DNA of 64,000 bases from Hydrogenophaga sp. PBL-H3 (GTDB lineage: Bacteria; Pseudomonadota; Gammaproteobacteria; Burkholderiales; Burkholderiaceae_C), in assembly GCF_010104355.1 (NCBI RefSeq), contig NZ_CP044972.1, positions 1,612,001 to 1,676,000 of the forward strand. Direction: 5' to 3'. The notes beneath the pieces were generated by a model, which saw only the letters and a list, made by a program, of their open reading frames with translations, ran no database searches and was not told the origin of the DNA. Below, piece after piece: positions 1-64,000 of this stretch. A program made the translations under genes and the position numbers. Positions within the stretch are counted from its first letter, which is position 1. Each line of letters starts with the position of its first letter.

Positions 1-3000
1 CCGTCGGGCGCGCTCAGCCTGCAGGCCACCGGTGGCGACCTGACGGTTGGCGCCAATGCGTCGATCGACGTGGCCGGCCGCACGGTGCGCTTCTTCGACA
101 CCAGCGCGGCGGCGCAGGCCGGCCAGATCACGCTGGGCGGCACAACCGGCGACGTCAACGTCGTCGGCGGCGCGCGCCTGGACGTGTCGGCGGCTGCCGG
201 CGGTGATGCGGGCACCTTGGTCGTGCGCGCCGTCAACGGCACGGTTGGCCTGGCCGATGGCACGGTGCGCGGCGCGGCCGTGGCCGACGCATCGGGCCAG
301 CGAGGCGATGGCGCACGGGTCGACATCGACACCGGTACCCTGGCCAGCTTCAGCAACCTCAACCAGGCGCTGAACCAGGGCGGCATCCCGGATGGCAACG
401 GCGGCTACTCCGCCGGCTTTGACGGCGAGCGCACGCTGCGTGTGCGCCAGGGCGATGTGACCATCGCTGCAGGCGACACCACGAAGGCCCAGGACATCCG
501 CATGTCGGTGGATGGTGGTGCGCTGACCGTGGCCGGCCAGCTCGATGCCTCGGGCGCCGACGCAGGCCGCGTCGAGCTGTTTGGGAAGAATGACGTGACG
601 CTGGCAGCCAGCGCGCGCATCGCCGCGGTATCCAGCGGCGCACGCCAGGACGGCGGCGACGTGGTGATCGGCACGCGCGACGGCACCATCCGCTTGAATG
701 GCGGCTCCATCCAGCTCGGCGGCGGCGCCGGTGGTGAGGGAGGCACCCTGCTGCTGCGCGCGCCGCGCGTGGCGGGCAACACCGATGTGGCGGTGACGGC
801 GCAGGCCGGCGCACTGGACAGCGCAATGAACAGCGCGCGCTCGGTGGCTGTGGAGGCGGTTCGGGTGTATGCCGGCATCAACACCTTGACAACCTCCGGC
901 GCCAGCAGCGGCAGCACGCTGTCGCTGGAGACCGTTCGCAACGACAACGGGAATGCCGCCGGGACCACCGGCTTCGCCCAGCACCACGCAGCCATCAAGA
1001 GCAAGCTGGGCCAGACCGGCCAGGCCAGATTCCATGTGCTCAGTGGAGTGGAGGTGCGCACCGATGGCAGCGTCAGCCCGGACCTGACCCTGGCCGGTGA
1101 CTGGAACCTGGACCCGGCGCGCTCTGCGGGCGAGCCCGGGGTGCTGACCTTGCGTGCACAGGGCGCGCTCAATCTCAACAACAACCTCTCTGACGGTTTC
1201 AGCACCGCAACCGCTTGCACCACGGCGGTCTGCAACGCCACCACGCCCGTGCCCTCGATCCTGCGTGCAGGCAACTCCTGGTCGTATCGGCTGGTGGCCG
1301 GTGCCGACTCGACCGCGGCCGATCCGCTGTCGGTCCTCAAGGACGCGGGCGATGTGACGCTGGCGGGCGGCAAGCTGGTGCGCACGGGCACCGGTGACAT
1401 CCAGGTGGCTGCGGGCGGCAACATCGTCCTCGCCAACAACCAGTCCGTGATCTACACCGCAGGGCGGGTTGCCGACGCGGTGACCGGCTTCGCCACGCCA
1501 CCCGCCATCCTGAACCCCGTGTTCGGGCAAGGCGGCGGTGATGTGGACCTGACGGCCATGGGCAGCATCATCGGCAAGCCGTCGGCGCAGCTGTACTCGC
1601 AGTGGCTGTTCCGCCAGGGCGCGCTCAACAGCGCGACCGGCGCCTACACGCGCCAGCCGGCCTGGTGGGTGCGCTACGACCAGTTCCAGCAAGGCGTCGG
1701 CGCGCTCGGTGGCGGCGACGTGAGCCTGCGCGCAGGGGTGGACATCCAGGATTTGTCGGTCAGCACGCCCACACAAGGTCGAGTGACAGGCGCGGGTCCG
1801 CAAACCGCGCAACTGGTGGAGACCGGTGGCGGCGACTTGCGCGTGGAAGCGGGCCGGGACGTGCTGGGCGGGCAGTACTACGCAGCGCGAGACGAACTCG
1901 TGATCAAGGCGCGGGGCTCGGTGGGTCCGAGCAGCGTGGCCGTGAACGGCAATGCGCAACCGGTGGCGACGCTGCTGGCGCTCGGCGACGCACAGGCCCG
2001 CGTCCAGGCCAACGGCAATGTGACCCTGAGCAACCTGCTCAACCCGCATCTGCTAGCCCAGACGCAGCGCAACCTGGCGGTCACCCTGGGTGTCCAGCCA
2101 TCGCGCAGCCTGTTTTCCACTTACGGCGCTCACAGCGCCGCCTCCGTGTCCAGCCTGAGCGGGCAAGTGGTGCTTCGGGAGAATCCGCTGGATCTGACCG
2201 CGGCTTTTGGCACCAGCCTGCTGACCACGGCCGAGGGCAACCGCGCCGGCCTGTTCGACCTGGCTTTCCTGTTGCCTTCCAGCGTGTCGGCGACTGCGTT
2301 CCAGGGCAGCGTGGCGTTGGGCACCAGCACCCGCAATCTCACCATGAGCCCATCGGCGAGTGGGCAGTTGTCGGTGCTCGCGGCCGACTCCGTCCAGGTG
2401 AATTCCACGCTCACGATGGGTGACCAGGACGCGGCGCTGGTGCCTTCCCCGCTGCGTCCAGCCAACACGGTCAGCCAGACCACCACCGAACTGCTGATAC
2501 CTCGGCTGGTGGTGAATCCCGAGGCCCCTCTTGCGCTGGACCACGCTTCGGTGCCGGTGCACACCGGCGACACCGAGCCAGCTCGCGTGTATGCAGTCAA
2601 GGGCGACGTGAGTGGCTTCTACGACAGCCAGGCCGAGTTCCTGTACGGAGGAATCTCGGTGCCCAAGGCCACCCTGGTGCGGGCAGGGCGCGACGTGAAG
2701 GACTTCAACGTGGTGGTTCAGCACAGCGATGCCGCTGACATCAGCCACGTGGAGGCCGGGCGCGACGTGACGTTCTCTGGCGTGGGTCGACGCGACACCT
2801 CCAAGATCTGGATTGGTGGTCAGGGTCGGATGGAGGTCAACGCCGGGCGCAACATCGACCTGGGCACCTCGGGCGGTGTGGTCAGCCGTGGCGACCTGGA
2901 CAACAACAACCTGCCCGCCAGCGGTGCCGACCTTCAGTTGACGGCCGGCACTGGCGCAGCGGGGACGGACTACACCGGCGCGGTGGAACGCCTGTTGGGA

Positions 3001-4035
3001 CGTCTGCAAGCCGATCCGGGCGCATCGTCCAGCCTGTGGCTGGCGCGCTGGCTGGTGGGCGACGACGCACTGACCGCGGGCGCAGCGCTGGGGGCTGTGC
3101 AGGCCGTGGCGGCGCTGTCACCCGAGGTGCAGCGCGAGCGCGTGCGCAGCATGGTGTTCACCGCGCTGCGCACCACCGGGCGCGACTCCAATCTGGCCCC
3201 CAGCGGCTTCGCCGGCGACTACAGCCGCGGCTACGCGGCCCTGGAGGTTCTGTTTCCCGGTATCTCCGACACCACAGCAGGCGGTGCGGGTGCCGGGTAC
3301 CAGGGCAACATCGATCTGTTCGCAAGCCGCATAAAGACCGAGCGCAACGGCAACATCGAGTTCCTCATTCCTGGCGGTGATCTCATCGTCGGTCTGGCCA
3401 ACACCCCTGCAGACCTCGTGAACACCGGGAGCAACGTGCTGGGTATCGTGGCTGCCGCCGAGGGCACGGTGCGCGGATTTGCGCGTGACGACATGCTGGT
3501 CAACCAGTCGCGCATCCTCACGGTGGGCGGTGGCGATGTGTTGCTGTGGTCCAGCGAGGGCGATATCGACGCCGGCAAGGGCAAGAAGACGGCCTCGGCC
3601 GTGCCTCCGCCTCTGATCACGGTGGATGACAAGGGCAACGTGACCCAGGTGCTGCAGGGTGCTGTGTCGGGGAGCGGCATCGGAGCGCTGTCCACCAACG
3701 GAGTGACCGCCGGCGACGTCGACCTCATCGCCCCCAAAGGCACGGTCAACGCTGGCGACGCCGGCATCCGCGCGGGCAACCTCAACATTGCCGCCCTGGT
3801 GGTGCTGGGCGCCGACAACATCTCGGTGTCGGGCACCTCGGCGGGCACGCCGATCGCCGACACCAGTGCGGTCTCTGCCGCCTCGTCGGGGGCCACCTCG
3901 GGTGGCGACGACACCGGCAAGGTGGTGGAGGCGCTCAACCAGGCGGCGGCCGAATCGGCCAAGGCGGCGCAGGAACTGGCTTCAGCCCTGCGCCCATCGG
4001 TGGTGCGCGTGGACGTGCTCGGATTCGGCGAGTAG
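1..4035 (+). CDS. Filamentous haemagglutinin family exoprotein, DUF3739 C-terminus (5' end outside window)
   Basis: The reading frame is open from base 1, so the start lies upstream. The 1,344 visible residues are a low-complexity beta-helix type sequence rich in Gly, Ala, Asp, Val and Thr, with many short repeats of the form GGGD-hydrophobic and AGRD. This is typical of exoproteins secreted by two-partner (TpsA) or related routes. The last 150 residues (GGGDVLLWSSEGDIDAGKGK, then DVDLIAPKGTVNAGDAGI) match what I know of the DUF3739 C-terminal domain of the filamentous haemagglutinin family. No TpsB transporter is visible. The dedicated Ton motor and porin downstream on the same strand suggest that energised export, assembly or surface handling of this protein is their job; this is inference. 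Confidence 0.85.
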   Translation, partial: PSGALSLQATGGDLTVGANASIDVAGRTVRFFDTSAAAQAGQITLGGTTGDVNVVGGARLDVSAAAGGDAGTLVVRAVNGTVGLADGTVRGAAVADASGQRGDGARVDIDTGTLASFSNLNQALNQGGIPDGNGGYSAGFDGERTLRVRQGDVTIAAGDTTKAQDIRMSVDGGALTVAGQLDASGADAGRVELFGKNDVTLAASARIAAVSSGARQDGGDVVIGTRDGTIRLNGGSIQLGGGAGGEGGTLLLRAPRVAGNTDVAVTAQAGALDSAMNSARSVAVEAVRVYAGINTLTTSGASSGSTLSLETVRNDNGNAAGTTGFAQHHAAIKSKLGQTGQARFHVLSGVEVRTDGSVSPDLTLAGDWNLDPARSAGEPGVLTLRAQGALNLNNNLSDGFSTATACTTAVCNATTPVPSILRAGNSWSYRLVAGADSTAADPLSVLKDAGDVTLAGGKLVRTGTGDIQVAAGGNIVLANNQSVIYTAGRVADAVTGFATPPAILNPVFGQGGGDVDLTAMGSIIGKPSAQLYSQWLFRQGALNSATGAYTRQPAWWVRYDQFQQGVGALGGGDVSLRAGVDIQDLSVSTPTQGRVTGAGPQTAQLVETGGGDLRVEAGRDVLGGQYYAARDELVIKARGSVGPSSVAVNGNAQPVATLLALGDAQARVQANGNVTLSNLLNPHLLAQTQRNLAVTLGVQPSRSLFSTYGAHSAASVSSLSGQVVLRENPLDLTAAFGTSLLTTAEGNRAGLFDLAFLLPSSVSATAFQGSVALGTSTRNLTMSPSASGQLSVLAADSVQVNSTLTMGDQDAALVPSPLRPANTVSQTTTELLIPRLVVNPEAPLALDHASVPVHTGDTEPARVYAVKGDVSGFYDSQAEFLYGGISVPKATLVRAGRDVKDFNVVVQHSDAADISHVEAGRDVTFSGVGRRDTSKIWIGGQGRMEVNAGRNIDLGTSGGVVSRGDLDNNNLPASGADLQLTAGTGAAGTDYTGAVERLLGRLQADPGASSSLWLARWLVGDDALTAGAALGAVQAVAALSPEVQRERVRSMVFTALRTTGRDSNLAPSGFAGDYSRGYAALEVLFPGISDTTAGGAGAGYQGNIDLFASRIKTERNGNIEFLIPGGDLIVGLANTPADLVNTGSNVLGIVAAAEGTVRGFARDDMLVNQSRILTVGGGDVLLWSSEGDIDAGKGKKTASAVPPPLITVDDKGNVTQVLQGAVSGSGIGALSTNGVTAGDVDLIAPKGTVNAGDAGIRAGNLNIAALVVLGADNISVSGTSAGTPIADTSAVSAASSGATSGGDDTGKVVEALNQAAAESAKAAQELASALRPSVVRVDVLGFGE

Positions 4036-4141
4036 TCCGAACGGATGGTCCAGCCCTTTTTGTAACGCCACCGCCATCGTTCCTTCGTACCTTTCGTGCT
4101 TGTCCCGCGTTGCGGGCGGCACGCCCATTTTTTGCATTCCC

Positions 4142-5884
4142 ATGAAACGCATTTTTGCTCTCGCCCTCTGCGTGTTGATGTTGCCGCTCTCCGCCCATGC
4201 CTGGTGGGACGAGGGCTGGACCATCCGCAAGAAGATCACGCTGGACACGCAGGCCGCCGGCATCACGTCTGAGGCCACCGGCGTGCCGGTGCTGGTGCGC
4301 CTGTCCACCGGCAACTTCGATTTTCTTGCCGCCCATCCAGACGGCTCCGACCTGCGTTTCGTGGCCGAGAACGACAAGACGGTGCTGGCGCACCACATCG
4401 AGCGCTTTGACAGCACCAACGAACTCGCCTTCGTGTGGGTGCAGGTGCCGCGCGTGGCGGGCAGCAATGCCCTGCAGCATGTGTGGCTGTACTACGGCAA
4501 CGAAAAGGCACAGCCGGTCACCGGCGCTGGCCTGTACGACGCCGCGCAGTGGGCGGTGTACCACCTCGGCGAACCCGGTGGCCTGCCGCAGGACGCCACC
4601 GCCGCAGGCCACCACGTGTCGGGCGGCACCGCCACCTTCGTGCCCAGCGGCCTGATCGGTGGGGCAGCGCGCCTCAATGCCGACGGGGGTTTTCAGATTG
4701 GCGATGCTTCGTTGCAGGCGGCCACTGGTTTCACGTTCTCTGCCTGGATCAAGCCGGAGCGGGCCGACGGCGAGCTGCTGGCCTTCGGCGGCCTCACGCT
4801 GTCATTGCGCGGCGGTGTGCCGGTGCTCGGCGCAGGCGGCACGGTGGCCCAGGGCGGCGCGCCGCTGGCGCTGAACGCCTGGCGCCATGTGGCCGTGAGC
4901 GCTGGAGCCAACGCCTTGCTGTATGTCGACGGCAAGGCCGTGGCCAACATCGCCACCGCCTTTGCGCCGGCAGGCGCGCTGCGCGTGGGCGCGGGCCTGG
5001 TGGGCGAGATCGACGAGGTGCAGATCTCCACCGCACAGCGCCCCGAGGCCTGGATCGCCGCGCAGGCCGACAGCCAGGGCCAGGCGGGCAAGCTGGTGCG
5101 CATGGGTGAGGAAGAGACCACCGAGCAGGGCGCACAGACCGGCTACTTCATGGCCACCATGAACAACCTCACCGTGGATGGCTGGGTGGTGGTGGTGATC
5201 TGTGTGTTCATGTTCTTCATCGCGATCTACATCATGTGGGCCAAGGCGGTGCTGCTCACACGCCAGGACCGCAGCAACCCGCGCTTCACCGAGGCGTTTG
5301 ACCAGCTCGCCACCCGCCTGCGCACGCTGCAAGGGGGGCCTTCCCTGCACGCCAGCCAGCTCGACCAGCTCGCCTCGCAGGCCGATCAGTACAAGGACTC
5401 GCCGTTGCACCGCATCTACCAGGTCGGTGCGCGAGAACTCAAGTCGCGCTTCCATGCCGATGGCTCGCCGGGTGCCACGGTGGAACACGACGGCGTGGTG
5501 GCGCCCTCGGTGGGCGAACGCGCGATGCTCGCCGTGCGCTCCAGCCTGGACGCGCAGCTCACGCGCGAACGCCAGCGCCTGGACAAAGGCATGGTGCTGC
5601 TGACCATCGCCATCTCGGGTGGCCCGTTCCTGGGCCTGCTGGGCACGGTGGTGGGCGTGATGATCACCTTCGCCGCCATCGCCGCGGCGGGCGACGTCAA
5701 CGTGAACGCGATCGCGCCCGGCATTGCCGCCGCGCTGGTGGCCACGGTGGCTGGCCTGGGCGTGGCCATCCCCGCGCTGTTTGGCTACAACTACCTGCAG
5801 ACGCGCATCAAGTCGATCTCCAACGACATGAACGTGTTCGTGGACGAGTTCGTGACCAAGATGGCCGAAACCTACGGCGACTGA
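4142..5884 (+). CDS. DUF2341-LamG-MotA/TolQ/ExbB fusion proton channel protein
   Basis: This 580-residue protein starts with a clear signal peptide ending in SAHA near residue 20. A DUF2341-like beta domain follows (about 30-130, opening WWDEGWTIRKK), then a LamG/concanavalin-like domain (about 160-305) and a membrane span (about 347-370). The C-terminal MotA/TolQ/ExbB domain has spans near 484-515 and 524-552. The ExbB part would form the proton channel with ExbD, and the N-terminal lectin-like half would lie in the periplasm. I chose the ATG at 4142 because it begins the signal peptide; the frame is open further upstream but overlaps the exoprotein. Next gene: exbD, 11 bp downstream. The fusion is the odd feature, since ordinary ExbB has no such N-terminus. 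Confidence 0.85.
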   Translation: MKRIFALALCVLMLPLSAHAWWDEGWTIRKKITLDTQAAGITSEATGVPVLVRLSTGNFDFLAAHPDGSDLRFVAENDKTVLAHHIERFDSTNELAFVWVQVPRVAGSNALQHVWLYYGNEKAQPVTGAGLYDAAQWAVYHLGEPGGLPQDATAAGHHVSGGTATFVPSGLIGGAARLNADGGFQIGDASLQAATGFTFSAWIKPERADGELLAFGGLTLSLRGGVPVLGAGGTVAQGGAPLALNAWRHVAVSAGANALLYVDGKAVANIATAFAPAGALRVGAGLVGEIDEVQISTAQRPEAWIAAQADSQGQAGKLVRMGEEETTEQGAQTGYFMATMNNLTVDGWVVVVICVFMFFIAIYIMWAKAVLLTRQDRSNPRFTEAFDQLATRLRTLQGGPSLHASQLDQLASQADQYKDSPLHRIYQVGARELKSRFHADGSPGATVEHDGVVAPSVGERAMLAVRSSLDAQLTRERQRLDKGMVLLTIAISGGPFLGLLGTVVGVMITFAAIAAAGDVNVNAIAPGIAAALVATVAGLGVAIPALFGYNYLQTRIKSISNDMNVFVDEFVTKMAETYGD

Positions 5885-5895
5885 GGAGCACGACC

Positions 5896-6306
5896 ATGTC
5901 CAAAGCCCAGGAAGACGGCGCGATCTACGACGACATCAACATCACCCCGATGTTGGACCTGTCGTATGTGCTGCTGGTCATTTTCATTCTCATGACGACG
6001 GCCTCGGTGCAGGGCATCAAGGTGAACCTGCCCAAGGCCAGCGACACCCCCAGCCTGGCCAAGCCAGCCACCCGCGCCATCACCATCACCGAGACCGGCG
6101 CGCTCTACCTCGATGCCTACCCCATGGCCACGCTGGCCGACCTCGAAGCGCGCCTGTTGCAGTTCAAGGCCGGCGCACCCGAGTTCCCCATCGTGGTCAA
6201 GGGCGACTCGGCGGTGCAATACGAGAAGGTGGTGGAGGTGCTCGATTTGTTGGGGCGGCTCGAACTCAACCAGATCGGCCTTGTGACGCAGCGGCTCGTC
6301 AAGTGA
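5896..6306 (+). CDS. exbD: ExbD/TolR biopolymer transport protein
   Basis: 136 residues, the usual ExbD length. A short cytoplasmic N-terminus leads into INITPMLDLSYVLLVIFIL, the single span carrying the Asp (MLDLSYV) that is the proton-carrying residue in this family. A periplasmic domain follows. It should partner with the preceding ExbB fusion to energise the TonB-like protein encoded next. Its TGA stop overlaps the GTG start of that gene (GTGA), so the two are translationally coupled. A GGAG ribosome site lies just before the ATG. Confidence 0.92.
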   Translation: MSKAQEDGAIYDDINITPMLDLSYVLLVIFILMTTASVQGIKVNLPKASDTPSLAKPATRAITITETGALYLDAYPMATLADLEARLLQFKAGAPEFPIVVKGDSAVQYEKVVEVLDLLGRLELNQIGLVTQRLVK

Positions 6307-6980
6307 AGCCGGACGAGTCGTTCATGCGACGCCACGCTCGCAAAGCCGCGCTGGCGCTGCTGGTTGTCCTGTTGATCGCAGGTGCCGTGTGGCTCTACGA
6401 GCTGATGTCCAGGCCCGCCGAACCGACCAAGAAGCGCACGGTGCAGGAGATCTCATTGCTCAAACCGCCGCCGCCTCCTCCGCCGCCCAAGACGCCACCG
6501 CCTCCGCCGCCCCCCGAGCAGAAGCAGGAAAAAATCGACGTGCCCAAGCCGGACGCCGCACCCGACCAGCCTTCGGAGGCGCCGCCCCCGGGCCCGAACC
6601 TGGGCGTGGATGCCGCCGGCAGCGGCGGTGGCGACAACTTCGGCCTGGTGGGCAAACCGGGCGGTGGCGACCTGATCGGCAGTGGTGGTGGCGGTGGCGG
6701 CAACCGCTTCGCCTGGTACGGCGCGCTGGTGAAAGACCGCATCAGCGACGCTGTGCAACGCGACAAGAAACTGCGCGAAGCCGCCGAGTACCAGCGCGTG
6801 GTCAATGTGTGGGTCAACAGCAGCGGCCTGGTCACCCGGGTCGAACTGGTGGGCACCAGCGACAAGCCCGAGCTCGACGAGGCGCTGCGCCTGGCCCTGC
6901 GCAATCTCGCGCCAGTGCGCGAGGGCGCACCGGGCGACATGCCCCAACCGATTCGACTGCGCATTTCCACCCGTTCCTGA
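6303..6980 (+). CDS. TonB-family energy transducer
   Basis: 225 residues from the GTG at 6303; an in-frame ATG at 6324 is an alternative start and sits right before the membrane anchor (about residues 14-31). Then come a proline-rich periplasmic spacer (about 55-75, runs of eight and seven prolines), a Gly-rich stretch (PGGGDLIGSGGGGGG) and a TonB_C-like domain (about 140-225) with the typical VNSSGLVTRVELVGTS strand. It would carry force from the ExbBD motor to an outer-membrane partner, perhaps the porin or exoprotein system of the same operon. It is not the general siderophore TonB as judged by context. Confidence 0.85.
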   Translation: MKPDESFMRRHARKAALALLVVLLIAGAVWLYELMSRPAEPTKKRTVQEISLLKPPPPPPPPKTPPPPPPPEQKQEKIDVPKPDAAPDQPSEAPPPGPNLGVDAAGSGGGDNFGLVGKPGGGDLIGSGGGGGGNRFAWYGALVKDRISDAVQRDKKLREAAEYQRVVNVWVNSSGLVTRVELVGTSDKPELDEALRLALRNLAPVREGAPGDMPQPIRLRISTRS

Positions 6981-7030
6981 TACACGCGGGCCCGAGCTCC
7001 ATTCAACGATCGCACCTTGCGAGACACCCC

Positions 7031-8590
7031 ATGAAACGACCTTTGCACCATGCGATGCGCCAGGTGACCCTGGCGGCCCTGATTTCCGTTGGCCTCGGTT
7101 CTGCGCAGGCAGACGAGCGAGAAGACCTCGAAACACTCAAGCAGACCACCATCAACCTCATCCAGGCGCTGGTGCAGCAAGGCGTGTTGCCGGCCGACAA
7201 GGCCGATGCGCTGGTGAAGCAGGCCGAAGCCAAGGCCAAGGCCGCGGTGGCCGACGCCAAGAAAACCGAGCAGGCCACGGTGCGGGTGCAGTTCGTGCCG
7301 GTGTCGGTGCGCAAGCAGATCGCCGACGAGGTGCGCGAAGAGGTGGTGGCCCAGGCCAAGGCCGAGCGCTGGGGCGACGTGAACGCCGTGCCAGAGTGGG
7401 TGGACCGGTTCAAGTTCGAAGGGGATCTGCGGCTGGGTTACCAGCGCGACATGTTCTCTGAATCCAATGCAGGCGCTGATTTTTTCCGGGTTCAGGGCCA
7501 GAACATCGCCAACACCACCGAAGACCGCGACCGCGCCCGCCTGCGTGCGCGCCTGGGCGTCACTGCGCGCGTCACGCCCGACATCACGGCCAACCTGCGG
7601 CTGGTGACCGGCAGTTCGGGCGATCCGGTATCGACCAACCAGACGCTGGGCAGCTACGGCAGCAAGTACACCTTCGCGCTGGACCGCGCTTTTCTGCGCG
7701 CTCGCTCGACCGAGTTTCTGCCCTGGCTCACCACCACCGCCGGGCGCATACCCAACCCGTTCTTCAGCACCGACCTGATGTGGGACGACGACCTGAACTT
7801 CGACGGCCTGGCCCTTCAATACGAGGACCCGGTGGCGGCAACGCGCACCTGGCGCCCGTTTGGCACGGTGGGCGTGTTCCCGCTGGAAGACATCCAGACA
7901 TCGGAGAGCAACCAGGCCAAGAGCAAATGGCTGGTGGCTGCGCAGGGCGGGGTGGAGTGGGTGCCGAGCAACGACCTGCGGGCCAAGGTGGGCCTGGGGC
8001 TCTATGACTTCCGCAACATCAGCGGCGTGCGCAACAGCAACAGCACCAACACCGACGACACCTCCCCACTGTCGCGCCAGAAGGGCAACACGCTCTTCAA
8101 CATCTCGAACCCGGCCGCCTTCAACTTCAATGGCCCGTTCGGCCTGGCCAACGACTACCAGGTGCTCAACCTCACCGGTGCGGTGGACTTCAACCTCTAC
8201 AACCCGGTGCACCTGATCGTGACCGGTGACTATGTCAAGAACATCGGTTTGAGCAGCAGCAAGACGCTGGCGCGCAGCGGCCTGACCCTGCCGAAGCAAG
8301 ACACCGGCTACATGGTGCGTGTGGCGGTGGGCATGCCCGCGATGCTGCTGAAGAACGACTGGCAGCTCTCGCTGGCCTACCGCTACCTCGAAGCCGACGC
8401 CACGGTGGATGCCTTCACCGACTCGGACTTCCACCTCGGCGGCACCAACAGCAAGGGCTTCATCGTGGGTGCGCAGTATGGCCTGAGCCGCAACACCTGG
8501 ATCAACGCACGCTGGCTCTCCAGCCGCGAGATCAGGGGGCTGCCACTGACCATCAACACACTGCAGGTCCAGCTCAATGCGAAGTTCTGA
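7031..8590 (+). CDS. Putative outer-membrane porin (Porin_5-like)
   Basis: 519 residues. A signal peptide ends at AQA (about residue 27). An alpha-helical, Ala/Lys/Glu-rich segment (about 30-110) probably forms a periplasmic coiled coil. From FKFEGDLRLGYQRDMF onward there are alternating amphipathic strands typical of a 16-stranded barrel. The sequence ends in F (VQLNAKF), the outer-membrane barrel signature recognised by BamA. It follows the TonB-like gene by 50 bp and overlaps the next gene by 14 bp, so it belongs to the same operon. It may be the Ton system's outer-membrane client, although no TonB box or plug domain is visible. Confidence 0.8.
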   Translation: MKRPLHHAMRQVTLAALISVGLGSAQADEREDLETLKQTTINLIQALVQQGVLPADKADALVKQAEAKAKAAVADAKKTEQATVRVQFVPVSVRKQIADEVREEVVAQAKAERWGDVNAVPEWVDRFKFEGDLRLGYQRDMFSESNAGADFFRVQGQNIANTTEDRDRARLRARLGVTARVTPDITANLRLVTGSSGDPVSTNQTLGSYGSKYTFALDRAFLRARSTEFLPWLTTTAGRIPNPFFSTDLMWDDDLNFDGLALQYEDPVAATRTWRPFGTVGVFPLEDIQTSESNQAKSKWLVAAQGGVEWVPSNDLRAKVGLGLYDFRNISGVRNSNSTNTDDTSPLSRQKGNTLFNISNPAAFNFNGPFGLANDYQVLNLTGAVDFNLYNPVHLIVTGDYVKNIGLSSSKTLARSGLTLPKQDTGYMVRVAVGMPAMLLKNDWQLSLAYRYLEADATVDAFTDSDFHLGGTNSKGFIVGAQYGLSRNTWINARWLSSREIRGLPLTINTLQVQLNAKF

Positions 8591-9440
8591 AGTTCGCCGG
8601 GACACCAGGTGGGCGCTGCTCGTGGTGGTGCTGGGTGCGGCTTGTTTGCAGGGCTGTGCGCGGCACGCGCCCGAACAGCTGGCCTTGCGCGATCGCATCG
8701 AGCAGGGCGCACTCACACCCGAAGACAGCCAGCGCTTCAACACCTCACAGCGCCAGCACCAGGCCTTGGCGGGGGGTGCCGACGACCCGGTTTTGCGTCT
8801 GGCCAGCGGGCTCGATCAGCAACTGGTCCGCGCGGCGGGCAGGGGTGAGGTGGGGGCCCTGCGCCAGCTCATCCAGGACGGTGCCCAGGTGAATGCGGTG
8901 GACGAGTGGGGCAACACGGCCCTGCTGCTGGCCGCTCGCGAAGGCGACCTGGAGACCGCGCGTGTGCTGCTGCGCGCCGGGGCCGATGTGGATGGCCGCG
9001 CCGGCCCGCTCACACCGCTGGGCCAGGCAGCACTGCGCGGCCACATCCACCTGGTGCGCCTGCTGTTGCGCGCCGGTGCCGGAGTGGATGCCACCGGACT
9101 GAACGAACAGACGCCGTTGATGAACGCGGTCAAGCTCAACCGGATCGAGGTGGCAAGCGTGCTGCTCAAGGCCGGGGCCAACACGCAGGTGACCGACCGA
9201 CTGGGCTCGGGCCTGCTGGTGGTGGCCATCAACGAGAACATGCCCCGGATGCTGGACATGCTGCTGGACCATGGCCTGGACCCTGACCAGCCCGATGCCG
9301 ATGGACTCACCCCCCTGTACTGGGCCATGCGACTCCAGCGCGATGACCTGGCGCAGCGGCTGGTGAAGGCCGGTGCGTCCACCAGCCAGACCCGCCAGGT
9401 GCTGCGGGCCAGCCGCCCCTATCCCAAGGATGACCTGTGA
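8577..9440 (+). CDS. Ankyrin-repeat lipoprotein
   Basis: 287 residues. The N-terminus carries a short signal peptide with a lipobox-like LQGC near residue 25, so it is probably an outer-membrane or periplasmic lipoprotein. From about residue 82 there are five to six ankyrin repeats (DEWGNTALLLAAREGDLETA, NEQTPLMNAVKLNRIEVASV, ADGLTPLYWAMRLQRDDLAQ). These repeats usually mediate protein binding. The start overlaps the porin's last 14 bases and the stop overlaps the next ATG (TGATG), which indicates tight operon coupling. The binding partner is unknown; an operon product is the simplest guess. Confidence 0.82.
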   Translation: MRSSEVRRDTRWALLVVVLGAACLQGCARHAPEQLALRDRIEQGALTPEDSQRFNTSQRQHQALAGGADDPVLRLASGLDQQLVRAAGRGEVGALRQLIQDGAQVNAVDEWGNTALLLAAREGDLETARVLLRAGADVDGRAGPLTPLGQAALRGHIHLVRLLLRAGAGVDATGLNEQTPLMNAVKLNRIEVASVLLKAGANTQVTDRLGSGLLVVAINENMPRMLDMLLDHGLDPDQPDADGLTPLYWAMRLQRDDLAQRLVKAGASTSQTRQVLRASRPYPKDDL

Positions 9441-10090
9441 TGAACCGACAAACCGGAAGATGCCTGTGGCTGGTGCTGCTGGCGTGCTGCATGGCCCTGC
9501 CCGCTGTGGCCCAGGACAAGCGCGAGAGCCGCGAGCGCGAGGCCTTGCGCCGGGCGCAGCAGCAGGTGCAGAAGTCCAGTCAGGACCTGAGCGCGCTGCA
9601 GCAAAGGTTTGACGCCGCCGAACAGGAGCGCGCCAAACTGGCCGAGCAGGTGAGTGGCGCGCAGGGTCGGGCGCAGAGTGAGTCCGCGCGCGGCGCACGG
9701 CTGCTGCGCGACCTGCAGGCGGTGACCGGCGAGCGCGACGCGCTGCAGGCGCGCAACGCAGAACACGAGCGCAAGCTGCAGGAACTCGCGGCGAAGAGCG
9801 CGCAGCTCGAACGCGACCTGACTGCCGCCCGTCAGCGTGGCCAGCAGCTGGACACCCAGGGCGCAGGGCTGCGCGAGCAGGTGGCCGCCTGCGAGGGGCG
9901 CAACACACAGCTGTATGCCACGGGGCGCTCGCTGATCGAACAATGCCGCGACCGCAGCGCCACCGACCGTGTGCTGCGCCTGGAGCCTTTCACCGGCATG
10001 GGCCGCGTCGGCATCGAGAACATGCTGGAGGCGCACCGCGACAAGCTCGACGAACACAAGACCCCGGCCACCGGCATCGCCGCGCAGTGA
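9440..10090 (+). CDS. Exported coiled-coil protein
   Basis: 216 residues from the ATG that overlaps the previous stop (TGATG); a GTG three bases earlier is possible. A signal peptide ends at AVAQ (about residue 25). Residues 28-150 are a long heptad-rich, Glu/Arg/Gln-rich coiled coil. A short C-terminal part (about 155-216) contains a Cys pair region (VAACEGRNTQL, IEQC) and no domain I recognise. It looks like a periplasmic scaffold of the surface operon. Function is unknown. Confidence 0.72.
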   Translation: MNRQTGRCLWLVLLACCMALPAVAQDKRESREREALRRAQQQVQKSSQDLSALQQRFDAAEQERAKLAEQVSGAQGRAQSESARGARLLRDLQAVTGERDALQARNAEHERKLQELAAKSAQLERDLTAARQRGQQLDTQGAGLREQVAACEGRNTQLYATGRSLIEQCRDRSATDRVLRLEPFTGMGRVGIENMLEAHRDKLDEHKTPATGIAAQ

Positions 10091-10103
10091 GCGCACGAGC
10101 ACC

Positions 10104-10970
10104 ATGCACCCGGCACGCTCGCTGGTGAGAACAGCGCGCCAGCGGTTTGGGCTGGCGTTGCTGTCGCTGAGCCTGCTGGCCGGCTGCATGACGGTCTCGC
10201 GCGATGAGGGCGAGGACGAGGGCGAGGAAGACGCGCACCACGCCATGCTGGAGGCCGAAGCCGCCGACCTGTCGGGCTCGGCCTGGGCACAGCTCAGCCA
10301 GGTGGTAGGTGGTGAGGCGCCAGGCACCTGGGTGCACCGGCGCTACGGCCGTCACAAGCCGACGGTTTATGAGCCTGCGGTGCACGAGGGACGCCTGGCC
10401 ATGCATGCACGCAGCGACGCCGGCAACAGCACCCTACGCCTGCGCTTGCCCACCGACGCGGTGGTGAATCCGCGGTGGCTGACGTTTTCATGGTTCGTGC
10501 CCGCGCTCAACGAACGGGCCGACTTGAAAGACCAGGACATCGACGATGCGGTGGCGCGGGTGATCGTCACGTTCGACGGAGATCGCGAGCGTTTGAGTGT
10601 GCGGGACAACATGCTCTCGGAGCTGGCCAACCTGGTGACGGGCGAACCCTTGCCGTTTGCCACGCTCATGTATGTGTGGGACCACCGCTACCCTGTGGGC
10701 AGCGTGATCCCCAACCCGCACACCCAGCGCATCCGCAAGCTGGTGATCGACTCGGGGCCGCAGCGGCTCAACCAGTGGGTGGACCAAGAGCGCGACATCG
10801 AGGCCGATTTCCGCCTGGTGTTTGGCGAACTGCCCGGGCGTGTGACCGCGATGGGCGTCATGACCGACTCCAACAACACCGGGGAGCGGGTCAGCGCATG
10901 GTTTGGGCCGATGATGCTGTCGCCACGCCGCTCCTCCGAACCCCAGCTGGCCTCTGACCGAAAGGATTGA
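10104..10970 (+). CDS. DUF3047-type lipoprotein
   Basis: 288 residues. The signal peptide has a lipobox LLAGC near residues 27-31, followed by an acidic linker (EGEDEGEED). Residues 80-280 match my memory of DUF3047: a WLTFSWFVPAL strand, IVTFDGD, LMYVWDHRYPVG, NPHTQRIRKLVI, WVDQERDIEADFRLVFGE and the closing GVMTDSNNTGERVSAWFG. DUF3047 has no settled function; its fold resembles carbohydrate-binding jelly rolls. The gene sits in the surface operon, with a 13-bp gap before it and 2 bp after. Confidence 0.8.
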   Translation: MHPARSLVRTARQRFGLALLSLSLLAGCMTVSRDEGEDEGEEDAHHAMLEAEAADLSGSAWAQLSQVVGGEAPGTWVHRRYGRHKPTVYEPAVHEGRLAMHARSDAGNSTLRLRLPTDAVVNPRWLTFSWFVPALNERADLKDQDIDDAVARVIVTFDGDRERLSVRDNMLSELANLVTGEPLPFATLMYVWDHRYPVGSVIPNPHTQRIRKLVIDSGPQRLNQWVDQERDIEADFRLVFGELPGRVTAMGVMTDSNNTGERVSAWFGPMMLSPRRSSEPQLASDRKD

Positions 10971-10972
10971 CC

Positions 10973-11404
10973 ATGCTCACCCGACGCTTCGCCTTGATGT
11001 GGCTCTTGACCGGTGCCGGTCTGGCCGGTTGCACCAGGGACGACCCACAAGCTTCGCTGGAGGCCGCAGTTCAGCGCTTGCAGGACCACCTGGAGGCCAA
11101 AAAGACCAGCGCGGTGCTGGAGCAGCTGCACAGCAAGTTCAGGGCGCAAGGCGAGCTCGACAGAGATTGGGCCCGGCAGACCATGACGGTCATGTTCCTG
11201 CGCTACGCCAACATCCGGCTGGTGGCCGTCACCCGCAGCAGCCGCGTTGATCCCGCTGCGCCCCACAAGGGCTACACCGAAGCGCAGGTGCTGGTCACCG
11301 GCGCCCAGGGACTGATTCCCGACGAGGCGGCACCCTATGGCGTGACGCTGGAGTGGCAGCTCGACGGTGGCGACTGGAAGCTGTTCGACCTGCGGTGGAA
11401 GTGA
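10973..11404 (+). CDS. Small lipoprotein, NTF2/SnoaL-like
   Basis: 143 residues from the ATG 2 bp past the preceding stop; a GGATTGACC stretch in front supplies the ribosome site. The lipobox LAGC lies near residue 19. The mature part begins with an amphipathic helix (ASLEAAVQRLQDHLEAKKTS) and ends with a WQLDGGDWKLFDLRWK strand, a pattern seen in NTF2-like nuclear transport factor folds of unknown substrate. It is the last gene of the surface operon; the next gene is on the other strand. Confidence 0.7.
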   Translation: MLTRRFALMWLLTGAGLAGCTRDDPQASLEAAVQRLQDHLEAKKTSAVLEQLHSKFRAQGELDRDWARQTMTVMFLRYANIRLVAVTRSSRVDPAAPHKGYTEAQVLVTGAQGLIPDEAAPYGVTLEWQLDGGDWKLFDLRWK

Positions 11405-11442
11405 CCGCTGCGAGCGCGGTCTGGCTCACGGGGCCCGCAGGT

Positions 11443-11697
11443 TCAGGCGGTTTGAAGTTCGGCCGCGTGGACCGACAGATCCAGCAGCCGGCCCTTGCTG
11501 CTGTAGTAACGGTCGAGCCGCCATTCAGCCAGGATTTCGAGCGCCAGTTCAAACTGGGGGTAGCTCAGGGTGTAGAGCTGGTTCAGCGGAAATGCCTGGT
11601 TGGATTCCAGGGCAATCACCAGCGCTGACAGCACCTTCGCGCTGGGGGTCTCGGGGTCGGCTTGAATGAGTTTCCGGGCTTTTTTGAGAGCGATCAT
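11443..11697 (-). CDS. Small conserved-looking protein of unknown function
   Basis: 84 residues, starting MIALKKARKLIQADPETPSA. I chose the ATG at 11697 because AAGGA lies at a good distance before it; the longer frame to 11751 has no ribosome site. The sequence is predominantly helical, with no signal peptide, no membrane span and no cysteines. I do not recognise the family. It faces the surface operon tail to tail and lies downstream of epsL on the same strand, behind its own likely promoter. Confidence 0.6.
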   Translation of the reverse strand: MIALKKARKLIQADPETPSAKVLSALVIALESNQAFPLNQLYTLSYPQFELALEILAEWRLDRYYSSKGRLLDLSVHAAELQTA

Positions 11698-11764
11698 GAG
11701 GATTCCTTGACGACGAGGGGACACGAACAAAGCGCAGCGCTGGCCTTCCATCTCCGGCGGGTAT

Positions 11765-11781
11765 GTTATACGGGTTAACCC
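11765..11781 (-). promoter_or_regulatory. Probable promoter with a GGGTTAACCC palindrome
   Basis: On the minus strand TATAAC (11770-11765) is a good -10 hexamer about 68 bases upstream of the 84-residue gene's ATG. A perfect 10-bp palindrome GGGTTAACCC (11772-11781) lies directly upstream in the -10/-35 spacer, where a bound protein would block RNA polymerase. The local base composition is clearly more AT-rich than the surroundings. No matching regulator is visible. Confidence 0.4.
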
Positions 11782-11812
11782 TTACCAGTACCCGATGCCG
11801 GGCTCCTTCTGT

Positions 11813-13075
11813 CTACTGGTTGGTGAAGAGGCTGATACCGACCACGGCCTGCATGCTGGAGAACGCCAGCCCGGGGCGGTTGCTGCCGCGTTGTGTGTGT
11901 TGCACCGAGGCGTTGAGCGCGAGGTTGCGGGTGGCGTTCCAGCGCAGGCCCAGCGATGCGTCGCGGGTGGTGTCCCGCTGAGGGTCCGGGAGCTGCCCGG
12001 GGGGTGGACCCAGGAACCGCCGGCGCGACTCGCTCACGCTGGCTTGCAGGCTGGTGCGGGCCGAGATTTGCCAGGCGTGGGAGGCGGTGAGGCGGTCGGT
12101 GCGCGCGTGGCTGGCGTTGGTGGTCTGGTAGCTCGACAGATCCGAGGCCCACTGCAGCGTCCACAGGGTCTTGGCGGTGGCCGCCCAGCGCAGCGAGAGC
12201 GCCGAGTTGGTGCCGGCGTAGTCGCGGGCGGCCACGCGCGCGTGCGTGCGATCGAGTCGCACCAGGCTGAGGTCGGCGCTGGCCTTCTCGCTGAGCAGCC
12301 AGCGAATGTCGAGCACTTGCTCGCGTTGATTGAAATCCGGGTCTCTCAGCGAGGCGGGAAGCACCGCGCCACCGACCGTGGTGCCGCTGCCGTTTCGCAG
12401 CCGGGCGGTGACCGAGCTGCCGGAGCGCGCCTCGAAGCGCAGCCCCACGTCGGCCGACCGCGACACATAGCTGTCTTCCCCGACCCGGGCTTGTTCGTTC
12501 TGGTTGCGTGTGCTCTGCACGCCTGCGACCAGGCGCCAGACGCCGTCCAGCTCGTAGAGCGCGTCGAAGCCCTCGTAGAGCCGAACGCGCTGGTTGCCGC
12601 GGCTCAGGACGCTGGTGTCATCGAAGCTGTTGACGCTTTCGTCGCGTTCAGCCACCAGGCTGCCGCGAAGGCGGGGGGTGAGTGCCCAGCGCCAGCTCAC
12701 GTCGTAGTTGGTGGCGAGCAGGTCCAGGCGGCTGTAGGTCTGGTAGCGGTAGTCCACCAGGCTGACATCGATTTCAAGGCGCTGAAGGCTGTGGGTCTTC
12801 GCATAGCTCATGCCCAGTGTGCTGATGCCCACACTCTCGGCCGCGCTCGGTCGGCCCAGCACGGTCTGCGGGTCCACACCGTCGGGCAGGCGGAAGAGGT
12901 TGTCGTCACGGCTCAGCGTGTGGCCCGCCCGCAGGGTCAGGCCGTCGGCGGTTTGTGCCGTGGCCGTGCCCAGGATGCTGCTCGCCAGGAGGGCGGGAAC
13001 CCAGAAGGTCCGGCAGACACCGGGGAACCGGCTTTGCCGTGCCTCGGGCCGAAGGAGACGCAGGGGGTGTGTCAT
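11813..13075 (-). CDS. epsL: EpsL-type outer-membrane beta-barrel of exopolysaccharide export
   Basis: 420 residues. After about 20 unusual residues comes a signal peptide (about 22-41, ending ATAQ), then a repetitive barrel starting GLTLRAGHTLSRDDNLFRLP and rich in alternating strands. It matches my memory of the EpsL protein linked to XrtB/PEP-CTERM exopolysaccharide loci. Its ATG directly abuts the stop of epsB (TAGATG on the minus strand), so the two are co-transcribed. The extra N-terminal residues are encoded by a dispersed repeat (see 13018-13048). Confidence 0.8.
   Translation of the reverse strand: MTHPLRLLRPEARQSRFPGVCRTFWVPALLASSILGTATAQTADGLTLRAGHTLSRDDNLFRLPDGVDPQTVLGRPSAAESVGISTLGMSYAKTHSLQRLEIDVSLVDYRYQTYSRLDLLATNYDVSWRWALTPRLRGSLVAERDESVNSFDDTSVLSRGNQRVRLYEGFDALYELDGVWRLVAGVQSTRNQNEQARVGEDSYVSRSADVGLRFEARSGSSVTARLRNGSGTTVGGAVLPASLRDPDFNQREQVLDIRWLLSEKASADLSLVRLDRTHARVAARDYAGTNSALSLRWAATAKTLWTLQWASDLSSYQTTNASHARTDRLTASHAWQISARTSLQASVSESRRRFLGPPPGQLPDPQRDTTRDASLGLRWNATRNLALNASVQHTQRGSNRPGLAFSSMQAVVGISLFTNQ
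13018..13048 (-). repeat. Dispersed 31-bp repeat inside the 5' end of epsL
   Basis: The 31 bases here match the reverse complement of 25764-25794 at 28 of 31 positions. The core AACCGGCTTTGCCG is identical in both copies. In epsL the repeat encodes residues near 10-19 (RPEARQSRFP). The other copy is intergenic, which suggests a mobile or REP-like intergenic element that became part of this coding sequence. Confidence 0.6.
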
Positions 13076-14497
13076 CTAGTAAGCCTGCTGGTCCCTGAAC
13101 ACCAGGCGGATGGTCTTGAGGATGATCAACACGTCGAGCTTGAGCGACCAGTTGCGCAGGTAGTCGAGGTCGCGCTCGATGCGCCCCTCCATTTTTTCCA
13201 GGGTGTCGGTCTCGCCCCGAAAGCCGTTGACCTGGGCCCAGCCGGTGATGCCCGGCCGGACCTTGTGGCGCACCATGTAGCCCTTGATGAGCTTGCGGTA
13301 GAGCTCGTTGTGGGCCACGGCATGCGGGCGCGGCCCCACGATGCTCATGCGGCCCTGCAGCACGTTGATGAACTGCGGCAGCTCGTCGAGCGAGGTCTTG
13401 CGAAGGAAGGCGCCCAGCGCGGTGATGCGTTTGTCGTCGCGTTGTGCCTGGCGGACCTCGGGGCCATCCTCGGCCACCGTCATCGAGCGGAACTTGTAGA
13501 CAACGATCTCTTCACCTTCCTGGCCGTAGCGGCGCTGCTTGAAGATCACCGGGCCCGGCGAGCCGAGCTTGACGGCGGCCGCGATCGTCAGCAGCACCGG
13601 TGCCAGCGCCAGCAGAATGAACGATGAAAGCACCACATCGCTGCCCCGCTTGAGCGCGCCGTTGATGCCGTGGAAGGGTGTGTCGCAGACCGAGATCACG
13701 GGCACGCCACACAGCACGGTGGGCTTGCTCTGGATCAGGTCGGTGACGAACATGTCGGGCACGAAGTAGATCGACGCGGTGGTGTCCTTGAGGTCGTCGA
13801 GGATCTTCAGGATGCGCGGCTGCGACGCCATGGGCAGCGAGATGTAGATCAGGCTGATGCGCTGGTTGTTGATCACTTCCACCAGATGGTCGAAGCGCCC
13901 CAGCAGTGTGAATCCATCGCCCGCCTGCAACCGTTCGCGGCTGCGGTCGTCCACGAAGCCGACCACCTCGATGTTGTTGAAGCGGGTGGCGGCCAGGTTG
14001 CTGGCGAGTGCCAGTCCCTGGTGGTTCATTCCAACCACCAGTGCGCGCTCCGCGGGCCCTTGCAGACGCACCAGCGTCGGCGCGGTCCAGCGCAGCAGCA
14101 TCCAGGCGGCGAAGTCGGCCACGGGCGTGACCGCCAGCCAGGTCAGGATCACGTCCAGCGGGAAGATGCGCACATAGCCGGTCACCCAGCCTGCAGCGAA
14201 CAGCAGGCCCATCGTCGTGAACCAGCTGAGCAGCAAGTCGACGAAGGTGGCGCGCACCGACAGGTTCAGGCGTGAAGGTCCGGGATAGGTGAGGGCGAAC
14301 ACCACCAGGCCGAGCAGGAAGTACTCGGTGTGGATGCCGCCGTCCATGCCGATGGCCAGCGCCCACAGGCAGCACACGCCCATCAACGGGCTCAGTGACG
14401 TCTCGAGCGCGTGCAACAGACTGCCCCGGCTGGACGCGCCCTGCGCGCCGCGCGCAGGGGTGCCAGAGGATGGAACTGAGACGGATGGGTGGTTCAA
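13076..14497 (-). CDS. epsB: Undecaprenyl-phosphate glucose phosphotransferase (EpsB/WcaJ type)
   Basis: 473 residues from a TTG start at 14497, preceded by GGGAG at 5 bases. The longer frame to 14641 has no better site, and 473 fits the family length. The N-terminal part has four to five membrane spans (about 25-140) and a CoA_binding_3/NAD-like domain (RALVVGMNHQGLALASNLAA). The C-terminal bacterial sugar transferase domain (about 275-473) shows IFKQRRYGQEGEEIVVYKFR, TSLDELPQFINVLQGRMSIV, GPRPHA and RPGITGWAQVNGFRGET. It loads the first sugar phosphate onto undecaprenyl phosphate for exopolysaccharide synthesis. Only epsL accompanies it here; the rest of the pathway must lie elsewhere. Confidence 0.88.
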   Translation of the reverse strand: MNHPSVSVPSSGTPARGAQGASSRGSLLHALETSLSPLMGVCCLWALAIGMDGGIHTEYFLLGLVVFALTYPGPSRLNLSVRATFVDLLLSWFTTMGLLFAAGWVTGYVRIFPLDVILTWLAVTPVADFAAWMLLRWTAPTLVRLQGPAERALVVGMNHQGLALASNLAATRFNNIEVVGFVDDRSRERLQAGDGFTLLGRFDHLVEVINNQRISLIYISLPMASQPRILKILDDLKDTTASIYFVPDMFVTDLIQSKPTVLCGVPVISVCDTPFHGINGALKRGSDVVLSSFILLALAPVLLTIAAAVKLGSPGPVIFKQRRYGQEGEEIVVYKFRSMTVAEDGPEVRQAQRDDKRITALGAFLRKTSLDELPQFINVLQGRMSIVGPRPHAVAHNELYRKLIKGYMVRHKVRPGITGWAQVNGFRGETDTLEKMEGRIERDLDYLRNWSLKLDVLIILKTIRLVFRDQQAY

Positions 14498-14641
14498 GGG
14501 CGCTCCCTCGGTACAGCGGGTGTTCGCAACGGACGGAAATCCGGGTGTCTGCCGTTCATGCGGGCACAACCAGAGCGAGGAGTTTGAAGGCCTTGTGTGA
14601 CAGCTTGAATTCGGTCGGGCAGGTGGCTGGGGCCCTGGCAA

Positions 14642-14657
14642 CCATCCATTCGGACCA
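14642..14657. promoter_or_regulatory. Copy 1 of a TCCATTCGGACCA motif
   Basis: The 13 bases TCCATTCGGACCA (14645-14657) recur exactly at 17884-17896, upstream of a PEP-CTERM gene. Here the motif lies between divergent epsB and the DsbC-like gene. Both copies are followed after 26-28 bases by CGTYACATG. This is possibly an operator of the exopolysaccharide/PEP-CTERM genes. Confidence 0.35.
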
Positions 14658-14746
14658 GGCTGCCGACGCGATTTTCAGATGCGCGTCACATGGGGAGCGC
14701 AGCATCACAGCACCGCTCGCGTGTGAGCTTTCTACGAACCTGCGTC

Positions 14747-15526
14747 ATGACCATCACCCCTTTTTTCCGCTCGACACGGTGGGCCAGCCTCGGCGGCGCC
14801 GCCCTTGCCCTGGCCCTGATGCTGGGCGTGGCACCCGCTTCGGCCCAGAGTCCGGTCCCCGACACCCAGGCCCTCGCGCGCGTCGTGGAGCGCCTTGTGG
14901 GCGCCAAGGTGGAGTCGATTGCTCCGTCCCCGGTGACAGGCCTCTTTGAAGTCATCGTCAACGGCAACATCTTCTACATCGATTCAACCGGCAACCACCT
15001 GGTGAACGGCGAACTGGTGGACGTGGCCACGCGCACGTCGATCACGCAGCGCCGAAAGCAGGAGCACGAGCTGGCCAACACGCCCGTGCTCGACATGGCC
15101 ACGCTCGATCTGGCCGACGCGATCAAGACCGTCAAGGGCAAGGAGGTGGCCGGTCGTGTGCTGGTGACGTTCGAGGACCCGCGCTGTGGCTTTTGCAAGC
15201 GACTCCACCAAAGCCTGCGCGATGTGCCCGACCTGGTGCTGTACACCTTTCCGGTTTCCTTCCTGGGGCCTCAGTCGCGAGCGATGAACGAGGCCATCTG
15301 GTGCTCTGCCGACCGCAGCAAGGCCTGGCAGGAGGTGATGAAGGATGGGCCGGCACCGGTCGGCAGCAGCGGATGTGACCTTCAGGCCCTGGACCGCAAC
15401 ACCGCGCTGGCCAACAAATACCGCATCAGCGGAACGCCCACGCTGTTCGCCGCGGGCGGCGTTCGCATTGCTGGGGCGGTGGGTGCGCCGGCGATCGAGG
15501 AGGCGCTCAAGGCCGGTGCGCGTTGA
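14747..15526 (+). CDS. DsbC/DsbG-like thiol:disulfide interchange protein
   Basis: 259 residues from the ATG at 14747, which begins the signal peptide (cleavage after ASA, about residue 34). Residues 40-95 form the DsbC N-terminal dimerisation region (NIFYIDSTGNHLVNGELVDV). The thioredoxin fold follows, with the redox motif CGFC at about 149-152 and the cis-proline loop ISGTPTLF near 230. A second Cys pair (WCSADRS, SSGCD) matches the structural disulfide of DsbC. It should isomerise disulfides in the periplasm. It is divergent from epsB and upstream of the PhoX gene. Confidence 0.85.
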   Translation: MTITPFFRSTRWASLGGAALALALMLGVAPASAQSPVPDTQALARVVERLVGAKVESIAPSPVTGLFEVIVNGNIFYIDSTGNHLVNGELVDVATRTSITQRRKQEHELANTPVLDMATLDLADAIKTVKGKEVAGRVLVTFEDPRCGFCKRLHQSLRDVPDLVLYTFPVSFLGPQSRAMNEAIWCSADRSKAWQEVMKDGPAPVGSSGCDLQALDRNTALANKYRISGTPTLFAAGGVRIAGAVGAPAIEEALKAGAR

Positions 15527-15610
15527 GCGACAGGGGGGCGCGCGGCAATGGGCCGTTTGGGTGATGCTGATGGGTCCGTTGACATGAAACGCACCCATGC
15601 GTCGGCCGCC

Positions 15611-15649
15611 GTGTCACCCGTGTTTCACAGCCACAGGCAAAGCTAGGTT
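15611..15649 (+). promoter_or_regulatory. Possible Pho-box promoter of the PhoX-family gene
   Basis: Two direct heptamers GTGTCAC (15611-15617) and GTTTCAC (15622-15628) start 11 bases apart, the spacing of PhoB half-sites. A -10-like TAGGTT follows at 15644-15649, 32 bases before the ATG of a PhoX-type phosphatase. The distance to the -10 is slightly longer than in E. coli Pho promoters, so this is tentative. Confidence 0.4.
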
Positions 15650-15680
15650 TCGTTCCTTCAACCACCCGAGAGTCCGCCCC

Positions 15681-17228
15681 ATGTCAGACAAACCAACCGA
15701 ACTTTCCCGCCGCAACCTGCTGCTCGGCGGTAGCGCAACCGCAATCGCCGCCGCATTCGGTGGCCCCGTCGCCGCGATGGCCGCCACCATCGATCAGGGC
15801 TACGGTGACAACTGCGCCGCTGCCGACGCTTCCACGCTGACCGCCAGCCCCTACGGCCCCACGGCGCCCGTGAACGACATGACCACGGGCCTGCCCCTGA
15901 TCGAGCTGCCAGCGGGCTTTACCTACAAGAGCTATGGCTGGCGCGGCGACCTCATGAGCGATGGCCTGCCAACGCCAGGCGCGCACGACGGCATGGGTGT
16001 GGTGCTGTCGCGCCGTGTCGGCCGCAGCAACGAAATCATCCTGGTGCGCAACCACGAGCTGTCCCTGTCCACCAACGCGGCCAACATCGTTGGTGCCGGG
16101 CGCGCCAACGTGGCCAAGTACGACACCGGCCTCACGGGTGGCAGCTACCAGGTCGGCGGCAACACCAACCTGGTGTTCCGCGACGGCAACTGGGTGGAGA
16201 GCTACGCCACGTTCGGCGGCATCTACCGTCCCTGCGCTGGCGGCTCGTCGAGCTGGGGCAGCTGGCTCAGCAACGAAGAGATCGGCAGCAACAGCATCAG
16301 CACCACCGGCAAGAAGCACGGCTACATCTTCGAGATCCCGGCCGACACCAGCCTGAACGCGGCCAACGTGAACCCCATCGTCGACATGGGCCGCATGGCC
16401 CACGAAGCCAGCGCACTCGATCCGGACACCGGCTACTGGTACCTCACCGAAGACGCCGGAAACGCGAACACGCTCTACCGTTTCCTGCCCAACAACATCA
16501 ACGGCGGCCTGGGCTCGCTGCACGAAGGCGGCCGCATGCAGGGCCTGGCCGTGCGTGGCCAGCCGGGTGCCGATCTGCGCTATCCCACGCTGTGCCAGGA
16601 ATTCCAGTGCGACTGGGTTGAGGTGGCCGATCCCGATGCGGACCGCGCATCCATCAGCACCACCGCCGGAACGGTGACGGGCAGCGGTCCTTTCCGCGGC
16701 GCGTATGCCAACGGTGGCGCCATCTTCGGCGCCAACGAAGGTTGCTGGGTGGCCAACGGCGTGGTGTTCTTCACCGACAAGGCCACCAGCGCCGCCACCG
16801 CCACGGCGCCTGCCCGCGCCGGCGTGATCTGGTCGCTGGATCTGGCCACCATGGTGCTCAAGGCCATCTTCGTGAGCCGCGATCGTGTCGTGGGCAACTC
16901 GCCCGACAACATCTGCATCAGCCCGCGCGGTGGCCTGCTGTTCAACGAAGACGGTGGTGACGGCAGCCCCACCAGCGCCACCATCGTGTCGCAACACCTC
17001 AAGGTGCTGGCACCCAATGGTCGCAGCTACATCTTTGCCAAGCACAACTACGACTTCACGCGCGCCCAGCTCGACGCCGTGGGCAAGACAGGTGCCACCA
17101 GCGGCAACCAGCGCAACACCGAATGGGCGGGCAGCGTGTTCAGCCCCGACGGTCGCGTGCTGTTCGTCAACCTCTACACCGGCGTCACGCTGGCCATCAC
17201 CGGCCCGTGGACCAAGGGCACCCTTTGA
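15681..17228 (+). CDS. PhoX/DUF839-family phosphatase, Tat-exported
   Basis: 515 residues. The N-terminus SRRNLLLGG is a twin-arginine signal, so the protein is exported folded, which fits a metal cofactor loaded in the cytoplasm. The rest is a DUF839/PhoX-type beta propeller with the conserved HDGMGVVL, VRNHELS, SWGSWLSNEEIGSN and ALDPDTGYWYLTEDA segments. Known PhoX enzymes are Ca/Fe-dependent alkaline phosphatases; not every family member has been tested. It precedes three PEP-CTERM genes and has a possible Pho box upstream, which suggests extracellular phosphate scavenging. Confidence 0.83.
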   Translation: MSDKPTELSRRNLLLGGSATAIAAAFGGPVAAMAATIDQGYGDNCAAADASTLTASPYGPTAPVNDMTTGLPLIELPAGFTYKSYGWRGDLMSDGLPTPGAHDGMGVVLSRRVGRSNEIILVRNHELSLSTNAANIVGAGRANVAKYDTGLTGGSYQVGGNTNLVFRDGNWVESYATFGGIYRPCAGGSSSWGSWLSNEEIGSNSISTTGKKHGYIFEIPADTSLNAANVNPIVDMGRMAHEASALDPDTGYWYLTEDAGNANTLYRFLPNNINGGLGSLHEGGRMQGLAVRGQPGADLRYPTLCQEFQCDWVEVADPDADRASISTTAGTVTGSGPFRGAYANGGAIFGANEGCWVANGVVFFTDKATSAATATAPARAGVIWSLDLATMVLKAIFVSRDRVVGNSPDNICISPRGGLLFNEDGGDGSPTSATIVSQHLKVLAPNGRSYIFAKHNYDFTRAQLDAVGKTGATSGNQRNTEWAGSVFSPDGRVLFVNLYTGVTLAITGPWTKGTL

Positions 17229-17254
17229 ACCAACCCCACAAAAAAACGAACACC

Positions 17255-17827
17255 ATGAACAAGCATCTCCTCGCCCTGGTTGCAGCCGCCGCGCTGGCCG
17301 GTCTCGCTCCCGCCCAGGCTGCCACCTACACCGGTGTCGTCGGCGGCACCTCCGCCACCGTGGCCGACTACAGCGCCGACGGCCTGATTTCCTTCGACAT
17401 CGATTTTTCCTCGCTCACCTCGACCACGCTGGGCTACACGATCGACGCCGCCGATCTGCTGGGTGGTCTGTCCTTCAACGCCGTGCTGCGCAATTTCACG
17501 GGCGAGGGCATCAGCGCCTACACCTTTGGCCTGAGCTCGGGCACCTTTGGCAACCTGGGCACCGTGACGCGGCAGTTCGGTGGCAGCAGCGACATCGCAT
17601 TCAATGGCGCAAATGCCACCGTGTCGTTCTCGCCGCTGGAATTCCTTGACGTCGAAATCGGCGACCCGCTCGGCCAGGGTGGTGTGAACTGGACCATCGC
17701 CGGCCTGAGCGCTGGCGACAGCCTGAACATCACCGTCTCGGCCGTGCCGGAGCCCGAGTCCCTCGCCTTGCTGCTCAGTGGCCTGGGCGTGGTGGGCTGG
17801 GTCACGCGCCGCCGTCGCAAAGCCTGA
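17255..17827 (+). CDS. PEP-CTERM sorting domain protein
   Basis: 190 residues. A signal peptide ends at AQA (about 23). A short beta-rich, Gly/Ser/Thr-rich domain without other recognisable motifs follows. The C-terminus has the full PEP-CTERM tripartite signal: VPEPES, a hydrophobic stretch and a RRRRK basic tail. This is the substrate signature of exosortase/XrtA-B sorting enzymes, which would cleave at the PEP motif during export to the surface or matrix. It lies 26 bp behind the PhoX gene and is probably co-transcribed. The start is the ATG opening the signal peptide. Confidence 0.85.
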   Translation: MNKHLLALVAAAALAGLAPAQAATYTGVVGGTSATVADYSADGLISFDIDFSSLTSTTLGYTIDAADLLGGLSFNAVLRNFTGEGISAYTFGLSSGTFGNLGTVTRQFGGSSDIAFNGANATVSFSPLEFLDVEIGDPLGQGGVNWTIAGLSAGDSLNITVSAVPEPESLALLLSGLGVVGWVTRRRRKA

Positions 17828-17880
17828 GTTTCAGGCCCGTCCCGGGCGCAGCCTGCGCCTCTCCCACACCTCGACCGGCG

Positions 17881-17896
17881 TGGTCCATTCGGACCA
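17881..17896. promoter_or_regulatory. Copy 2 of the TCCATTCGGACCA motif, here a perfect inverted repeat
   Basis: TGGTCCATTCGGACCA is a 16-base inverted repeat (TGGTCC/GGACCA around ATTC) located 107 bases upstream of the second PEP-CTERM gene. It shares 13 identical bases with 14645-14657 upstream of the DsbC-like gene. It resembles, but is distinct from, the TCGTC-N6-GACGA operator of the catabolic cluster. Confidence 0.4.
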
Positions 17897-18003
17897 TGCC
17901 GGTGGGGGTGTCTTGTCAAGCCGCCGTTACATGCCCCCCGTAGCCTTGGTGGGTGCATGTCGGCGGTTTCCGCATTTTTCCAATCCTTTCAGCAAAGGCT
18001 CCC

Positions 18004-18675
18004 ATGTCGCTGCGTTCTTCGATCTCCTTGTCCGCCCTGTTCTCGGCGCTCGTGCTGTCGGCCACCGCCGCCACGGCCCAGGTCCGCATCACCGAGGTCG
18101 CACCCTGGAGCAGCGGCAACTCCGTGGTGGCGGCCGACTGGTTCGAACTGACCAACTTCGGCAACGCCGCTGTCGACATCGCGGGCTGGAAGGTGGACGA
18201 CAACTCCAACGCGTTTGGCTCGGCCCTGGCGCTGAGCGGCGTGTCCAGCATTGGCGCGGGCCAGTCGGTGATCTTCGTCGATGGTTCGGCTGCCACGGCC
18301 AGCAACTTCCTGAGCAACTGGTTCGGCTCGCCGTCGTATGCCGGTGTGGTGGTGGGCACCTACAGCGGTTCGGGCATTGGCCTGGGCACGGGTGGTGACG
18401 CCGTGAACATCTTCAACGCCGCCGGCGTGCTGCAGGCGCGCGTTGATTTTGGCGTGTCCGATGCCGCGTCGCCCTACCAGACCTTCGACAACTCGGCCGG
18501 TCTGAACAACGTGTTGCTCGGCACGCTCAGCACCGCTGGCACCAACGGCGCCTTCGTGGTCGCTTCGGGCCTGGAGATCGGCTCCCCCTCGCTGGTGCCC
18601 GAACCCGAGACCTACGCGATGCTGCTGGCCGGTCTGGGCCTGATGGGCGCGGCCGTTCGCCGCCGCCAGGCTTGA
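18004..18675 (+). CDS. PEP-CTERM protein with lamin-tail domain
   Basis: 223 residues from the ATG preceded by AAAGG. A signal peptide (cleavage after ATA, about 24) leads into a lamin-tail (LTD) domain: VRITEVAPWSSGN, DWFELTNFGNAAVDIAGWKV and AGQSVIFVDG (about 26-150). The end is a PEP-CTERM signal (LVPEPETYAMLLAGLGLMG, then RRRQA). LTD domains in bacteria occur on secreted nucleases and matrix proteins as beta-sandwich binding modules; no catalytic domain accompanies it here. The next PEP-CTERM gene starts 18 bp downstream. Confidence 0.85.
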   Translation: MSLRSSISLSALFSALVLSATAATAQVRITEVAPWSSGNSVVAADWFELTNFGNAAVDIAGWKVDDNSNAFGSALALSGVSSIGAGQSVIFVDGSAATASNFLSNWFGSPSYAGVVVGTYSGSGIGLGTGGDAVNIFNAAGVLQARVDFGVSDAASPYQTFDNSAGLNNVLLGTLSTAGTNGAFVVASGLEIGSPSLVPEPETYAMLLAGLGLMGAAVRRRQA

Positions 18676-18693
18676 GCTTCACGAGGAACAGCC

Positions 18694-19662
18694 ATGCGAT
18701 TGATTTCAACCTTGCTGGCCGCTTCGTGCGCGTTCGGCTTCAATGCGTTTGCAGCCACCAGCATCAACCTGTCGACGTATCAGGTCACGGGCAACTACAC
18801 GCTGGACGCCAACCCCGGCAACGCGGTCTCCGGCCTGGAGGCCTCTGCCATCACGTTCGCGCGCGACCGTGGCACGAACGGCACCCTGTTTTTCGTGGGT
18901 GACGAAGGCACGGGCGTGGTCGAGGTCTCGCTCACCGGCCAGACGCTGAGCAGCATGTCGTTCAGCGGTGGTACCAACCTGGGTTGGCCCACCACCAGCA
19001 GCAACCGGGACTCCGAGGGCCTCACCTACCTGGGCAACGGTGTTCTGGTGGTGGCCGAAGAGCGCCTGCAGGACGCCTTTCGGTTCAGCTACGTGGCGGG
19101 CGGCAGCGTCAACCTGGCCAACGCGCCCGTGGTCTCGATCGGCAGCGGCAGCGTGGGCAACAACGGCCTTGAAGGCATCTCCTACGATCCCCGCAACGGC
19201 AGCTTCGTGTCCGTGAAACAGGCCTTGCCCCAGGCCCTGCTGGGCGGTGCATTGGACTTTGCCACCGGCGCATCCACCATGAGCGCCTTGTTCGACCCCA
19301 CGCTGCTGGGTGTGGCCAGCCTGTCCGATGTGCAGACGCTCTCGCCGATCACGGCGCTGGCGGGCACCGACGGCGCCGACAACCTGCTGGTCCTGAGCCT
19401 GGAGTCGCGCAGGCTGCTGGAGGTGACCCGCAGCGGACAGGTGCTCAGCAGCCTGGACCTGTCGAGCATCACCTCGCAGGCCATCGAAGGCGTGACAGTG
19501 GACGATCTGGGGAATCTGTACCTGGTCGCCGAAGACTCGGGTACGGGGAATTCGCGGCTGTTCGTGCTGGCAACGCCCGTGCCGGAGCCAGAGACCTACG
19601 CCATGCTGCTGGCCGGCCTGCTCTTGCTGGGCGCCACCGCGCAGCGCCGTCGCCACAAGTGA
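18694..19662 (+). CDS. PEP-CTERM protein with SdiA-regulated/esterase-like beta-propeller domain
   Basis: 322 residues. A signal peptide ends near residue 21 (AFA). Residues 25-285 form repeated propeller blades (GLEASAITFARDRGTNGTLF, DSEGLTYLGNGVLVVAEERL, GLEGISYDPRNGSFVSVKQA, AIEGVTVDDLGNLYLVAEDS) like the SdiA-regulated/phytase-like family, whose enzymatic role is unsettled. It ends with PEP-CTERM (PVPEPETYAMLLAGLLLLG, QRRRHK). It shares its operon with the LTD protein and shows near-identical sorting signals, so the same exosortase should process both. Confidence 0.85.
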   Translation: MRLISTLLAASCAFGFNAFAATSINLSTYQVTGNYTLDANPGNAVSGLEASAITFARDRGTNGTLFFVGDEGTGVVEVSLTGQTLSSMSFSGGTNLGWPTTSSNRDSEGLTYLGNGVLVVAEERLQDAFRFSYVAGGSVNLANAPVVSIGSGSVGNNGLEGISYDPRNGSFVSVKQALPQALLGGALDFATGASTMSALFDPTLLGVASLSDVQTLSPITALAGTDGADNLLVLSLESRRLLEVTRSGQVLSSLDLSSITSQAIEGVTVDDLGNLYLVAEDSGTGNSRLFVLATPVPEPETYAMLLAGLLLLGATAQRRRHK

Positions 19663-19670
19663 GGCGTGGC

Positions 19671-19691
19671 GGGGCGCCCGTGCCGCGCCCC
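19671..19691. terminator. GC-rich hairpin between converging genes
   Basis: GGGGCGC (19671-19677) and GCGCCCC (19685-19691) form a 7-bp stem with a 7-base loop in the gap between the last PEP-CTERM gene and the PAP2 gene on the other strand. No T-run follows, so it is only a weak candidate for a bidirectional terminator. Confidence 0.35.
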
Positions 19692-19710
19692 CACTTGCGC
19701 CGTCAGGCGC

Positions 19711-20289
19711 TCACAGAAAGTGGCTCACGGCGCGGCCGACAGCCATGCCCATCAGCAGGCCCACGAGCACGTCCGAAGGGAAATGCGCGCCCGCGTGAAC
19801 GCGTGCCCAGCCGGTGAGTGCGGCGATCACCGGGATCAAAGCGAGCTCGGGGTACACGCCAGCCCAGGGCAGGAGCGAGCCCGCCACACAACCCATCACC
19901 GCTGCATGGGTGCTGGGCATGCCACCTCGATCCGAGTGGCCCAGGTGGTTCTGGCAAAGACCGATGGCAAAAGGGCGCTTCGCCGACCACCGCCTGGATG
20001 CGCGTTTGACGAGCAACTGCACCACGGTGGCCGTCAGCAGGGCCGACACCAGCGGAGTGGCCATGGCATGCCTGCCCAGGAGCGTGCCGCCCATCACGGC
20101 CACCATGGGCACCCAGCTCCAGCGCGCAAACCCTGTGGCCAGGCGCAAGCGCAAGGGCAGGTCGAGCCGGCCGGCGCCGAGCCATCGGAAGCAGCGCACG
20201 TCGAGGGCGCGCAACGATGGAACAAGGCTGGGTTCGAAGGATTGGGACAGGCTCGGCATGGCCGTGAGCTTGCGCAGTGCGTGTGTCAC
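19711..20289 (-). CDS. PAP2-superfamily membrane phosphatase
   Basis: 192 residues from a GTG at 20289; an ATG at 20259 is equally possible, and neither has a clear ribosome site. The three PAP2 motifs are present: KRASRRWSAKRP, SMPSTHA-type (GGMPSTHAAV) and RVHAGAHFPSD with the catalytic His residues. Several hydrophobic spans lie around them. Members dephosphorylate lipid pyrophosphates such as undecaprenyl pyrophosphate or phosphatidic acid. Recycling of the exopolysaccharide lipid carrier loaded by EpsB is a plausible but unproven role. Confidence 0.82.
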   Translation of the reverse strand: MTHALRKLTAMPSLSQSFEPSLVPSLRALDVRCFRWLGAGRLDLPLRLRLATGFARWSWVPMVAVMGGTLLGRHAMATPLVSALLTATVVQLLVKRASRRWSAKRPFAIGLCQNHLGHSDRGGMPSTHAAVMGCVAGSLLPWAGVYPELALIPVIAALTGWARVHAGAHFPSDVLVGLLMGMAVGRAVSHFL

Positions 20290-20381
20290 GCGTGTGAATC
20301 ACGGGCTGCCGTCCGGGCTGTCCAGGGCCAACACCCAGGCTGGTTTCGCCCTGGCTGCGAGAGGGCGCGTTGCAGGCGTGC

Positions 20382-21518
20382 TTATCCGGCGCCGTGCAGG
20401 CGGTAGCGGTACACGCCGTCAGCACCCACCTCGCGCACGGCCTCGCCGCGCACCAGCAGGTGGTTGAGGTGGGCCACGCCTTCGCCAGTGGCCATGCCGA
20501 GCAGCTCGCCATTGCTGTCGATCGAGCGTGCGAACAGCGCGCCGAACACGTCGACCGTGCGCCTGGGTGATTCGGCCAGGCTGCGTCTCAGGCGCTGCAG
20601 GCCGCGCTCGTGGCCGTGGGCCAGGCGGTCCAGCCGCGCGTGCAGGCCGCGAAAGGGCTCGCCGTGCGCCGGCAGCACCAGCAGCTCGTCACTCAGCGTG
20701 GCGCGCAGGTGTTCGATGCTGCCGATCCAGTCAGCCAGCGGGTCGGCGTCGGGCTCGGTGGGAAAGACGCTCACGTTCGACGAGATGCGTGGCAGCACCT
20801 GGTCGCCCGAGACCAGCACGCCCAGTTCTTCGCTGAGCAGGCAGGCGTGTTCGGGCGAATGTCCGCGCCCGACGATCACGCGCCAGCTGTGCGCGCCGAT
20901 GCGCACCGTCTCGCCGTCGGTGAGGCGGCGAAAGCTGTCGGGCAGCGCGTGCATGTACTTGCCGTAGCCGCCGAAGCGGGTGCGGTAGATGTCCAGCGCT
21001 TCTTCGTTCCAGCCCATCTGGCGGTAGAACTGGATGGCCTCTTCGGGCGCTTCGCGCCCGGTGTCGCCCACCAGGGTGCGGCAGGTCAGGTATTCGAGCC
21101 GCGTCATCCACAGCCGACACTGGAACTTGCGCGTGAGCCAGCCGGCCATGCCCACGTGGTCGGGGTGCATGTGGGTGCAGAAGATGCGCGTGATGCGCGC
21201 GCCCTGGGGCGTGGCGGCCAGCGGGCCTTCGGGTGAGATCAGCTGGCGCCAGGCGGCCAGGGCCTCGGGCGTTTTGGTGCCGGTGTCGATGACGGCCCAA
21301 CCCGGGCCCTGCTCGTCCTCGTCGGCCACGGCCCAGAGGTTGATGTGGTTGAGCGCGAACGGCAGCGGCATGCGCAGCCACAGCACGCCGGGCGCGACCT
21401 CGCGCACCTCGCCCGGTGCGGGCGGCTCGCCGCAGGGGTATTGCAGCGCGTAGGGTGTGTCGGGTGCGGCGGCAGGATCGTCCGGTCGGCCATCGGGGGT
21501 GGGGGCATCGGTGGTCAT
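20382..21518 (-). CDS. MBL-fold metallo-hydrolase
   Basis: 378 residues from the ATG at 21518. The metal site is complete: [13 protein letters not shown], then [12 protein letters not shown] and VSGDQVLP, with PAHGEPF near 310. A C-terminal winged-helix-like part (about 300-378) is shared with bacterial relatives of LACTB2 and glyoxalase II-like hydrolases. It probably opens a thioester, lactone or similar bond. It is divergent from the CoA-transferase and flanks operator A, although no good minus-strand -10 is seen at the expected place. The substrate is inferred from context only. Confidence 0.8.
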
Positions 21519-21587
21519 GGCCGGATTGTTCCAGATGGGCCTGCCGATCGGCTCACGCCTGCGCGACAAGGCCAACGCCGCGCGAGT

Positions 21588-21631
21588 TCGTCCGTTCAGA
21601 CGATGCCAAGCCGCCCGCCGGCCGGCAAGAT
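21588..21631 (+). promoter_or_regulatory. Operator A and promoter of the acyl-CoA operon
   Basis: TCGTCCGTTCAGACGA (21588-21603) is one of six copies of an inverted repeat TCGTC-N6-GACGA. A -10-like CAAGAT follows at 21626-21631, exactly 22 bases after the operator, and no -35 hexamer is recognisable. The CoA-transferase ATG is 45 bases further on. Confidence 0.7.
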
Positions 21632-21675
21632 GGCCCGATGGATGCACCCCTCGGTGCCGATTCGGGAGCGCAAAC

Positions 21676-22773
21676 ATGGCGGGACCACTTGCAGGACTCA
21701 GGGTTGTTGAAATGGCCGGCATCGGGCCTGGGCCGTTTTGCGCCATGGTGCTGGCCGATCTGGGTGCCGAGGTCATTCGCGTGGCGCGTCCGGGTGCCGC
21801 GCTCGACCCCAACGACGTGCTCGCCCGCAGCCGCACCGTGCTGCATCTCGACCTGCGCGACCCGGCCTCGGTGCGGGAGGTGCTCGCGCTGGTGGAGCAC
21901 GCCGACGTGCTGATCGAAGGCTACCGCCCCGGCGTGATGGAGCGCCTGGGCCTGGGGCCCGACGTGTGCCTGGCGCGCCAGCCGCGCCTCATTTACGGCC
22001 GCATGACCGGCTGGGGCCAGCACGGCCCGCTCTCGCACGCGGCCGGGCACGACATCAACTACATCGCCATCAGCGGTGCGCTGCACGCCGTCGGCCGCTC
22101 GGGCTCGGCACCCGTGCCGCCGCTCAATTACGTGGGTGATTTCGGCGGCGGCGCCATGCTGCTGGCCGTGGGTGTGCTCAGCGCCTTGTTCGAGGCAACG
22201 CGCTCCGGGCGCGGGCAGGTGGTGGACGCCGCCATGACCGATGGCGCGGCGCTCATGTCGGCCATGATGTACGGCATGAAAGCCGCCGGGCAGTGGAGCA
22301 ACCAGCGCGGCGAAAACATGCTCGACGGAGGTGCCTTCTTCTACGACACCTACGCCTGCGCCGACGGCCGCTTTGTGGCCGTGGGTGCGATCGAGCCGCA
22401 GTTTTATGCGTTGCTGCGCGAGCGCTGCGGCATCGCCGACGACCCGGCCTTCGACGCCCAGATGGACCGCGACGCCTGGCCACTGCTCAAGCTGCGCCTG
22501 GCCGAGGTGTTCCGCACCCGCACGCGCGACGAGTGGTGTCTGCTGCTCGAAGGCTGCGACGCCTGCTTCGCCCCGGTGCTCGACTGGGACGAAGCGCCGC
22601 TGCACCCACACAACCAGGCACGCCAGACCTTCTGCGAACTCGACGGCGTGTTGCAGCCCGCACCCGCGCCACGCTTCACACGCACGCCACCGGGCGCCCC
22701 CGCGAGCAGCGCCACCGCCACTGCAGACGCTGTCCTGCAGCGCTGGCGTCAACCCGCGCTGGCCACGGCCTGA
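21676..22773 (+). CDS. CaiB/BaiF-family CoA-transferase (alpha-methylacyl-CoA racemase-like)
   Basis: 365 residues from the ATG preceded by GGGAG. The N-terminus [20 protein letters not shown] and the [12 protein letters not shown] segment with the catalytic Asp are diagnostic of class III CoA-transferases and AMACR. The length fits AMACR (about 360-380) better than the longer formyl/carnitine CoA-transferases. AMACR converts 2R- to 2S-methylacyl-CoA so that methyl-branched acids can enter beta-oxidation. It heads an operon with ACD, ECH and SDR genes under operator A. Confidence 0.85.
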
Positions 22774-22800
22774 ACCCCAGATCCACCGAACAGGAACGCC

Positions 22801-23949
22801 ATGACCCTGCAATTCCGCCGCTCCTGGAGCGACCCCGACCTCGACCAGTACCGCGACACCGTGGTGCGCTTCATCGAGGAAGAAATGCAACCCGCCGACG
22901 AGGCCGCGCGCCGCCAGGGCCACGTGGGCCACGAGCTCTGGCGCAAGGCCGGCCAGACCGGCCTGCTGTGCACCGACATCCCCGAACAATGGGGTGGCGC
23001 CGGCGGCGACTTCCGCCACGAAGCCGTGTTCTACGAAGAGATGGCGCGCCGCAGCCTCACCGGCATGAACGCCTCGGTGCACACCATCGTGGCGCACTAC
23101 CTGCTCAACCACGGGACCGACGAGCAGAGGCGGCGCTACCTGCCGCGTCTGGTGAGCGGTGAGTGCGTGGGTGCGATCGCCATGACCGAACCCGGCACCG
23201 GCTCCGACCTGCAAGGCATCCGCGCACGCGCCGAGCGCCGGGGCGATGGCTATGTCATCAACGGCTCCAAGACCTTCATCTCCAACGGCTTCCTCGCCGG
23301 CCTGGTGCTGGTGGTGGTGAAGACCGACCCCACGCAGGGTGCGCGCGGCACTTCCATCTTCATTGTCGAAACCGCCGACTGCCCCGGCTACCGCGTGGGC
23401 CGCGTGCTCGACAAGATGGGCCTGAAGGCGCAGGACACCTCCGAGCTGTTCTTCGACGACGTGTTCGTGGGCCCCGGGCAGCTGCTCGGTGGGCGCGAAG
23501 GGCAGGGCTTCTTCCAGCTCATGGCCGACCTGCCCTACGAGCGCCTGATCATCGGCGTGACCGCGTTGGCCGCCATGGAGGGCGCCTACCAGGCCACCCT
23601 GGACTACGTGCGCGAGCGCAAGGCCTTCGGCCAGACCGTGGCCGACTTCCAGAACACCCGCTTCAAGCTGGCCGAGATCGCCACCGAGATCACCGTGGGC
23701 CGCGCCTTCGTGGACCGCTGCGTGGAAGACCTGGTGGCCGGCCGGCTCGACACCGCCACCGCGTCCATGGCCAAGCTCTGGGGCTCCGAGGCGCAGGGCC
23801 GTGTGGTGGACGCTTGTGTGCAGCTGTTTGGCGGTTACGGCTACATGAACGAATATCTGATTGCCCGCATGTACACCGACGCGCGCATCCAGCGCATCTA
23901 CGGCGGCACCAGCGAGATCATGAAAGAAGTGATCTCGCGCGCGCTCTGA
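22801..23949 (+). CDS. Acyl-CoA dehydrogenase, long-chain (ACADL)-like
   Basis: 382 residues with the full family layout: N-terminal helices (1-120), the FAD/acyl-binding middle domain (IAMTEPGTGSDLQGI, VINGSKTFISNG) and the C-terminal helical domain. The catalytic Glu is at the long-chain/isovaleryl position (DLPYERLIIGV, about 250), whereas the medium-chain position reads YGGTSEI. The C-terminus VQLFGGYGYMNEYLIARMYT strongly recalls mammalian LCAD, which also accepts branched acyl-CoAs. It makes 2-enoyl-CoA in the first oxidation step. It is 27 bp behind the CoA-transferase, with a GGAA ribosome site. Confidence 0.9.
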   Translation: MTLQFRRSWSDPDLDQYRDTVVRFIEEEMQPADEAARRQGHVGHELWRKAGQTGLLCTDIPEQWGGAGGDFRHEAVFYEEMARRSLTGMNASVHTIVAHYLLNHGTDEQRRRYLPRLVSGECVGAIAMTEPGTGSDLQGIRARAERRGDGYVINGSKTFISNGFLAGLVLVVVKTDPTQGARGTSIFIVETADCPGYRVGRVLDKMGLKAQDTSELFFDDVFVGPGQLLGGREGQGFFQLMADLPYERLIIGVTALAAMEGAYQATLDYVRERKAFGQTVADFQNTRFKLAEIATEITVGRAFVDRCVEDLVAGRLDTATASMAKLWGSEAQGRVVDACVQLFGGYGYMNEYLIARMYTDARIQRIYGGTSEIMKEVISRAL

Positions 23950-23969
23950 TTTCTGCCCACGGAGACCAC

Positions 23970-24767
23970 ATGACCGACGACAACATCCTGCAGGTCGAGG
24001 AAGCGGGCGGCATCGCGCGCGTCACGCTCAACCGCCCACACCGGCTCAACGCGCTCAACCCCGCGCTGGCCACCGCACTGCGCGAGTATTTCCAGGGCCT
24101 GCAGCGCCGGCTGGCGGTGCGCGTGGTGATCCTGCAGGCGGCGGGCGCGCAGTTCTGCGCCGGGCTCGACCTCAAGGAGCAGGAGCCCGGCGACGCGCTC
24201 GGCACCGAGGCCATGATGGCCGTTCAGCACAGCATCCGCGACATCATGATCGCCATGCGGCGCTGCCCGCAGCCCGTCATCGGCGTCATCCAGGGCGCGG
24301 CCAGCGGCGGCGGCTTCGCGCTCGCCCTGGCCTGCGACGTGCGCCTGGCCACGCCCGACGCGCGCATGAACGCCTCATTCATCCGCATCGGCCTCACCGG
24401 CTGCGACATGGGTGTGAGCTACTTCCTGCCGCGCATGGTGGGCAGCTCGGTGGCGGCCGAATACCTGCTCACCGGCCGCTTCATGAACGCGCAGCGCGCG
24501 CTCGGTCTGGGCCTGTTCAGCCAGGTTGCGCCGCTGGATGAACTGCAGCGCGAAGCGCAGTCGCTGGCCGAGGACATGCTGCGCAACACACCACTGGGCC
24601 TGCGCCTGACCAAGGAAGGCCTGGGCCACGCCATCGACGCCGGCAGCCTGGAAGCCGTGATCGCCATGGAAGACCGCCAGCAGGTGCTGTGCACCCAGAG
24701 TGGCGACTTCCGCGAGGGCATGGCCGCCTTCCTCGAAAAACGCGCACCCGTGTACCGCAACACCTGA
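23970..24767 (+). CDS. Enoyl-CoA hydratase/isomerase family protein
   Basis: 265 residues from the ATG at 23970 (GGAG at a good distance). It has the crotonase fold with VTLNRPHRLNALNP, FCAGLDLKEQE and the oxyanion-hole segment AASGGGFALALACD. At the first catalytic Glu position (rat E144) the residue is Ala, and the second is replaced in SFIRIGLTGCDMGVSYFLPR, so it is probably not a canonical hydratase. It may be an isomerase, or may use another acid on a special substrate. It is the third gene of the operator-A operon. Confidence 0.85.
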   Translation: MTDDNILQVEEAGGIARVTLNRPHRLNALNPALATALREYFQGLQRRLAVRVVILQAAGAQFCAGLDLKEQEPGDALGTEAMMAVQHSIRDIMIAMRRCPQPVIGVIQGAASGGGFALALACDVRLATPDARMNASFIRIGLTGCDMGVSYFLPRMVGSSVAAEYLLTGRFMNAQRALGLGLFSQVAPLDELQREAQSLAEDMLRNTPLGLRLTKEGLGHAIDAGSLEAVIAMEDRQQVLCTQSGDFREGMAAFLEKRAPVYRNT

Positions 24768-24792
24768 ACGACCAACACAACGGAGACAAGCC

Positions 24793-25692
24793 ATGACGCT
24801 CGACGACCTGATCTACAAACCCGGCCTGCTCAGAGGCGACCGCATCCTCGTCACCGGTGGCGGCACCGGCCTGGGCCGTGTGATGAGCGAAGCCCTGCTC
24901 ATGCTGGGTGCCACGGTCTACATCTGCGGGCGGCGCGGCCCCGTGGTGGAGCAGACCGCCGAAGAACTGATGGCCGCGCACGCCCAGCACGGTGGGCGCG
25001 TGGTGCCGCTGGTGTGCGACATCCGCGACGACGCGGCGATCATGGCCATGCTCGACGCCATCTGGGCCGACGGCGGCGCGCTCACCGGCCTGATCAACAA
25101 CGCAGCGGGCAACTTCGTGAGCCGCACCGAAGACCTCTCGGCGCGCGCCTTCGACGCGATTGCCAACATCGTGTTTCGCGGCAGCTTCTACACCACGCTC
25201 GAATGCGGCAAGCGCTGGCTGGCCGAGGGCCGCAAGGCCTCGGTGGTGTCCATCCTCACCACCTGGGTCTGGAACGGTTCGCCCTACACCGTGCCCTCGG
25301 CCATGTCCAAGGCCGGCCTGCACGCCATGACACAGTCGCTCGCGGTGGAGTGGGGCGGTCGCGGCATCCGCTTCAACGCCATCGCGCCCGGGCTGTTCCC
25401 CACCGAAGGCATGAGCGCGCGCCTGAACCCCCAGGGCGGTGAACACAAGGTGGAGGGCAACCCGATGGGACGCAACGGCCAGATGCCCGAGCTCGCCAAC
25501 CTCGCGGTCTTCCTCATGGGGCCGGGCTCCGAGTACCTCACCGGCCAGACCATCGCCATCGACGGCGGCCAGTACCAGGCCACGGGCGGCAACTTCGCCA
25601 GCCTGGCCAGCATGACGGACGCCGACTGGCAAGCCGCGCGCACCAGCATCCAGCGCCGCAACGCCGCCGACAAGCAGCAGCGCGGTTCTTGA
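24793..25692 (+). CDS. SDR-family oxidoreductase, 2,4-dienoyl-CoA reductase-like
   Basis: 299 residues. The Rossmann motif TGGGTGLG (about 17-24), NNAAGNF, and the large-family signature SAMSKAGLHAMTQSLAVEWG are clear. The Tyr of the usual YxxxK is replaced (SPYTVPSAMSKAG gives SxxxK), as in peroxisomal and mitochondrial 2,4-dienoyl-CoA reductases. C-terminal RFNAIAPGLFPTEGMSARL and the LTGQTIAIDGGQY end also fit that group. It would reduce dienoyl-CoA from unsaturated substrates. It is the last gene of the operator-A operon, before a strong hairpin. Confidence 0.85.
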   Translation: MTLDDLIYKPGLLRGDRILVTGGGTGLGRVMSEALLMLGATVYICGRRGPVVEQTAEELMAAHAQHGGRVVPLVCDIRDDAAIMAMLDAIWADGGALTGLINNAAGNFVSRTEDLSARAFDAIANIVFRGSFYTTLECGKRWLAEGRKASVVSILTTWVWNGSPYTVPSAMSKAGLHAMTQSLAVEWGGRGIRFNAIAPGLFPTEGMSARLNPQGGEHKVEGNPMGRNGQMPELANLAVFLMGPGSEYLTGQTIAIDGGQYQATGGNFASLASMTDADWQAARTSIQRRNAADKQQRGS

Positions 25693-25719
25693 ACACCCCC
25701 CTGCGCCGCTGCGCGGCTT

Positions 25720-25757
25720 CCCCCCTCCCTTGCGCGCCTTCGGCGCTTGGAGGGGGG
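25720..25757. terminator. Strong hairpin between converging SDR and regulator genes
   Basis: CCCCCCTCC (25720-25728) pairs perfectly with GGAGGGGGG (25749-25757). The loop itself forms GCGCC-TTC-GGCGC around a stable TTCG tetraloop. It lies in the only gap between two convergent genes, so a bidirectional transcription stop is likely. The composition resembles intergenic repeats seen in Comamonadaceae. Confidence 0.55.
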
Positions 25758-25763
25758 ACGGCA

Positions 25764-25794
25764 CCAGAGGCCCGGCAAAGCCGGTTCCTCGGTG
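25764..25794. repeat. Intergenic copy of the 31-bp dispersed repeat
   Basis: Its reverse complement matches 13018-13048 at 28 of 31 bases. The core AGGCCCGGCAAAGCCGGTT contains the small palindrome CCGGC-AAA-GCCGG. It sits beside the terminator hairpin, before the end of the regulator gene. Confidence 0.55.
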
Positions 25795-25854
25795 CCCCTG
25801 GATGGCGCTGCTTCATGCGTCGCGAGTGGCGCGCACGGGAGGGGGTGTTTCCTG

Positions 25855-28566
25855 TCAGGCCACCAGGCCAAGGCGGCGCGCGATCGCCACCGCCTGCGTG
25901 CGGCTGTGGGCGCCGAGTTTCATGTTGATGTTGCGCAGGTGCGTGCGCACCGTGCTGTCCGACACGTAGAGCTTCTCGGCCATCGCGCTGTTGGAATAGC
26001 CCTCCACCAGCAGCTGCAGCACCCGGATCTCCTTGCGGGTGAGCGGCTCCAGCGCGCCGCCGGGCAGCTCGCCCACCGCTTCGGCGTCCGAGGGCAGGGG
26101 GCCGAAGGCCTGCAGCAGGCGCTGCAGGTAGTCGCCCATCAGCGGGTCGCGCGCCTGTCCACTGTCGTGCAGGGTCTGGTAGCGCTGCACCAGCATGCCG
26201 ATGGCCGGGCCCTCGTCGAGCACCAGGCGCATGTAGCCCTCCTGGCAGGCGAACTGCAGGGTGCTGCCCATCTGCGTCACGGCCGACGGTGTGTCGCCCG
26301 TGCGTTGCAGTGCCAGCGCGCGCAGCAGGCCCAGCACCAGCGCGCGGCGGTGGCGCGCGGCAGCGGTGGCCTGCTTGATCTGTGCGTCCAGCAGCGGCAG
26401 GCTGGTGCCCGCGTCGCCACAGACGATGTCCCAGCGCAGGCGCGCCAGCGCCATGTATTCGATGTCGTGCGCCAGCAGGCGCTGGTGCTGCTCCCGGTCC
26501 CACAGCGTGGGATCGTCGGCGCGCATCAGCTCGTCGTGCGCCGCCGCGCCGTGGCCCTGCAGCAGCAGCAGGCGCGCGCGTTCCAGCTTGGCCGCAGCCA
26601 CCACGCGCGGCAGCTTGCGCTGGTTGCCCAGGTACTCCAGCTCGGTCAGCGCGAGCGAGGCGGCGTCCACGTCGCCGTTGATGAAGGCAATGCGCGAGCG
26701 CATGGCGTGGCTCAGGATCATGTGGTCGGGCAGGCCCACGTCGCGCGCCAGCGGCAGGTACACGTTGAGCAGGTGGTCGGCCTGCGCGATCTGGTTGGCC
26801 TCGTAGACCACGCTGGTGTAGAACACGCCGGCCCAGGCGTTGCCGTGGGTGTGGTGGTAGTTCACCGCGTGCGTGGCGTCCACCGCCAGGCGAAAGCGCG
26901 CCGTGGCCTGGCGCAGCCGGCCCTGCTGCAGATCGAGCAGGCCCTCGGTGGACTCGTTGTACATGCGGTTGAAGGTGCTGCCGCCCTGTTCACGCCGCGC
27001 CGCGTCCAGCAGCTGCTGCGCCTCGCGCGGCTGGCCCGCCACGGCGGTGATGTGCGCCATCGCGTTGAGCAGCGTGCTGTCGGCGAAGTGGTTGCCGGTG
27101 GGCAGGCGGCGCAGCGATTCGCGGCCGATGGCCAGCGCTTCCTCGTTGCGGTCCTGCATGGCCAGCAGCATGGGGCGCAGGCCGGCGGCGTGGGCGCGCA
27201 GGTGCGGGTCGTCGCTGGCGTCGGCGCCGCTGCGTTCGAGCAGGTCCATCGCCTCCCAGGGGCCGCGCGTGAAGCAGGCCGCCCACACCGCGATCATCTG
27301 CAGCCCCGGGTGCAGGCGCAGCTGGGCCGGGGGCAGGGTGGTGAACCAGCGCGAGAGCAGGCGCATGCGGCCCTGCTCCAGGAAGTCTTCGGCATTCGCG
27401 TCCAGCAGCTCCATGGCGTGCGGGAAGTCGCCGCCCTCGATGGCGTGGTCGATCGCCGGCACCGGCCGGTCTTGCGACTCGTACCAGCCCGAGGCCGCCA
27501 GGTGCAGGCGCGCCACCTCGTCGGGCCGCTCGCGTTCGAGCTGGGCGCGCAGGTAATCGGCAAACAGGCTGTGGTAGCGCCAGGTGCGCTGCTCGCCCGC
27601 CACCGGCGTGAGAAACAGGTGGTCGGCGTCGAGCTGTTCGAGCAGGCTCGCGCAGTCGGTCCAGGGGTTGAGCGCGGCGCACACCGAGGCGTCGAGCTGG
27701 CGCAGCAGGCTGGTGCGCAGCAGGAACTGGCGGATCGGCGGCGGCTGGCGCGCGAGCACTTCTTCGGCCAGGTAGTCGGCCACGGCGCGGTCCGAGCCCG
27801 AGAAGCGTTCCACGAAATCGGCTGCATCGCCGCTGCGGTCCAGCGCCATCGAGGCCAGCCACAGCGCGGCGATCCAGCCTTCGGCTTTCTGGTGCAGGCG
27901 AAACAGCTGGTCGGCGCTGAGCACGTGAGCGCGGCGCTGGTTGAAGTAGGTGGCCGCGTCGGCCAGCGTGAAGCGCAGGCGCTCGGCGTCGATCTCGGTC
28001 AGCTGGCCACGCACGCGCAGGCGCGCCAGGCCCAGTGGCGGCAGGCTGCGCGAGCCGATGATGAGGCGTCCCCTGCGTGGCAGGTGTTCGGCAATTTCGC
28101 GCACCAGACCCAGCACGGCGGCCTCGTGCACGGTCTCGAACTCGTCGAGGAAGAGGGCGAACGGTGCCTCGGCCTGCGCCAGCGCCTGCACCGCGTCGCG
28201 CCCTCCGGTGTCCTGCGGGTCGAGCAGGCCCAGGCGCGCCACGGCCTCGTCGAGCGCGCTCAGAAAGCGCGAGGCGTCGTTGTCGGCGCGGTCCAGCGTG
28301 AGCCACACGGTGGCCACGCCCTCGCGCTCCAGCCGCTCGCGCGCCTGCACCATGGCCGTGGTCTTGCCGAAGCCGGCCGGTGCGCGCACCAGCACCAGCT
28401 GGCCCACGCCGTTGCAGATCGCGTCAGCCAGGCCCTCGCGCACCACCAGCGAGGCCACGGGTGCGGGGGCATGGAACTTGGTCTCCAGCGCCACACCGCT
28501 GCGCGGGCGCGTGCCGGGCGAGGCGGGTGGGCTGTGGGGGCGTTGGGAAGGTTCGGATGAGGGCAT
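25855..28566 (-). CDS. MalT-type LuxR-family transcriptional activator of the catabolic cluster
   Basis: 903 residues. The order is: N-terminal STAND ATPase with Walker A APAGFGKTT (about residue 63) and FLDEFE Walker B; a winged-helix/helical arm (LHQKAEGWIAALWLASMAL); a TPR-like sensor of about 400 residues; and a C-terminal LuxR HTH (LTRKEIRVLQLLVEGYSNSA, STVRTHLRNINMKLG). This is the MalT layout and length, in which an inducer and ATP trigger oligomerisation and promoter activation. I chose the ATG at 28566: a TTG at 28632 and ATG at 28605 exist, but a -10 (CACAGT, 28625-28620) would place the transcript start near 28613. It is the only regulator in the cluster, hence the candidate for binding the six operators. 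Confidence 0.9.
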   Translation of the reverse strand: MPSSEPSQRPHSPPASPGTRPRSGVALETKFHAPAPVASLVVREGLADAICNGVGQLVLVRAPAGFGKTTAMVQARERLEREGVATVWLTLDRADNDASRFLSALDEAVARLGLLDPQDTGGRDAVQALAQAEAPFALFLDEFETVHEAAVLGLVREIAEHLPRRGRLIIGSRSLPPLGLARLRVRGQLTEIDAERLRFTLADAATYFNQRRAHVLSADQLFRLHQKAEGWIAALWLASMALDRSGDAADFVERFSGSDRAVADYLAEEVLARQPPPIRQFLLRTSLLRQLDASVCAALNPWTDCASLLEQLDADHLFLTPVAGEQRTWRYHSLFADYLRAQLERERPDEVARLHLAASGWYESQDRPVPAIDHAIEGGDFPHAMELLDANAEDFLEQGRMRLLSRWFTTLPPAQLRLHPGLQMIAVWAACFTRGPWEAMDLLERSGADASDDPHLRAHAAGLRPMLLAMQDRNEEALAIGRESLRRLPTGNHFADSTLLNAMAHITAVAGQPREAQQLLDAARREQGGSTFNRMYNESTEGLLDLQQGRLRQATARFRLAVDATHAVNYHHTHGNAWAGVFYTSVVYEANQIAQADHLLNVYLPLARDVGLPDHMILSHAMRSRIAFINGDVDAASLALTELEYLGNQRKLPRVVAAAKLERARLLLLQGHGAAAHDELMRADDPTLWDREQHQRLLAHDIEYMALARLRWDIVCGDAGTSLPLLDAQIKQATAAARHRRALVLGLLRALALQRTGDTPSAVTQMGSTLQFACQEGYMRLVLDEGPAIGMLVQRYQTLHDSGQARDPLMGDYLQRLLQAFGPLPSDAEAVGELPGGALEPLTRKEIRVLQLLVEGYSNSAMAEKLYVSDSTVRTHLRNINMKLGAHSRTQAVAIARRLGLVA

Positions 28567-28619
28567 GGGTGGCGGTGAGCAGGCGGTCGGTCGGGGCAGC
28601 CGCATCCGGCGTTCGCCGG

Positions 28620-28691
28620 ACTGTGCCAGCAATGGACGGCGTGCAACCCGTCCATTCAGACGATTCGGTGACCCATTCTGCTCCGTACACT
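28620..28691. promoter_or_regulatory. Operator B with divergent promoters (regulator / tesB)
   Basis: The operator CCGTCCATTCAGACGA (28648-28663) matches the consensus except for one outer base. Rightward, TACACT (28686-28691) is a -10 exactly 22 bases away, serving the thioesterase. Leftward, CACAGT (minus strand, 28625-28620) lies at the same 22-base gap and would serve the regulator gene itself, giving autoregulation. A perfect 9-bp inverted repeat AATGGACGG/CCGTCCATT (28631-28639, 28648-28656) overlaps the operator's left half. Confidence 0.65.
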
Positions 28692-28749
28692 TTGCCGGAC
28701 AACCGCCGCGGCTGTCCCCCGCTTGTCAACAGCACCCCGCTCTCTCCGC

Positions 28750-29640
28750 ATGAAACCCGATACCTCCGCAGCCCCCACCGAACGCCGCGCCGCCCTGGCC
28801 GAACTCGTCGCCCAGCTCAGCCTGGAGCGGCTGGACGACAACCGCTTTCGCGGCGGCCATGTGGACATCGGCAGCCCCTCGGTGTTTGGCGGCCAGGTGC
28901 TGGGCCAGGCGCTGATGGCGGCCGCGCGCACGGTGGAGGCCCACGGTGCGCATTCGCTGCACGGCTACTTTCTGCGCGCGGGCGACAAGGCCGTGCCGAT
29001 CGACTACGAGGTGGACCGCGTGCGCGACGGCGCGAGCTTCACCATGCGCCGCGTGGTGGCGCTGCAGCACGGCAAGCCGATCTTCCACCTCTCGGCCTCG
29101 TTCCACGGGCGCGAAAGCGGCGTGGAGCACCAGCGCGCCATGCCTGAGGCACCGCCGCCCGAAGGCCTGCGCGACGAAAGCGAAGGCCGGCGCGAGCTGC
29201 GCCACCTGCTGCCACCGGTGGCGCTGGCGGTGGTGGACCAGGCGCGCGCGGTCGATATCCGCCCGGTGGACCCGCAGCACCTGCTGCACCCCGCCATCAC
29301 GCCGCCGCATGCGCAGACCTGGCTGCGCGCGCCCGGCGAGCTGCCCGACGACCCGCTGATCCACCAGGCGCTGCTGGCCTACGCGTCCGATTTCAGCCTG
29401 CTCGGCGTGGCCATGCGCCCGCACGGCCTGAACTTCATGCAACCGAAGGTGCAGGGCGTGAGCCTGGACCACGCCATGTGGTTCCACCGCGATTTCAGGT
29501 TCGACGACTGGCTGCTGTATGAGACCGACTCGCCCTCGGCCGCCGGTGCGCGCGGCTTCTGCCGTGGCAGCGTGTTCACGCGCGACGGTGTGCTGGTGGC
29601 TTCGGTGGCGCAAGAGGGCTTGATCCGGGTCCACGACTGA
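28750..29640 (+). CDS. tesB: Acyl-CoA thioesterase II
   Basis: 296 residues from the ATG at 28750 (a TTG at 28723 is possible; no clear ribosome site in either case). It has a double hot-dog fold: N-terminal FRGGHVDIGSPSVFGGQVLGQALMA-type opening, HSLHGYFLRAGD, then the second domain with the catalytic triad. The triad is Asp in SDFSLLG, Ser in VSLDHAMWFHRDF (Thr in E. coli) and Gln in VAQEGLIRV. It hydrolyses acyl-CoA to free acid and CoA, releasing CoA when intermediates accumulate. It is driven by operator B, divergent from the regulator. Confidence 0.9.
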   Translation: MKPDTSAAPTERRAALAELVAQLSLERLDDNRFRGGHVDIGSPSVFGGQVLGQALMAAARTVEAHGAHSLHGYFLRAGDKAVPIDYEVDRVRDGASFTMRRVVALQHGKPIFHLSASFHGRESGVEHQRAMPEAPPPEGLRDESEGRRELRHLLPPVALAVVDQARAVDIRPVDPQHLLHPAITPPHAQTWLRAPGELPDDPLIHQALLAYASDFSLLGVAMRPHGLNFMQPKVQGVSLDHAMWFHRDFRFDDWLLYETDSPSAAGARGFCRGSVFTRDGVLVASVAQEGLIRVHD

Positions 29641-29651
29641 GGGCCTGGTTT

Positions 29652-29695
29652 TCGTCGCTTCGGACGATGTGCCCGCCAGGGGCGCTGCCTAGACT
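29652..29695 (+). promoter_or_regulatory. Operator C and fadB promoter
   Basis: TCGTCGCTTCGGACGA (29652-29667) is followed after exactly 22 bases by the -10 TAGACT (29690-29695). The fadB GTG start lies 42 bases beyond. The site sits just after the tesB stop, so fadB has its own promoter. Confidence 0.7.
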
Positions 29696-29737
29696 GCGTG
29701 CACGCCCGGCGCGGTGCCGGTGCATGGGAGGCAGCCA

Positions 29738-31894
<2,157 letters not shown>

Positions 31895-31934
31895 ACCCCT
31901 CTCTTACCTTTTCCAAATCTCTGGAGTCTTTGCC

Positions 31935-32717
31935 ATGCAACTCAATTCAAGCGTCGCCGCCGTCATCACCGGTGGTGCCTCCGGCCTGGGCGCGGCCACC
32001 GCGCGCCGCCTCGCTGCCCACGGCGTGAAGGTCGCGCTGTTCGACCTCAACGCCACACAAGGCGAGGCCCTGGCCAAAGAAATCGGCGGCGTCTTCTGCT
32101 CGGTGGACGTGACGAACGAAGAGCAGGTGGACGCCGGCTTTGCCAAGGCCCGCGCCGCACACGGGCAGGAACGCATCCTGGTGAACTGCGCCGGCACCGG
32201 CAACGCGGTGAAGACCGCCAGCCGCGACAAGGCCACCGGCGAGATCAAACACTTTCCCACCGCCAACTTCGACCGCATCATCCAGATCAACCTGGTGGGC
32301 ACCTTCCGCTGCATCGCCAAGTCCGCCGCCGGCATGCTCACGCTGGAGCCGCTGCAGGACGGTGAGCGCGGCGCCATCGTCAACACCGCGTCGGTGGCCG
32401 CACAAGACGGCCAGATGGGCCAGGCCAGCTACGCCGCGAGCAAAGCCGCCATCGTCGGCATGACGCTGCCCATCGCCCGCGACCTCATGGGCGAAGGCAT
32501 CCGCGTCAACACCATCCTGCCCGGCATCTTCAACACGCCATTGCTGCAAGGCGCTCCCGACAACGTGAAGGCCGCGCTCGCGGCATCGGTGCCCTTCCCC
32601 AAGCGCCTGGGCGAGCCCGACGAATACGCCCACATCGTCGAGACCATGGTGACCAATGGCTACTTCAACGGGGAAAGCGTGCGGCTGGATGGGGCGATAC
32701 GGATGGCGCCGAGGTGA
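31935..32717 (+). CDS. SDR-family dehydrogenase, type-2 3-hydroxyacyl-CoA dehydrogenase (HSD10)-like
   Basis: 260 residues from the ATG behind CTGGAG. It has TGGASGLGAAT (Rossmann), DVTNEEQV, NCAGTG, catalytic Ser in VNTASVAAQDGQ and YAASKAA (YxxxK). The long insert with HFPTANFDRIIQINLVGTF and the RLGEPDEYAHIV tail are typical of HSD10/17-beta-HSD10, which oxidises 3-hydroxy-2-methylacyl-CoA in branched-chain and steroid side-chain breakdown. It is probably co-transcribed with fadB (40-bp gap). Immediately downstream the GC content drops at the defence module. Confidence 0.88.
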   Translation: MQLNSSVAAVITGGASGLGAATARRLAAHGVKVALFDLNATQGEALAKEIGGVFCSVDVTNEEQVDAGFAKARAAHGQERILVNCAGTGNAVKTASRDKATGEIKHFPTANFDRIIQINLVGTFRCIAKSAAGMLTLEPLQDGERGAIVNTASVAAQDGQMGQASYAASKAAIVGMTLPIARDLMGEGIRVNTILPGIFNTPLLQGAPDNVKAALAASVPFPKRLGEPDEYAHIVETMVTNGYFNGESVRLDGAIRMAPR

Positions 32718-32818
32718 GATCGATTGCAGGCCATTTCAATCTGAAGCAGAGCTTAGCCGCTCTGCCGTGTACGGTCACTTGATGCATTCAGTGTCTCGTC
32801 CAACGCGTGACGGTTATC

Positions 32819-33493
32819 TCAGTTGGCTCCGCCTTGATTCGCTTGCTCTAGTAGTGTCTTGGTAGCTTGCACATAGCTTCGAACTACGAATGCATACTCT
32901 TTGTCCGACTCACATTCTCGTTCGACCTGCTCGACTAGAACTTGCTTGATGGCATCGTTCGTAGTGCGAGCGATTTGATCCATCAATGTCGCGATGGCCT
33001 CCAGTCGCTCCGCACGCTGCTCGACCAAAGAAGGCCTGTTCAGATCTAGACGTTTCTGGGTAAGTAGACCTCGGTCACTTGCCGGGCTGCGAAAAACCAT
33101 CGGGCCCATGGCAATGAGATGCTCGTCGGGTTGATCTCGGTAAGGGTCCAAGAGTGGCATTGCGGCATCGTAGTACTCCCCCTTTTTGTTGTTGCAGATC
33201 CCGCATGCATAGGTGAGATTCGAGTAGTCGTATCGCAGCTCAGGTTTTACTGATTTAGGAAGGATGTGCTCTACGTCGCCGTAGTCGACATGAGGGACCT
33301 TACTTTCGCAGTACGCACATTTGTCAGATGTCTCAGCTCGAAGTAGGGCTTTCACTTCGGGAGTCTTGTATGCGTTTGCCAATGCCGCTGGAACCTCCGC
33401 AGCCGCAGCATTTAGTTGGAGAAAACGTGTAGTTCTCTGCGAGATTTGGGAGGCGAGCTCCTCTGGGATGTTTTGCTTCTGAAGCCGTATCAC
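32819..33493 (-). CDS. ptuB: HNH endonuclease, Septu PtuB-like
   Basis: 224 residues. It is a clear HNH nuclease: CAYC (Cys59, Cys62), DVEHILPKS (Asp73, His76) and CGICNNKKG (Cys97, Cys100, Asn101), with the two CxxC pairs binding a structural zinc. The sequence resembles the TIGR02646 / retron Ec78-associated PtuB group. Its ATG overlaps the end of ptuA by 4 bases (ATGA), so the two are translated together. In known Septu systems PtuB cuts nucleic acid when the ATPase partner releases or activates it during phage infection. The C-terminal half is helical. Confidence 0.75.
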   Translation of the reverse strand: MIRLQKQNIPEELASQISQRTTRFLQLNAAAAEVPAALANAYKTPEVKALLRAETSDKCAYCESKVPHVDYGDVEHILPKSVKPELRYDYSNLTYACGICNNKKGEYYDAAMPLLDPYRDQPDEHLIAMGPMVFRSPASDRGLLTQKRLDLNRPSLVEQRAERLEAIATLMDQIARTTNDAIKQVLVEQVERECESDKEYAFVVRSYVQATKTLLEQANQGGAN

Positions 33494-34758
33494 TGAACAG
33501 CCTTCCTTTCAGCCAGCTTTGCAATTGTCTGTGGCGCATGCTTTGCCAAGCCAAGTTCATCCATTTCTCTCCGGAGCTCAGTAACGATCTCGCTCGTGAA
33601 ATCTCTTTCAGAGTAACGCGCGACCAAGCCCTCCAACTTGGTCTCCACCCAGACGGGCATCGTAAAGTCCAATCCCAGAACATCTCTCAATATTTCGTTC
33701 GCTGATCCTGCTTTGTTCACAGTGTCTAGCAGCGAGCTGTTCACCTTGTTCGTGTCGTCATAGTCCAGCACATAGACATGAGATTCAGGGACAGATCCAA
33801 CGATAAATGGACTGTGGGTTGCAACTACAAACTGAACCTGAGGGAAGGCCGCTAGAAGATCAGCAAGAACGCGCCTCTGAAGCTCCGGATGAAGATGATT
33901 TTCCGGTTCGTCCAATGTGACAACAAAAGCGTTGCCGGCAGGTTGGTACATGAAAACTTGCCAAGCGAGATCTATGACAGCGGCGGCTCCACCGGACACT
34001 GCGTCTATCGAGAAGTTGCCAGTGTTGGTCACTAGCACTACCTCGGGAATTCGCACCATCAACCGCTGAAAGCCTAGCTTCGGCGGGAGCATGCGTCGCA
34101 GTACCTCTTGAAAATCCTCAAAAATCTTTGCTGACTCAGGATCAGCTTCAACAGCTGCATTCCCATACCCAAATGTTGCAAGTGATATCAAAGTCTCCTT
34201 CATGTAGTACTGCGGAGACCATTGTGTGTGCCCGCCGCTGAAGCGGGTTCGAATGAGGCCGGAATAGTTGTTGAAAACGTCAGCTCGACGGCGAGGCACC
34301 GTAGGAATAGTCTGAACCTGTTGATAGCTGTATGTGGCTCGGTGTGAAGGTATGTGAAGACCTTCAACACTCTGCTGCCCGTTGACGTTGACGTCGTAGG
34401 CTGATCCAGGGTTGTTCGTTGGAACAGTCAACGCGGCGTGAACGTCGTTCGCATACACGATCGAACCAACTGGCATCTGGGGCCCCACTGGCTCGCTCCG
34501 TCTGCTGACTTGTACCTCGGGTTCTACATCCTCTTCCCAGTCCCAAAAGTCTGCGGAATACATCATTCCGGCGCTGCTGTTGCGCATGGTCGGCGTGCTA
34601 ATGAATGAACTAGCCCAACCAAAGTGTCTGCTAGCCAAGCTGAGCAGAGTGGTCTTGCCGGCTCCGTTTGCGCCTGTAAGGATCGTAAGCCTGGGATGGA
34701 AATCTATTTCCACGCGCCTAAATTGACGCCATCCGTGGAGCACTAACGTTTTGAACAT
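33490..34758 (-). CDS. ptuA: AAA/ABC-type ATPase, Septu PtuA-like
   Basis: 422 residues with the SMC/ABC-like layout of defence ATPases: Walker A GANGAGKTT (29-37), a signature-like SGGAAAVIDLAW, Walker B VVTLDEPENHLHP (about 283) and the H-loop VVATHSPFIVGS. In Septu, PtuA forms an oligomeric ATPase that holds PtuB. It is upstream of ptuB with a 4-base overlap, the usual ptuA-ptuB order. AT-rich codons mark it as acquired. Alternatives are another OLD-like or AAA15 ATPase-HNH defence pair; no reverse transcriptase is present, so it is not the retron form. Confidence 0.75.
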   Translation of the reverse strand: MFKTLVLHGWRQFRRVEIDFHPRLTILTGANGAGKTTLLSLASRHFGWASSFISTPTMRNSSAGMMYSADFWDWEEDVEPEVQVSRRSEPVGPQMPVGSIVYANDVHAALTVPTNNPGSAYDVNVNGQQSVEGLHIPSHRATYSYQQVQTIPTVPRRRADVFNNYSGLIRTRFSGGHTQWSPQYYMKETLISLATFGYGNAAVEADPESAKIFEDFQEVLRRMLPPKLGFQRLMVRIPEVVLVTNTGNFSIDAVSGGAAAVIDLAWQVFMYQPAGNAFVVTLDEPENHLHPELQRRVLADLLAAFPQVQFVVATHSPFIVGSVPESHVYVLDYDDTNKVNSSLLDTVNKAGSANEILRDVLGLDFTMPVWVETKLEGLVARYSERDFTSEIVTELRREMDELGLAKHAPQTIAKLAERKAVQ

Positions 34759-34972
34759 TGAGGTCTTTCAGTTGGAGTACGGAGCAGGCAATGAGGCAGC
34801 GGGTTTCGCGGCGAGAATCAAGTCAAAAATGGAGTATTACGCATGACCGACTGCTCCCCAGAGATAGCGTTGATGAGTTGTCGTGAAGGCGGTGGTGCTG
34901 TACGTCTTCGTGTGACAAGACTGGGCGGCATCGCGCGGATTTCGCAACGCGCGCTGAGCGATTGGCCCCACC

Positions 34973-36271
34973 TCAAGGAATCGGATAAGGCCGCTCATCC
35001 GGCGTATTCATCGCCATGTCCCGGTACTGCGCCCGCCAGCTGTCCGGCGGGTAGCTCGCCGGGTCGCGCGGGGCCAGGTGGTTGACGATGTCGAAGTGGT
35101 TGAGCTTGTGGCCCATGGCCACCTCGTCCAGCCGCGCCGTGCCCTGGATGTGCGACATGATGGTGCGGCACAGCAGCGAGTAGGCCCACGGGGACGAGCC
35201 GATGCCGTCCAGGCCGACGCCGGGGAAATACAGGTTGGCGGCGTCCAGGCTGCGGAAGATGCAGCCGCAGCGCGCGGCCAATTCGTCCAGCGTGCGGATG
35301 GAGGCGATCTTGTCGGAGGCGAAGTACGACAGGTCGATGCCGTAGCCGGTGCCCCAGAGCAGCAGCTCGGTTTGCACGCGCTGCCCGTTTGAGAGCGCCA
35401 CCGTGTCGCTGGTGATGCTGTCCACGCTGGCGTGGTGGCGTTCGATCTCTGCGTAGTGTTCGAGCATGCCGGGGCGCCCGGGAATGAGCTGGTCGCGCAG
35501 CACGTCGAAGGGCTGCGTGGGCATGATGTCGGTGATGCCGAACTTCTCGTAGCGCTCGCGCATGTCGGCGCCGATGGCGGCGCTTTGCTGCTCGGCCGTC
35601 ATGCCGCTGGCCTGCAGGCGGGCAAAGCCGCGCACGCTGCCGGCAACCTGCTTGGGCTTGCGCGTGGGCACAAACCAGCGGGTGCCGCGAAAGGCCCAGA
35701 CGACGCGCCGCGCGCCCTGCTGAAAACACAGGTCCAGCAGGTCAAAGGCCGAGGCACCGCCACCCACCACCAGCACGTCGCGGCCGTTCAGCAGGTTGGG
35801 GTCGCGCAGGGTGCTCGAGTGGAACTCCTGCACCGTGCTGCCGGTGCGCGGGCACGCAGGAATCACCGGTGTGTTGTGTGCGCCTGTGGCCGCCACCAGG
35901 TGCCGCGCGTGCACCAGGCCCTGTGGCGTGGCCAGCTCCCAGCCTGCGGCGTCTTCGCGCGCCGACTGCACCGGCGTGTTCAGCCGGATGCCGTCGGCCA
36001 GGTTGAAGTGCTCGACCCAGGCTTCGATGTTGGCCAGGATGTGCGGCTGCGTCGCGCCCTGCAGCGGCAGCTCGCCGAGCTGCCAGTCGGCGGTGCTGAT
36101 CTGGATGTCCTGCCAGGCCGGGAGGTCGCGCCACAGCCCGCCCACGCGGCCCTGGCGCTCCAGCACCACGGCGCCCAGCCCGGCCCGGCGCGCATAGGCC
36201 AGGGCCACCACGCCGGCCAGGCCGCCGCCCACGATGGCCACGTCGAATCGCTTGCCGGTGCTGCTTTCCAT
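34973..36271 (-). CDS. Flavin-containing monooxygenase (Baeyer-Villiger/FMO-like)
   Basis: 432 residues from the ATG preceded by AGGAG at 7 bases. It has an FAD-binding GxGxxG near the start (IVGGGLAGVVALAYARRAG), GRVGGLWRD, ATGAHNTP and a second nucleotide site VVGGGASAFDLLDL. This is the dual-nucleotide layout of class B flavoprotein monooxygenases. The full BVMO fingerprint FxGxxxHxxxW is only partly matched (QEFHSSTLRD), so the reaction could be oxygenation of a ketone, an N or S atom, or another carbon. In this cluster, a ketone-to-ester or lactone step would suit the MBL hydrolase and hydroxyacyl genes. It is followed closely by the acquired segment. Confidence 0.78.
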   Translation of the reverse strand: MESSTGKRFDVAIVGGGLAGVVALAYARRAGLGAVVLERQGRVGGLWRDLPAWQDIQISTADWQLGELPLQGATQPHILANIEAWVEHFNLADGIRLNTPVQSAREDAAGWELATPQGLVHARHLVAATGAHNTPVIPACPRTGSTVQEFHSSTLRDPNLLNGRDVLVVGGGASAFDLLDLCFQQGARRVVWAFRGTRWFVPTRKPKQVAGSVRGFARLQASGMTAEQQSAAIGADMRERYEKFGITDIMPTQPFDVLRDQLIPGRPGMLEHYAEIERHHASVDSITSDTVALSNGQRVQTELLLWGTGYGIDLSYFASDKIASIRTLDELAARCGCIFRSLDAANLYFPGVGLDGIGSSPWAYSLLCRTIMSHIQGTARLDEVAMGHKLNHFDIVNHLAPRDPASYPPDSWRAQYRDMAMNTPDERPYPIP

Positions 36272-36346
36272 GCGGGGCTCCTGGGCCTGGTTGTGGCCAC
36301 ATCATGGCCCAGGCAGGCCATGCCTGTCCATGCGCAGGCGGCTCCT

Positions 36347-37123
36347 TCAGCCTGCCTGTGCCCGTCCGCGCTGCTGCACCGCTTCGCGCCGCCTCGCCAG
36401 GGCCTCGGGCGTCTGCGCGGCCGCCCATTCGCTGGACCTTTTTGATTCGAGCACCATGGCCTCGCCCATGGGCAGTTCAAAGCCCTCGTCGATCAGCCGC
36501 TTGTAGGCGTGCAGCATGCCGGGCTCGGCGCTGGCCACGTCGGCGGCCAGGGCCAGCGCGGCGGGCAGCAGGGCGTCGGGGCTGAGCACGCGGTTCACCA
36601 GGCCCCAGCGTTCGGCGGTCTCGGCGTCGATGAAGTTGCCGCTGAAGGCCATTTCCTTGGCGCGCGGCAGGCCGATCAGCCGGCTCAGTTTCTGCGACAG
36701 GCCCCAGCCCGGGATGACGCCGATGCGCGCGTGGGTGTCGGCGAAACGCGCGCCGGTGGAGGCCAGCAGCACGTCGCAGGCCAGGGCGAGTTCGAAGCCA
36801 CCCGTCACGGCCGCACCATTGACGGCGGCGATCACCGGTTTGCCGAAGGCGGCCAGCGCGCGCACCGGGTCGTTGGCGTCGCCCAGCGTGGGCACGCCTT
36901 CGTTGCCGAGCTCGCGCAAATCCAGCCCGGCACAGAAGGCCTTGCCAGCGCCGGTGAGCACCACCACGCGCACGCTGTCGTCGGCGTCCAGTGTGTGCAG
37001 CGCCTGCACCAGCGCGCCGCGCAGCGCGGCCGAGAGCGCGTTGAGCGCTTGCGGGCGGTTGAGTGTGAGCAGGGCGCAGCCGGGCAGTGGGTGGCTGACG
37101 AGCAGGTGGGTGGTATCGGTCAT
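36347..37123 (-). CDS. Enoyl-CoA hydratase family protein
   Basis: 258 residues with an AGAGGA ribosome site before the ATG. The crotonase motifs LTLNRPQALNALS, FCAGLDLREL and AAVTGGFELALACD keep the first catalytic Glu (rat E144 position). The second Glu is lost: FADTHARIGVIPGWGLSQKL. This variant is common in bacterial catabolic clusters and may still hydrate. It is the first gene of a minus-strand pair with the monooxygenase, and its promoter side carries operator D. Confidence 0.87.
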   Translation of the reverse strand: MTDTTHLLVSHPLPGCALLTLNRPQALNALSAALRGALVQALHTLDADDSVRVVVLTGAGKAFCAGLDLRELGNEGVPTLGDANDPVRALAAFGKPVIAAVNGAAVTGGFELALACDVLLASTGARFADTHARIGVIPGWGLSQKLSRLIGLPRAKEMAFSGNFIDAETAERWGLVNRVLSPDALLPAALALAADVASAEPGMLHAYKRLIDEGFELPMGEAMVLESKRSSEWAAAQTPEALARRREAVQQRGRAQAG

Positions 37124-37155
37124 GGAAGGGGCGTCCTCTTGAAACAGGTGCGCGC

Positions 37156-37228
37156 AGTGTGCGCCGGGCGGGGCGTTTCAAAAATCGTCCGTTCCGACGA
37201 CGCCCCTGCCGGGGGGGCCGCCCAGAAT
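37156..37228. promoter_or_regulatory. Operator D with divergent promoters (enoyl-CoA hydratase / thiolase)
   Basis: The operator TCGTCCGTTCCGACGA (37185-37200) lies between divergent genes. Rightward, the -10 CAGAAT (37223-37228) begins exactly 22 bases past the operator and serves the thiolase gene. Leftward, CACACT on the minus strand (37161-37156) lies 23 bases away and gives a leader of about 26 bases before the hydratase ATG. Confidence 0.68.
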
Positions 37229-37263
37229 GCCCGCAACCCCATCAACCAACGAGATGCAGCCCC

Positions 37264-38442
37264 ATGTCTGAAGCCTATATCGTCGCCGCCGTCCGCACCG
37301 CAGGGGGGCGCCGTGGCGGCCGCCTCGCCGGCTGGCACCCCGTGGAGATGGCCGCCCAGGTGCTCAACGCCCTGGTGGACCGCACCGGCGCCGACCCGGC
37401 CCTGGTGGAAGACGTGATCATGGGCTGCGTGAGCCAGGTGGGCGAGCAGTCGACCAACGTGGCGCGCAACGCGGTGATGGCCTCGAAGCTGCCCGACTCC
37501 GTGCCCGGCACTTCGCTGGACCGCCAGTGCGGCTCCTCGCAGCAGGCGGTGCACTTCGCGGCGCAGGCCGTCATGTCGGGCGCCATGGACGTGGTGATCG
37601 CCGCGGGCGTGGAGTCGATGACGCGCGTGCCCATGTTCAGTCCCTCTTCGCTGGCGCAGAAGGCCGGCATGGGCTTCTACCAGAGCCCGTCCATCAACCG
37701 CCGCTACAACGACGTGGTGTTCAGCCAGTTCGTGGGCGCCGAGATGATGGCCAGCAAGTACGGCTTTGTGCGCGAAGACCTGGACCGCTTCGCCCTGTTG
37801 AGCCACCAGCGCGCCATCGCCGCCACCCAGGCCGGCGCGTTCGACGCCGAGATCCTGCCGCTGCCGGTGCGCGATGCGAACGGCGTGGACACGGCCGACA
37901 TGCACACGAAGGACGAAGGCATCCGTTACGAGGCCACGCTGGAGTCCATCCAGGGCGTGAAGCTGCTGCAGGAGGGCGGCGTGATCAGCGCGGCCAACGC
38001 CAGCCAGATCTGCGACGGCGCCACCGGCGTGATGGTGGTCAACGAGCGAGGCCTGAAGGCGCTGGGTGTGAAGCCGCTGGCGCGCATCCACCACATGACG
38101 GTGATCGGCCACGACCCGGTGATCATGCTGGAGGCGCCCATCCCCGCGACCGAGCGCGCGCTGAAGAAAGCCGGCATGAACATCGCCGACATCGACCTCT
38201 ACGAAGTCAACGAGGCCTTTGCCTCGGTGCCGCTGGCCTGGCTCAAGGCGCTGGGCGCGGACGCCGACCGCCTGAACGTGAATGGCGGCGCGATAGCCCT
38301 GGGCCACCCGCTGGGCGGCTCGGGCACCAAGCTCATGACCACGCTGATCCACGCGCTGGGCGCGCGCGGCAAGCGCTACGGATTGCAGACCATGTGCGAG
38401 GGCGGTGGCATGGCCAACGTCACCGTCATAGAACGCTTGTAA
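37264..38442 (+). CDS. Acetyl-CoA C-acyltransferase (thiolase)
   Basis: 392 residues, the normal thiolase length. The active-site residues are present: nucleophilic Cys in LDRQCGSSQQA (about 88), His in GGAIALGHPLGGSG (about 347) and Cys in MCEGGGMAN (about 377). It cleaves 3-ketoacyl-CoA with CoA to give acetyl- or propionyl-CoA plus the shortened chain, completing the FadB cycle. It is controlled by operator D and followed 13 bp later by the ABC importer genes, so thiolase and uptake are probably one transcript. Confidence 0.92.
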   Translation: MSEAYIVAAVRTAGGRRGGRLAGWHPVEMAAQVLNALVDRTGADPALVEDVIMGCVSQVGEQSTNVARNAVMASKLPDSVPGTSLDRQCGSSQQAVHFAAQAVMSGAMDVVIAAGVESMTRVPMFSPSSLAQKAGMGFYQSPSINRRYNDVVFSQFVGAEMMASKYGFVREDLDRFALLSHQRAIAATQAGAFDAEILPLPVRDANGVDTADMHTKDEGIRYEATLESIQGVKLLQEGGVISAANASQICDGATGVMVVNERGLKALGVKPLARIHHMTVIGHDPVIMLEAPIPATERALKKAGMNIADIDLYEVNEAFASVPLAWLKALGADADRLNVNGGAIALGHPLGGSGTKLMTTLIHALGARGKRYGLQTMCEGGGMANVTVIERL

Positions 38443-38455
38443 CGCCCGCCTTGCC

Positions 38456-39280
38456 ATGACCCCCCACAAAAGAGATTCCGGAGACAAGACAACAAATACC
38501 CCCCTGCTGCAGGTGCAGGGGGTCACCGTGCGCTTCGGCGGCATCGTGGCGCTGGACGGGGTGTCGTTCGACATCCGCCGCGGGGAGATCTGCGCGCTGA
38601 TCGGGCCCAACGGCGCTGGCAAGAGCACGCTGTTCAACTGCCTCTCGCGCCTGTACGAGTGCAACGCCGGCAGCATCGTGTTTGAAGGGCAGACCATCTC
38701 GCGCCTGCCGCGCCACCGCATGGCCGGCATCGGCATCGGCCGCACCTTTCAGAACCTCGCGCTGTTCCGATCCATGACCGTGAGGGACAACGTGCGCGTG
38801 GGCTGCCACAGCAAGCACCACGCGGGCATGCTGCGCAACGCCTTTCGCCTGCCGGGTGCGGCGCGCATCGAGGCCGAGGCGCAGGCGCGTGCCGAATCGC
38901 TGATTGATTTCCTGCAGCTCGGCGACGTGGCCGAACGTGTGGTGGCCGACCTGCCCTTTGGCACGCAGAAGCGGGTGGAGCTGGCGCGCGCGCTGGCCAG
39001 CGAGCCGCAGCTGCTGCTGCTCGACGAACCCGCCTGCGGTCTGAACCACGAAGAGCTGGAAGGCCTGGGCGACCTCATCCGCGACATCCGCGACCGCCTG
39101 GGCGTGACGGTGCTGCTGGTGGAGCACCACATGGGCCTGGTGATGAAGATTTCCGACCGCGTGGTGGCGCTGAACTTCGGCAAGAAGATCGCGCAGGGCA
39201 CGCCGGCCGAGGTGCGCGCCCACCCCGAGGTGATCCGCGCCTACCTGGGCGCCGACGAAGAAGAGGGAGCCACCGCATGA
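38456..39280 (+). CDS. livG: Branched-chain-type ABC transporter ATP-binding protein LivG
   Basis: 274 residues. Walker A GPNGAGKST (50-58), a signature variant LPFGTQKRVELAR, Walker B LLLLDEP (about 187-193) and LLVEHHMGLVMKISDRV are present. The long insert after GRTFQNLALF is typical of LivG rather than LivF. It powers uptake with LivF, LivH and LivM. The next gene overlaps by 4 bases (ATGA). The ligands of such importers in catabolic clusters are often aromatic or aliphatic carboxylates rather than amino acids. Confidence 0.92.
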   Translation: MTPHKRDSGDKTTNTPLLQVQGVTVRFGGIVALDGVSFDIRRGEICALIGPNGAGKSTLFNCLSRLYECNAGSIVFEGQTISRLPRHRMAGIGIGRTFQNLALFRSMTVRDNVRVGCHSKHHAGMLRNAFRLPGAARIEAEAQARAESLIDFLQLGDVAERVVADLPFGTQKRVELARALASEPQLLLLDEPACGLNHEELEGLGDLIRDIRDRLGVTVLLVEHHMGLVMKISDRVVALNFGKKIAQGTPAEVRAHPEVIRAYLGADEEEGATA

Positions 39281-39996
39281 CGACCAACCTGCTGGAAGTG
39301 CGCGGCCTGCGGGCCCGCTACGGCGCCACCCAGGTGCTGCAGGGGCTGGACCTGGACGTGGCCGAGGGCCAGGTCACCGCGCTGCTGGGCGCCAACGGCG
39401 CCGGCAAGACCACCACGCTGCGCGCGCTCTGCCGCTTCATGGTGCAGGCCAGCGGCTCGGTGACGCTGGCGGGCGAGCGCATCGACGGCCGCTCGACCGA
39501 ACAGATCGCCCAGCTCGGCGTGGGCCACGTGCCCGACGGGCGCGGCACCTTCATGGGCCTGAGCACCGAAGAAAACCTGCAGCTCGGCGCCTTCTCGCGC
39601 CGCACCCGCAGCGGCGTGGCCGACGACATGGAGCGCATCTACGGCTACTTTCCACGCCTGCGCGAGCGCGCCACGCAGCAGGCCGGCACGCTCTCGGGTG
39701 GTGAGCAGCAGATGCTGGCCATCGGCCGCGCGCTCATGGGCCGCCCGCGCCTGCTGCTGCTCGACGAGCCCTCGTTTGGTCTTGCGCCCCTGATCGTGAA
39801 AGACATCTTCGCGATCATGAAACGCATCAATCAGGAGGAGAAAGTCTCCATCCTGCTGGTGGAACAAAACGCCAAGCTCGCACTCGACCTGGCCGACACC
39901 GCCTACCTGCTGGAAACCGGGCGCGTGGTGCTCAGCGGCCCCTCGGCCGACATGCGCCAGAACGACGCGGTGCGCCGCGCCTACCTCGGTGAATAG
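39277..39996 (+). CDS. livF: Branched-chain-type ABC transporter ATP-binding protein LivF
   Basis: 239 residues, the LivF length. Walker A GANGAGKTT (about 37-45), signature LSGGEQQMLAIGRAL and Walker B LLLLDEPSFGLAP are complete, with VEQNAKLALDLADTAYLLETG at the end. Its start overlaps livG, and it is 12 bp before livH. Works as the heterodimeric partner of LivG. Confidence 0.93.
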   Translation: MTTNLLEVRGLRARYGATQVLQGLDLDVAEGQVTALLGANGAGKTTTLRALCRFMVQASGSVTLAGERIDGRSTEQIAQLGVGHVPDGRGTFMGLSTEENLQLGAFSRRTRSGVADDMERIYGYFPRLRERATQQAGTLSGGEQQMLAIGRALMGRPRLLLLDEPSFGLAPLIVKDIFAIMKRINQEEKVSILLVEQNAKLALDLADTAYLLETGRVVLSGPSADMRQNDAVRRAYLGE

Positions 39997-40008
39997 GACA
40001 ACCTTCCC

Positions 40009-40881
40009 ATGAACGAATTCCTGCACCAACTCCTCGCCGGTCTGGCCACCGGCGGCATCTACGCCAGCGTGGCGCTCGCGCTGGTGATGATCTACCAGGC
40101 CACGCACCACATCAATTTCGCCCAGGGCGAGATGGCGATGTTCTCCACCTTCATCGCCTGGTCGCTGATCCAGGCCGGCTTTCCGTACTGGGCGGCGTTT
40201 GCCATCACGGTGGTGCTGTCCTTCGTGCTCGCCGCAGCCATCGAGTTCGCGGTGATCCGGCCCATGCACGACGCGCCGGTGCTCTCGGTGGTGGTGGTCT
40301 TCATCGGTCTGCTGGTGATCTTCCACAGCCTGGCGGGTTTTCTGTTCGGCTACACCATCAAGCCTTTCCCGAGCCCGTTCCCGGCCGATGCCTGGTATGG
40401 CGGCAGCCTGATGTCGGCGCACGAGGTGGGCGCCATCGTGGTGGCGCTGGGCATGGTGGCGCTGCTCTTCATGTTTTTGCGCTTCACGCCGCTGGGCCTG
40501 GCCATGCGCGCCGCCGCGCAGAACGCTGCCTCGTCGCGGCTCGTGGGCATCAACGTGGGCCGGATGCTCATGCTGGGCTGGGGCCTGGCGGGGGCCATCG
40601 GTGCGGTGGCCGGGATGATGGTCGCGCCCGTGGTCTTTCTGGACCCGAACATGATGACCGGCGTGTTGCTCTACGCGTTTGCCGGCGCCCTCATCGGCGG
40701 CATCGACAACCCCATCGGCGCGGTGCTCGGCGGCTTCATCGTCGGCGTGCTGGAGAACCTGCTCGGCACCTACGTGGTGGGCACCGAGCTCAAGCTCTCG
40801 GTGGCGCTGGTGCTGATCATCGGCGTGCTCATCGTCAAGCCTTCCGGTCTGCTCGGCAAGACCATCGTCACCCGGGTCTGA
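40009..40881 (+). CDS. livH: Branched-chain-type ABC permease LivH
   Basis: 290 residues with about eight membrane spans. It opens with LLAGLATGGIYASVALALVM and the HHINFAQGEMAMF motif that marks LivH. AAAQNAASSRLVGINVGR in the cytoplasmic loop is the coupling segment to the ATPases. It forms the pore with LivM, encoded 3 bp downstream. Confidence 0.92.
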   Translation: MNEFLHQLLAGLATGGIYASVALALVMIYQATHHINFAQGEMAMFSTFIAWSLIQAGFPYWAAFAITVVLSFVLAAAIEFAVIRPMHDAPVLSVVVVFIGLLVIFHSLAGFLFGYTIKPFPSPFPADAWYGGSLMSAHEVGAIVVALGMVALLFMFLRFTPLGLAMRAAAQNAASSRLVGINVGRMLMLGWGLAGAIGAVAGMMVAPVVFLDPNMMTGVLLYAFAGALIGGIDNPIGAVLGGFIVGVLENLLGTYVVGTELKLSVALVLIIGVLIVKPSGLLGKTIVTRV

Positions 40882-40884
40882 ACC

Positions 40885-41904
40885 ATGTCTTCCAGCCATT
40901 CCGCCGTTCTGAATCCCGTGCGCTCCGCCACCCCCGTTCGCGCCGCGGCGCCACGCGCCACCTGGCCCTGGGTCGTGCTGCTGGTGTTGGTCGTGGCCGG
41001 CCTCACCTGGGTGCTCAAGGGCTACCAGCTGTTCCAGGGCACCATGGTGCTGTGTTACGCCATTGCGCTGCTCGGCCTGAACATCCTCACCGGCTACAAC
41101 GGCCAGATCTCGCTGGGTCACGGCGCTTTCTTCGCGCTGGGCGCCTACGCCGCCGCCATCGCCATGGAACACGGCGGCCTGCCGTACTGGGTGGCGGTGC
41201 CGGTGGCGGGCGTGGCCTGCCTGGTCATCGGTTATCTCTTTGGCCGGCCCGCGCTCAAGCTTGAAGGCCTTTACCTGGCACTGGCCACGTTTGCGCTGGC
41301 CGTGGCCATGCCGCAGTTGCTGAAATACAAGCACCTGGAGCAGTGGACCGGTGGTGTCGGCGGCATCGTGCTCATCAAGCCCGACGCGCCTTTCGGCCTG
41401 CCGCTCTCGCAAGACCAGTGGCTGTTTCTCTACGCGCTGGTGGTGGCGGTGGTCATGTTCGTGATCGGGCACAACCTGCTCTCCAGCGGCAGCGGCCGCG
41501 CCATGCGTGCCATTCGCGACCACGCGCTGGCCGCCGAGGCCATGGGCGTGGACAACCCGCACTACAAGTCCATGACCTTCGGCATCTCGGCCGCGTTCAC
41601 CGGCGTGGGTGGTGCGCTCTCGGCCATTGCGGTGCAGTTCGTCTCGCCCGATTCGTTCACGCTGTTCCTCTCGATCTCGCTGCTGGTGGGCGTGGTGGTG
41701 GGCGGCCTGGGCACGGTGTGGGGCGCGTTCTTCGGCGCGCTCTTCATCATGTTCGTGCCGAGTTTTGCCGAGAGCATTTCCAAGGCTGCGCCCTGGGCGG
41801 TGTACGGCGTGGTGCTGATCGCCATCATGTTCGCCATGCCGGGCGGCGTGGTGGGCCTGCTGCGCAGCACCAGCGCGCGCTGGAAACGCCGGGCGGCTCC
41901 ATGA
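40885..41904 (+). CDS. livM: Branched-chain-type ABC permease LivM
   Basis: 339 residues with about nine spans. It has GLNILTGYNGQISLGHGAFF (the LivM signature), GRPALKLEGLYLALATFALA and the coupling loop SGSGRAMRAIRDHALAAEAM. The stop overlaps the ATG of the next enoyl-CoA hydratase gene (ATGA), tying transport to catabolism. Confidence 0.92.
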   Translation: MSSSHSAVLNPVRSATPVRAAAPRATWPWVVLLVLVVAGLTWVLKGYQLFQGTMVLCYAIALLGLNILTGYNGQISLGHGAFFALGAYAAAIAMEHGGLPYWVAVPVAGVACLVIGYLFGRPALKLEGLYLALATFALAVAMPQLLKYKHLEQWTGGVGGIVLIKPDAPFGLPLSQDQWLFLYALVVAVVMFVIGHNLLSSGSGRAMRAIRDHALAAEAMGVDNPHYKSMTFGISAAFTGVGGALSAIAVQFVSPDSFTLFLSISLLVGVVVGGLGTVWGAFFGALFIMFVPSFAESISKAAPWAVYGVVLIAIMFAMPGGVVGLLRSTSARWKRRAAP

Positions 41905-42701
41905 GCGAAGAGACCGTGCTGGTGAGCGAGCGCCACGGCGCCGTGGCGTTGCTGCGCCTGAACATCCCCACGCGGCTGAACCCGCTCACCATGCCGCTGC
42001 AGCAGGCGCTGCGCACCGCGCTGGCCGAATTGCGCGAAGACCGCACGGTGCGCGCGCTGCTGCTCACCGGCACCGGCAAGGCCTTCTGCGTGGGTGCCGA
42101 TCTGGGCTCCATGTCACCGCCGGGCGACGGCAGCCTGGGTGCGCAGACTGCGGACGCGATGGAAGCGCTGTCGAACCGCCTCATCGAAGACCTGCGCACG
42201 CTTCCTTTCCCGGTGGTGAGCGCGGTCAACGGCGCGTGTGCCGGCGCCGGCGTGGGCGTGGCGCTGGCGGCCGACGTGGTGCTGGCCGCGCGCTCGGCGT
42301 ATTTCTACCTGCCCTTCATGCCGCGCCTGGGCATCGTGCCCGACCTGGGCACCACCTGGTTCCTGGAACGCAGCGTGGGCCGCGCGCGGGCGGTGGCCAT
42401 GTCGCTGCTGGGCGAGCGCCTGAGCGCCGAGCAGGCCGCACAGTGGGGCCTGGTATGGAGGTGCATCGACGATGCCGATCTGCCCGCGCAGGCGCTGGCG
42501 ATCGCACGACGCCTGGCCGCGCTGCCGGCGCACGCGGCGCAGGAGGTTCGTGCGGTGTATGAACTCGCTGGCCAGCAGACGCTGGTGGAGCAGATGCGCA
42601 GCGAAGCCGAACGCCAGCGCGAGCTGATCGACCGGCCCACGTTTGCCGAGGGCGTGCAGGCGTTTCTGGGCAAGCGCGAGCCGGTGTTCCCGCCACGCTG
42701 A
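41901..42701 (+). CDS. Enoyl-CoA hydratase/isomerase family protein (PaaG-like)
   Basis: 266 residues. Crotonase signature segments: LRLNIPTRLNPLTM, FCVGADLGSM and AGAGVGVALAADVVLAAR. Both canonical Glu positions are replaced, but RLGIVPDLGTTWFLERSVGR has the Asp typical of PaaG-type isomerases that shift double bonds. It is therefore more likely an isomerase than a hydratase. Last gene of the thiolase-liv operon, overlapping livM by 4 bases; operator E follows directly. Confidence 0.85.
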   Translation: MSEETVLVSERHGAVALLRLNIPTRLNPLTMPLQQALRTALAELREDRTVRALLLTGTGKAFCVGADLGSMSPPGDGSLGAQTADAMEALSNRLIEDLRTLPFPVVSAVNGACAGAGVGVALAADVVLAARSAYFYLPFMPRLGIVPDLGTTWFLERSVGRARAVAMSLLGERLSAEQAAQWGLVWRCIDDADLPAQALAIARRLAALPAHAAQEVRAVYELAGQQTLVEQMRSEAERQRELIDRPTFAEGVQAFLGKREPVFPPR

Positions 42702-42719
42702 CTTGTCGCGCCACCAATA

Positions 42720-42763
42720 TCGTCAGTTTCGACGATGCCCCGCGCAGGCCGCGTTCCTACGAT
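42720..42763 (+). promoter_or_regulatory. Operator E and promoter of the ABC binding protein gene
   Basis: TCGTCAGTTTCGACGA (42720-42735) stands 18 bases after the preceding stop. The -10 TACGAT (42758-42763) begins exactly 22 bases past it, and the binding-protein ATG lies about 42 bases further with a GGAGA ribosome site. Confidence 0.7.
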
Positions 42764-42805
42764 GAGGCCCGAGCCCCAGCCATCACCACCCAGACGGAGA
42801 CACAC

Positions 42806-44032
42806 ATGCAGAAGACCCACAACGCCGGCTTGCGCCGGTCCCTCCAGCTCGGTGCCAGCCTCGTGCTGGCCGCCCTGCTGCCCCTGTCGGCCCAGGCGCA
42901 GAAGCAGTACGACCCCGGCGCCACCGACAAGGAAATCAAGCTCGGCAACCTGGTGCCGTACTCGGGCCCGGCCTCGGCCTACGGCACCATCGGCAAGGCC
43001 ATGACGGCCTACTTCGAGAAGGTCAACGCCAGCGGTGGCGTGAATGGCCGGCGCATCAACTTCATCACCGCCGACGACGCCTACAACCCGGCCAAGTCGG
43101 TCGAGCAGACGCGCAAGCTGGTCGAGCAGGATGAGGTGCTGGCCATGGTGGGATCGCTGGGCACCTCGCACGGCATCGCGGTGCAGCGCTACATGAACGC
43201 GAAGAAGGTGCCGCAGCTCTTCGTGGCCACCGGCGCCACGCGCTTCGGCGACCCCAAGGCCTTCCCCTGGACCATGGGCTGGCAGCCAACCTACCAGGCC
43301 GAGGGCAAGGTCTACGCGCAGCACATCCTGCAGACCAACCCCAACGCCAAGATCGCCGTGCTGATGCAGAACGACGACTTCGGCAAGGACTTCCACAAGG
43401 GCTTCATGGACGCGCTGGGCGACAAGGCCAAGACCATGGTCGTGTCGTTCCAGACCTACGAGGTGACCGACCCGACCATTGACAGCCAGATGGTGTCGTT
43501 CAAGGCCTCGGGCGCCGACACCTTCTTCAACATCTCCACGCCCAAGTTCGCGGCCCAGGCCATCCGCAAGGCGGCCGAGATCGGCTGGAAGCCCGCGCAC
43601 TACGTCTCCAGTGTGTCGCAGTCGATGAACTCGGTGCTCAAGCCAGCCGGCTTCGAGAACTCCGTGGGCATCATCACCTCCACCTACCTGCTCGGCGCTG
43701 ACGACCCGGCCGGCAAGGGCAACAAGGACGTGGACGAGTACCTGTCGGTGATGAAGCAGTATTACCCCGCTGGCGACCCGTACGACACGCTCAACGTCAT
43801 CGGCTACGCCACCGCGGCCACCATCACGCAGATGCTCAAGCAGGCCGGCGACAACCTCACGCGCGAGAACGTGATGAAGCAGGCCGCCAACCTGAACTTC
43901 ACGCCACCCATGCTGTATCCGGGCATCGACATCAAGACCTCCCCGACGGACTACTATCCGATCGAGAAGAAGACGCTGCAGCGTTTCAACGGCAAGGCCT
44001 ACGAGTCGTTCGGCCCCATCTTCGGCGGCTGA
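42806..44032 (+). CDS. ABC transporter substrate-binding protein (LivJ/LivK-like)
   Basis: 408 residues. A signal peptide ends at AQA (about 32). A periplasmic binding protein type 1 fold follows: EIKLGNLVPYSGPASAYGTI, FEKVNASGGVNGRRINFITA and YNPAKSVEQTRKLVEQDEVL. It delivers the substrate to LivHMGF encoded just upstream. The family ligand range covers amino acids, amides, urea and aromatic or aliphatic carboxylates; this copy sits among acyl-CoA genes and before an acyl-CoA ligase, so a carboxylic acid is most likely. It has its own operator and promoter, as expected for the abundant binding protein. Confidence 0.92.
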   Translation: MQKTHNAGLRRSLQLGASLVLAALLPLSAQAQKQYDPGATDKEIKLGNLVPYSGPASAYGTIGKAMTAYFEKVNASGGVNGRRINFITADDAYNPAKSVEQTRKLVEQDEVLAMVGSLGTSHGIAVQRYMNAKKVPQLFVATGATRFGDPKAFPWTMGWQPTYQAEGKVYAQHILQTNPNAKIAVLMQNDDFGKDFHKGFMDALGDKAKTMVVSFQTYEVTDPTIDSQMVSFKASGADTFFNISTPKFAAQAIRKAAEIGWKPAHYVSSVSQSMNSVLKPAGFENSVGIITSTYLLGADDPAGKGNKDVDEYLSVMKQYYPAGDPYDTLNVIGYATAATITQMLKQAGDNLTRENVMKQAANLNFTPPMLYPGIDIKTSPTDYYPIEKKTLQRFNGKAYESFGPIFGG

Positions 44033-44044
44033 AGCCCACACACA

Positions 44045-44101
44045 CCCGCACGGCCGCCCTGGTGCTCCCACCGGGCAGTCGCTGCGGGTGAACTGTTTTT
44101 T
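44045..44101 (+). terminator. Possible partial terminator between binding protein and ligase genes
   Basis: CCCGCA (44045-44050) pairs with TGCGGG (44083-44088), enclosing an imperfect inner stem GCCCTGGTG/CACCGGGC. A T6 run follows at 44096-44101. Such hairpins after binding-protein genes often stabilise the upstream mRNA and reduce read-through. The stem-to-T distance is longer than ideal. Confidence 0.4.
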
Positions 44102-44116
44102 ACCAGGAGACATCCC

Positions 44117-45754
44117 ATGCACGGCCTGATGCAAGACCGCCCGCTGCTGATCTCGTCACTCATCGAGCACGCAGCCACCTTCCACCCCCACACCGAGATT
44201 GTTTCTCGCCTGCCCGAAGGCACGGTGCACCGCACCGACTGGCAGGGCGTGTGCCTGCGCTCGCGCCAGGTGGCCAACGCGCTCAAGACCCTGGGCATCC
44301 AGCAGGGAGACCGCGTGGGCACCCTGGCCTGGAACTCGTACCGCCACCTGGCGCTGTACTACGGCGTCTCGGGCAGTGGCGCGGTGCTGCACACGGTGAA
44401 CCCGCGCCTGTTTCCCGAGCAGATCGACTACATCGTCAACCACGCCGAAGATCAGGTGCTGTTCTTCGACACCACCTTCGCGCCGCTGGTGGAGCAGCTC
44501 GCTCCGCGCCTCAAATCGGTCAAGGCTTTCATCGCCATGACCGACCGCGCCCACATGCCGGCCATCAGCGTGCCCAACCTGATGTGCTTCGACGAGCTGC
44601 TGGACGCCCAGAGCACCGAATACACCTGGCCCGAGTTCGACGAGAAGAGCGCGTCGTCCCTCTGCTACACCTCGGGCACCACCGGCAACCCCAAGGGCGT
44701 GCTGTACTCGCACCGCTCGACGCTGCTGCACACGCTGATGGAACTGGCGCCCGACACCTTCGGCATCAGCTCGGCCGAGACGCTGATGCTGATCGTGCCC
44801 ATGTTCCATGCCAACGCCTGGGGCGCACCCTACGCGGCGGCCATGGTGGGCGCCAAGCTGGTGCTGCCTGGCCCGCATCTGGACGGCGAGAGCGTCTACA
44901 CGCTCATGCGCGACGAGAAGGTGACTTTTTCGCAGGGCGTGCCCACGGTCTGGATGATGCTGTTCCAGTACCTCGACAAGAATCCGCAGCTCGACCCGCG
45001 CACGCTCGGCGTCAAACGCATCGGCATTGGCGGCGCGGCGGTGTCGCGCTCGGTGCTGGAGCGCTTCGAGAACCAGTTCGGCGCCGAGGTGGTGCAGGGC
45101 TGGGGCATGACCGAGACCAGCCCGATCGGCGTGATCAGCAAGCTGCTGCCCAAGCACGCGGGCATCGACAAGGACGAGCTGGTGAAGATCAAGCTCAAGC
45201 AGGGCCGGGGCGTTTGGGGCGTGGACCTGAAGATCGTCGACGCAGACGGCAAGGCCTTGCCCTGGGACGGCGTGGCCTTCGGCAACCTCTATGTGCGCGG
45301 CCCCTGGATTGCCAGCGGCTACTACCGCGGTGAGGGCGGCTCGGTGCTCGATGAAGAAGGCTTCTTTCCCACCGGCGACGTGGCCACCATCGACCCCGAC
45401 GGTTACCTGCAGCTGGTGGACCGCGCCAAGGATGTGATCAAGTCGGGCGGCGAGTGGATCTCGTCGATCGACGTGGAGAACGCAGCGGCCTCGCACCCCG
45501 GCGTGTCCGAGTCGGCGGTGATCGGTGTCTCGCACCCCAAGTGGCAGGAGCGCCCGCTGTTGCTGGTGGTGAAGCGACCCGGTGCCAGCGTGGAGCCGCA
45601 AGACCTGCTCGACCACCTGGGCACACGCATCGCCAAGTGGTGGCTGCCCGACGAGGTGCTGTTCGTCGACGCCTTGCCCCACACGGCCACCGGCAAGTTG
45701 CTGAAAACCAAGTTGCGTGAGCAGTACCGCGAGCACAAGCTGCCCACGGCTTGA
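44117..45754 (+). CDS. alkK: Medium-chain acyl-CoA ligase, AlkK-like
   Basis: 545 residues, almost the length of AlkK of alkane-degrading Pseudomonas. The N-terminus (LISSLIEHAATFHPHTEIVS), the AMP-binding loop SLCYTSGTTGNPKGVLYSHR, FHANAWGAPYAAAMVGAKLV, GWGMTETSPIG, FFPTGDVATIDPDGYLQLVD and the C-terminal catalytic Lys in TATGKLLKTKLRE are all present and resemble AlkK as I remember it. It activates a free carboxylic acid to acyl-CoA with ATP. Following the binding protein by 84 bp, it would be the entry enzyme for the imported acid. Confidence 0.88.
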   Translation: MHGLMQDRPLLISSLIEHAATFHPHTEIVSRLPEGTVHRTDWQGVCLRSRQVANALKTLGIQQGDRVGTLAWNSYRHLALYYGVSGSGAVLHTVNPRLFPEQIDYIVNHAEDQVLFFDTTFAPLVEQLAPRLKSVKAFIAMTDRAHMPAISVPNLMCFDELLDAQSTEYTWPEFDEKSASSLCYTSGTTGNPKGVLYSHRSTLLHTLMELAPDTFGISSAETLMLIVPMFHANAWGAPYAAAMVGAKLVLPGPHLDGESVYTLMRDEKVTFSQGVPTVWMMLFQYLDKNPQLDPRTLGVKRIGIGGAAVSRSVLERFENQFGAEVVQGWGMTETSPIGVISKLLPKHAGIDKDELVKIKLKQGRGVWGVDLKIVDADGKALPWDGVAFGNLYVRGPWIASGYYRGEGGSVLDEEGFFPTGDVATIDPDGYLQLVDRAKDVIKSGGEWISSIDVENAAASHPGVSESAVIGVSHPKWQERPLLLVVKRPGASVEPQDLLDHLGTRIAKWWLPDEVLFVDALPHTATGKLLKTKLREQYREHKLPTA

Positions 45755-45861
45755 GCTGGTTGTCGCGTTGCCCGCTTCGCTCGCGGGTTTCGCGCTGACG
45801 CCGGGCGTGGTCCGCGTTCTCCGGCGCTCGCTCGCGGGCGCCTGCCCGGGGGCGCCGCCGC

Positions 45862-46093
45862 TGCTGCGTCAACACCGTGGTCGGCGCGCAGCCTCTGTGG
45901 CAACCGCGAATGGCGCCTGCGCCCGCGAACCCCACCCGACGTCGAGAGTGACGGGTGGGTACGCCTGCAGGGGAGTCTGACTTGCTGCTGGCGCACAAGG
46001 GTGCGACTGGGGTCGATGGTGGGGGCGACTGTGCGCAGGCGCCATTCGCGCTTGCCGCAGAGGTTGCGCGCCAGCCACGGCGTTGATGCGGTG
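45862..46093. repeat. Long imperfect inverted repeat in a 428-bp gene-free gap
   Basis: The gap 45755-46182 holds no supportable gene. Its main structure is an inverted repeat: 45883-45922 against 46033-46072 match at 37 of 40 positions after reverse complementing, and the outer 21 bases on each side (45862-45882, 46073-46093) still match at 14 of 21. The spacer between the inner arms is 110 bases. Together they could form a long stem. It may be a non-autonomous mobile element or two decayed inverted copies of an intergenic repeat, and it may also end transcription of the converging ligase and SDR genes. Confidence 0.65.
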
Positions 46094-46182
46094 ATGTATC
46101 GACTGCCCGGGCACTCGTCCGCGAGGTGCGCCGGAGCACGGGCGCCCACGCCAGCGGCCCTGAGCCAACGCAGGCATGACCT

Positions 46183-46983
46183 TCAAGCCCCCACCACCGC
46201 CGAAGCCCCGCCATCCACTGGCAGCAGCACCCCGGTGATGTGCTGGCCGGCGTCGGAGGCGAACAGCAGCACCGCGCCCTTGAGGCCTTCGTCGTCGCCG
46301 ATGCGGCGCAGCGGCACGCTCGCGACGATGGGGGCCAGCACGTCGGGCTTGAGCATGTGCTGTGCCATCTTGCTCGGGAACACGCCGGGCAGGATGGCGT
46401 TGACCGTGATGCCGTGCGGGCCCCACTCGCAGGCCAGCGCGCGCGTGAGGCTGGCCACCGCGCCCTTGCTCGCGTGGTAGGCCGCGGCCTGCATCGAGCG
46501 CGCCGTGCCGCCCAGCGCGGCCACCGAGGCGATGTTGACGATGCGGCCTTCGCCGCGCGGCAACATGCAGCGGCGCACCACCTCGCGCGTGAGCAGGAAG
46601 ACGCTGCGTGCGTTGAGGTCCATCACCTTGTCCCAGGCGTCCATGGGGTGGTCTTCGGCCGGCGCGCCCCAGGTGGCGCCGGCGTTGTTCACCAGAATGT
46701 CGATCTGGCCCAGCGTCGCCAGCGCGTGGTCGACCAGCGCGAGCACCTGCGCGTCGTCGCGGCCGTCGGCGGCGAACACGTCCACCGTGTGGCCGGCGGC
46801 GCGCAGCTCGGTGGCGGCATCCTCCAGGTCGCTTGCCTTGCGCGCGCTGATCAGCAGGTGCGCGCCGGCCTCGCCCAGCGCGTGCGCCAGCTGCAGGCCC
46901 AGGCCGCGCGAGCCGCCGGTGATGAGCGCGGTGCGGCCGCGCAGGTCGTGAAGTTGTTGAACGGTGCGGTGGGTGGTGCTCAC
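46183..46983 (-). CDS. SDR-family oxidoreductase
   Basis: 266 residues from a GTG at 46983 with AGGAG six bases before it; the frame stays open far upstream but without any start that respects operator F. Motifs: TGGSRGLGLQ (Rossmann), NNAGATWGAPAEDHP, catalytic Ser in VNIASVAALGG, YHASKGA (YxxxK) and DGGASAVVG end. NAD(P)-dependent alcohol/ketone oxidoreductase; next to the kinase and dehydrogenase pair it may reduce a 4-ketoacyl-CoA or oxidise a hydroxyl, the role taken by an oxidoreductase in levulinate catabolism. Confidence 0.85.
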   Translation of the reverse strand: MSTTHRTVQQLHDLRGRTALITGGSRGLGLQLAHALGEAGAHLLISARKASDLEDAATELRAAGHTVDVFAADGRDDAQVLALVDHALATLGQIDILVNNAGATWGAPAEDHPMDAWDKVMDLNARSVFLLTREVVRRCMLPRGEGRIVNIASVAALGGTARSMQAAAYHASKGAVASLTRALACEWGPHGITVNAILPGVFPSKMAQHMLKPDVLAPIVASVPLRRIGDDEGLKGAVLLFASDAGQHITGVLLPVDGGASAVVGA

Positions 46984-47006
46984 GTGGGTCTCCTGTGGTG
47001 GGTCCC

Positions 47007-47079
47007 AGACTAATTCCGGTGCATGCGGTGCCACATCGTCGGATCGGACGAATGCGGCGCGGCGGATTTCCTCCACCAT
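47007..47079. promoter_or_regulatory. Operator F with divergent promoters (SDR / kinase operon)
   Basis: The operator TCGTCGGATCGGACGA (47036-47051) lies between divergent genes. Rightward, CACCAT (47074-47079) starts exactly 22 bases after it. Leftward, the minus-strand -10 TAGTCT (47012-47007) is 23 bases away, leaving a short leader with the SDR ribosome site. Confidence 0.62.
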
Positions 47080-47127
47080 CGCTGGCGCGGTGCCCACCTC
47101 GGCGCACCGGTCCCGCCTTGTGACGCC

Positions 47128-48177
47128 ATGCCACCTTCCGATACCCCGCTCACCACGACCCCGCCCGGATTTGCCCCGCCGCTGGAGGCCTTTCTGCGCC
47201 ATCACCTCCCCGGCCTGACCGGTCCCATGCGCTTGCAGGCCATTGGCGGCGGGCAGTCCAACCCGACTTACTTCGTCGACTTCGACAACCGCCGCATGGT
47301 GCTGCGCAAGAAGCCCGCGGGCGAGGTGCTGCCCTCGGCGCACGCGGTGGACCGCGAGTACCGCGTGATGCGCGCGCTCGCCGACACCGCGCTGCCGGTG
47401 CCGCCCACCGTGCTGTACCACGCGGGTAACGAGGTGATCGGCACGCCCTTTTATCTGATGGACCGGGTCGAGGGCCGCGTGTTCGGCGACAACGCTCTGC
47501 CGGGCATGGAGCCGGCGGAGCGGCGCGCGGTCTACCTGGCCATGGCGGAGACCATGGCCCGCCTGCACCAGGTGGACTGGCGCGCCGCCGGCCTGGGCGA
47601 CTTTGGCAAGCCGGGGCAGTTCTTCCAGCGCCAGCTGCGCCGCTGGACGCAGCAGTGGGCGCTGTCGAAAACGCGCGAGAACCCGGCCATCGACGAACTC
47701 ATCGCCTGGCTGGGCGTGCACATGCCCGACGACGACACCACCACGATCGCGCACGGCGACTTCAAGCTCAACAACCTGATGTTCCACCCCACCGAGCCGC
47801 GCGTGGTCGCCGTGCTCGATTGGGAGCTCTCCACACTGGGCCACCCGCTGGCCGACGTGGCCTTCAACACCGTGCCCTGGCGCACCCTGCCCACCGAGTT
47901 CGGCGGCATCCGCGGGCTGGACCTCGAGACACTGGGGATTCCCGACGAGCGGGATTACATGGCGCACTACCACCGCGCCATCGGCTGTGGCGCCTTGCCC
48001 GAACCCTTTCACTGGGCCTTTGCTTTCATGCGCTGGGCCGTCATTTTTGAAGGCATCGCGGCACGCGCGCAGCGTGGCAACGCGGTGGCCGACAACGCGG
48101 CCGAGGTTGGCGCGCTCAGCGTGGCCATGGCGCAGCGCGGCCTCGAAGCCATCGACACACCCGTCCTCACAGCCTGA
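47128..48177 (+). CDS. APH-fold phosphotransferase, ACAD10/11 N-domain and LvaA-like
   Basis: 349 residues. It is an aminoglycoside-phosphotransferase-fold kinase with nucleotide loop [14 protein letters not shown], Lys in VLRKKP, Brenner motif [12 protein letters not shown] (catalytic Asp, Asn) and metal-binding [12 protein letters not shown]. Relatives are the kinase domain of human ACAD10/11 and LvaA of Pseudomonas putida, which phosphorylate the 4-hydroxyl of acyl-CoA so that an acyl-CoA dehydrogenase-fold partner can eliminate phosphate. The very next gene is such a dehydrogenase, here as a separate protein. First gene of the operon under operator F. No homologue of the small LvaB subunit is visible. 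Confidence 0.85.
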
Positions 48178-48190
48178 TCAGGAGCACCCC

Positions 48191-49439
48191 TTGGATTTCC
48201 AGTTTTCCGAAGACAACCAGCAGATGCAGCGCACGCTGCGCCAGTTCATGGAGCGGCACGTGCTGCCGCAAAACCGCGAGTGGCAGCGCCTGGCCGACAG
48301 CGGCGTCTACCCCTCGTCGGTCATCGAACCGCTCAAGGTGCTGGCGAAGGATGCCGGCCTGTGGAACTTGTTCCTGCCCGGTCTGCGCGAGGGCGAACCG
48401 GGCACGCGCTTGAGCAACATGGAGTACGCGCCGCTGGCCGAGATCATGGGCCGCATCCCCTGGGCTTCGGAGGTGTTCAACTGCAACGCACCCGACACCG
48501 GCAACATGGAGATGCTGCACCTGTTCGCCACGCCCGAGCAGCACGAGCGCTGGCTCAAGCCGCTGCTGGCGGGCGAGATCCGTTCGTGCTTTTTCGATGA
48601 CCGAGCCCGATGTGGCCTCGTCGGACGCGACCAACATCCAGACCACGATCCGCCGCGAAGGCGACGAGTACGTGATCAACGGCCGCAAGTGGTTCAGCAC
48701 CGGGGCCATGCACCCGCTGTGCCGCTTCACCATCGTGATGGGGGTCTCCGACGAGAGCCCGCAGGCCAGTGCGCACAGCCGGCATTCCATGGTCATCGTG
48801 CCGCTGGACACGCCCGGTTTCACCATCGTTCGCAACGTGGCCATCATGAACCACCACACGCCCGAAGGGCACTGCGAAGTCACCTTCAACAACGTGCGCG
48901 TGCCGGTCTCCAGCCTGCTCGGCCAGGAGGGCGCGGGCTTCGCACTGGCGCAGGCCCGCCTGGGCCCGGGGCGCGTGCACCACTGCATGCGCTCCATCGG
49001 CCAGTGCGAGCTGGCGATGGAACTGATGTGCGAGCGCGCCCTCACGCGCAAGGCCTTTGGCAAGCACCTGAGCGATTTCGCCAACGTGCAGGACTGGATC
49101 GCCCACTCGCGGGTGGAGATCGACCAGGCCCGCTTGCTGGTGCTGCGCGCCGCTTGGCTGATGGACACGCAGGGCAACAAGGCCGCGCGCATCGATGTGT
49201 CCGCGATCAAGCTGGTCGCTGCACTGTTGCAGACCCGCGTGCTCGATCGCGCGATGCAGGTCTTCGGTGCCATGGGCATCACGCCCGACACGCCGCTGTC
49301 GTACCTGTGGACCTGGGGCCGCGCGATGCGCTTCTTCGACGGCCCGGACGAGGTGCACCTGCGCGCCATTGCGCGCCAGGAACTGAGCCGGGCGCGCGAG
49401 AGCCTGGGCTCGACCGCTGCTTACTACAACGTCACCTGA
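48191..49439 (+). pseudogene. Acyl-CoA dehydrogenase, ACAD11/LvaC-like, with apparent +1 frameshift
   Basis: A TTG start (AGGAG six bases before) opens LDFQFSEDNQQMQRTLRQFM and reads normally for about 133 residues to GEIRSCFF. There the frame is lost at a run of five T (48590-48594). One T fewer restores SCFSMTEPDVASSDATNIQT and an intact 415-residue protein to 49439. The second part keeps INGRKWFSTGA, RKAFGKHLSDFANVQDWIAH and the ACAD10/11-type catalytic region FFDGPDEVHLRAIARQEL, with Asp where medium-chain enzymes have Glu. Either a sequencing error or a real mutation; if real, the enzyme is truncated before its FAD domain is complete. Its neighbours are intact. Confidence 0.8.
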
Positions 49440-49449
49440 GGAGCACGGC

Positions 49450-50253
49450 ATGGCCTACCCCGACCGCGGCAGTGACATGGGCGCCAGCGTGCTGTGCTGG
49501 CGCGAGGGCGCGGTGGCGCAGCTGCGCTTCAACCGGCCGCGCGCACTCAACGCCATCGACGTTGCCATGGCGCAGGGCTTCCACGCCGCCTGCCAGGCCA
49601 TCACGGCCGATCCCCAGGTGCGCGCGGTGCACATCTCGGCCGAGGGCGCCGCCTTCATGGCCGGGGGTGACCTCGCGGCCATGCGCGCCGACCCGGTGCC
49701 GGTGGCGCGCGAACTGATCCAAGGCATGCACGGTGGCCTGCTGCTGCTGGCGAACCTGCACGCGCCGGTGGTGGCCAGCGTGCAGGGTGCTGTGTTCGGC
49801 GGCGGGCTGGGCCTGGTGCTGGGCTGCGACCTGGTGGTGGCCGCCGAGGGCACGCGCTTGGGCATCGCCTACCCGCTGATCGGCGCCAGCAGCGACTGCT
49901 CGACCTCCTGGGGCCTGGTGCAGGTGCTGGGCCTGCGCAAGGCGATGGAACTGGCCTTGCTGGCCGATGTGGTCGACGCCGCCGAGGCGCTGCGCCTCGG
50001 CTTGGTGAACCGCGTGGTGCCGGCCGAGGCGCTGCACGCTGAGGGCGAACGGCTGGCGCAGCGCCTGGCCGCCGGGCCGACGCAGGCCCTGGGCCAACTC
50101 AAGCGCCTGCTGCGCAGCGCGCCGCAGAACGACCTGCCCACCCACCTCGACGCCGAGGCCCAGGCTTTCCTTGCCTGCGCGCAGACCGCCGACTTCACCG
50201 AAGGCGTGGGCGCCTTTCTCGACAAACGCAAACCGATTTTCAAAGGCCGTTGA
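49450..50253 (+). CDS. Enoyl-CoA hydratase/isomerase family protein
   Basis: 267 residues, 10 bp behind the dehydrogenase with GAGGAG in front. Motifs: LRFNRPRALNAIDV, FMAGGDLAAMR and AVFGGGLGLVLGCDLVVAAE. The first Glu position reads GLGLVLGCD and the second is replaced in IAYPLIGASSDCSTSWGLVQ, so canonical hydration is doubtful; isomerase or another crotonase reaction is more likely. The stop is immediately followed by the ATG of the next gene. Confidence 0.85.
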   Translation: MAYPDRGSDMGASVLCWREGAVAQLRFNRPRALNAIDVAMAQGFHAACQAITADPQVRAVHISAEGAAFMAGGDLAAMRADPVPVARELIQGMHGGLLLLANLHAPVVASVQGAVFGGGLGLVLGCDLVVAAEGTRLGIAYPLIGASSDCSTSWGLVQVLGLRKAMELALLADVVDAAEALRLGLVNRVVPAEALHAEGERLAQRLAAGPTQALGQLKRLLRSAPQNDLPTHLDAEAQAFLACAQTADFTEGVGAFLDKRKPIFKGR

Positions 50254-52071
<1,818 letters not shown>

Positions 52072-52350
52072 GGGGTAGGGGTTCACGGGGATGCTTGGGG
52101 GCCGAAATTGTAGATGGACCGTGACGGATGCCCGCTGTTCGCCGCCTGCGTGCGGGCGTACATTAGTGCGACGGTGGGCCGCTCGGGCGGGCAGGACTTG
52201 CGTACTCAAGTGCGGCCACCGTTTGCCGATGGAAACAGGATGGGGACTCAGGGTGCGCCGCAGGTCGGATGCCCGCGGTTCCTGCCTGCGAGAAGTCACT
52301 CAGCTATTGTGCGGACACCGGTACCCGTCGACCCCAATCACAGAGCAAGC

Positions 52351-55300
52351 ATGCCCGAAGCTGCCCCAGAACCTGCCTCAAGCGAGCGGGTCGCCCATTT
52401 GTCTGCTCCCGCGCCGACTGGGGCTAGCGTCCTTCCATTCGATGCCATGTTCATGGCCGCACCGCTGCCGGCTTCGGTGTCCCGCTGGCGCGACGGCCGT
52501 CTGCTGGCGGTCAACGAGGCTTGGCTGCATATCACCGGCTTGTCGCGGGACGAGGCCATCGGTCGCACCACGGTGGAGCTGGGTCACTGGCGAGACATTG
52601 CCGAGCGCGACCGTTTCCTGCTCAATCTGCCCGGCCCTGACGATGTGCAGGTGCTTCGCTTCAACGGTGGTCAGCCCCACCGGGTGCGCATGCACGCCAC
52701 GGTGCTGGACGCGGTTCCCGAGAAGTTGCTGCTGATCTATTTCACCGAGACCACGCGTGAGCGCGAGGTCGAGACTGCGCTTGTCACCTCCAACGAAGCC
52801 CTGCAACGGGCTAACGTGGCCTTGCAGCAAAAGGTGGAGCTCCATGCCGCGATCGAAAAGATGGCGCGGGTGGGCCACTGGACCAACGCCGAGAACGAAG
52901 ACGAGGTGGTCTGGTCGCTGGGGCTCTACGACATCGCCGGGTTGCAGCCCAGCGACCGCATTCGGCGAATGGAGGGGCGTTCCGGCATTCACCCGGACGA
53001 CAAACCCGCCTGGCTGGCTGCGCGCGCTGCCATGGACGGGCGTGAGGTGGCGTTCCGTTGGCTGCGCCCCGATGGTGTGCTGCGCTGGTTCCGCACCCGC
53101 ATCGGCCAGACCATGGTGGCGGGCAATCCCCAGACCGATTTTGGCGTGGTGCAAGACATCACGCCTGAGCGTGAGGCCGTTGAACAGCTCGCCGAACAGC
53201 TCAAGCTGCTGCAGGCCATTGCCGCGCGCGTGCCGGGGATGATGTACCGGGCCCGCCTTTGGCCCGACGGCAAGAGCACGATCTCGTACGTGAACGACGC
53301 GGCGCGCGACATGCTGGAGGTCGAGCCGCTGGACCTGCAGAGCGATGCGCGCGTCCTTTTCGAGCGGGTGCACGTTGACGACCGGCCCGCCGTGCTGGCT
53401 TCGCTGGCTGCCTCGGCCCGTGACCTGACCTCCTGGCGGCAGACCTACCGGGTGGTGCTGCCCCGGCGCGGCCAGCGCTGGTACAGCGTGGAGGCGGTGC
53501 CCCAGCGCGAACCCGATGGCTCGGTGATCTGGCACGGCTTCACGTCCGACGTGACCGAGGCGCGCGTGGCCGAGCAGCGCGTGGAGCGGCAGCAACGCAT
53601 GCTCGAAGCGGTGCGCCGGGCACAGGCTGTGTTCATCGAGACCGAGGACAAGCGAAGCGCCTTCCAGGGCTTGCTGGACGCTTTCCTGCAGCTCACGAGC
53701 AGTGGCTACGGTTTCGTGGGCGAGGTTCTGTACGACGTGAACGACAACCCCTACCTGAAGACCCACGCCGTCACCGACATTTCGTGGGACGAGAAGTCCA
53801 GGCGCATGTACATGGACCAGCTCGATGCCGGGATGACCTTCAGCAACCTCAAAACCCTGTTTGGTCGGGCCATGACGAGCGGACAACCGGTGATTGCCAA
53901 CGACCCGCGCCACGATCCGCGTGCCGGTGGCATGCCCGTCGGACATCCGGGCATGGACGCCTTCCTCGGCATTCCACTGGCCGTGGGTGACCGGCTGGTG
54001 GCCATGGTCGGGCTGGCCAACCAGCCCGATGGCTACAGCGAGGCCGACATCGAGTTCCTGCAGCCGCTGCTGGGCGCGGTGCGGCAGCTGGTGCTGGCTT
54101 GGCGCAACTTTCAGGAACGCAAGCGCACCCGCAACCAGCTGGAAGCCACCGGCGCCTTGCTTACCGAGAAGACGTCGGCGCTGCAGGCCACGCTGGACAG
54201 CATCAGCCAGGGTCTGACCAAGGTCGATGCCCAGGGGCACATCCTCTTTTACAACCGCCGCACGCTGGAGTTGCTGGACCTGCCCGACGAATTGCTGGCG
54301 CGGCGGCCCACGCACGAGGAGGTGGTGAAGTTTCAGCGCGATCGTGGTGATTTTGGTCCGCAACTGCAGCTGGTGGACCCCCTGGCCAGGCGCTATCTGG
54401 GGGAACCCGATCCGGTCAACCTGCCCGATCACTACTGGCGCAGGACGAAGGAAGGGCGCACGCTGGAGATTCGCTCAAGGGTCTTGCCCGACGGTGGGGT
54501 GGTGCGCACCTTCACCGACGTGACCTCCTACATCTCGACCCAGGAAGCCCTGCGCGAGGAACGGCAGCGCCTGGCCTGGGTGCTGGACGCCACGCGCCCC
54601 GGCATCTGGGAAACCAACCTCAGCGAACTGACCTTGACCATCAACGAGCGCTGGGCCGAGATGCTGGGCTACACGCTGCAAGAGCTGGAGCCGATCGACT
54701 ACGAGACCTGGCGAAGCCGTGTGCACCCCGATGATCTGAAAAGGGCCAACGCCGTGCGTGACAGACACGTCAGCGGCGAGCTTCCTTTCTACGATTGCGA
54801 TGTGCGCCTGCGCCACAAGGACGGTCACTGGGTCTGGATCAACACGCGCGGCCGTGTGCACCAGCGCGACAGCGGCGATCGTGCGCTCTACATGTCGGGC
54901 ACGCACCTGGACATCAGCGAGCGCGTGGCCGCGCAGGAGCAGATCCATGCGCTCAATGCCAGCCTGGAGCAGCGGGTGCAGGCACGCACGGCCGAGCTGG
55001 AGCGATCCATGCGCGACATGGAGGCCATCTCGTATTCGATCGCCCACGATCTGCGCGCGCCGCTGCGTTCGGTCAATGGCTTTGCGCAGGTGATCGCCGA
55101 GGAGGAGGGCGACAGGCTGAGCGAAACTGGGCGCCTGATGTTCGAACGCATCGCGCGCTCTTCACGCAACATGGGGCAGATGATCACCGACATGCTGGAG
55201 TTGCTGCGCGTGGTGCAGGTGGAGCTCGTGCCCCAGCCCGTGCCCATGGCAGCCCTTGCCAGCGCGGTGGCCGACGGCCTGGCACCGCAGGTACCGCAGG

Positions 55301-55668
55301 CACGCATCGACGTGGGCAACCTGCCCGACGCGCTGGGCGACGCAACGCTCCTGCGCCAGGTGCTCAGCAACCTGCTGGACAATGCCTTGAAGTATTCCCG
55401 CCACCAGGGCGAGCCGGTGGTGAGCGTGGGCTTTGATGCCGACTCAGGCGCCTATTTCGTGCGCGACAACGGCATGGGTTTCGACATGGCCCGGGCCAAC
55501 AAGCTGTTCGGCTTGTTTCAGCGCCTGCACGCCGGCATCGATGTGCCCGGCATGGGCGTGGGGCTGGCGATCGTGGCGCGCATCATCGAGCGCCATGGCG
55601 GCACCATCTGGGCCGAATCGGCGCCCGGGCAGGGCGCCTGCTTCTGGTTCCGCGTGCCGCGGGCCTGA
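52351..55668 (+). CDS. Multi-PAS/GAF sensor histidine kinase
   Basis: 1,105 residues from the ATG at 52351, the first Met before the first PAS; the frame is open further upstream without domain content. Order: PAS (about 30-135), PAS (170-285), PAS (286-417), GAF (426-597), PAS (611-734), PAS with PAC (737-865), coiled linker, HisKA with phospho-accepting His899 (SIAHDLRAPLRSVNG) and HATPase_c (N-box LSNLLDNALKYS, G-boxes DNGMGF and GMGVGLAIV). No membrane span, so a cytosolic sensor. The kinase core resembles bacteriophytochrome-type enzymes. No response regulator is nearby, so it is an orphan. Confidence 0.9.
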   Translation: MPEAAPEPASSERVAHLSAPAPTGASVLPFDAMFMAAPLPASVSRWRDGRLLAVNEAWLHITGLSRDEAIGRTTVELGHWRDIAERDRFLLNLPGPDDVQVLRFNGGQPHRVRMHATVLDAVPEKLLLIYFTETTREREVETALVTSNEALQRANVALQQKVELHAAIEKMARVGHWTNAENEDEVVWSLGLYDIAGLQPSDRIRRMEGRSGIHPDDKPAWLAARAAMDGREVAFRWLRPDGVLRWFRTRIGQTMVAGNPQTDFGVVQDITPEREAVEQLAEQLKLLQAIAARVPGMMYRARLWPDGKSTISYVNDAARDMLEVEPLDLQSDARVLFERVHVDDRPAVLASLAASARDLTSWRQTYRVVLPRRGQRWYSVEAVPQREPDGSVIWHGFTSDVTEARVAEQRVERQQRMLEAVRRAQAVFIETEDKRSAFQGLLDAFLQLTSSGYGFVGEVLYDVNDNPYLKTHAVTDISWDEKSRRMYMDQLDAGMTFSNLKTLFGRAMTSGQPVIANDPRHDPRAGGMPVGHPGMDAFLGIPLAVGDRLVAMVGLANQPDGYSEADIEFLQPLLGAVRQLVLAWRNFQERKRTRNQLEATGALLTEKTSALQATLDSISQGLTKVDAQGHILFYNRRTLELLDLPDELLARRPTHEEVVKFQRDRGDFGPQLQLVDPLARRYLGEPDPVNLPDHYWRRTKEGRTLEIRSRVLPDGGVVRTFTDVTSYISTQEALREERQRLAWVLDATRPGIWETNLSELTLTINERWAEMLGYTLQELEPIDYETWRSRVHPDDLKRANAVRDRHVSGELPFYDCDVRLRHKDGHWVWINTRGRVHQRDSGDRALYMSGTHLDISERVAAQEQIHALNASLEQRVQARTAELERSMRDMEAISYSIAHDLRAPLRSVNGFAQVIAEEEGDRLSETGRLMFERIARSSRNMGQMITDMLELLRVVQVELVPQPVPMAALASAVADGLAPQVPQARIDVGNLPDALGDATLLRQVLSNLLDNALKYSRHQGEPVVSVGFDADSGAYFVRDNGMGFDMARANKLFGLFQRLHAGIDVPGMGVGLAIVARIIERHGGTIWAESAPGQGACFWFRVPRA

Positions 55669-55671
55669 GCC

Positions 55672-56601
55672 TCAGAAGGGCGCGTCGCCCTGGCTGGTGG
55701 TATCAGCTGCCGGCGTTTCGACAGCAGGTGCTTCGGCGGCAGGCGCGCCGATGGTGCGGGCTTGCCGCACCGAGGCCTTGTCGCCCGCGCTGGCGAACTT
55801 GCTGTATTTGCTGGTCACGCCGACCAGCTGGCCGTAGATTTTGGGGTTGGCGGCCATGCATTCCTTCTGTTCCAGGAAGTCGGCTTCGCCGGTGAAGTTG
55901 CCGATCAGGCCACCCGCTTCGGTGACCAGCAGCGCGCCTGCGGCCACGTCCCAGGGCGAGAGGCCCATCTCGAAGAAGCCGTCGGTGAAGCCGGCGGCCA
56001 CATAGGCCAGATCGAGCGCGGCCGAACCGGGGCGGCGCACACCCGCCACACGCGGCATCACGTCGCCCAGCATCTGCAGGTAGGTCTGGAAAGCGTCGCC
56101 CGGGCGGAACGGAAACCCGGTGGACATCAGGCAGTCGCGCAGCGTGGTGCGCTTGGCCACGCGGATGCGGCGGTCGTTCATGTAGGCGCCGCGTCCGCGC
56201 GTGGCGCAGAAGAGGTCGTTGCGGGTCGGGTCGTAGATCACGGCTTGTTCGAGCTTGTTGCCCACCATGAGCGCGATGCTCACGCAGTACACCGGGAAGC
56301 CGTGAATGAAGTTGGTGGTGCCGTCCAGCGGATCGATGATCCAGACGTGGTCTGCGCCGCCATGCCGTCCTTCGCGCTTGCCCGACTCCTCGGCCCAGAT
56401 CGCGTGATCGGGGTAGGCCGTGAGCAGGGTGTCGATGATCGCGGCCTCGGCGGCCTGATCAACTTCGGTCACAAAATCGTTGGTCTGTTTGACCGAAACG
56501 CGGACCGATTCCACATCCAGTGCGGCGCGGTTGATGATGGTGCCGGCAAGGCGAGCGGCCTTGATGGCCACGTTGAGCATGGGGTGGAGCGTGGACGACA
56601 T
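55672..56601 (-). CDS. suhB: Inositol monophosphatase family protein (SuhB-like)
   Basis: 309 residues from the ATG at 56601; a Met seven codons later is possible. The metal and substrate motifs are complete: WAEESG (Glu), [15 protein letters not shown] (Asp, Asp) and [17 protein letters not shown] (Asp). A 40-residue Ala/Pro/Thr-rich tail ([20 protein letters not shown]) is an unusual extension beyond the 265-residue norm. SuhB dephosphorylates inositol monophosphates and in E. coli also binds the rRNA antitermination complex. Head to head with the trmJ-like gene. Confidence 0.9.
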
Positions 56602-56724
56602 GAATTGTGAACCTCGGCGCGACACGGGAAGTGGCGCGCAGCAGTGGAAGAGCAGCTAGATGCGCCCCGGCGATGCGGGGCGGCGACAATGTGCGAGATT
56701 TTACCGCCACCTCCACACCCCAGC

Positions 56725-57459
56725 ATGCGCACCCGTTTTGTACTGATCCAGACCAGCCACGCCGGCAATGTGGGCGGCGTGGCCCGCGCCATGAAAGTGA
56801 TGGGTTTTGACGACCTCGTGCTGGTGCAGCCGCGCTGGGCCAACGTGTTGCGCCGCGAAGAAACCATCCAGCGAGCCAGCGGCGCCAACGACGTGCTGGC
56901 GAAGACCCGCGTGGTCGACACGCTGGACGAAGCGCTCGACGGCATGACCCACCTGTGCGCCACCGCCATGACGCCGCGCGACTTCGGCCCACCCACGCTC
57001 GCACCGCGCGAACATTTCCAGACCCTGCTGGCCACACCCGAGCCACCCGAGGGCGTGGCGTTTCTGTTTGGCTCCGAGCGTTTCGGCATGCGCAACGAAG
57101 ACGTGTACCGCTGCCACGCGGCGCTCAGCATTCCCACCGCACCCGATTTTGGCTCGCTCAACCTGGCCGCGGCGGTGCAGCTGATCGCCTACGACTGGCG
57201 CCAGGCGCTCGGCGGTTTCGCGCCGCTGCCACCCGCGCCGCCGCGCCAGCAAGCCGACGCGCAGGCCATCGGGGGCATGCTCACCCACCTGGAGCAGGCG
57301 CTGGTGGCGGTGGATTTTCTCGACCCCGCCGCGCCCAAGAAGCTCATGCCGCGGTTGAACCAGCTTTTCAACCGCGCTGCGCCGAGCGAGGAAGAAATCC
57401 ACATCCTGCGAGGTGTTGCCAAGGCGATGCTGCAGGCGGCCGAGAAGGCCAGGCGCTAG
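56725..57459 (+). CDS. trmJ: tRNA (cytidine/uridine-2'-O-)-methyltransferase TrmJ-like
   Basis: 244 residues from the ATG at 56725, which begins the SPOUT fold (RFVLIQTSHAGNVGGVARAM). SAM-binding knot motifs: FLFGSERFGMRNEDVYRC and IPTAPDFGSLNLAAAVQLIA. The C-terminal helices and length match TrmJ, which methylates position 32 of tRNAs. 9 bp before cysE; suhB-trmJ-cysE neighbourhoods are common in related bacteria. Confidence 0.9.
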   Translation: MRTRFVLIQTSHAGNVGGVARAMKVMGFDDLVLVQPRWANVLRREETIQRASGANDVLAKTRVVDTLDEALDGMTHLCATAMTPRDFGPPTLAPREHFQTLLATPEPPEGVAFLFGSERFGMRNEDVYRCHAALSIPTAPDFGSLNLAAAVQLIAYDWRQALGGFAPLPPAPPRQQADAQAIGGMLTHLEQALVAVDFLDPAAPKKLMPRLNQLFNRAAPSEEEIHILRGVAKAMLQAAEKARR

Positions 57460-57468
57460 ACTGCCGCC

Positions 57469-58236
57469 ATGTTTGCCCGCATCCGCTCCGACATCCAGTG
57501 CGTCCTTGACCGCGACCCCGCCGCGCGCAGCGTCTGGGAAGTTGTCACCTGCTACCCCGGCCTGCACGCGGTCTGGCTGCACCGCCCGGCGCACTGGTGC
57601 TGGACGCACGGCCTCAAATGGCCGGGGCGTTTCATCTCGCACCTGGCGCGCTTCTTCACCGGCATCGAGATCCATCCCGGCGCCAAGGTGGGAGAGCGTG
57701 TGTTCTTCGACCACGCCATGGGCGTGGTGGTGGGTGAGACTGCCGAGATCGGCGACGGCTGCACCATTTACCAGGGCGTGACCCTGGGTGGCACCTCGCT
57801 CTACAAGGGCACCAAGCGCCACCCCACCCTGGGCAAAGACGTGGTGGTGAGCGCGGGCGCCAAGGTGCTGGGTGGCTTTCTGGTGGGCGACGGTGCCAAG
57901 ATCGGCAGCAACGCGGTGGTGATCAAGCCGGTGCCGGCAGGCGCCACGGCGGTGGGCATTCCGGCGCGCATCATCCCCAGCAAGACCGGCGAGAGCGCCG
58001 ACGTGACCGACCCGAAATTCCAGGCCTACGGCATCACGCAGGAAGATGACCCACTCTCGCAGGCCATGCGCGGCCTGATCGACACCACCGCGAGCCAGGA
58101 GCACCAGATTGCGTTGCTGTGGTGCGCGATCGAAAAGCTCTCGCAGTCGTCGCGTGACGGGGACTGCGTGCCGAAGGATGCGGCGCGCGAAGAGTGTTTT
58201 GAGGCCGAAAAGCTGAATCAGCTGATCGGCAAGTGA
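57469..58236 (+). CDS. cysE: Serine O-acetyltransferase
   Basis: 255 residues. A helical N-terminus ([20 protein letters not shown]) precedes a left-handed beta-helix of hexapeptide repeats: [40 protein letters not shown] and [18 protein letters not shown]. The catalytic Asp-His pair of the family lies in FFDHAMG. It acetylates serine with acetyl-CoA in the first step of cysteine synthesis. The N-terminal domain is shorter than in E. coli CysE, as in plant-like/EpsC-type forms. Confidence 0.93.
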
Positions 58237-58240
58237 CGGA

Positions 58241-58717
58241 TCAGTGGTGATGACCATGCGCGCCATGCGCATGGCCGTGTGAAATTTCCTCGGCCGAAGC
58301 CGCTTTCACGTCCACCACCTTCACCGCGAACTTCAGCGTCTGCCCGGCCATCGGGTGGTTGCCGTCCAGGTGCACCGTGTCGCCCTTGATCTTCATCACG
58401 GTGAACACGTGCTGCTGGCCTTTGTCGTCGCTGCCTTCAAGCTGACCGCCGACCTTCACACCCGGCGGAAAGTCGCGCTTGGGCATGGTGGTCACCAGGC
58501 TTTCGTCGCGCACGCCAAAGGCGTCTTCGGGCGGCAGCACCAGCGTGGCGGCGAAGCCGGGCTCCTGGCCTTCCAGCGCTTTCTCGATGCCCGGCAGCGT
58601 GTTGCCGTAGCCGCCGTGCAAATACGCGCGCGGCTCCTTGCCGTCTTCAAGCACCTTGCCCTGGGCATCGGTGGCGCGGAAGGTGAGGGTGACGATGGTG
58701 TCTTTGGTGATCTTCAT
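58241..58717 (-). CDS. slyD: FKBP-type peptidyl-prolyl isomerase SlyD
   Basis: 158 residues. FKBP core VTLTFRATDAQGKVLEDG and GYGNTLPGIEKALEGQEPG, interrupted by the insert-in-flap chaperone domain (about 70-125), and closing AGQTLKFAVKVVDV. The C-terminus is His-rich (SHGHAHGAHGHHH), the metal-binding tail that lets SlyD supply nickel to hydrogenase maturation. Converges with cysE with a 4-bp gap. Confidence 0.93.
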   Translation of the reverse strand: MKITKDTIVTLTFRATDAQGKVLEDGKEPRAYLHGGYGNTLPGIEKALEGQEPGFAATLVLPPEDAFGVRDESLVTTMPKRDFPPGVKVGGQLEGSDDKGQQHVFTVMKIKGDTVHLDGNHPMAGQTLKFAVKVVDVKAASAEEISHGHAHGAHGHHH

Positions 58718-58736
58718 GGTGTGTCTGGTGGAAATG

Positions 58737-59342
58737 TCAGCGCGCGGGGCGCACGGCGGATTTGGGGCGGAAGGCCTTGCAGACTTCGTCGTTGGTTTCC
58801 AGGTAGGGTCCGCCGATCAGGTCGATGCAGTAAGGCACGGCGGCAAAGATGCCGTTGACCTTCTGCGATCCGTCAGCGTTTTTCAGGCCTTCCAAGGTCT
58901 CGGCAATCGCCTTGGGCTGGCCCGGCAGGTTCAGGATCAGGCTCTGGTCGCGGATCACGGCCACCTGGCGCGAGAGGATGGCGGTGGGCACGAATGTCAG
59001 GCTGATCTGGCGCATCTGTTCGCCAAAGCCCGGCATCTCTTTGTGCGCCACGGCCAGCGTGGCTTCGGGCGTCACGTCGCGCAGCGCGGGGCCGGTGCCG
59101 CCGGTGGTGAGTACCAGCGAGCAGCCGGCTTCCACCAGCTCGATCAGCGTGGCGCTGATGCGCTCGACCTCGTCAGGGATCAGGCGGGGCTCGAAGGTGA
59201 TGGGGTTCTTGAGCGCACGCGTGAGCCACTCCTGCAGTGCGGGCAGTCCCTTGTCTTCGTACACGCCGGTGCTGGCGCGGTCGCTGATGGACACGATGCC
59301 GATGCGCACCGGGTCTTCGGATGGGCGGGTTTTTTCGTTCAT
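58737..59342 (-). CDS. mog: Molybdopterin adenylyltransferase
   Basis: 201 residues from the ATG at 59342. MogA/MoaB fold: IGIVSISDRASTGVYEDKGL, LTTGGTGPALRDVTPEATLA and LILNLPGQPKAIAETL. The length and the GIFAAVPYCIDLIGGPYLET end indicate Mog rather than the shorter MoaB. It adenylylates molybdopterin before molybdenum insertion. The stop of the upstream yjgA overlaps its ATG (ATGA). Confidence 0.9.
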   Translation of the reverse strand: MNEKTRPSEDPVRIGIVSISDRASTGVYEDKGLPALQEWLTRALKNPITFEPRLIPDEVERISATLIELVEAGCSLVLTTGGTGPALRDVTPEATLAVAHKEMPGFGEQMRQISLTFVPTAILSRQVAVIRDQSLILNLPGQPKAIAETLEGLKNADGSQKVNGIFAAVPYCIDLIGGPYLETNDEVCKAFRPKSAVRPAR

Positions 59343-59992
59343 GCCGGGTCTTCTTCCACAGGCGTGTCGGGCTCGTCGGCGCCCTGGTTCAGCGCGGCTT
59401 TGACCAGCTGGAAGATCTCGCGGTAGGCCTTGCCGTGGCGCACGGCCTCGCCCGGACGTTCCTGCGCCTCGTTGGCCTGTGCGTCCTTGCGGGCCTGGCG
59501 AATCAGCGCGCGCAGTTGCTGCACGTCGGTGTCCGGGGCTTGCTCCAGCCAGCGCGTGAGCGCGTCGTCGTTGGCGATCAGCTGGTCGCGCCATTGCTCG
59601 GCCAGATGCAATGAGAGTGTGCCCTTGGCCGAGCCCTTGTTTTGTTCGTCGAGCGCGGCTTCCACATCGGCCAGCGTGGCTTCGTTCACGCCGCGCATGA
59701 GTTTGCCGATGTACTGCATCTGGCGGCGGCGGCCTTCGAAGTTGGTGATTTTCTTGGCGTCGTTGACCGCGTCCACCAGTTTTTCGGACAGGTCAAGCCG
59801 CTTCATCAGGTCGGCGCGCAACGTGAGCAGGCTCTCGCCCAGTTCCTGCAAGCGGTCGCTGTACTTCTTGAGATCGGTCTTGCTCATGTCGTCCGAACCC
59901 TTGAGCTCGCGCTTGAGTTCCAGGTCCAGCTCGCTGCCCAGGGCGACGAACTGGCCGCGGACGAAATAGCCTTTGGTGGGTTTGCGGGACAT
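59339..59992 (-). CDS. yjgA: Ribosome-associated protein YjgA (DarP, DUF615)
   Basis: 217 residues from the ATG at 59992 (MSRKPTKGYFVRGQFVALGS). Helical DUF615 protein with KYSDRLQELGESLLTLRADL, EGRRRQMQYIGKLMRGV and LIRQARKDAQANEA, followed by an acidic tail. YjgA/DarP binds late 50S assembly intermediates. Divergent from pmbA, the usual arrangement in proteobacteria, and overlapping mog by 4 bases. Confidence 0.92.
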   Translation of the reverse strand: MSRKPTKGYFVRGQFVALGSELDLELKRELKGSDDMSKTDLKKYSDRLQELGESLLTLRADLMKRLDLSEKLVDAVNDAKKITNFEGRRRQMQYIGKLMRGVNEATLADVEAALDEQNKGSAKGTLSLHLAEQWRDQLIANDDALTRWLEQAPDTDVQQLRALIRQARKDAQANEAQERPGEAVRHGKAYREIFQLVKAALNQGADEPDTPVEEDPA

Positions 59993-60089
59993 GTGGGTAC
60001 TCGAAAGGGGAGGGCTGCACGCTGGGCAGCATGGGCATCTGCGCGCGATGCAGCGCCCGGGTAGGGCGGCCAGTATCATAGCCGTCGAT

Positions 60090-61520
60090 ATGAAAAATGC
60101 CCCCCACACCCCGGCCCAGCCCACCGCCTCAAGCTCGGCCAATGCCCCGCTCCCCGGTTTCCAGTACGCCCGCAGCCAGTTTGAAGAGCTGGTCGACCTG
60201 GCCCTGTCGCACGCCAAACAACTGGGCGCGGTCGACGCCGCCGCCGAGGTGTCCGAAGGTGCTGGCCTGAGCGTGTCGGTGCGCAAGGGCGAACTGGAAA
60301 ACGTGGAGCGCAACCGCGACAAGTCGCTCGGCGTCACGGTGTACCTGGGCCAGAAGCGCGGCAACGCGTCCACCTCCGACTTCTCCGCCGCCGCCGTGCG
60401 CCAGACGGTGCAAGCCGCGTTTGATATAGCCCGCTTCACCGCCGAAGACCCCATGGCCGGCCTGCCCGACGCCGACGACGTGGCCGACAGCTACCTTGAT
60501 CTCGACCTGTTCCACCCCTGGGCGCTGAACTCCGAAGAGGCCATGCGCATCGCGCTGGAATGCGAGGCTGCGGCCTTTGCCACCAGCAAGAAGATCAACA
60601 ACAGCGAAGGCGCCGGCGTGTCGGCCCAGCAGTCGCACTTTTTCACCGCGCACATGCGCGAGGGCGCGCGCTCCGGTGCCGGCATCTTCAGCGGCGGTTA
60701 CGCCAGTTCGCGACACAGCCTGTCGGTCGCGCCCATCGCCGGGCGCGGTGCCAACATGCAGCGCGACTACTGGTACAGCTCGCAGCGCTCGCCGCAAGAC
60801 CTGGCCTCGCCGCAGGCCGTGGGCCGCTACGCCGCCGAACGCACGCTGGCGCGCCTGAACGGCCGCAAGATCGCCACCACCGAGTGCCCGGTGCTGTTCG
60901 AATCACCCATGGCCGCTGGCCTGCTGGGCGCCTACGTGCAGGCCACCAGCGGCGGTGCGCTCTACCGCAACACCACCTTTTTGCCCAACAGCCTGGGCAA
61001 GCGCGTGCTGGCCAAACACATCGACATCCTGGAAGACCCACACGTTCGCAACGGCAAGGGCAGCTCGCCGTTCGACGACGAGGGTGTTCGCACCGCCAAG
61101 CGCAAGGTGGTCTCGGCAGGCAAGGTGCTGGGTTATTTCCTCTCAACCTACTCGGCGCGCAAGCTGGGCATGCGCACCACCGGCAACGCCGGCGGCTCGC
61201 ACAACCTCACGCTCACCAGCCGCCTCACCCAGCCCGGGGACGACCTGCGCGCCATGCTCAAGAAGCTGGGCCGCGGCCTGATGGTCACCGAGCTCATGGG
61301 CCAGGGCGTGAACTACGTGACCGGCGACTACTCGCGCGGCGCCTCGGGCTACTGGGTGGAAAACGGCGAGATCGCCTACCCGGTGCACGAGATCACCATC
61401 GCAGGCAACCTCAAGGACATGTTCCAGGGGATTGAGGCGGTGGGAGCGGATGCATACAACTTCGGTGCAAAAACGGTGGGATCAATCCTCGTGAACCGCA
61501 TGAAGATCGCCGGTAGCTGA
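60090..61520 (+). CDS. pmbA: Metalloprotease PmbA (TldE)
   Basis: 476 residues from the ATG at 60090. TldD/PmbA family: AVDAAAEVSEGAGLSVSVRK, GVTVYLGQKRGNASTSDFS, NSEGAGVSAQQSHFF and the C-terminal GNAGGSHNLTLTS, GANYVTG-like GQGVNYVTGDYSRGASGYW. PmbA lacks the metal site and works with TldD in processing peptides such as microcins and in degrading unfolded peptides. Back to back with yjgA. Confidence 0.92.
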   Translation: MKNAPHTPAQPTASSSANAPLPGFQYARSQFEELVDLALSHAKQLGAVDAAAEVSEGAGLSVSVRKGELENVERNRDKSLGVTVYLGQKRGNASTSDFSAAAVRQTVQAAFDIARFTAEDPMAGLPDADDVADSYLDLDLFHPWALNSEEAMRIALECEAAAFATSKKINNSEGAGVSAQQSHFFTAHMREGARSGAGIFSGGYASSRHSLSVAPIAGRGANMQRDYWYSSQRSPQDLASPQAVGRYAAERTLARLNGRKIATTECPVLFESPMAAGLLGAYVQATSGGALYRNTTFLPNSLGKRVLAKHIDILEDPHVRNGKGSSPFDDEGVRTAKRKVVSAGKVLGYFLSTYSARKLGMRTTGNAGGSHNLTLTSRLTQPGDDLRAMLKKLGRGLMVTELMGQGVNYVTGDYSRGASGYWVENGEIAYPVHEITIAGNLKDMFQGIEAVGADAYNFGAKTVGSILVNRMKIAGS

Positions 61521-61524
61521 TCAC

Positions 61525-62412
61525 ATGCGCCCGGAAGCGCTGGCGCTGCTCGCCGCAGCCTGCTGGGCGGTATCCAGTCTCTTCTCGGCCGGCCCGGCGC
61601 AGCGCCTGGGTGCATTTGCCTTCAGCCGCTGGCGCATGTTGTTTGCGAGCCTCATCCTGTGGGCGCTGGCGCTGTTGGGCGGCGGCTGGCGCAGCCTCGA
61701 CGCATCGGCCCTCGGCCTGCTGGCCCTCTCGGGTGTCATCGGCATCTTCATCGGCGACACCGTGCTGTTTGCCTGCATGAACCGCCTGGGGCCGCGCCGC
61801 TCGGGTGTGCTGTTCGCGACCCATGCACTGTTTTCGGCCGTGATCGCCTGGTTCTTTCTGGGTGAAGTTCTGTGGGGCAGGGCCTTGCTGGGCAGCGGCC
61901 TGCTGGTGGGCGGCGTGATGCTGGCCATCGTCTGGGGGCGGCGCAGCGACGAGCAGCACGGTTGGGAGCAAACGCAGGGACCGCTGCTGATCGGTGTCGG
62001 GCTTGGGCTGGCGGCTGCGTTGTGCCAGTCGGTGGCCACGCTCATGCTCAAGCCGCTAATGACCACCGGCGTGGATGCGGTGGCCGCCAGCGCGGCGCGC
62101 ATGAGCGTGGCGCTGCTGGCGCACACCGCGCTGCTTGCCAGTGGATGGCAGGGCGCTCGCGCCAAGTTGCCGCTGCGGTGGAAGGATGCCTTCCTCACCT
62201 TCCTGAGCGCCGCCGTGGCCATGGCCCTGGGCATGACGTTGATCCTGGCGGCCATGCGGCTCGGTCAGGCGGGGCTGGTGGCCGTGCTGTCCTCGGTCTC
62301 ACCGATCCTGATCCTGCCGCTGCTGTGGCTGGTCTACCGGCGCCGGCCAGCGGCGGGCGCGTGGCTGGGTGCCGTCCTGGCCGTGGCGGGCACCGCACTC
62401 ATCTTGAACTGA
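61525..62412 (+). CDS. EamA/DMT-family transporter
   Basis: 295 residues with ten hydrophobic spans in two EamA repeats (about 2-135 and 150-295). Repeat features: ALLAAACWAVSSLFSAGPAQ, GDTVLFACMNRLGPRRSGVL, AWFFLGEVLWGRALLGSGLL, and in the second half GLGLAAALCQSVATLMLKPL and SVSPILILPLLWLVYRRRP. A drug/metabolite exporter or importer of unknown substrate. It starts 4 bp after pmbA and is likely co-transcribed. Confidence 0.85.
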   Translation: MRPEALALLAAACWAVSSLFSAGPAQRLGAFAFSRWRMLFASLILWALALLGGGWRSLDASALGLLALSGVIGIFIGDTVLFACMNRLGPRRSGVLFATHALFSAVIAWFFLGEVLWGRALLGSGLLVGGVMLAIVWGRRSDEQHGWEQTQGPLLIGVGLGLAAALCQSVATLMLKPLMTTGVDAVAASAARMSVALLAHTALLASGWQGARAKLPLRWKDAFLTFLSAAVAMALGMTLILAAMRLGQAGLVAVLSSVSPILILPLLWLVYRRRPAAGAWLGAVLAVAGTALILN

Positions 62413-62465
62413 ACCGCAGACGTGGTGACGATCCACCGCCCCGCCCCAAGGCGGAGCGCAGGGGC

Positions 62466-62912
62466 TTAGTTCGTCAACGCGGCTTTCACCGCAGCAGACA
62501 CCATGCCCATGTCGGCCTTGCCCGCCAGGCGGGCCTTCACAGCGCCCATGACCTTGCCCATGTCGCCCGGACCTGTGGCGCCCACCTCCGCCACGATGGC
62601 CTTGACTTCGGCGGTCACCTCCTCGGCGGAAAGACGCGCGGGCAGGTAGGCCTGCAACACCTTCAATTCGGCGCTCTCCTTGTCGGCGAGGTCCATGCGA
62701 TTGGCCTTGGTGAAGGCTTCGATGCTGTCCTTGCGCTGCTTGATCAGCTTGTCGACGATGGCCACCACCATGGCGTCGTCGAGCTCCACGCGGTCGTCCA
62801 CTTCCTTCTGCTTCATGGCCGCGGTGAGCAGGCGGATGGTGCCCAGGCGCTCGCTGTCCTTGGCGCGCATGGCCGCCTTCATGTCTTCGGTGATCTGTTC
62901 CTTGAGGCTCAT
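62466..62912 (-). CDS. yqeY: GatB/YqeY domain protein
   Basis: 148 residues, the full YqeY length: SLKEQITEDMKAAMRAKDSE, LGTIRLLTAAMKQKEVDDRV, LKVLQAYLPARLSAEEV and GAVKARLAGKADMGMVSAAV. Related to the tail domain of the GatB amidotransferase subunit and thought to bind tRNA. Downstream of rpsU on the same strand, the conserved order rpsU-yqeY, but separated here by an intrinsic terminator. Confidence 0.93.
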   Translation of the reverse strand: MSLKEQITEDMKAAMRAKDSERLGTIRLLTAAMKQKEVDDRVELDDAMVVAIVDKLIKQRKDSIEAFTKANRMDLADKESAELKVLQAYLPARLSAEEVTAEVKAIVAEVGATGPGDMGKVMGAVKARLAGKADMGMVSAAVKAALTN

Positions 62913-62953
62913 GGGGGCTCCTGTGGGGTGGTGAAGGGATGTTCAGACAACAA

Positions 62954-62987
62954 AAAAGCCCGCTTGAACGTCTTCCAGCGGGCTTTT
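62954..62987 (-). terminator. Intrinsic terminator after rpsU
   Basis: A perfect 11-bp stem AAAAGCCCGCT (62954-62964) and AGCGGGCTTTT (62977-62987) with a 12-base loop. On the minus strand the stem is followed by a T-run (the A-run at 62952-62957), a classic rho-independent terminator for rpsU, which would limit yqeY transcription from the rpsU promoter. Confidence 0.85.
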
Positions 62988-63017
62988 GGGCGACCGGGCG
63001 AACCCGGCGGCACAGAC

Positions 63018-63230
63018 TCAGTACAGCTTCTTGGGCAGCTGCATCGAGCGCACACGCTTGTAGTGGCGCTTGACGGCGGCGGCCTTCTTGCGCTTGCGCT
63101 CGGCGGTGGGCTTTTCGTAGAACTCACGGGCGCGCAGATCGGTCAGCAAACCGAGCTTTTCGATGGTGCGCTTGAAACGGCGCAGAGCGACGTCAAAGGG
63201 TTCGTTGTCTTTTACACGGATGGTCGTCAT
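63018..63230 (-). CDS. rpsU: 30S ribosomal protein S21
   Basis: 70 residues: [60 protein letters not shown]. Complete bS21, needed for 30S function at initiation near the anti-Shine-Dalgarno helix. The 138-bp region before it (63231-63368) should hold its promoter; I could not single out one clear hexamer pair. Confidence 0.97.
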
Positions 63231-63368
63231 GGGCGAGAAATGTCCAGAATGCGCGGAAAGAGGATGTTCGGGAAGATCGGGCCCAAGCGTCGTTTCCGCA
63301 AAATGTCCCGTCGTTAACTAGTATTGGCAGACGGGTATTTGCCAGCAAAGCCTTGGATTATAGCCACT

Positions 63369-64000
63369 TCAATGCGATTGGCTACCCAGAGCCATGGCGC
63401 ACGCGTGGGCGCTGGCCCAGGCCCACTGGAAGTTGTAGCCGCCCAGCCAACCGGTCACGTCCACCACCTCGCCAATGAAATACAGCCCCGGCTGCTTCGA
63501 TTCCAGGGTTTGCGACGACAGGTCCCGCGTGTCCACGCCGCCCAGCGTCACCTCGGCCTTTTTGTAGCCCTCGGTGCCGGTGGGGGTGATCTCCCAGCGC
63601 GACAGGCGCTCGGCCAGTCGGGCCAAGGCCTTGTCGGAGGCCTCGGCCACCGGGCGCTGCCAGTCGGGGTCCTGCTGCACCCAGGCGTCGGCCAGGCGGC
63701 TGGGCACGAGACCCGCGAGTTCGTTGGCAAGCAGCTTGCGTGAGGTGGCCTTGGCGCGGGCGAGTGCGGCGGGCAGGTCGGCGTCTGGCGCCAGGTTCAG
63801 GCGGATCGGGGTGTTGTCGCTCCAGTAGCTGGAGATCTGCAGCACCGCCGGGCCCGATAGCCCGCGGTGCGTGAAGAGCAGGTCTTCGTTGAACGCCATG
63901 CGGGTCTTCTTGTCGCCGGTCTCGATGCGAACTGGCAGCGCCAGGCCGGAGAGCCCGGCGTACGGCAACCAATGGTCACCGTCGAACGTCATGGGCACCA
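63369..64000 (-). CDS. BaiN/RdsA (HI0933-like) FAD-dependent oxidoreductase, 3' part
   Basis: Only the last 210 residues are inside the window; the frame continues beyond base 64000. Features of the HI0933/YhiN family: LPYAGLSGLALPV, the FTHRGLSGPAVLQISSYW segment, GYKKAEVTLGGVDTRDLSSQ, TLESKQPGLYFIGEVVDVTG and WLGGYNFQWAWASAHACAMA. The family has an FAD two-dinucleotide fold; BaiN reduces bile acid intermediates, but most members have no proven substrate. Confidence 0.88.
   Translation of the reverse strand, partial: VPMTFDGDHWLPYAGLSGLALPVRIETGDKKTRMAFNEDLLFTHRGLSGPAVLQISSYWSDNTPIRLNLAPDADLPAALARAKATSRKLLANELAGLVPSRLADAWVQQDPDWQRPVAEASDKALARLAERLSRWEITPTGTEGYKKAEVTLGGVDTRDLSSQTLESKQPGLYFIGEVVDVTGWLGGYNFQWAWASAHACAMALGSQSH

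What the first reader, a model, noticed from the sequence alone, without database searches (positions are those of the whole stretch)
21588..47051. Six copies of a 16-bp operator TCGTC-N6-GACGA define a regulon with fixed class II promoter geometry
The sequences at 21588, 28648 (one outer mismatch), 29652, 37185, 42720 and 47036 all fit TCGTC-N6-GACGA with a TTC-like centre. Every copy lies in an intergenic promoter region of the acyl-CoA cluster. Each is followed on the plus strand, after exactly 22 bases, by an nAnnnT hexamer: CAAGAT, TACACT, TAGACT, CAGAAT, TACGAT, CACCAT. The operator would then be centred near -42.5 with no -35 box, as for a LuxR-type class II activator. The only regulator in the cluster is the MalT-type LuxR protein (25855-28566). 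MalT relatives have few defined operators, so this is a rare sequence-level prediction of a full regulon: CoA-transferase operon, tesB, fadB, thiolase-liv operon, binding protein/ligase, and kinase operon.
Basis: partly seen in the sequence, partly recalled or inferred. Interest (0 to 1): 0.9.

Follow-up and report, generated by a model that had tools for sequence, protein, structure and literature searches.

The report
Shared control switch for acyl-CoA genes
Six copies of a short mirror-image DNA sequence sit at a fixed distance from likely promoters in one acyl-CoA gene cluster of a Hydrogenophaga-like bacterium, and the same sequence recurs in relatives that carry a particular MalT-like regulator, so it is very probably that regulator's binding site.

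Summary
In detail: five exact and one single-mismatch TCGTC-N6-GACGA, all intergenic, each with nAnnnT 22 nt downstream on the plus strand. The bare pattern is not enriched genome-wide (25 hits, control 30), but the refined TCGTCNNTTCNGACGA occurs three times, all in this cluster. In relatives the sites follow the same genes through rearrangements. The refined site is in 12 of 15 family genomes with a >=45%-identical regulator and 18 of 135 others. All 33 examined regulators with recognition helix T[VI]RTHLR have an exact intergenic site nearby; 0 of 14 with another helix do. A -10-like hexamer lies 22 or 23 nt away in 37 of 40 oriented sites, without a good -35. Corrections: spacing is 22 or 23; three sites also face minus-strand promoters (malT, hydratase/flavoprotein, SDR); the kinase-operon target is doubtful. 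Binding, transcript starts and inducer are untested; relatedness inflates the association tests.

The parts
21588..21603 (+). operator TCGTCCGTTCAGACGA, upstream of the CoA-transferase operon
   Evidence: a site lies upstream of the CoA-transferase gene in all 11 loci L046-L056 (in L048 a thiolase gene lies between)
21626..21631 (+). predicted -10 CAAGAT, 22 nt after the operator
28648..28663 (.). operator CCGTCCATTCAGACGA (one outer mismatch) between malT (-) and tesB (+)
   Evidence: a one-mismatch site next to malT with the same outer change is seen in L046, L047, L049, L056, L088 and L093 (tesB is not next to it in all of them)
28686..28691 (+). predicted -10 TACACT for tesB
28620..28625 (-). 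-10-like CACAGT at 22 nt on the minus side, facing malT
29652..29667 (+). operator TCGTCGCTTCGGACGA upstream of fadB
29690..29695 (+). predicted -10 TAGACT
37185..37200 (.). operator TCGTCCGTTCCGACGA between enoyl-CoA hydratase (-) and thiolase-liv (+)
37223..37228 (+). predicted -10 CAGAAT for thiolase-liv
37156..37161 (-). -10-like CACACT at 23 nt on the minus side, facing the enoyl-CoA hydratase/flavoprotein genes; CACACT is also on that side in L169 (22 nt) and L170 (23 nt)
42720..42735 (+). operator TCGTCAGTTTCGACGA upstream of the binding-protein/ligase genes
42758..42763 (+). predicted -10 TACGAT
47036..47051 (.). operator TCGTCGGATCGGACGA between SDR (-) and the kinase operon (+)
47007..47012 (-). 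-10-like TAGTCT at 23 nt on the minus side, facing the SDR gene; this side also has the TG extension
   Evidence: TAGGCT (23 nt) and TAGCCT (22 nt) on the same side in L169 and L166
25855..28566 (-). MalT-type LuxR (LAL) regulator: C-terminal LuxR HTH with recognition helix TVRTHLR
21676..25692 (+). CoA-transferase III, acyl-CoA dehydrogenase, enoyl-CoA hydratase, SDR (start taken as the in-frame ATG at 21676; my caller put it at 21745)
28750..29640 (+). TesB-type acyl-CoA thioesterase
29756..32717 (+). FadB-type protein and SDR
34973..37123 (-). flavoprotein monooxygenase-like gene and enoyl-CoA hydratase
37264..42701 (+). thiolase, livG/F/H/M-type transporter, enoyl-CoA hydratase
42806..45754 (+). 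periplasmic binding protein and acyl-CoA ligase
46183..46983 (-). SDR gene, likelier target of the 47036 operator
47128..51273 (+). APH-type kinase, acyl-CoA dehydrogenase, enoyl-CoA hydratase, NMO-type oxidoreductase; membership uncertain

Best explanation
TCGTC-N6-GACGA is the operator of the MalT-type LuxR (LAL) regulator at 25855-28566. A dimer of its C-terminal HTH would bind one 16-bp palindrome centred near -42.5/-43.5, next to sigma, and activate promoters that have a -10 but no good -35 (a class II activator). The operator is directional: AT-rich distal flank, WTC centre, TG on the promoter-proximal side. It controls an acyl-CoA (beta-oxidation-like) uptake and degradation regulon and probably the regulator's own gene. 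The inducer is unknown; a substrate of the pathway or its CoA ester is likely by analogy with other catabolic LAL regulators. Shown here: site conservation, placement, spacing, and co-occurrence with the regulator and its recognition helix. Inferred: binding, activation, transcript starts, inducer.
For: Sites lie upstream of the same kinds of gene in Hydrogenophaga, Variovorax, Ramlibacter and Limnohabitans despite rearrangements. Refined site in 12 of 15 family genomes with a >=45% regulator (11 of 14 without the window's own genome) v 18 of 135 others; >=3 sites in 7 of 15 v 0 of 135. Genus: 6 of 6 with a >=49% regulator v 7 of 61. 39 of 40 refined sites in regulator genomes outside called genes v 6 of 20 elsewhere, or 38 v 5 without a margin. 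33 of 33 T[VI]RTHLR regulators have an exact intergenic site near, 0 of 14 with another helix; G161, G169 and G208 were tested after the helix pattern was seen (fetched in the same turn), and the out-of-family G449, G253, G350 were both found and tested after it; all agree. -10 at 22 in 28 and at 23 in 10 of 40, either in 37; mean over offsets 0-21 is 1.25%. TG on the promoter side 29 of 40 v 2 of 40 on the other. -35: 0 of 37 reach 5 of 6. No other regulator domain was found by Pfam or NCBIfam in the genes called between 20.4 and 51.3 kb (short uncalled ORFs were not scanned).
Against: No binding or transcript data. Three of 15 regulator genomes (G079, G136, G018) lack the refined TTC form and have only the bare palindrome nearby; so do the 44% homologues of G161 and G169. 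G478's 53%-identical regulator (TVRSHLR) has no exact site in the 19.5 kb fetched, only a one-mismatch one. Five refined sites in four genomes without a close orthologue lie outside called genes (a sixth lies 19 bp inside one); a search at E <= 1e-10 found no homologue in G142, G117 and G081 and only distant ones in G118. The identity cuts (45%, 49%) were mine, set at gaps in the hit lists. Relatedness of the regulators inflates all association tests. -35 matches, though poor, are a little better than random (3 of 6 or more in 20 of 37 v about 34%).
Confidence: 0.86

Rival explanations
1. The palindrome is bound by another activator, for example a CRP/FNR-type protein, whose sites also have the 5-N6-5 form and class II position; the MalT-type gene is merely a linked member of the regulon.
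For: 5-N6-5 geometry and a position near -42 suit CRP-type class II promoters (recalled). A few refined sites outside called genes exist in genomes where no homologue was found at E <= 1e-10.
Against: Site presence follows the regulator and its recognition helix (33 of 33 v 0 of 14), also against loci with similar acyl-CoA neighbours but a different helix (G478b, G370). The refined site is in only 30 of 150 family genomes, which does not suit a global regulator; but the genome was not searched for CRP-type proteins.
Confidence: 0.08
2. The palindrome is a repressor operator (TetR, GntR or similar).
For: Acyl-CoA genes in betaproteobacteria are often under such repressors (recalled).
Against: A fixed 22/23-nt distance upstream of the -10 (37 of 40), no overlap with the -10 and absence of a good -35 fit an activator; no such regulator was found in the scanned cluster genes.
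Confidence: 0.04
3. Chance: GC-rich sequence yields such palindromes often.
For: The bare pattern is not enriched genome-wide (25 v 30 control).
Against: 5 of 5 exact window sites outside called genes v 18 of 20 coding elsewhere; recurrence at the same genes in other genera and fixed -10 distance.
Confidence: 0.01

Closest known systems
AlkS of Pseudomonas putida GPo1 and Alcanivorax (LuxR/MalT-type activator of alkane genes)
   Same: MalT-type activator of a catabolic pathway that uses an inverted-repeat operator at its target promoter and at a promoter of its own gene, giving positive feedback (passages of PMC8784404).
   Different: The review gives a 20-bp inverted repeat for AlkS; here it is 16 bp with a promoter-side TG extension. 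I did not compare the sequences. Target genes and inducer differ.
MalT of Escherichia coli
   Same: NOD-type ATPase, MalT-like TPR and C-terminal LuxR HTH.
   Different: MalT boxes are short, asymmetric and used in arrays (recalled); here one palindrome per promoter as a rule. The NCBIfam MalT equivalog score is below its cut-off (323 v 537).
LuxR-type quorum-sensing activators at class II promoters (lux box near -42.5)
   Same: Palindrome near -42.5 replacing the -35 (position recalled).
   Different: No autoinducer domain was found in the regulator; half-site differs (recalled).
CrbR of Pseudomonas (LuxR-HTH response regulator of acetate genes)
   Same: An imperfect inverted repeat needed for activation, not found where the system is absent (passages of PMC5715377).
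   Different: Its listed sites read roughly GACY...GGTC, another half-site order and spacing; a response regulator, not a LAL.

Membership tests
MalT-type LuxR (LAL) regulators | C-terminal LuxR-type HTH | tested here: met
   PF00196 GerE 5.3e-17
MalT-type LuxR (LAL) regulators | MalT-like TPR region and N-terminal ATPase with Walker A | tested here: met
   PF17874 1.1e-25; residues 28-422 align with MalT chain 8bob_C; APAGFGKTT in the translation; the nSTAND Pfam model is below its cut-off
MalT itself (NCBIfam NF003420 equivalog) | score above the equivalog cut-off | tested here: not met
   323 bits v 537
LuxR-type class II promoter | activator site at a fixed distance upstream of the -10, replacing the -35 | tested here: met
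   37 of 40 at 22 or 23 nt; no -35 of 5 of 6 or better in 37; sequence-based only
LuxR-type class II promoter | mapped transcript start and activation by the regulator | not testable with these tools
   needs 5'-end mapping and mutants
AlkS operators | same half-site and 20-bp length | not tested
   AlkS operator letters not retrieved; length from PMC8784404 passages
CRP/FNR class II sites | cognate CRP-type protein following the motif | not tested
   no CRP-type domain in the scanned cluster genes; the rest of the genome was not searched for one

The most novel reading that the evidence does not exclude
The recognition helix T[VI]RTHLR reads the TCGTC half-site, so a few helix residues predict the operator of a LAL regulator: a first piece of a sequence-readable DNA-binding code for this family across several Burkholderiales families. 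Relatives with TVRSHLR, TVKAHLR or TVKSHLR would use changed half-sites at the same promoter position (leads: TCATCGCTATGGACGA in G478, CCGCCCGAACGGACGA in G208 and TGGTCCGAACGGACCA in G370, each with a -10-like hexamer at 22 nt).
Probability: 0.4. Interest if true: 0.65.

Novelty: new member of a known kind. Interest (0 to 1): 0.52.

Why it matters
Here the operator, its promoter geometry, its regulon and the matching recognition helix can be read from sequence beside some thirty regulators, giving a testable regulon and a candidate regulator-promoter pair. The kind of system, an activator on a palindrome near -42, is known.

Tried and rejected
Chance origin: rejected. An embedded -35 made by the conserved TG after the operator: considered because the TG lies 17 bp from the -10, but TG stays at +1/+2 after the operator in the 23-nt class too (7 of 9) and -35 matches are poor, so it is read as an operator extension; a weak -35 role is not excluded. 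Published precedent: in searches none of the titles and abstract starts listed names this operator or regulon; the exact IUPAC text is in 0 papers. Two papers were opened, for passages only; one search found 103 papers and listed 20. These cover open-licence PMC papers only, so absence from print is not shown. Substrate: NCBIfam puts the ligase above cut-off for 3-(methylthio)propionyl-CoA ligase and for two long-chain fatty-acid ligase subfamilies, and the thiolase above two generic thiolase models; no substrate follows.

Corrections and rows dropped. One search's printed tally reads 32 of 32 v 1 of 15 because the helix of G082 is split between two fetched pieces; one search shows TVRTHLR for it (L023), giving 33 of 33 v 0 of 14. 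The 14 comprise G208, G478a, G478b, G370 and 10 of the 17 family genomes whose best homologue was under 45%; the other 7 were not fetched in full (five of them have 4-6 kb loci, L041-L045, with no exact site), nor was G122's second homologue (45%). Near-identical downstream sequences were dropped (44 to 40 oriented sites); the 57 divergent sites were kept out of the spacing count; 39 of them carry a -10 on one side only, 11 on both, 7 on neither. My one-mismatch scan of relatives kept only sites with GTC...GAC intact. The intergenic/coding split first used different margins and was recounted under one rule; one search's fourth test used the earlier 39 of 40 v 5 of 20. The gene caller is my own codon-score script, trained on 18 window genes, so starts are approximate. 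No structure was predicted and no tree was built.
Full report
Observation. Five match TCGTC-N6-GACGA exactly; 28648 has CCGTC. All lie outside called genes, and on the plus strand each is followed after 22 nt by the hexamer quoted. The window is G000:C1:1612001-1676000 of a 4.8-Mb genome; the four closest named relatives of the regulator are in Hydrogenophaga records (92, 87, 85 and 83% identity).

Is it more than chance? The bare pattern is not rare in the whole genome: 25 exact places against 30 for the backwards control. Of the 20 outside the window, 18 fall inside called genes and 2 in stretches where no gene was called, while 5 of 5 in the window are outside genes. With the TTC centre (TCGTCNNTTCNGACGA) only 3 places remain, all in this cluster. 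With one mismatch 10 more places appear (12 rows, two places being listed on both strands): three are further window sites (28648, 42720, 47036), and the seven others are called coding.

Relatives. In the 11 loci found by the regulator the sites lie upstream of the same kinds of gene: CoA-transferase, tesB or fadB or SDR2, thiolase, and binding protein, even where gene order differs. The outer mismatch of the site beside malT recurs in L046, L047, L049 and L056, and in L088 and L093 of G122 and G069. In Variovorax (L048) a divergent gene pair has two operators; in the two Limnohabitans loci four operators precede binding protein, thiolase, fadB and CoA-transferase. In G069 and G011 sites far from the regulator, on other contigs or over 200 kb away, also stand beside acyl-CoA dehydrogenase, ligase or binding-protein homologues (four of the five places seen: L097, L098, L103, L104; not L105).

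Co-occurrence. In 150 genomes of the family, 15 have a homologue of at least 45% identity. The refined site is in 12 of these 15 (11 of 14 without the window's own genome) and in 18 of the other 135; three or more sites in 7 of 15 and 0 of 135. Within the genus, 6 of 67 genomes have a homologue of 49% or more and all six have at least two sites; 7 of the other 61 have any, and one of these has two; the three genomes with 38-44% homologues have none of the refined form. In the family's regulator genomes 39 of 40 refined sites lie outside called genes, elsewhere 6 of 20; without a margin at gene ends 38 of 40 and 5 of 20. These tests treat genomes as independent, which they are not, and the identity cuts were mine.

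Recognition helix. I compared the HTH helix of 47 regulators with the number of exact intergenic sites in the 8-40 kb held around each. All 33 with T[VI]RTHLR have at least one; none of the 14 with another helix does (G082 corrected, see Tried and rejected; Fisher 3e-12, not tree-corrected). Some of this was prediction. The helix alignment came before any motif scan of the 44% homologues of G161 and G169 (TIRTHLR; two sites each) and the 38% one of G208 (TVKAHLR; none), though their DNA was fetched in the same turn. Orthologues outside the family were found, fetched and scanned after it: G449, G253 and G350 (T[VI]RTHLR; 2, 4 and 1 sites), with G306 inside the family (3), against G478a (TVRSHLR), G478b (TVKTHLR) and G370 (TVKSHLR), which have none. 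G478b and G370 have CoA-transferase, ligase and acyl-CoA dehydrogenase homologues nearby too, so the neighbourhood alone does not bring the site. G478a, at 53% identity, is the one close homologue without an exact site; it has a one-mismatch site with a -10-like hexamer at 22 nt.

Promoter geometry. For sites with only one gene facing away within 400 bp, orientation was set by the gene, not by the hexamer. After removing near-identical sequences 40 remain. nAnnnT starts at 22 nt in 28 and at 23 nt in 10, one or the other in 37; the mean over offsets 0-21 is 1.25%. Leaving out the window and the Hydrogenophaga loci, 22 and 10 of 34. The hexamers match TATAAT at 3 (14 of 37) or 4 (23 of 37) of 6 positions; the best -35 at 16-18 bp spacing reaches 4 of 6 in 5 of 37 and never 5, slightly better than random letters. 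The operator is not symmetric in use: WTY centre forward in 31 of 40, TG after the promoter-proximal half in 29 of 40 against 2 of 40 for the mirror position, and an A/T-rich stretch of three to four bases on the far side. In divergent regions the centre points to the side with the -10 in 28 of 32 decidable cases.

Which genes. At 28648 the minus side has CACAGT at 22 nt facing malT, at 37185 CACACT at 23 nt facing the enoyl-CoA hydratase/flavoprotein genes, and at 47036 TAGTCT at 23 nt facing an SDR gene, there with the TG extension that the plus side lacks. In two Hydrogenophaga relatives (L189, L190) a second MalT-like regulator with helix TVKWH and four or three further genes stand between the 47036-like site and the kinase operon, and the plus side has no -10 at 22 or 23. 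So the SDR is the likelier target, and the kinase operon of this genome may have come next to the site by loss of those genes (inference; only these two relatives were looked at).

Mechanism. The best reading is class II activation by the MalT-type protein on a single palindrome near -42.5/-43.5. Sequence shows the operator, its placement and its tie to the regulator; binding, activation, starts and inducer are inferred. The nearest published analogue that I read about is AlkS, a LuxR/MalT-type activator with an inverted repeat at its target promoter and at one of its own (passages of PMC8784404).

Novelty. I found no report of this operator or regulon in the searches named in Tried and rejected, which cover open-licence PMC text only and were judged from listings. 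The kind of system is known, the operator and regulon appear new, and the helix-operator match across families is the most interesting part.

Noticed in passing
window 32819-34758 (-): A two-gene island inside the acyl-CoA cluster matches Septu defence proteins: HNH protein PtuB (8e-76) and ATPase PtuA (4e-166) in PADLOC.
   Followed up: partly
L189 1009-3705, L190 1120-3816: In two Hydrogenophaga relatives a second MalT-like regulator (helix TVKWH) is divergent from the SDR gene at the 47036-like operator; it is not at that place in this window. Possible regulatory cascade.
   Followed up: partly
L188 2983; L153 11752; L185 13235: Near-miss palindromes with a -10-like hexamer at 22 nt near homologues with other helices; could be changed operators or chance.
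   Followed up: no
L122 6640 and L123 7341 (G142): Two refined sites outside called genes in a genome where no homologue of the regulator was found at E <= 1e-10.
   Followed up: no
window 17255-19662 (+): Three neighbouring proteins with PEP-CTERM signals, one with a lamin-tail domain.
   Followed up: no
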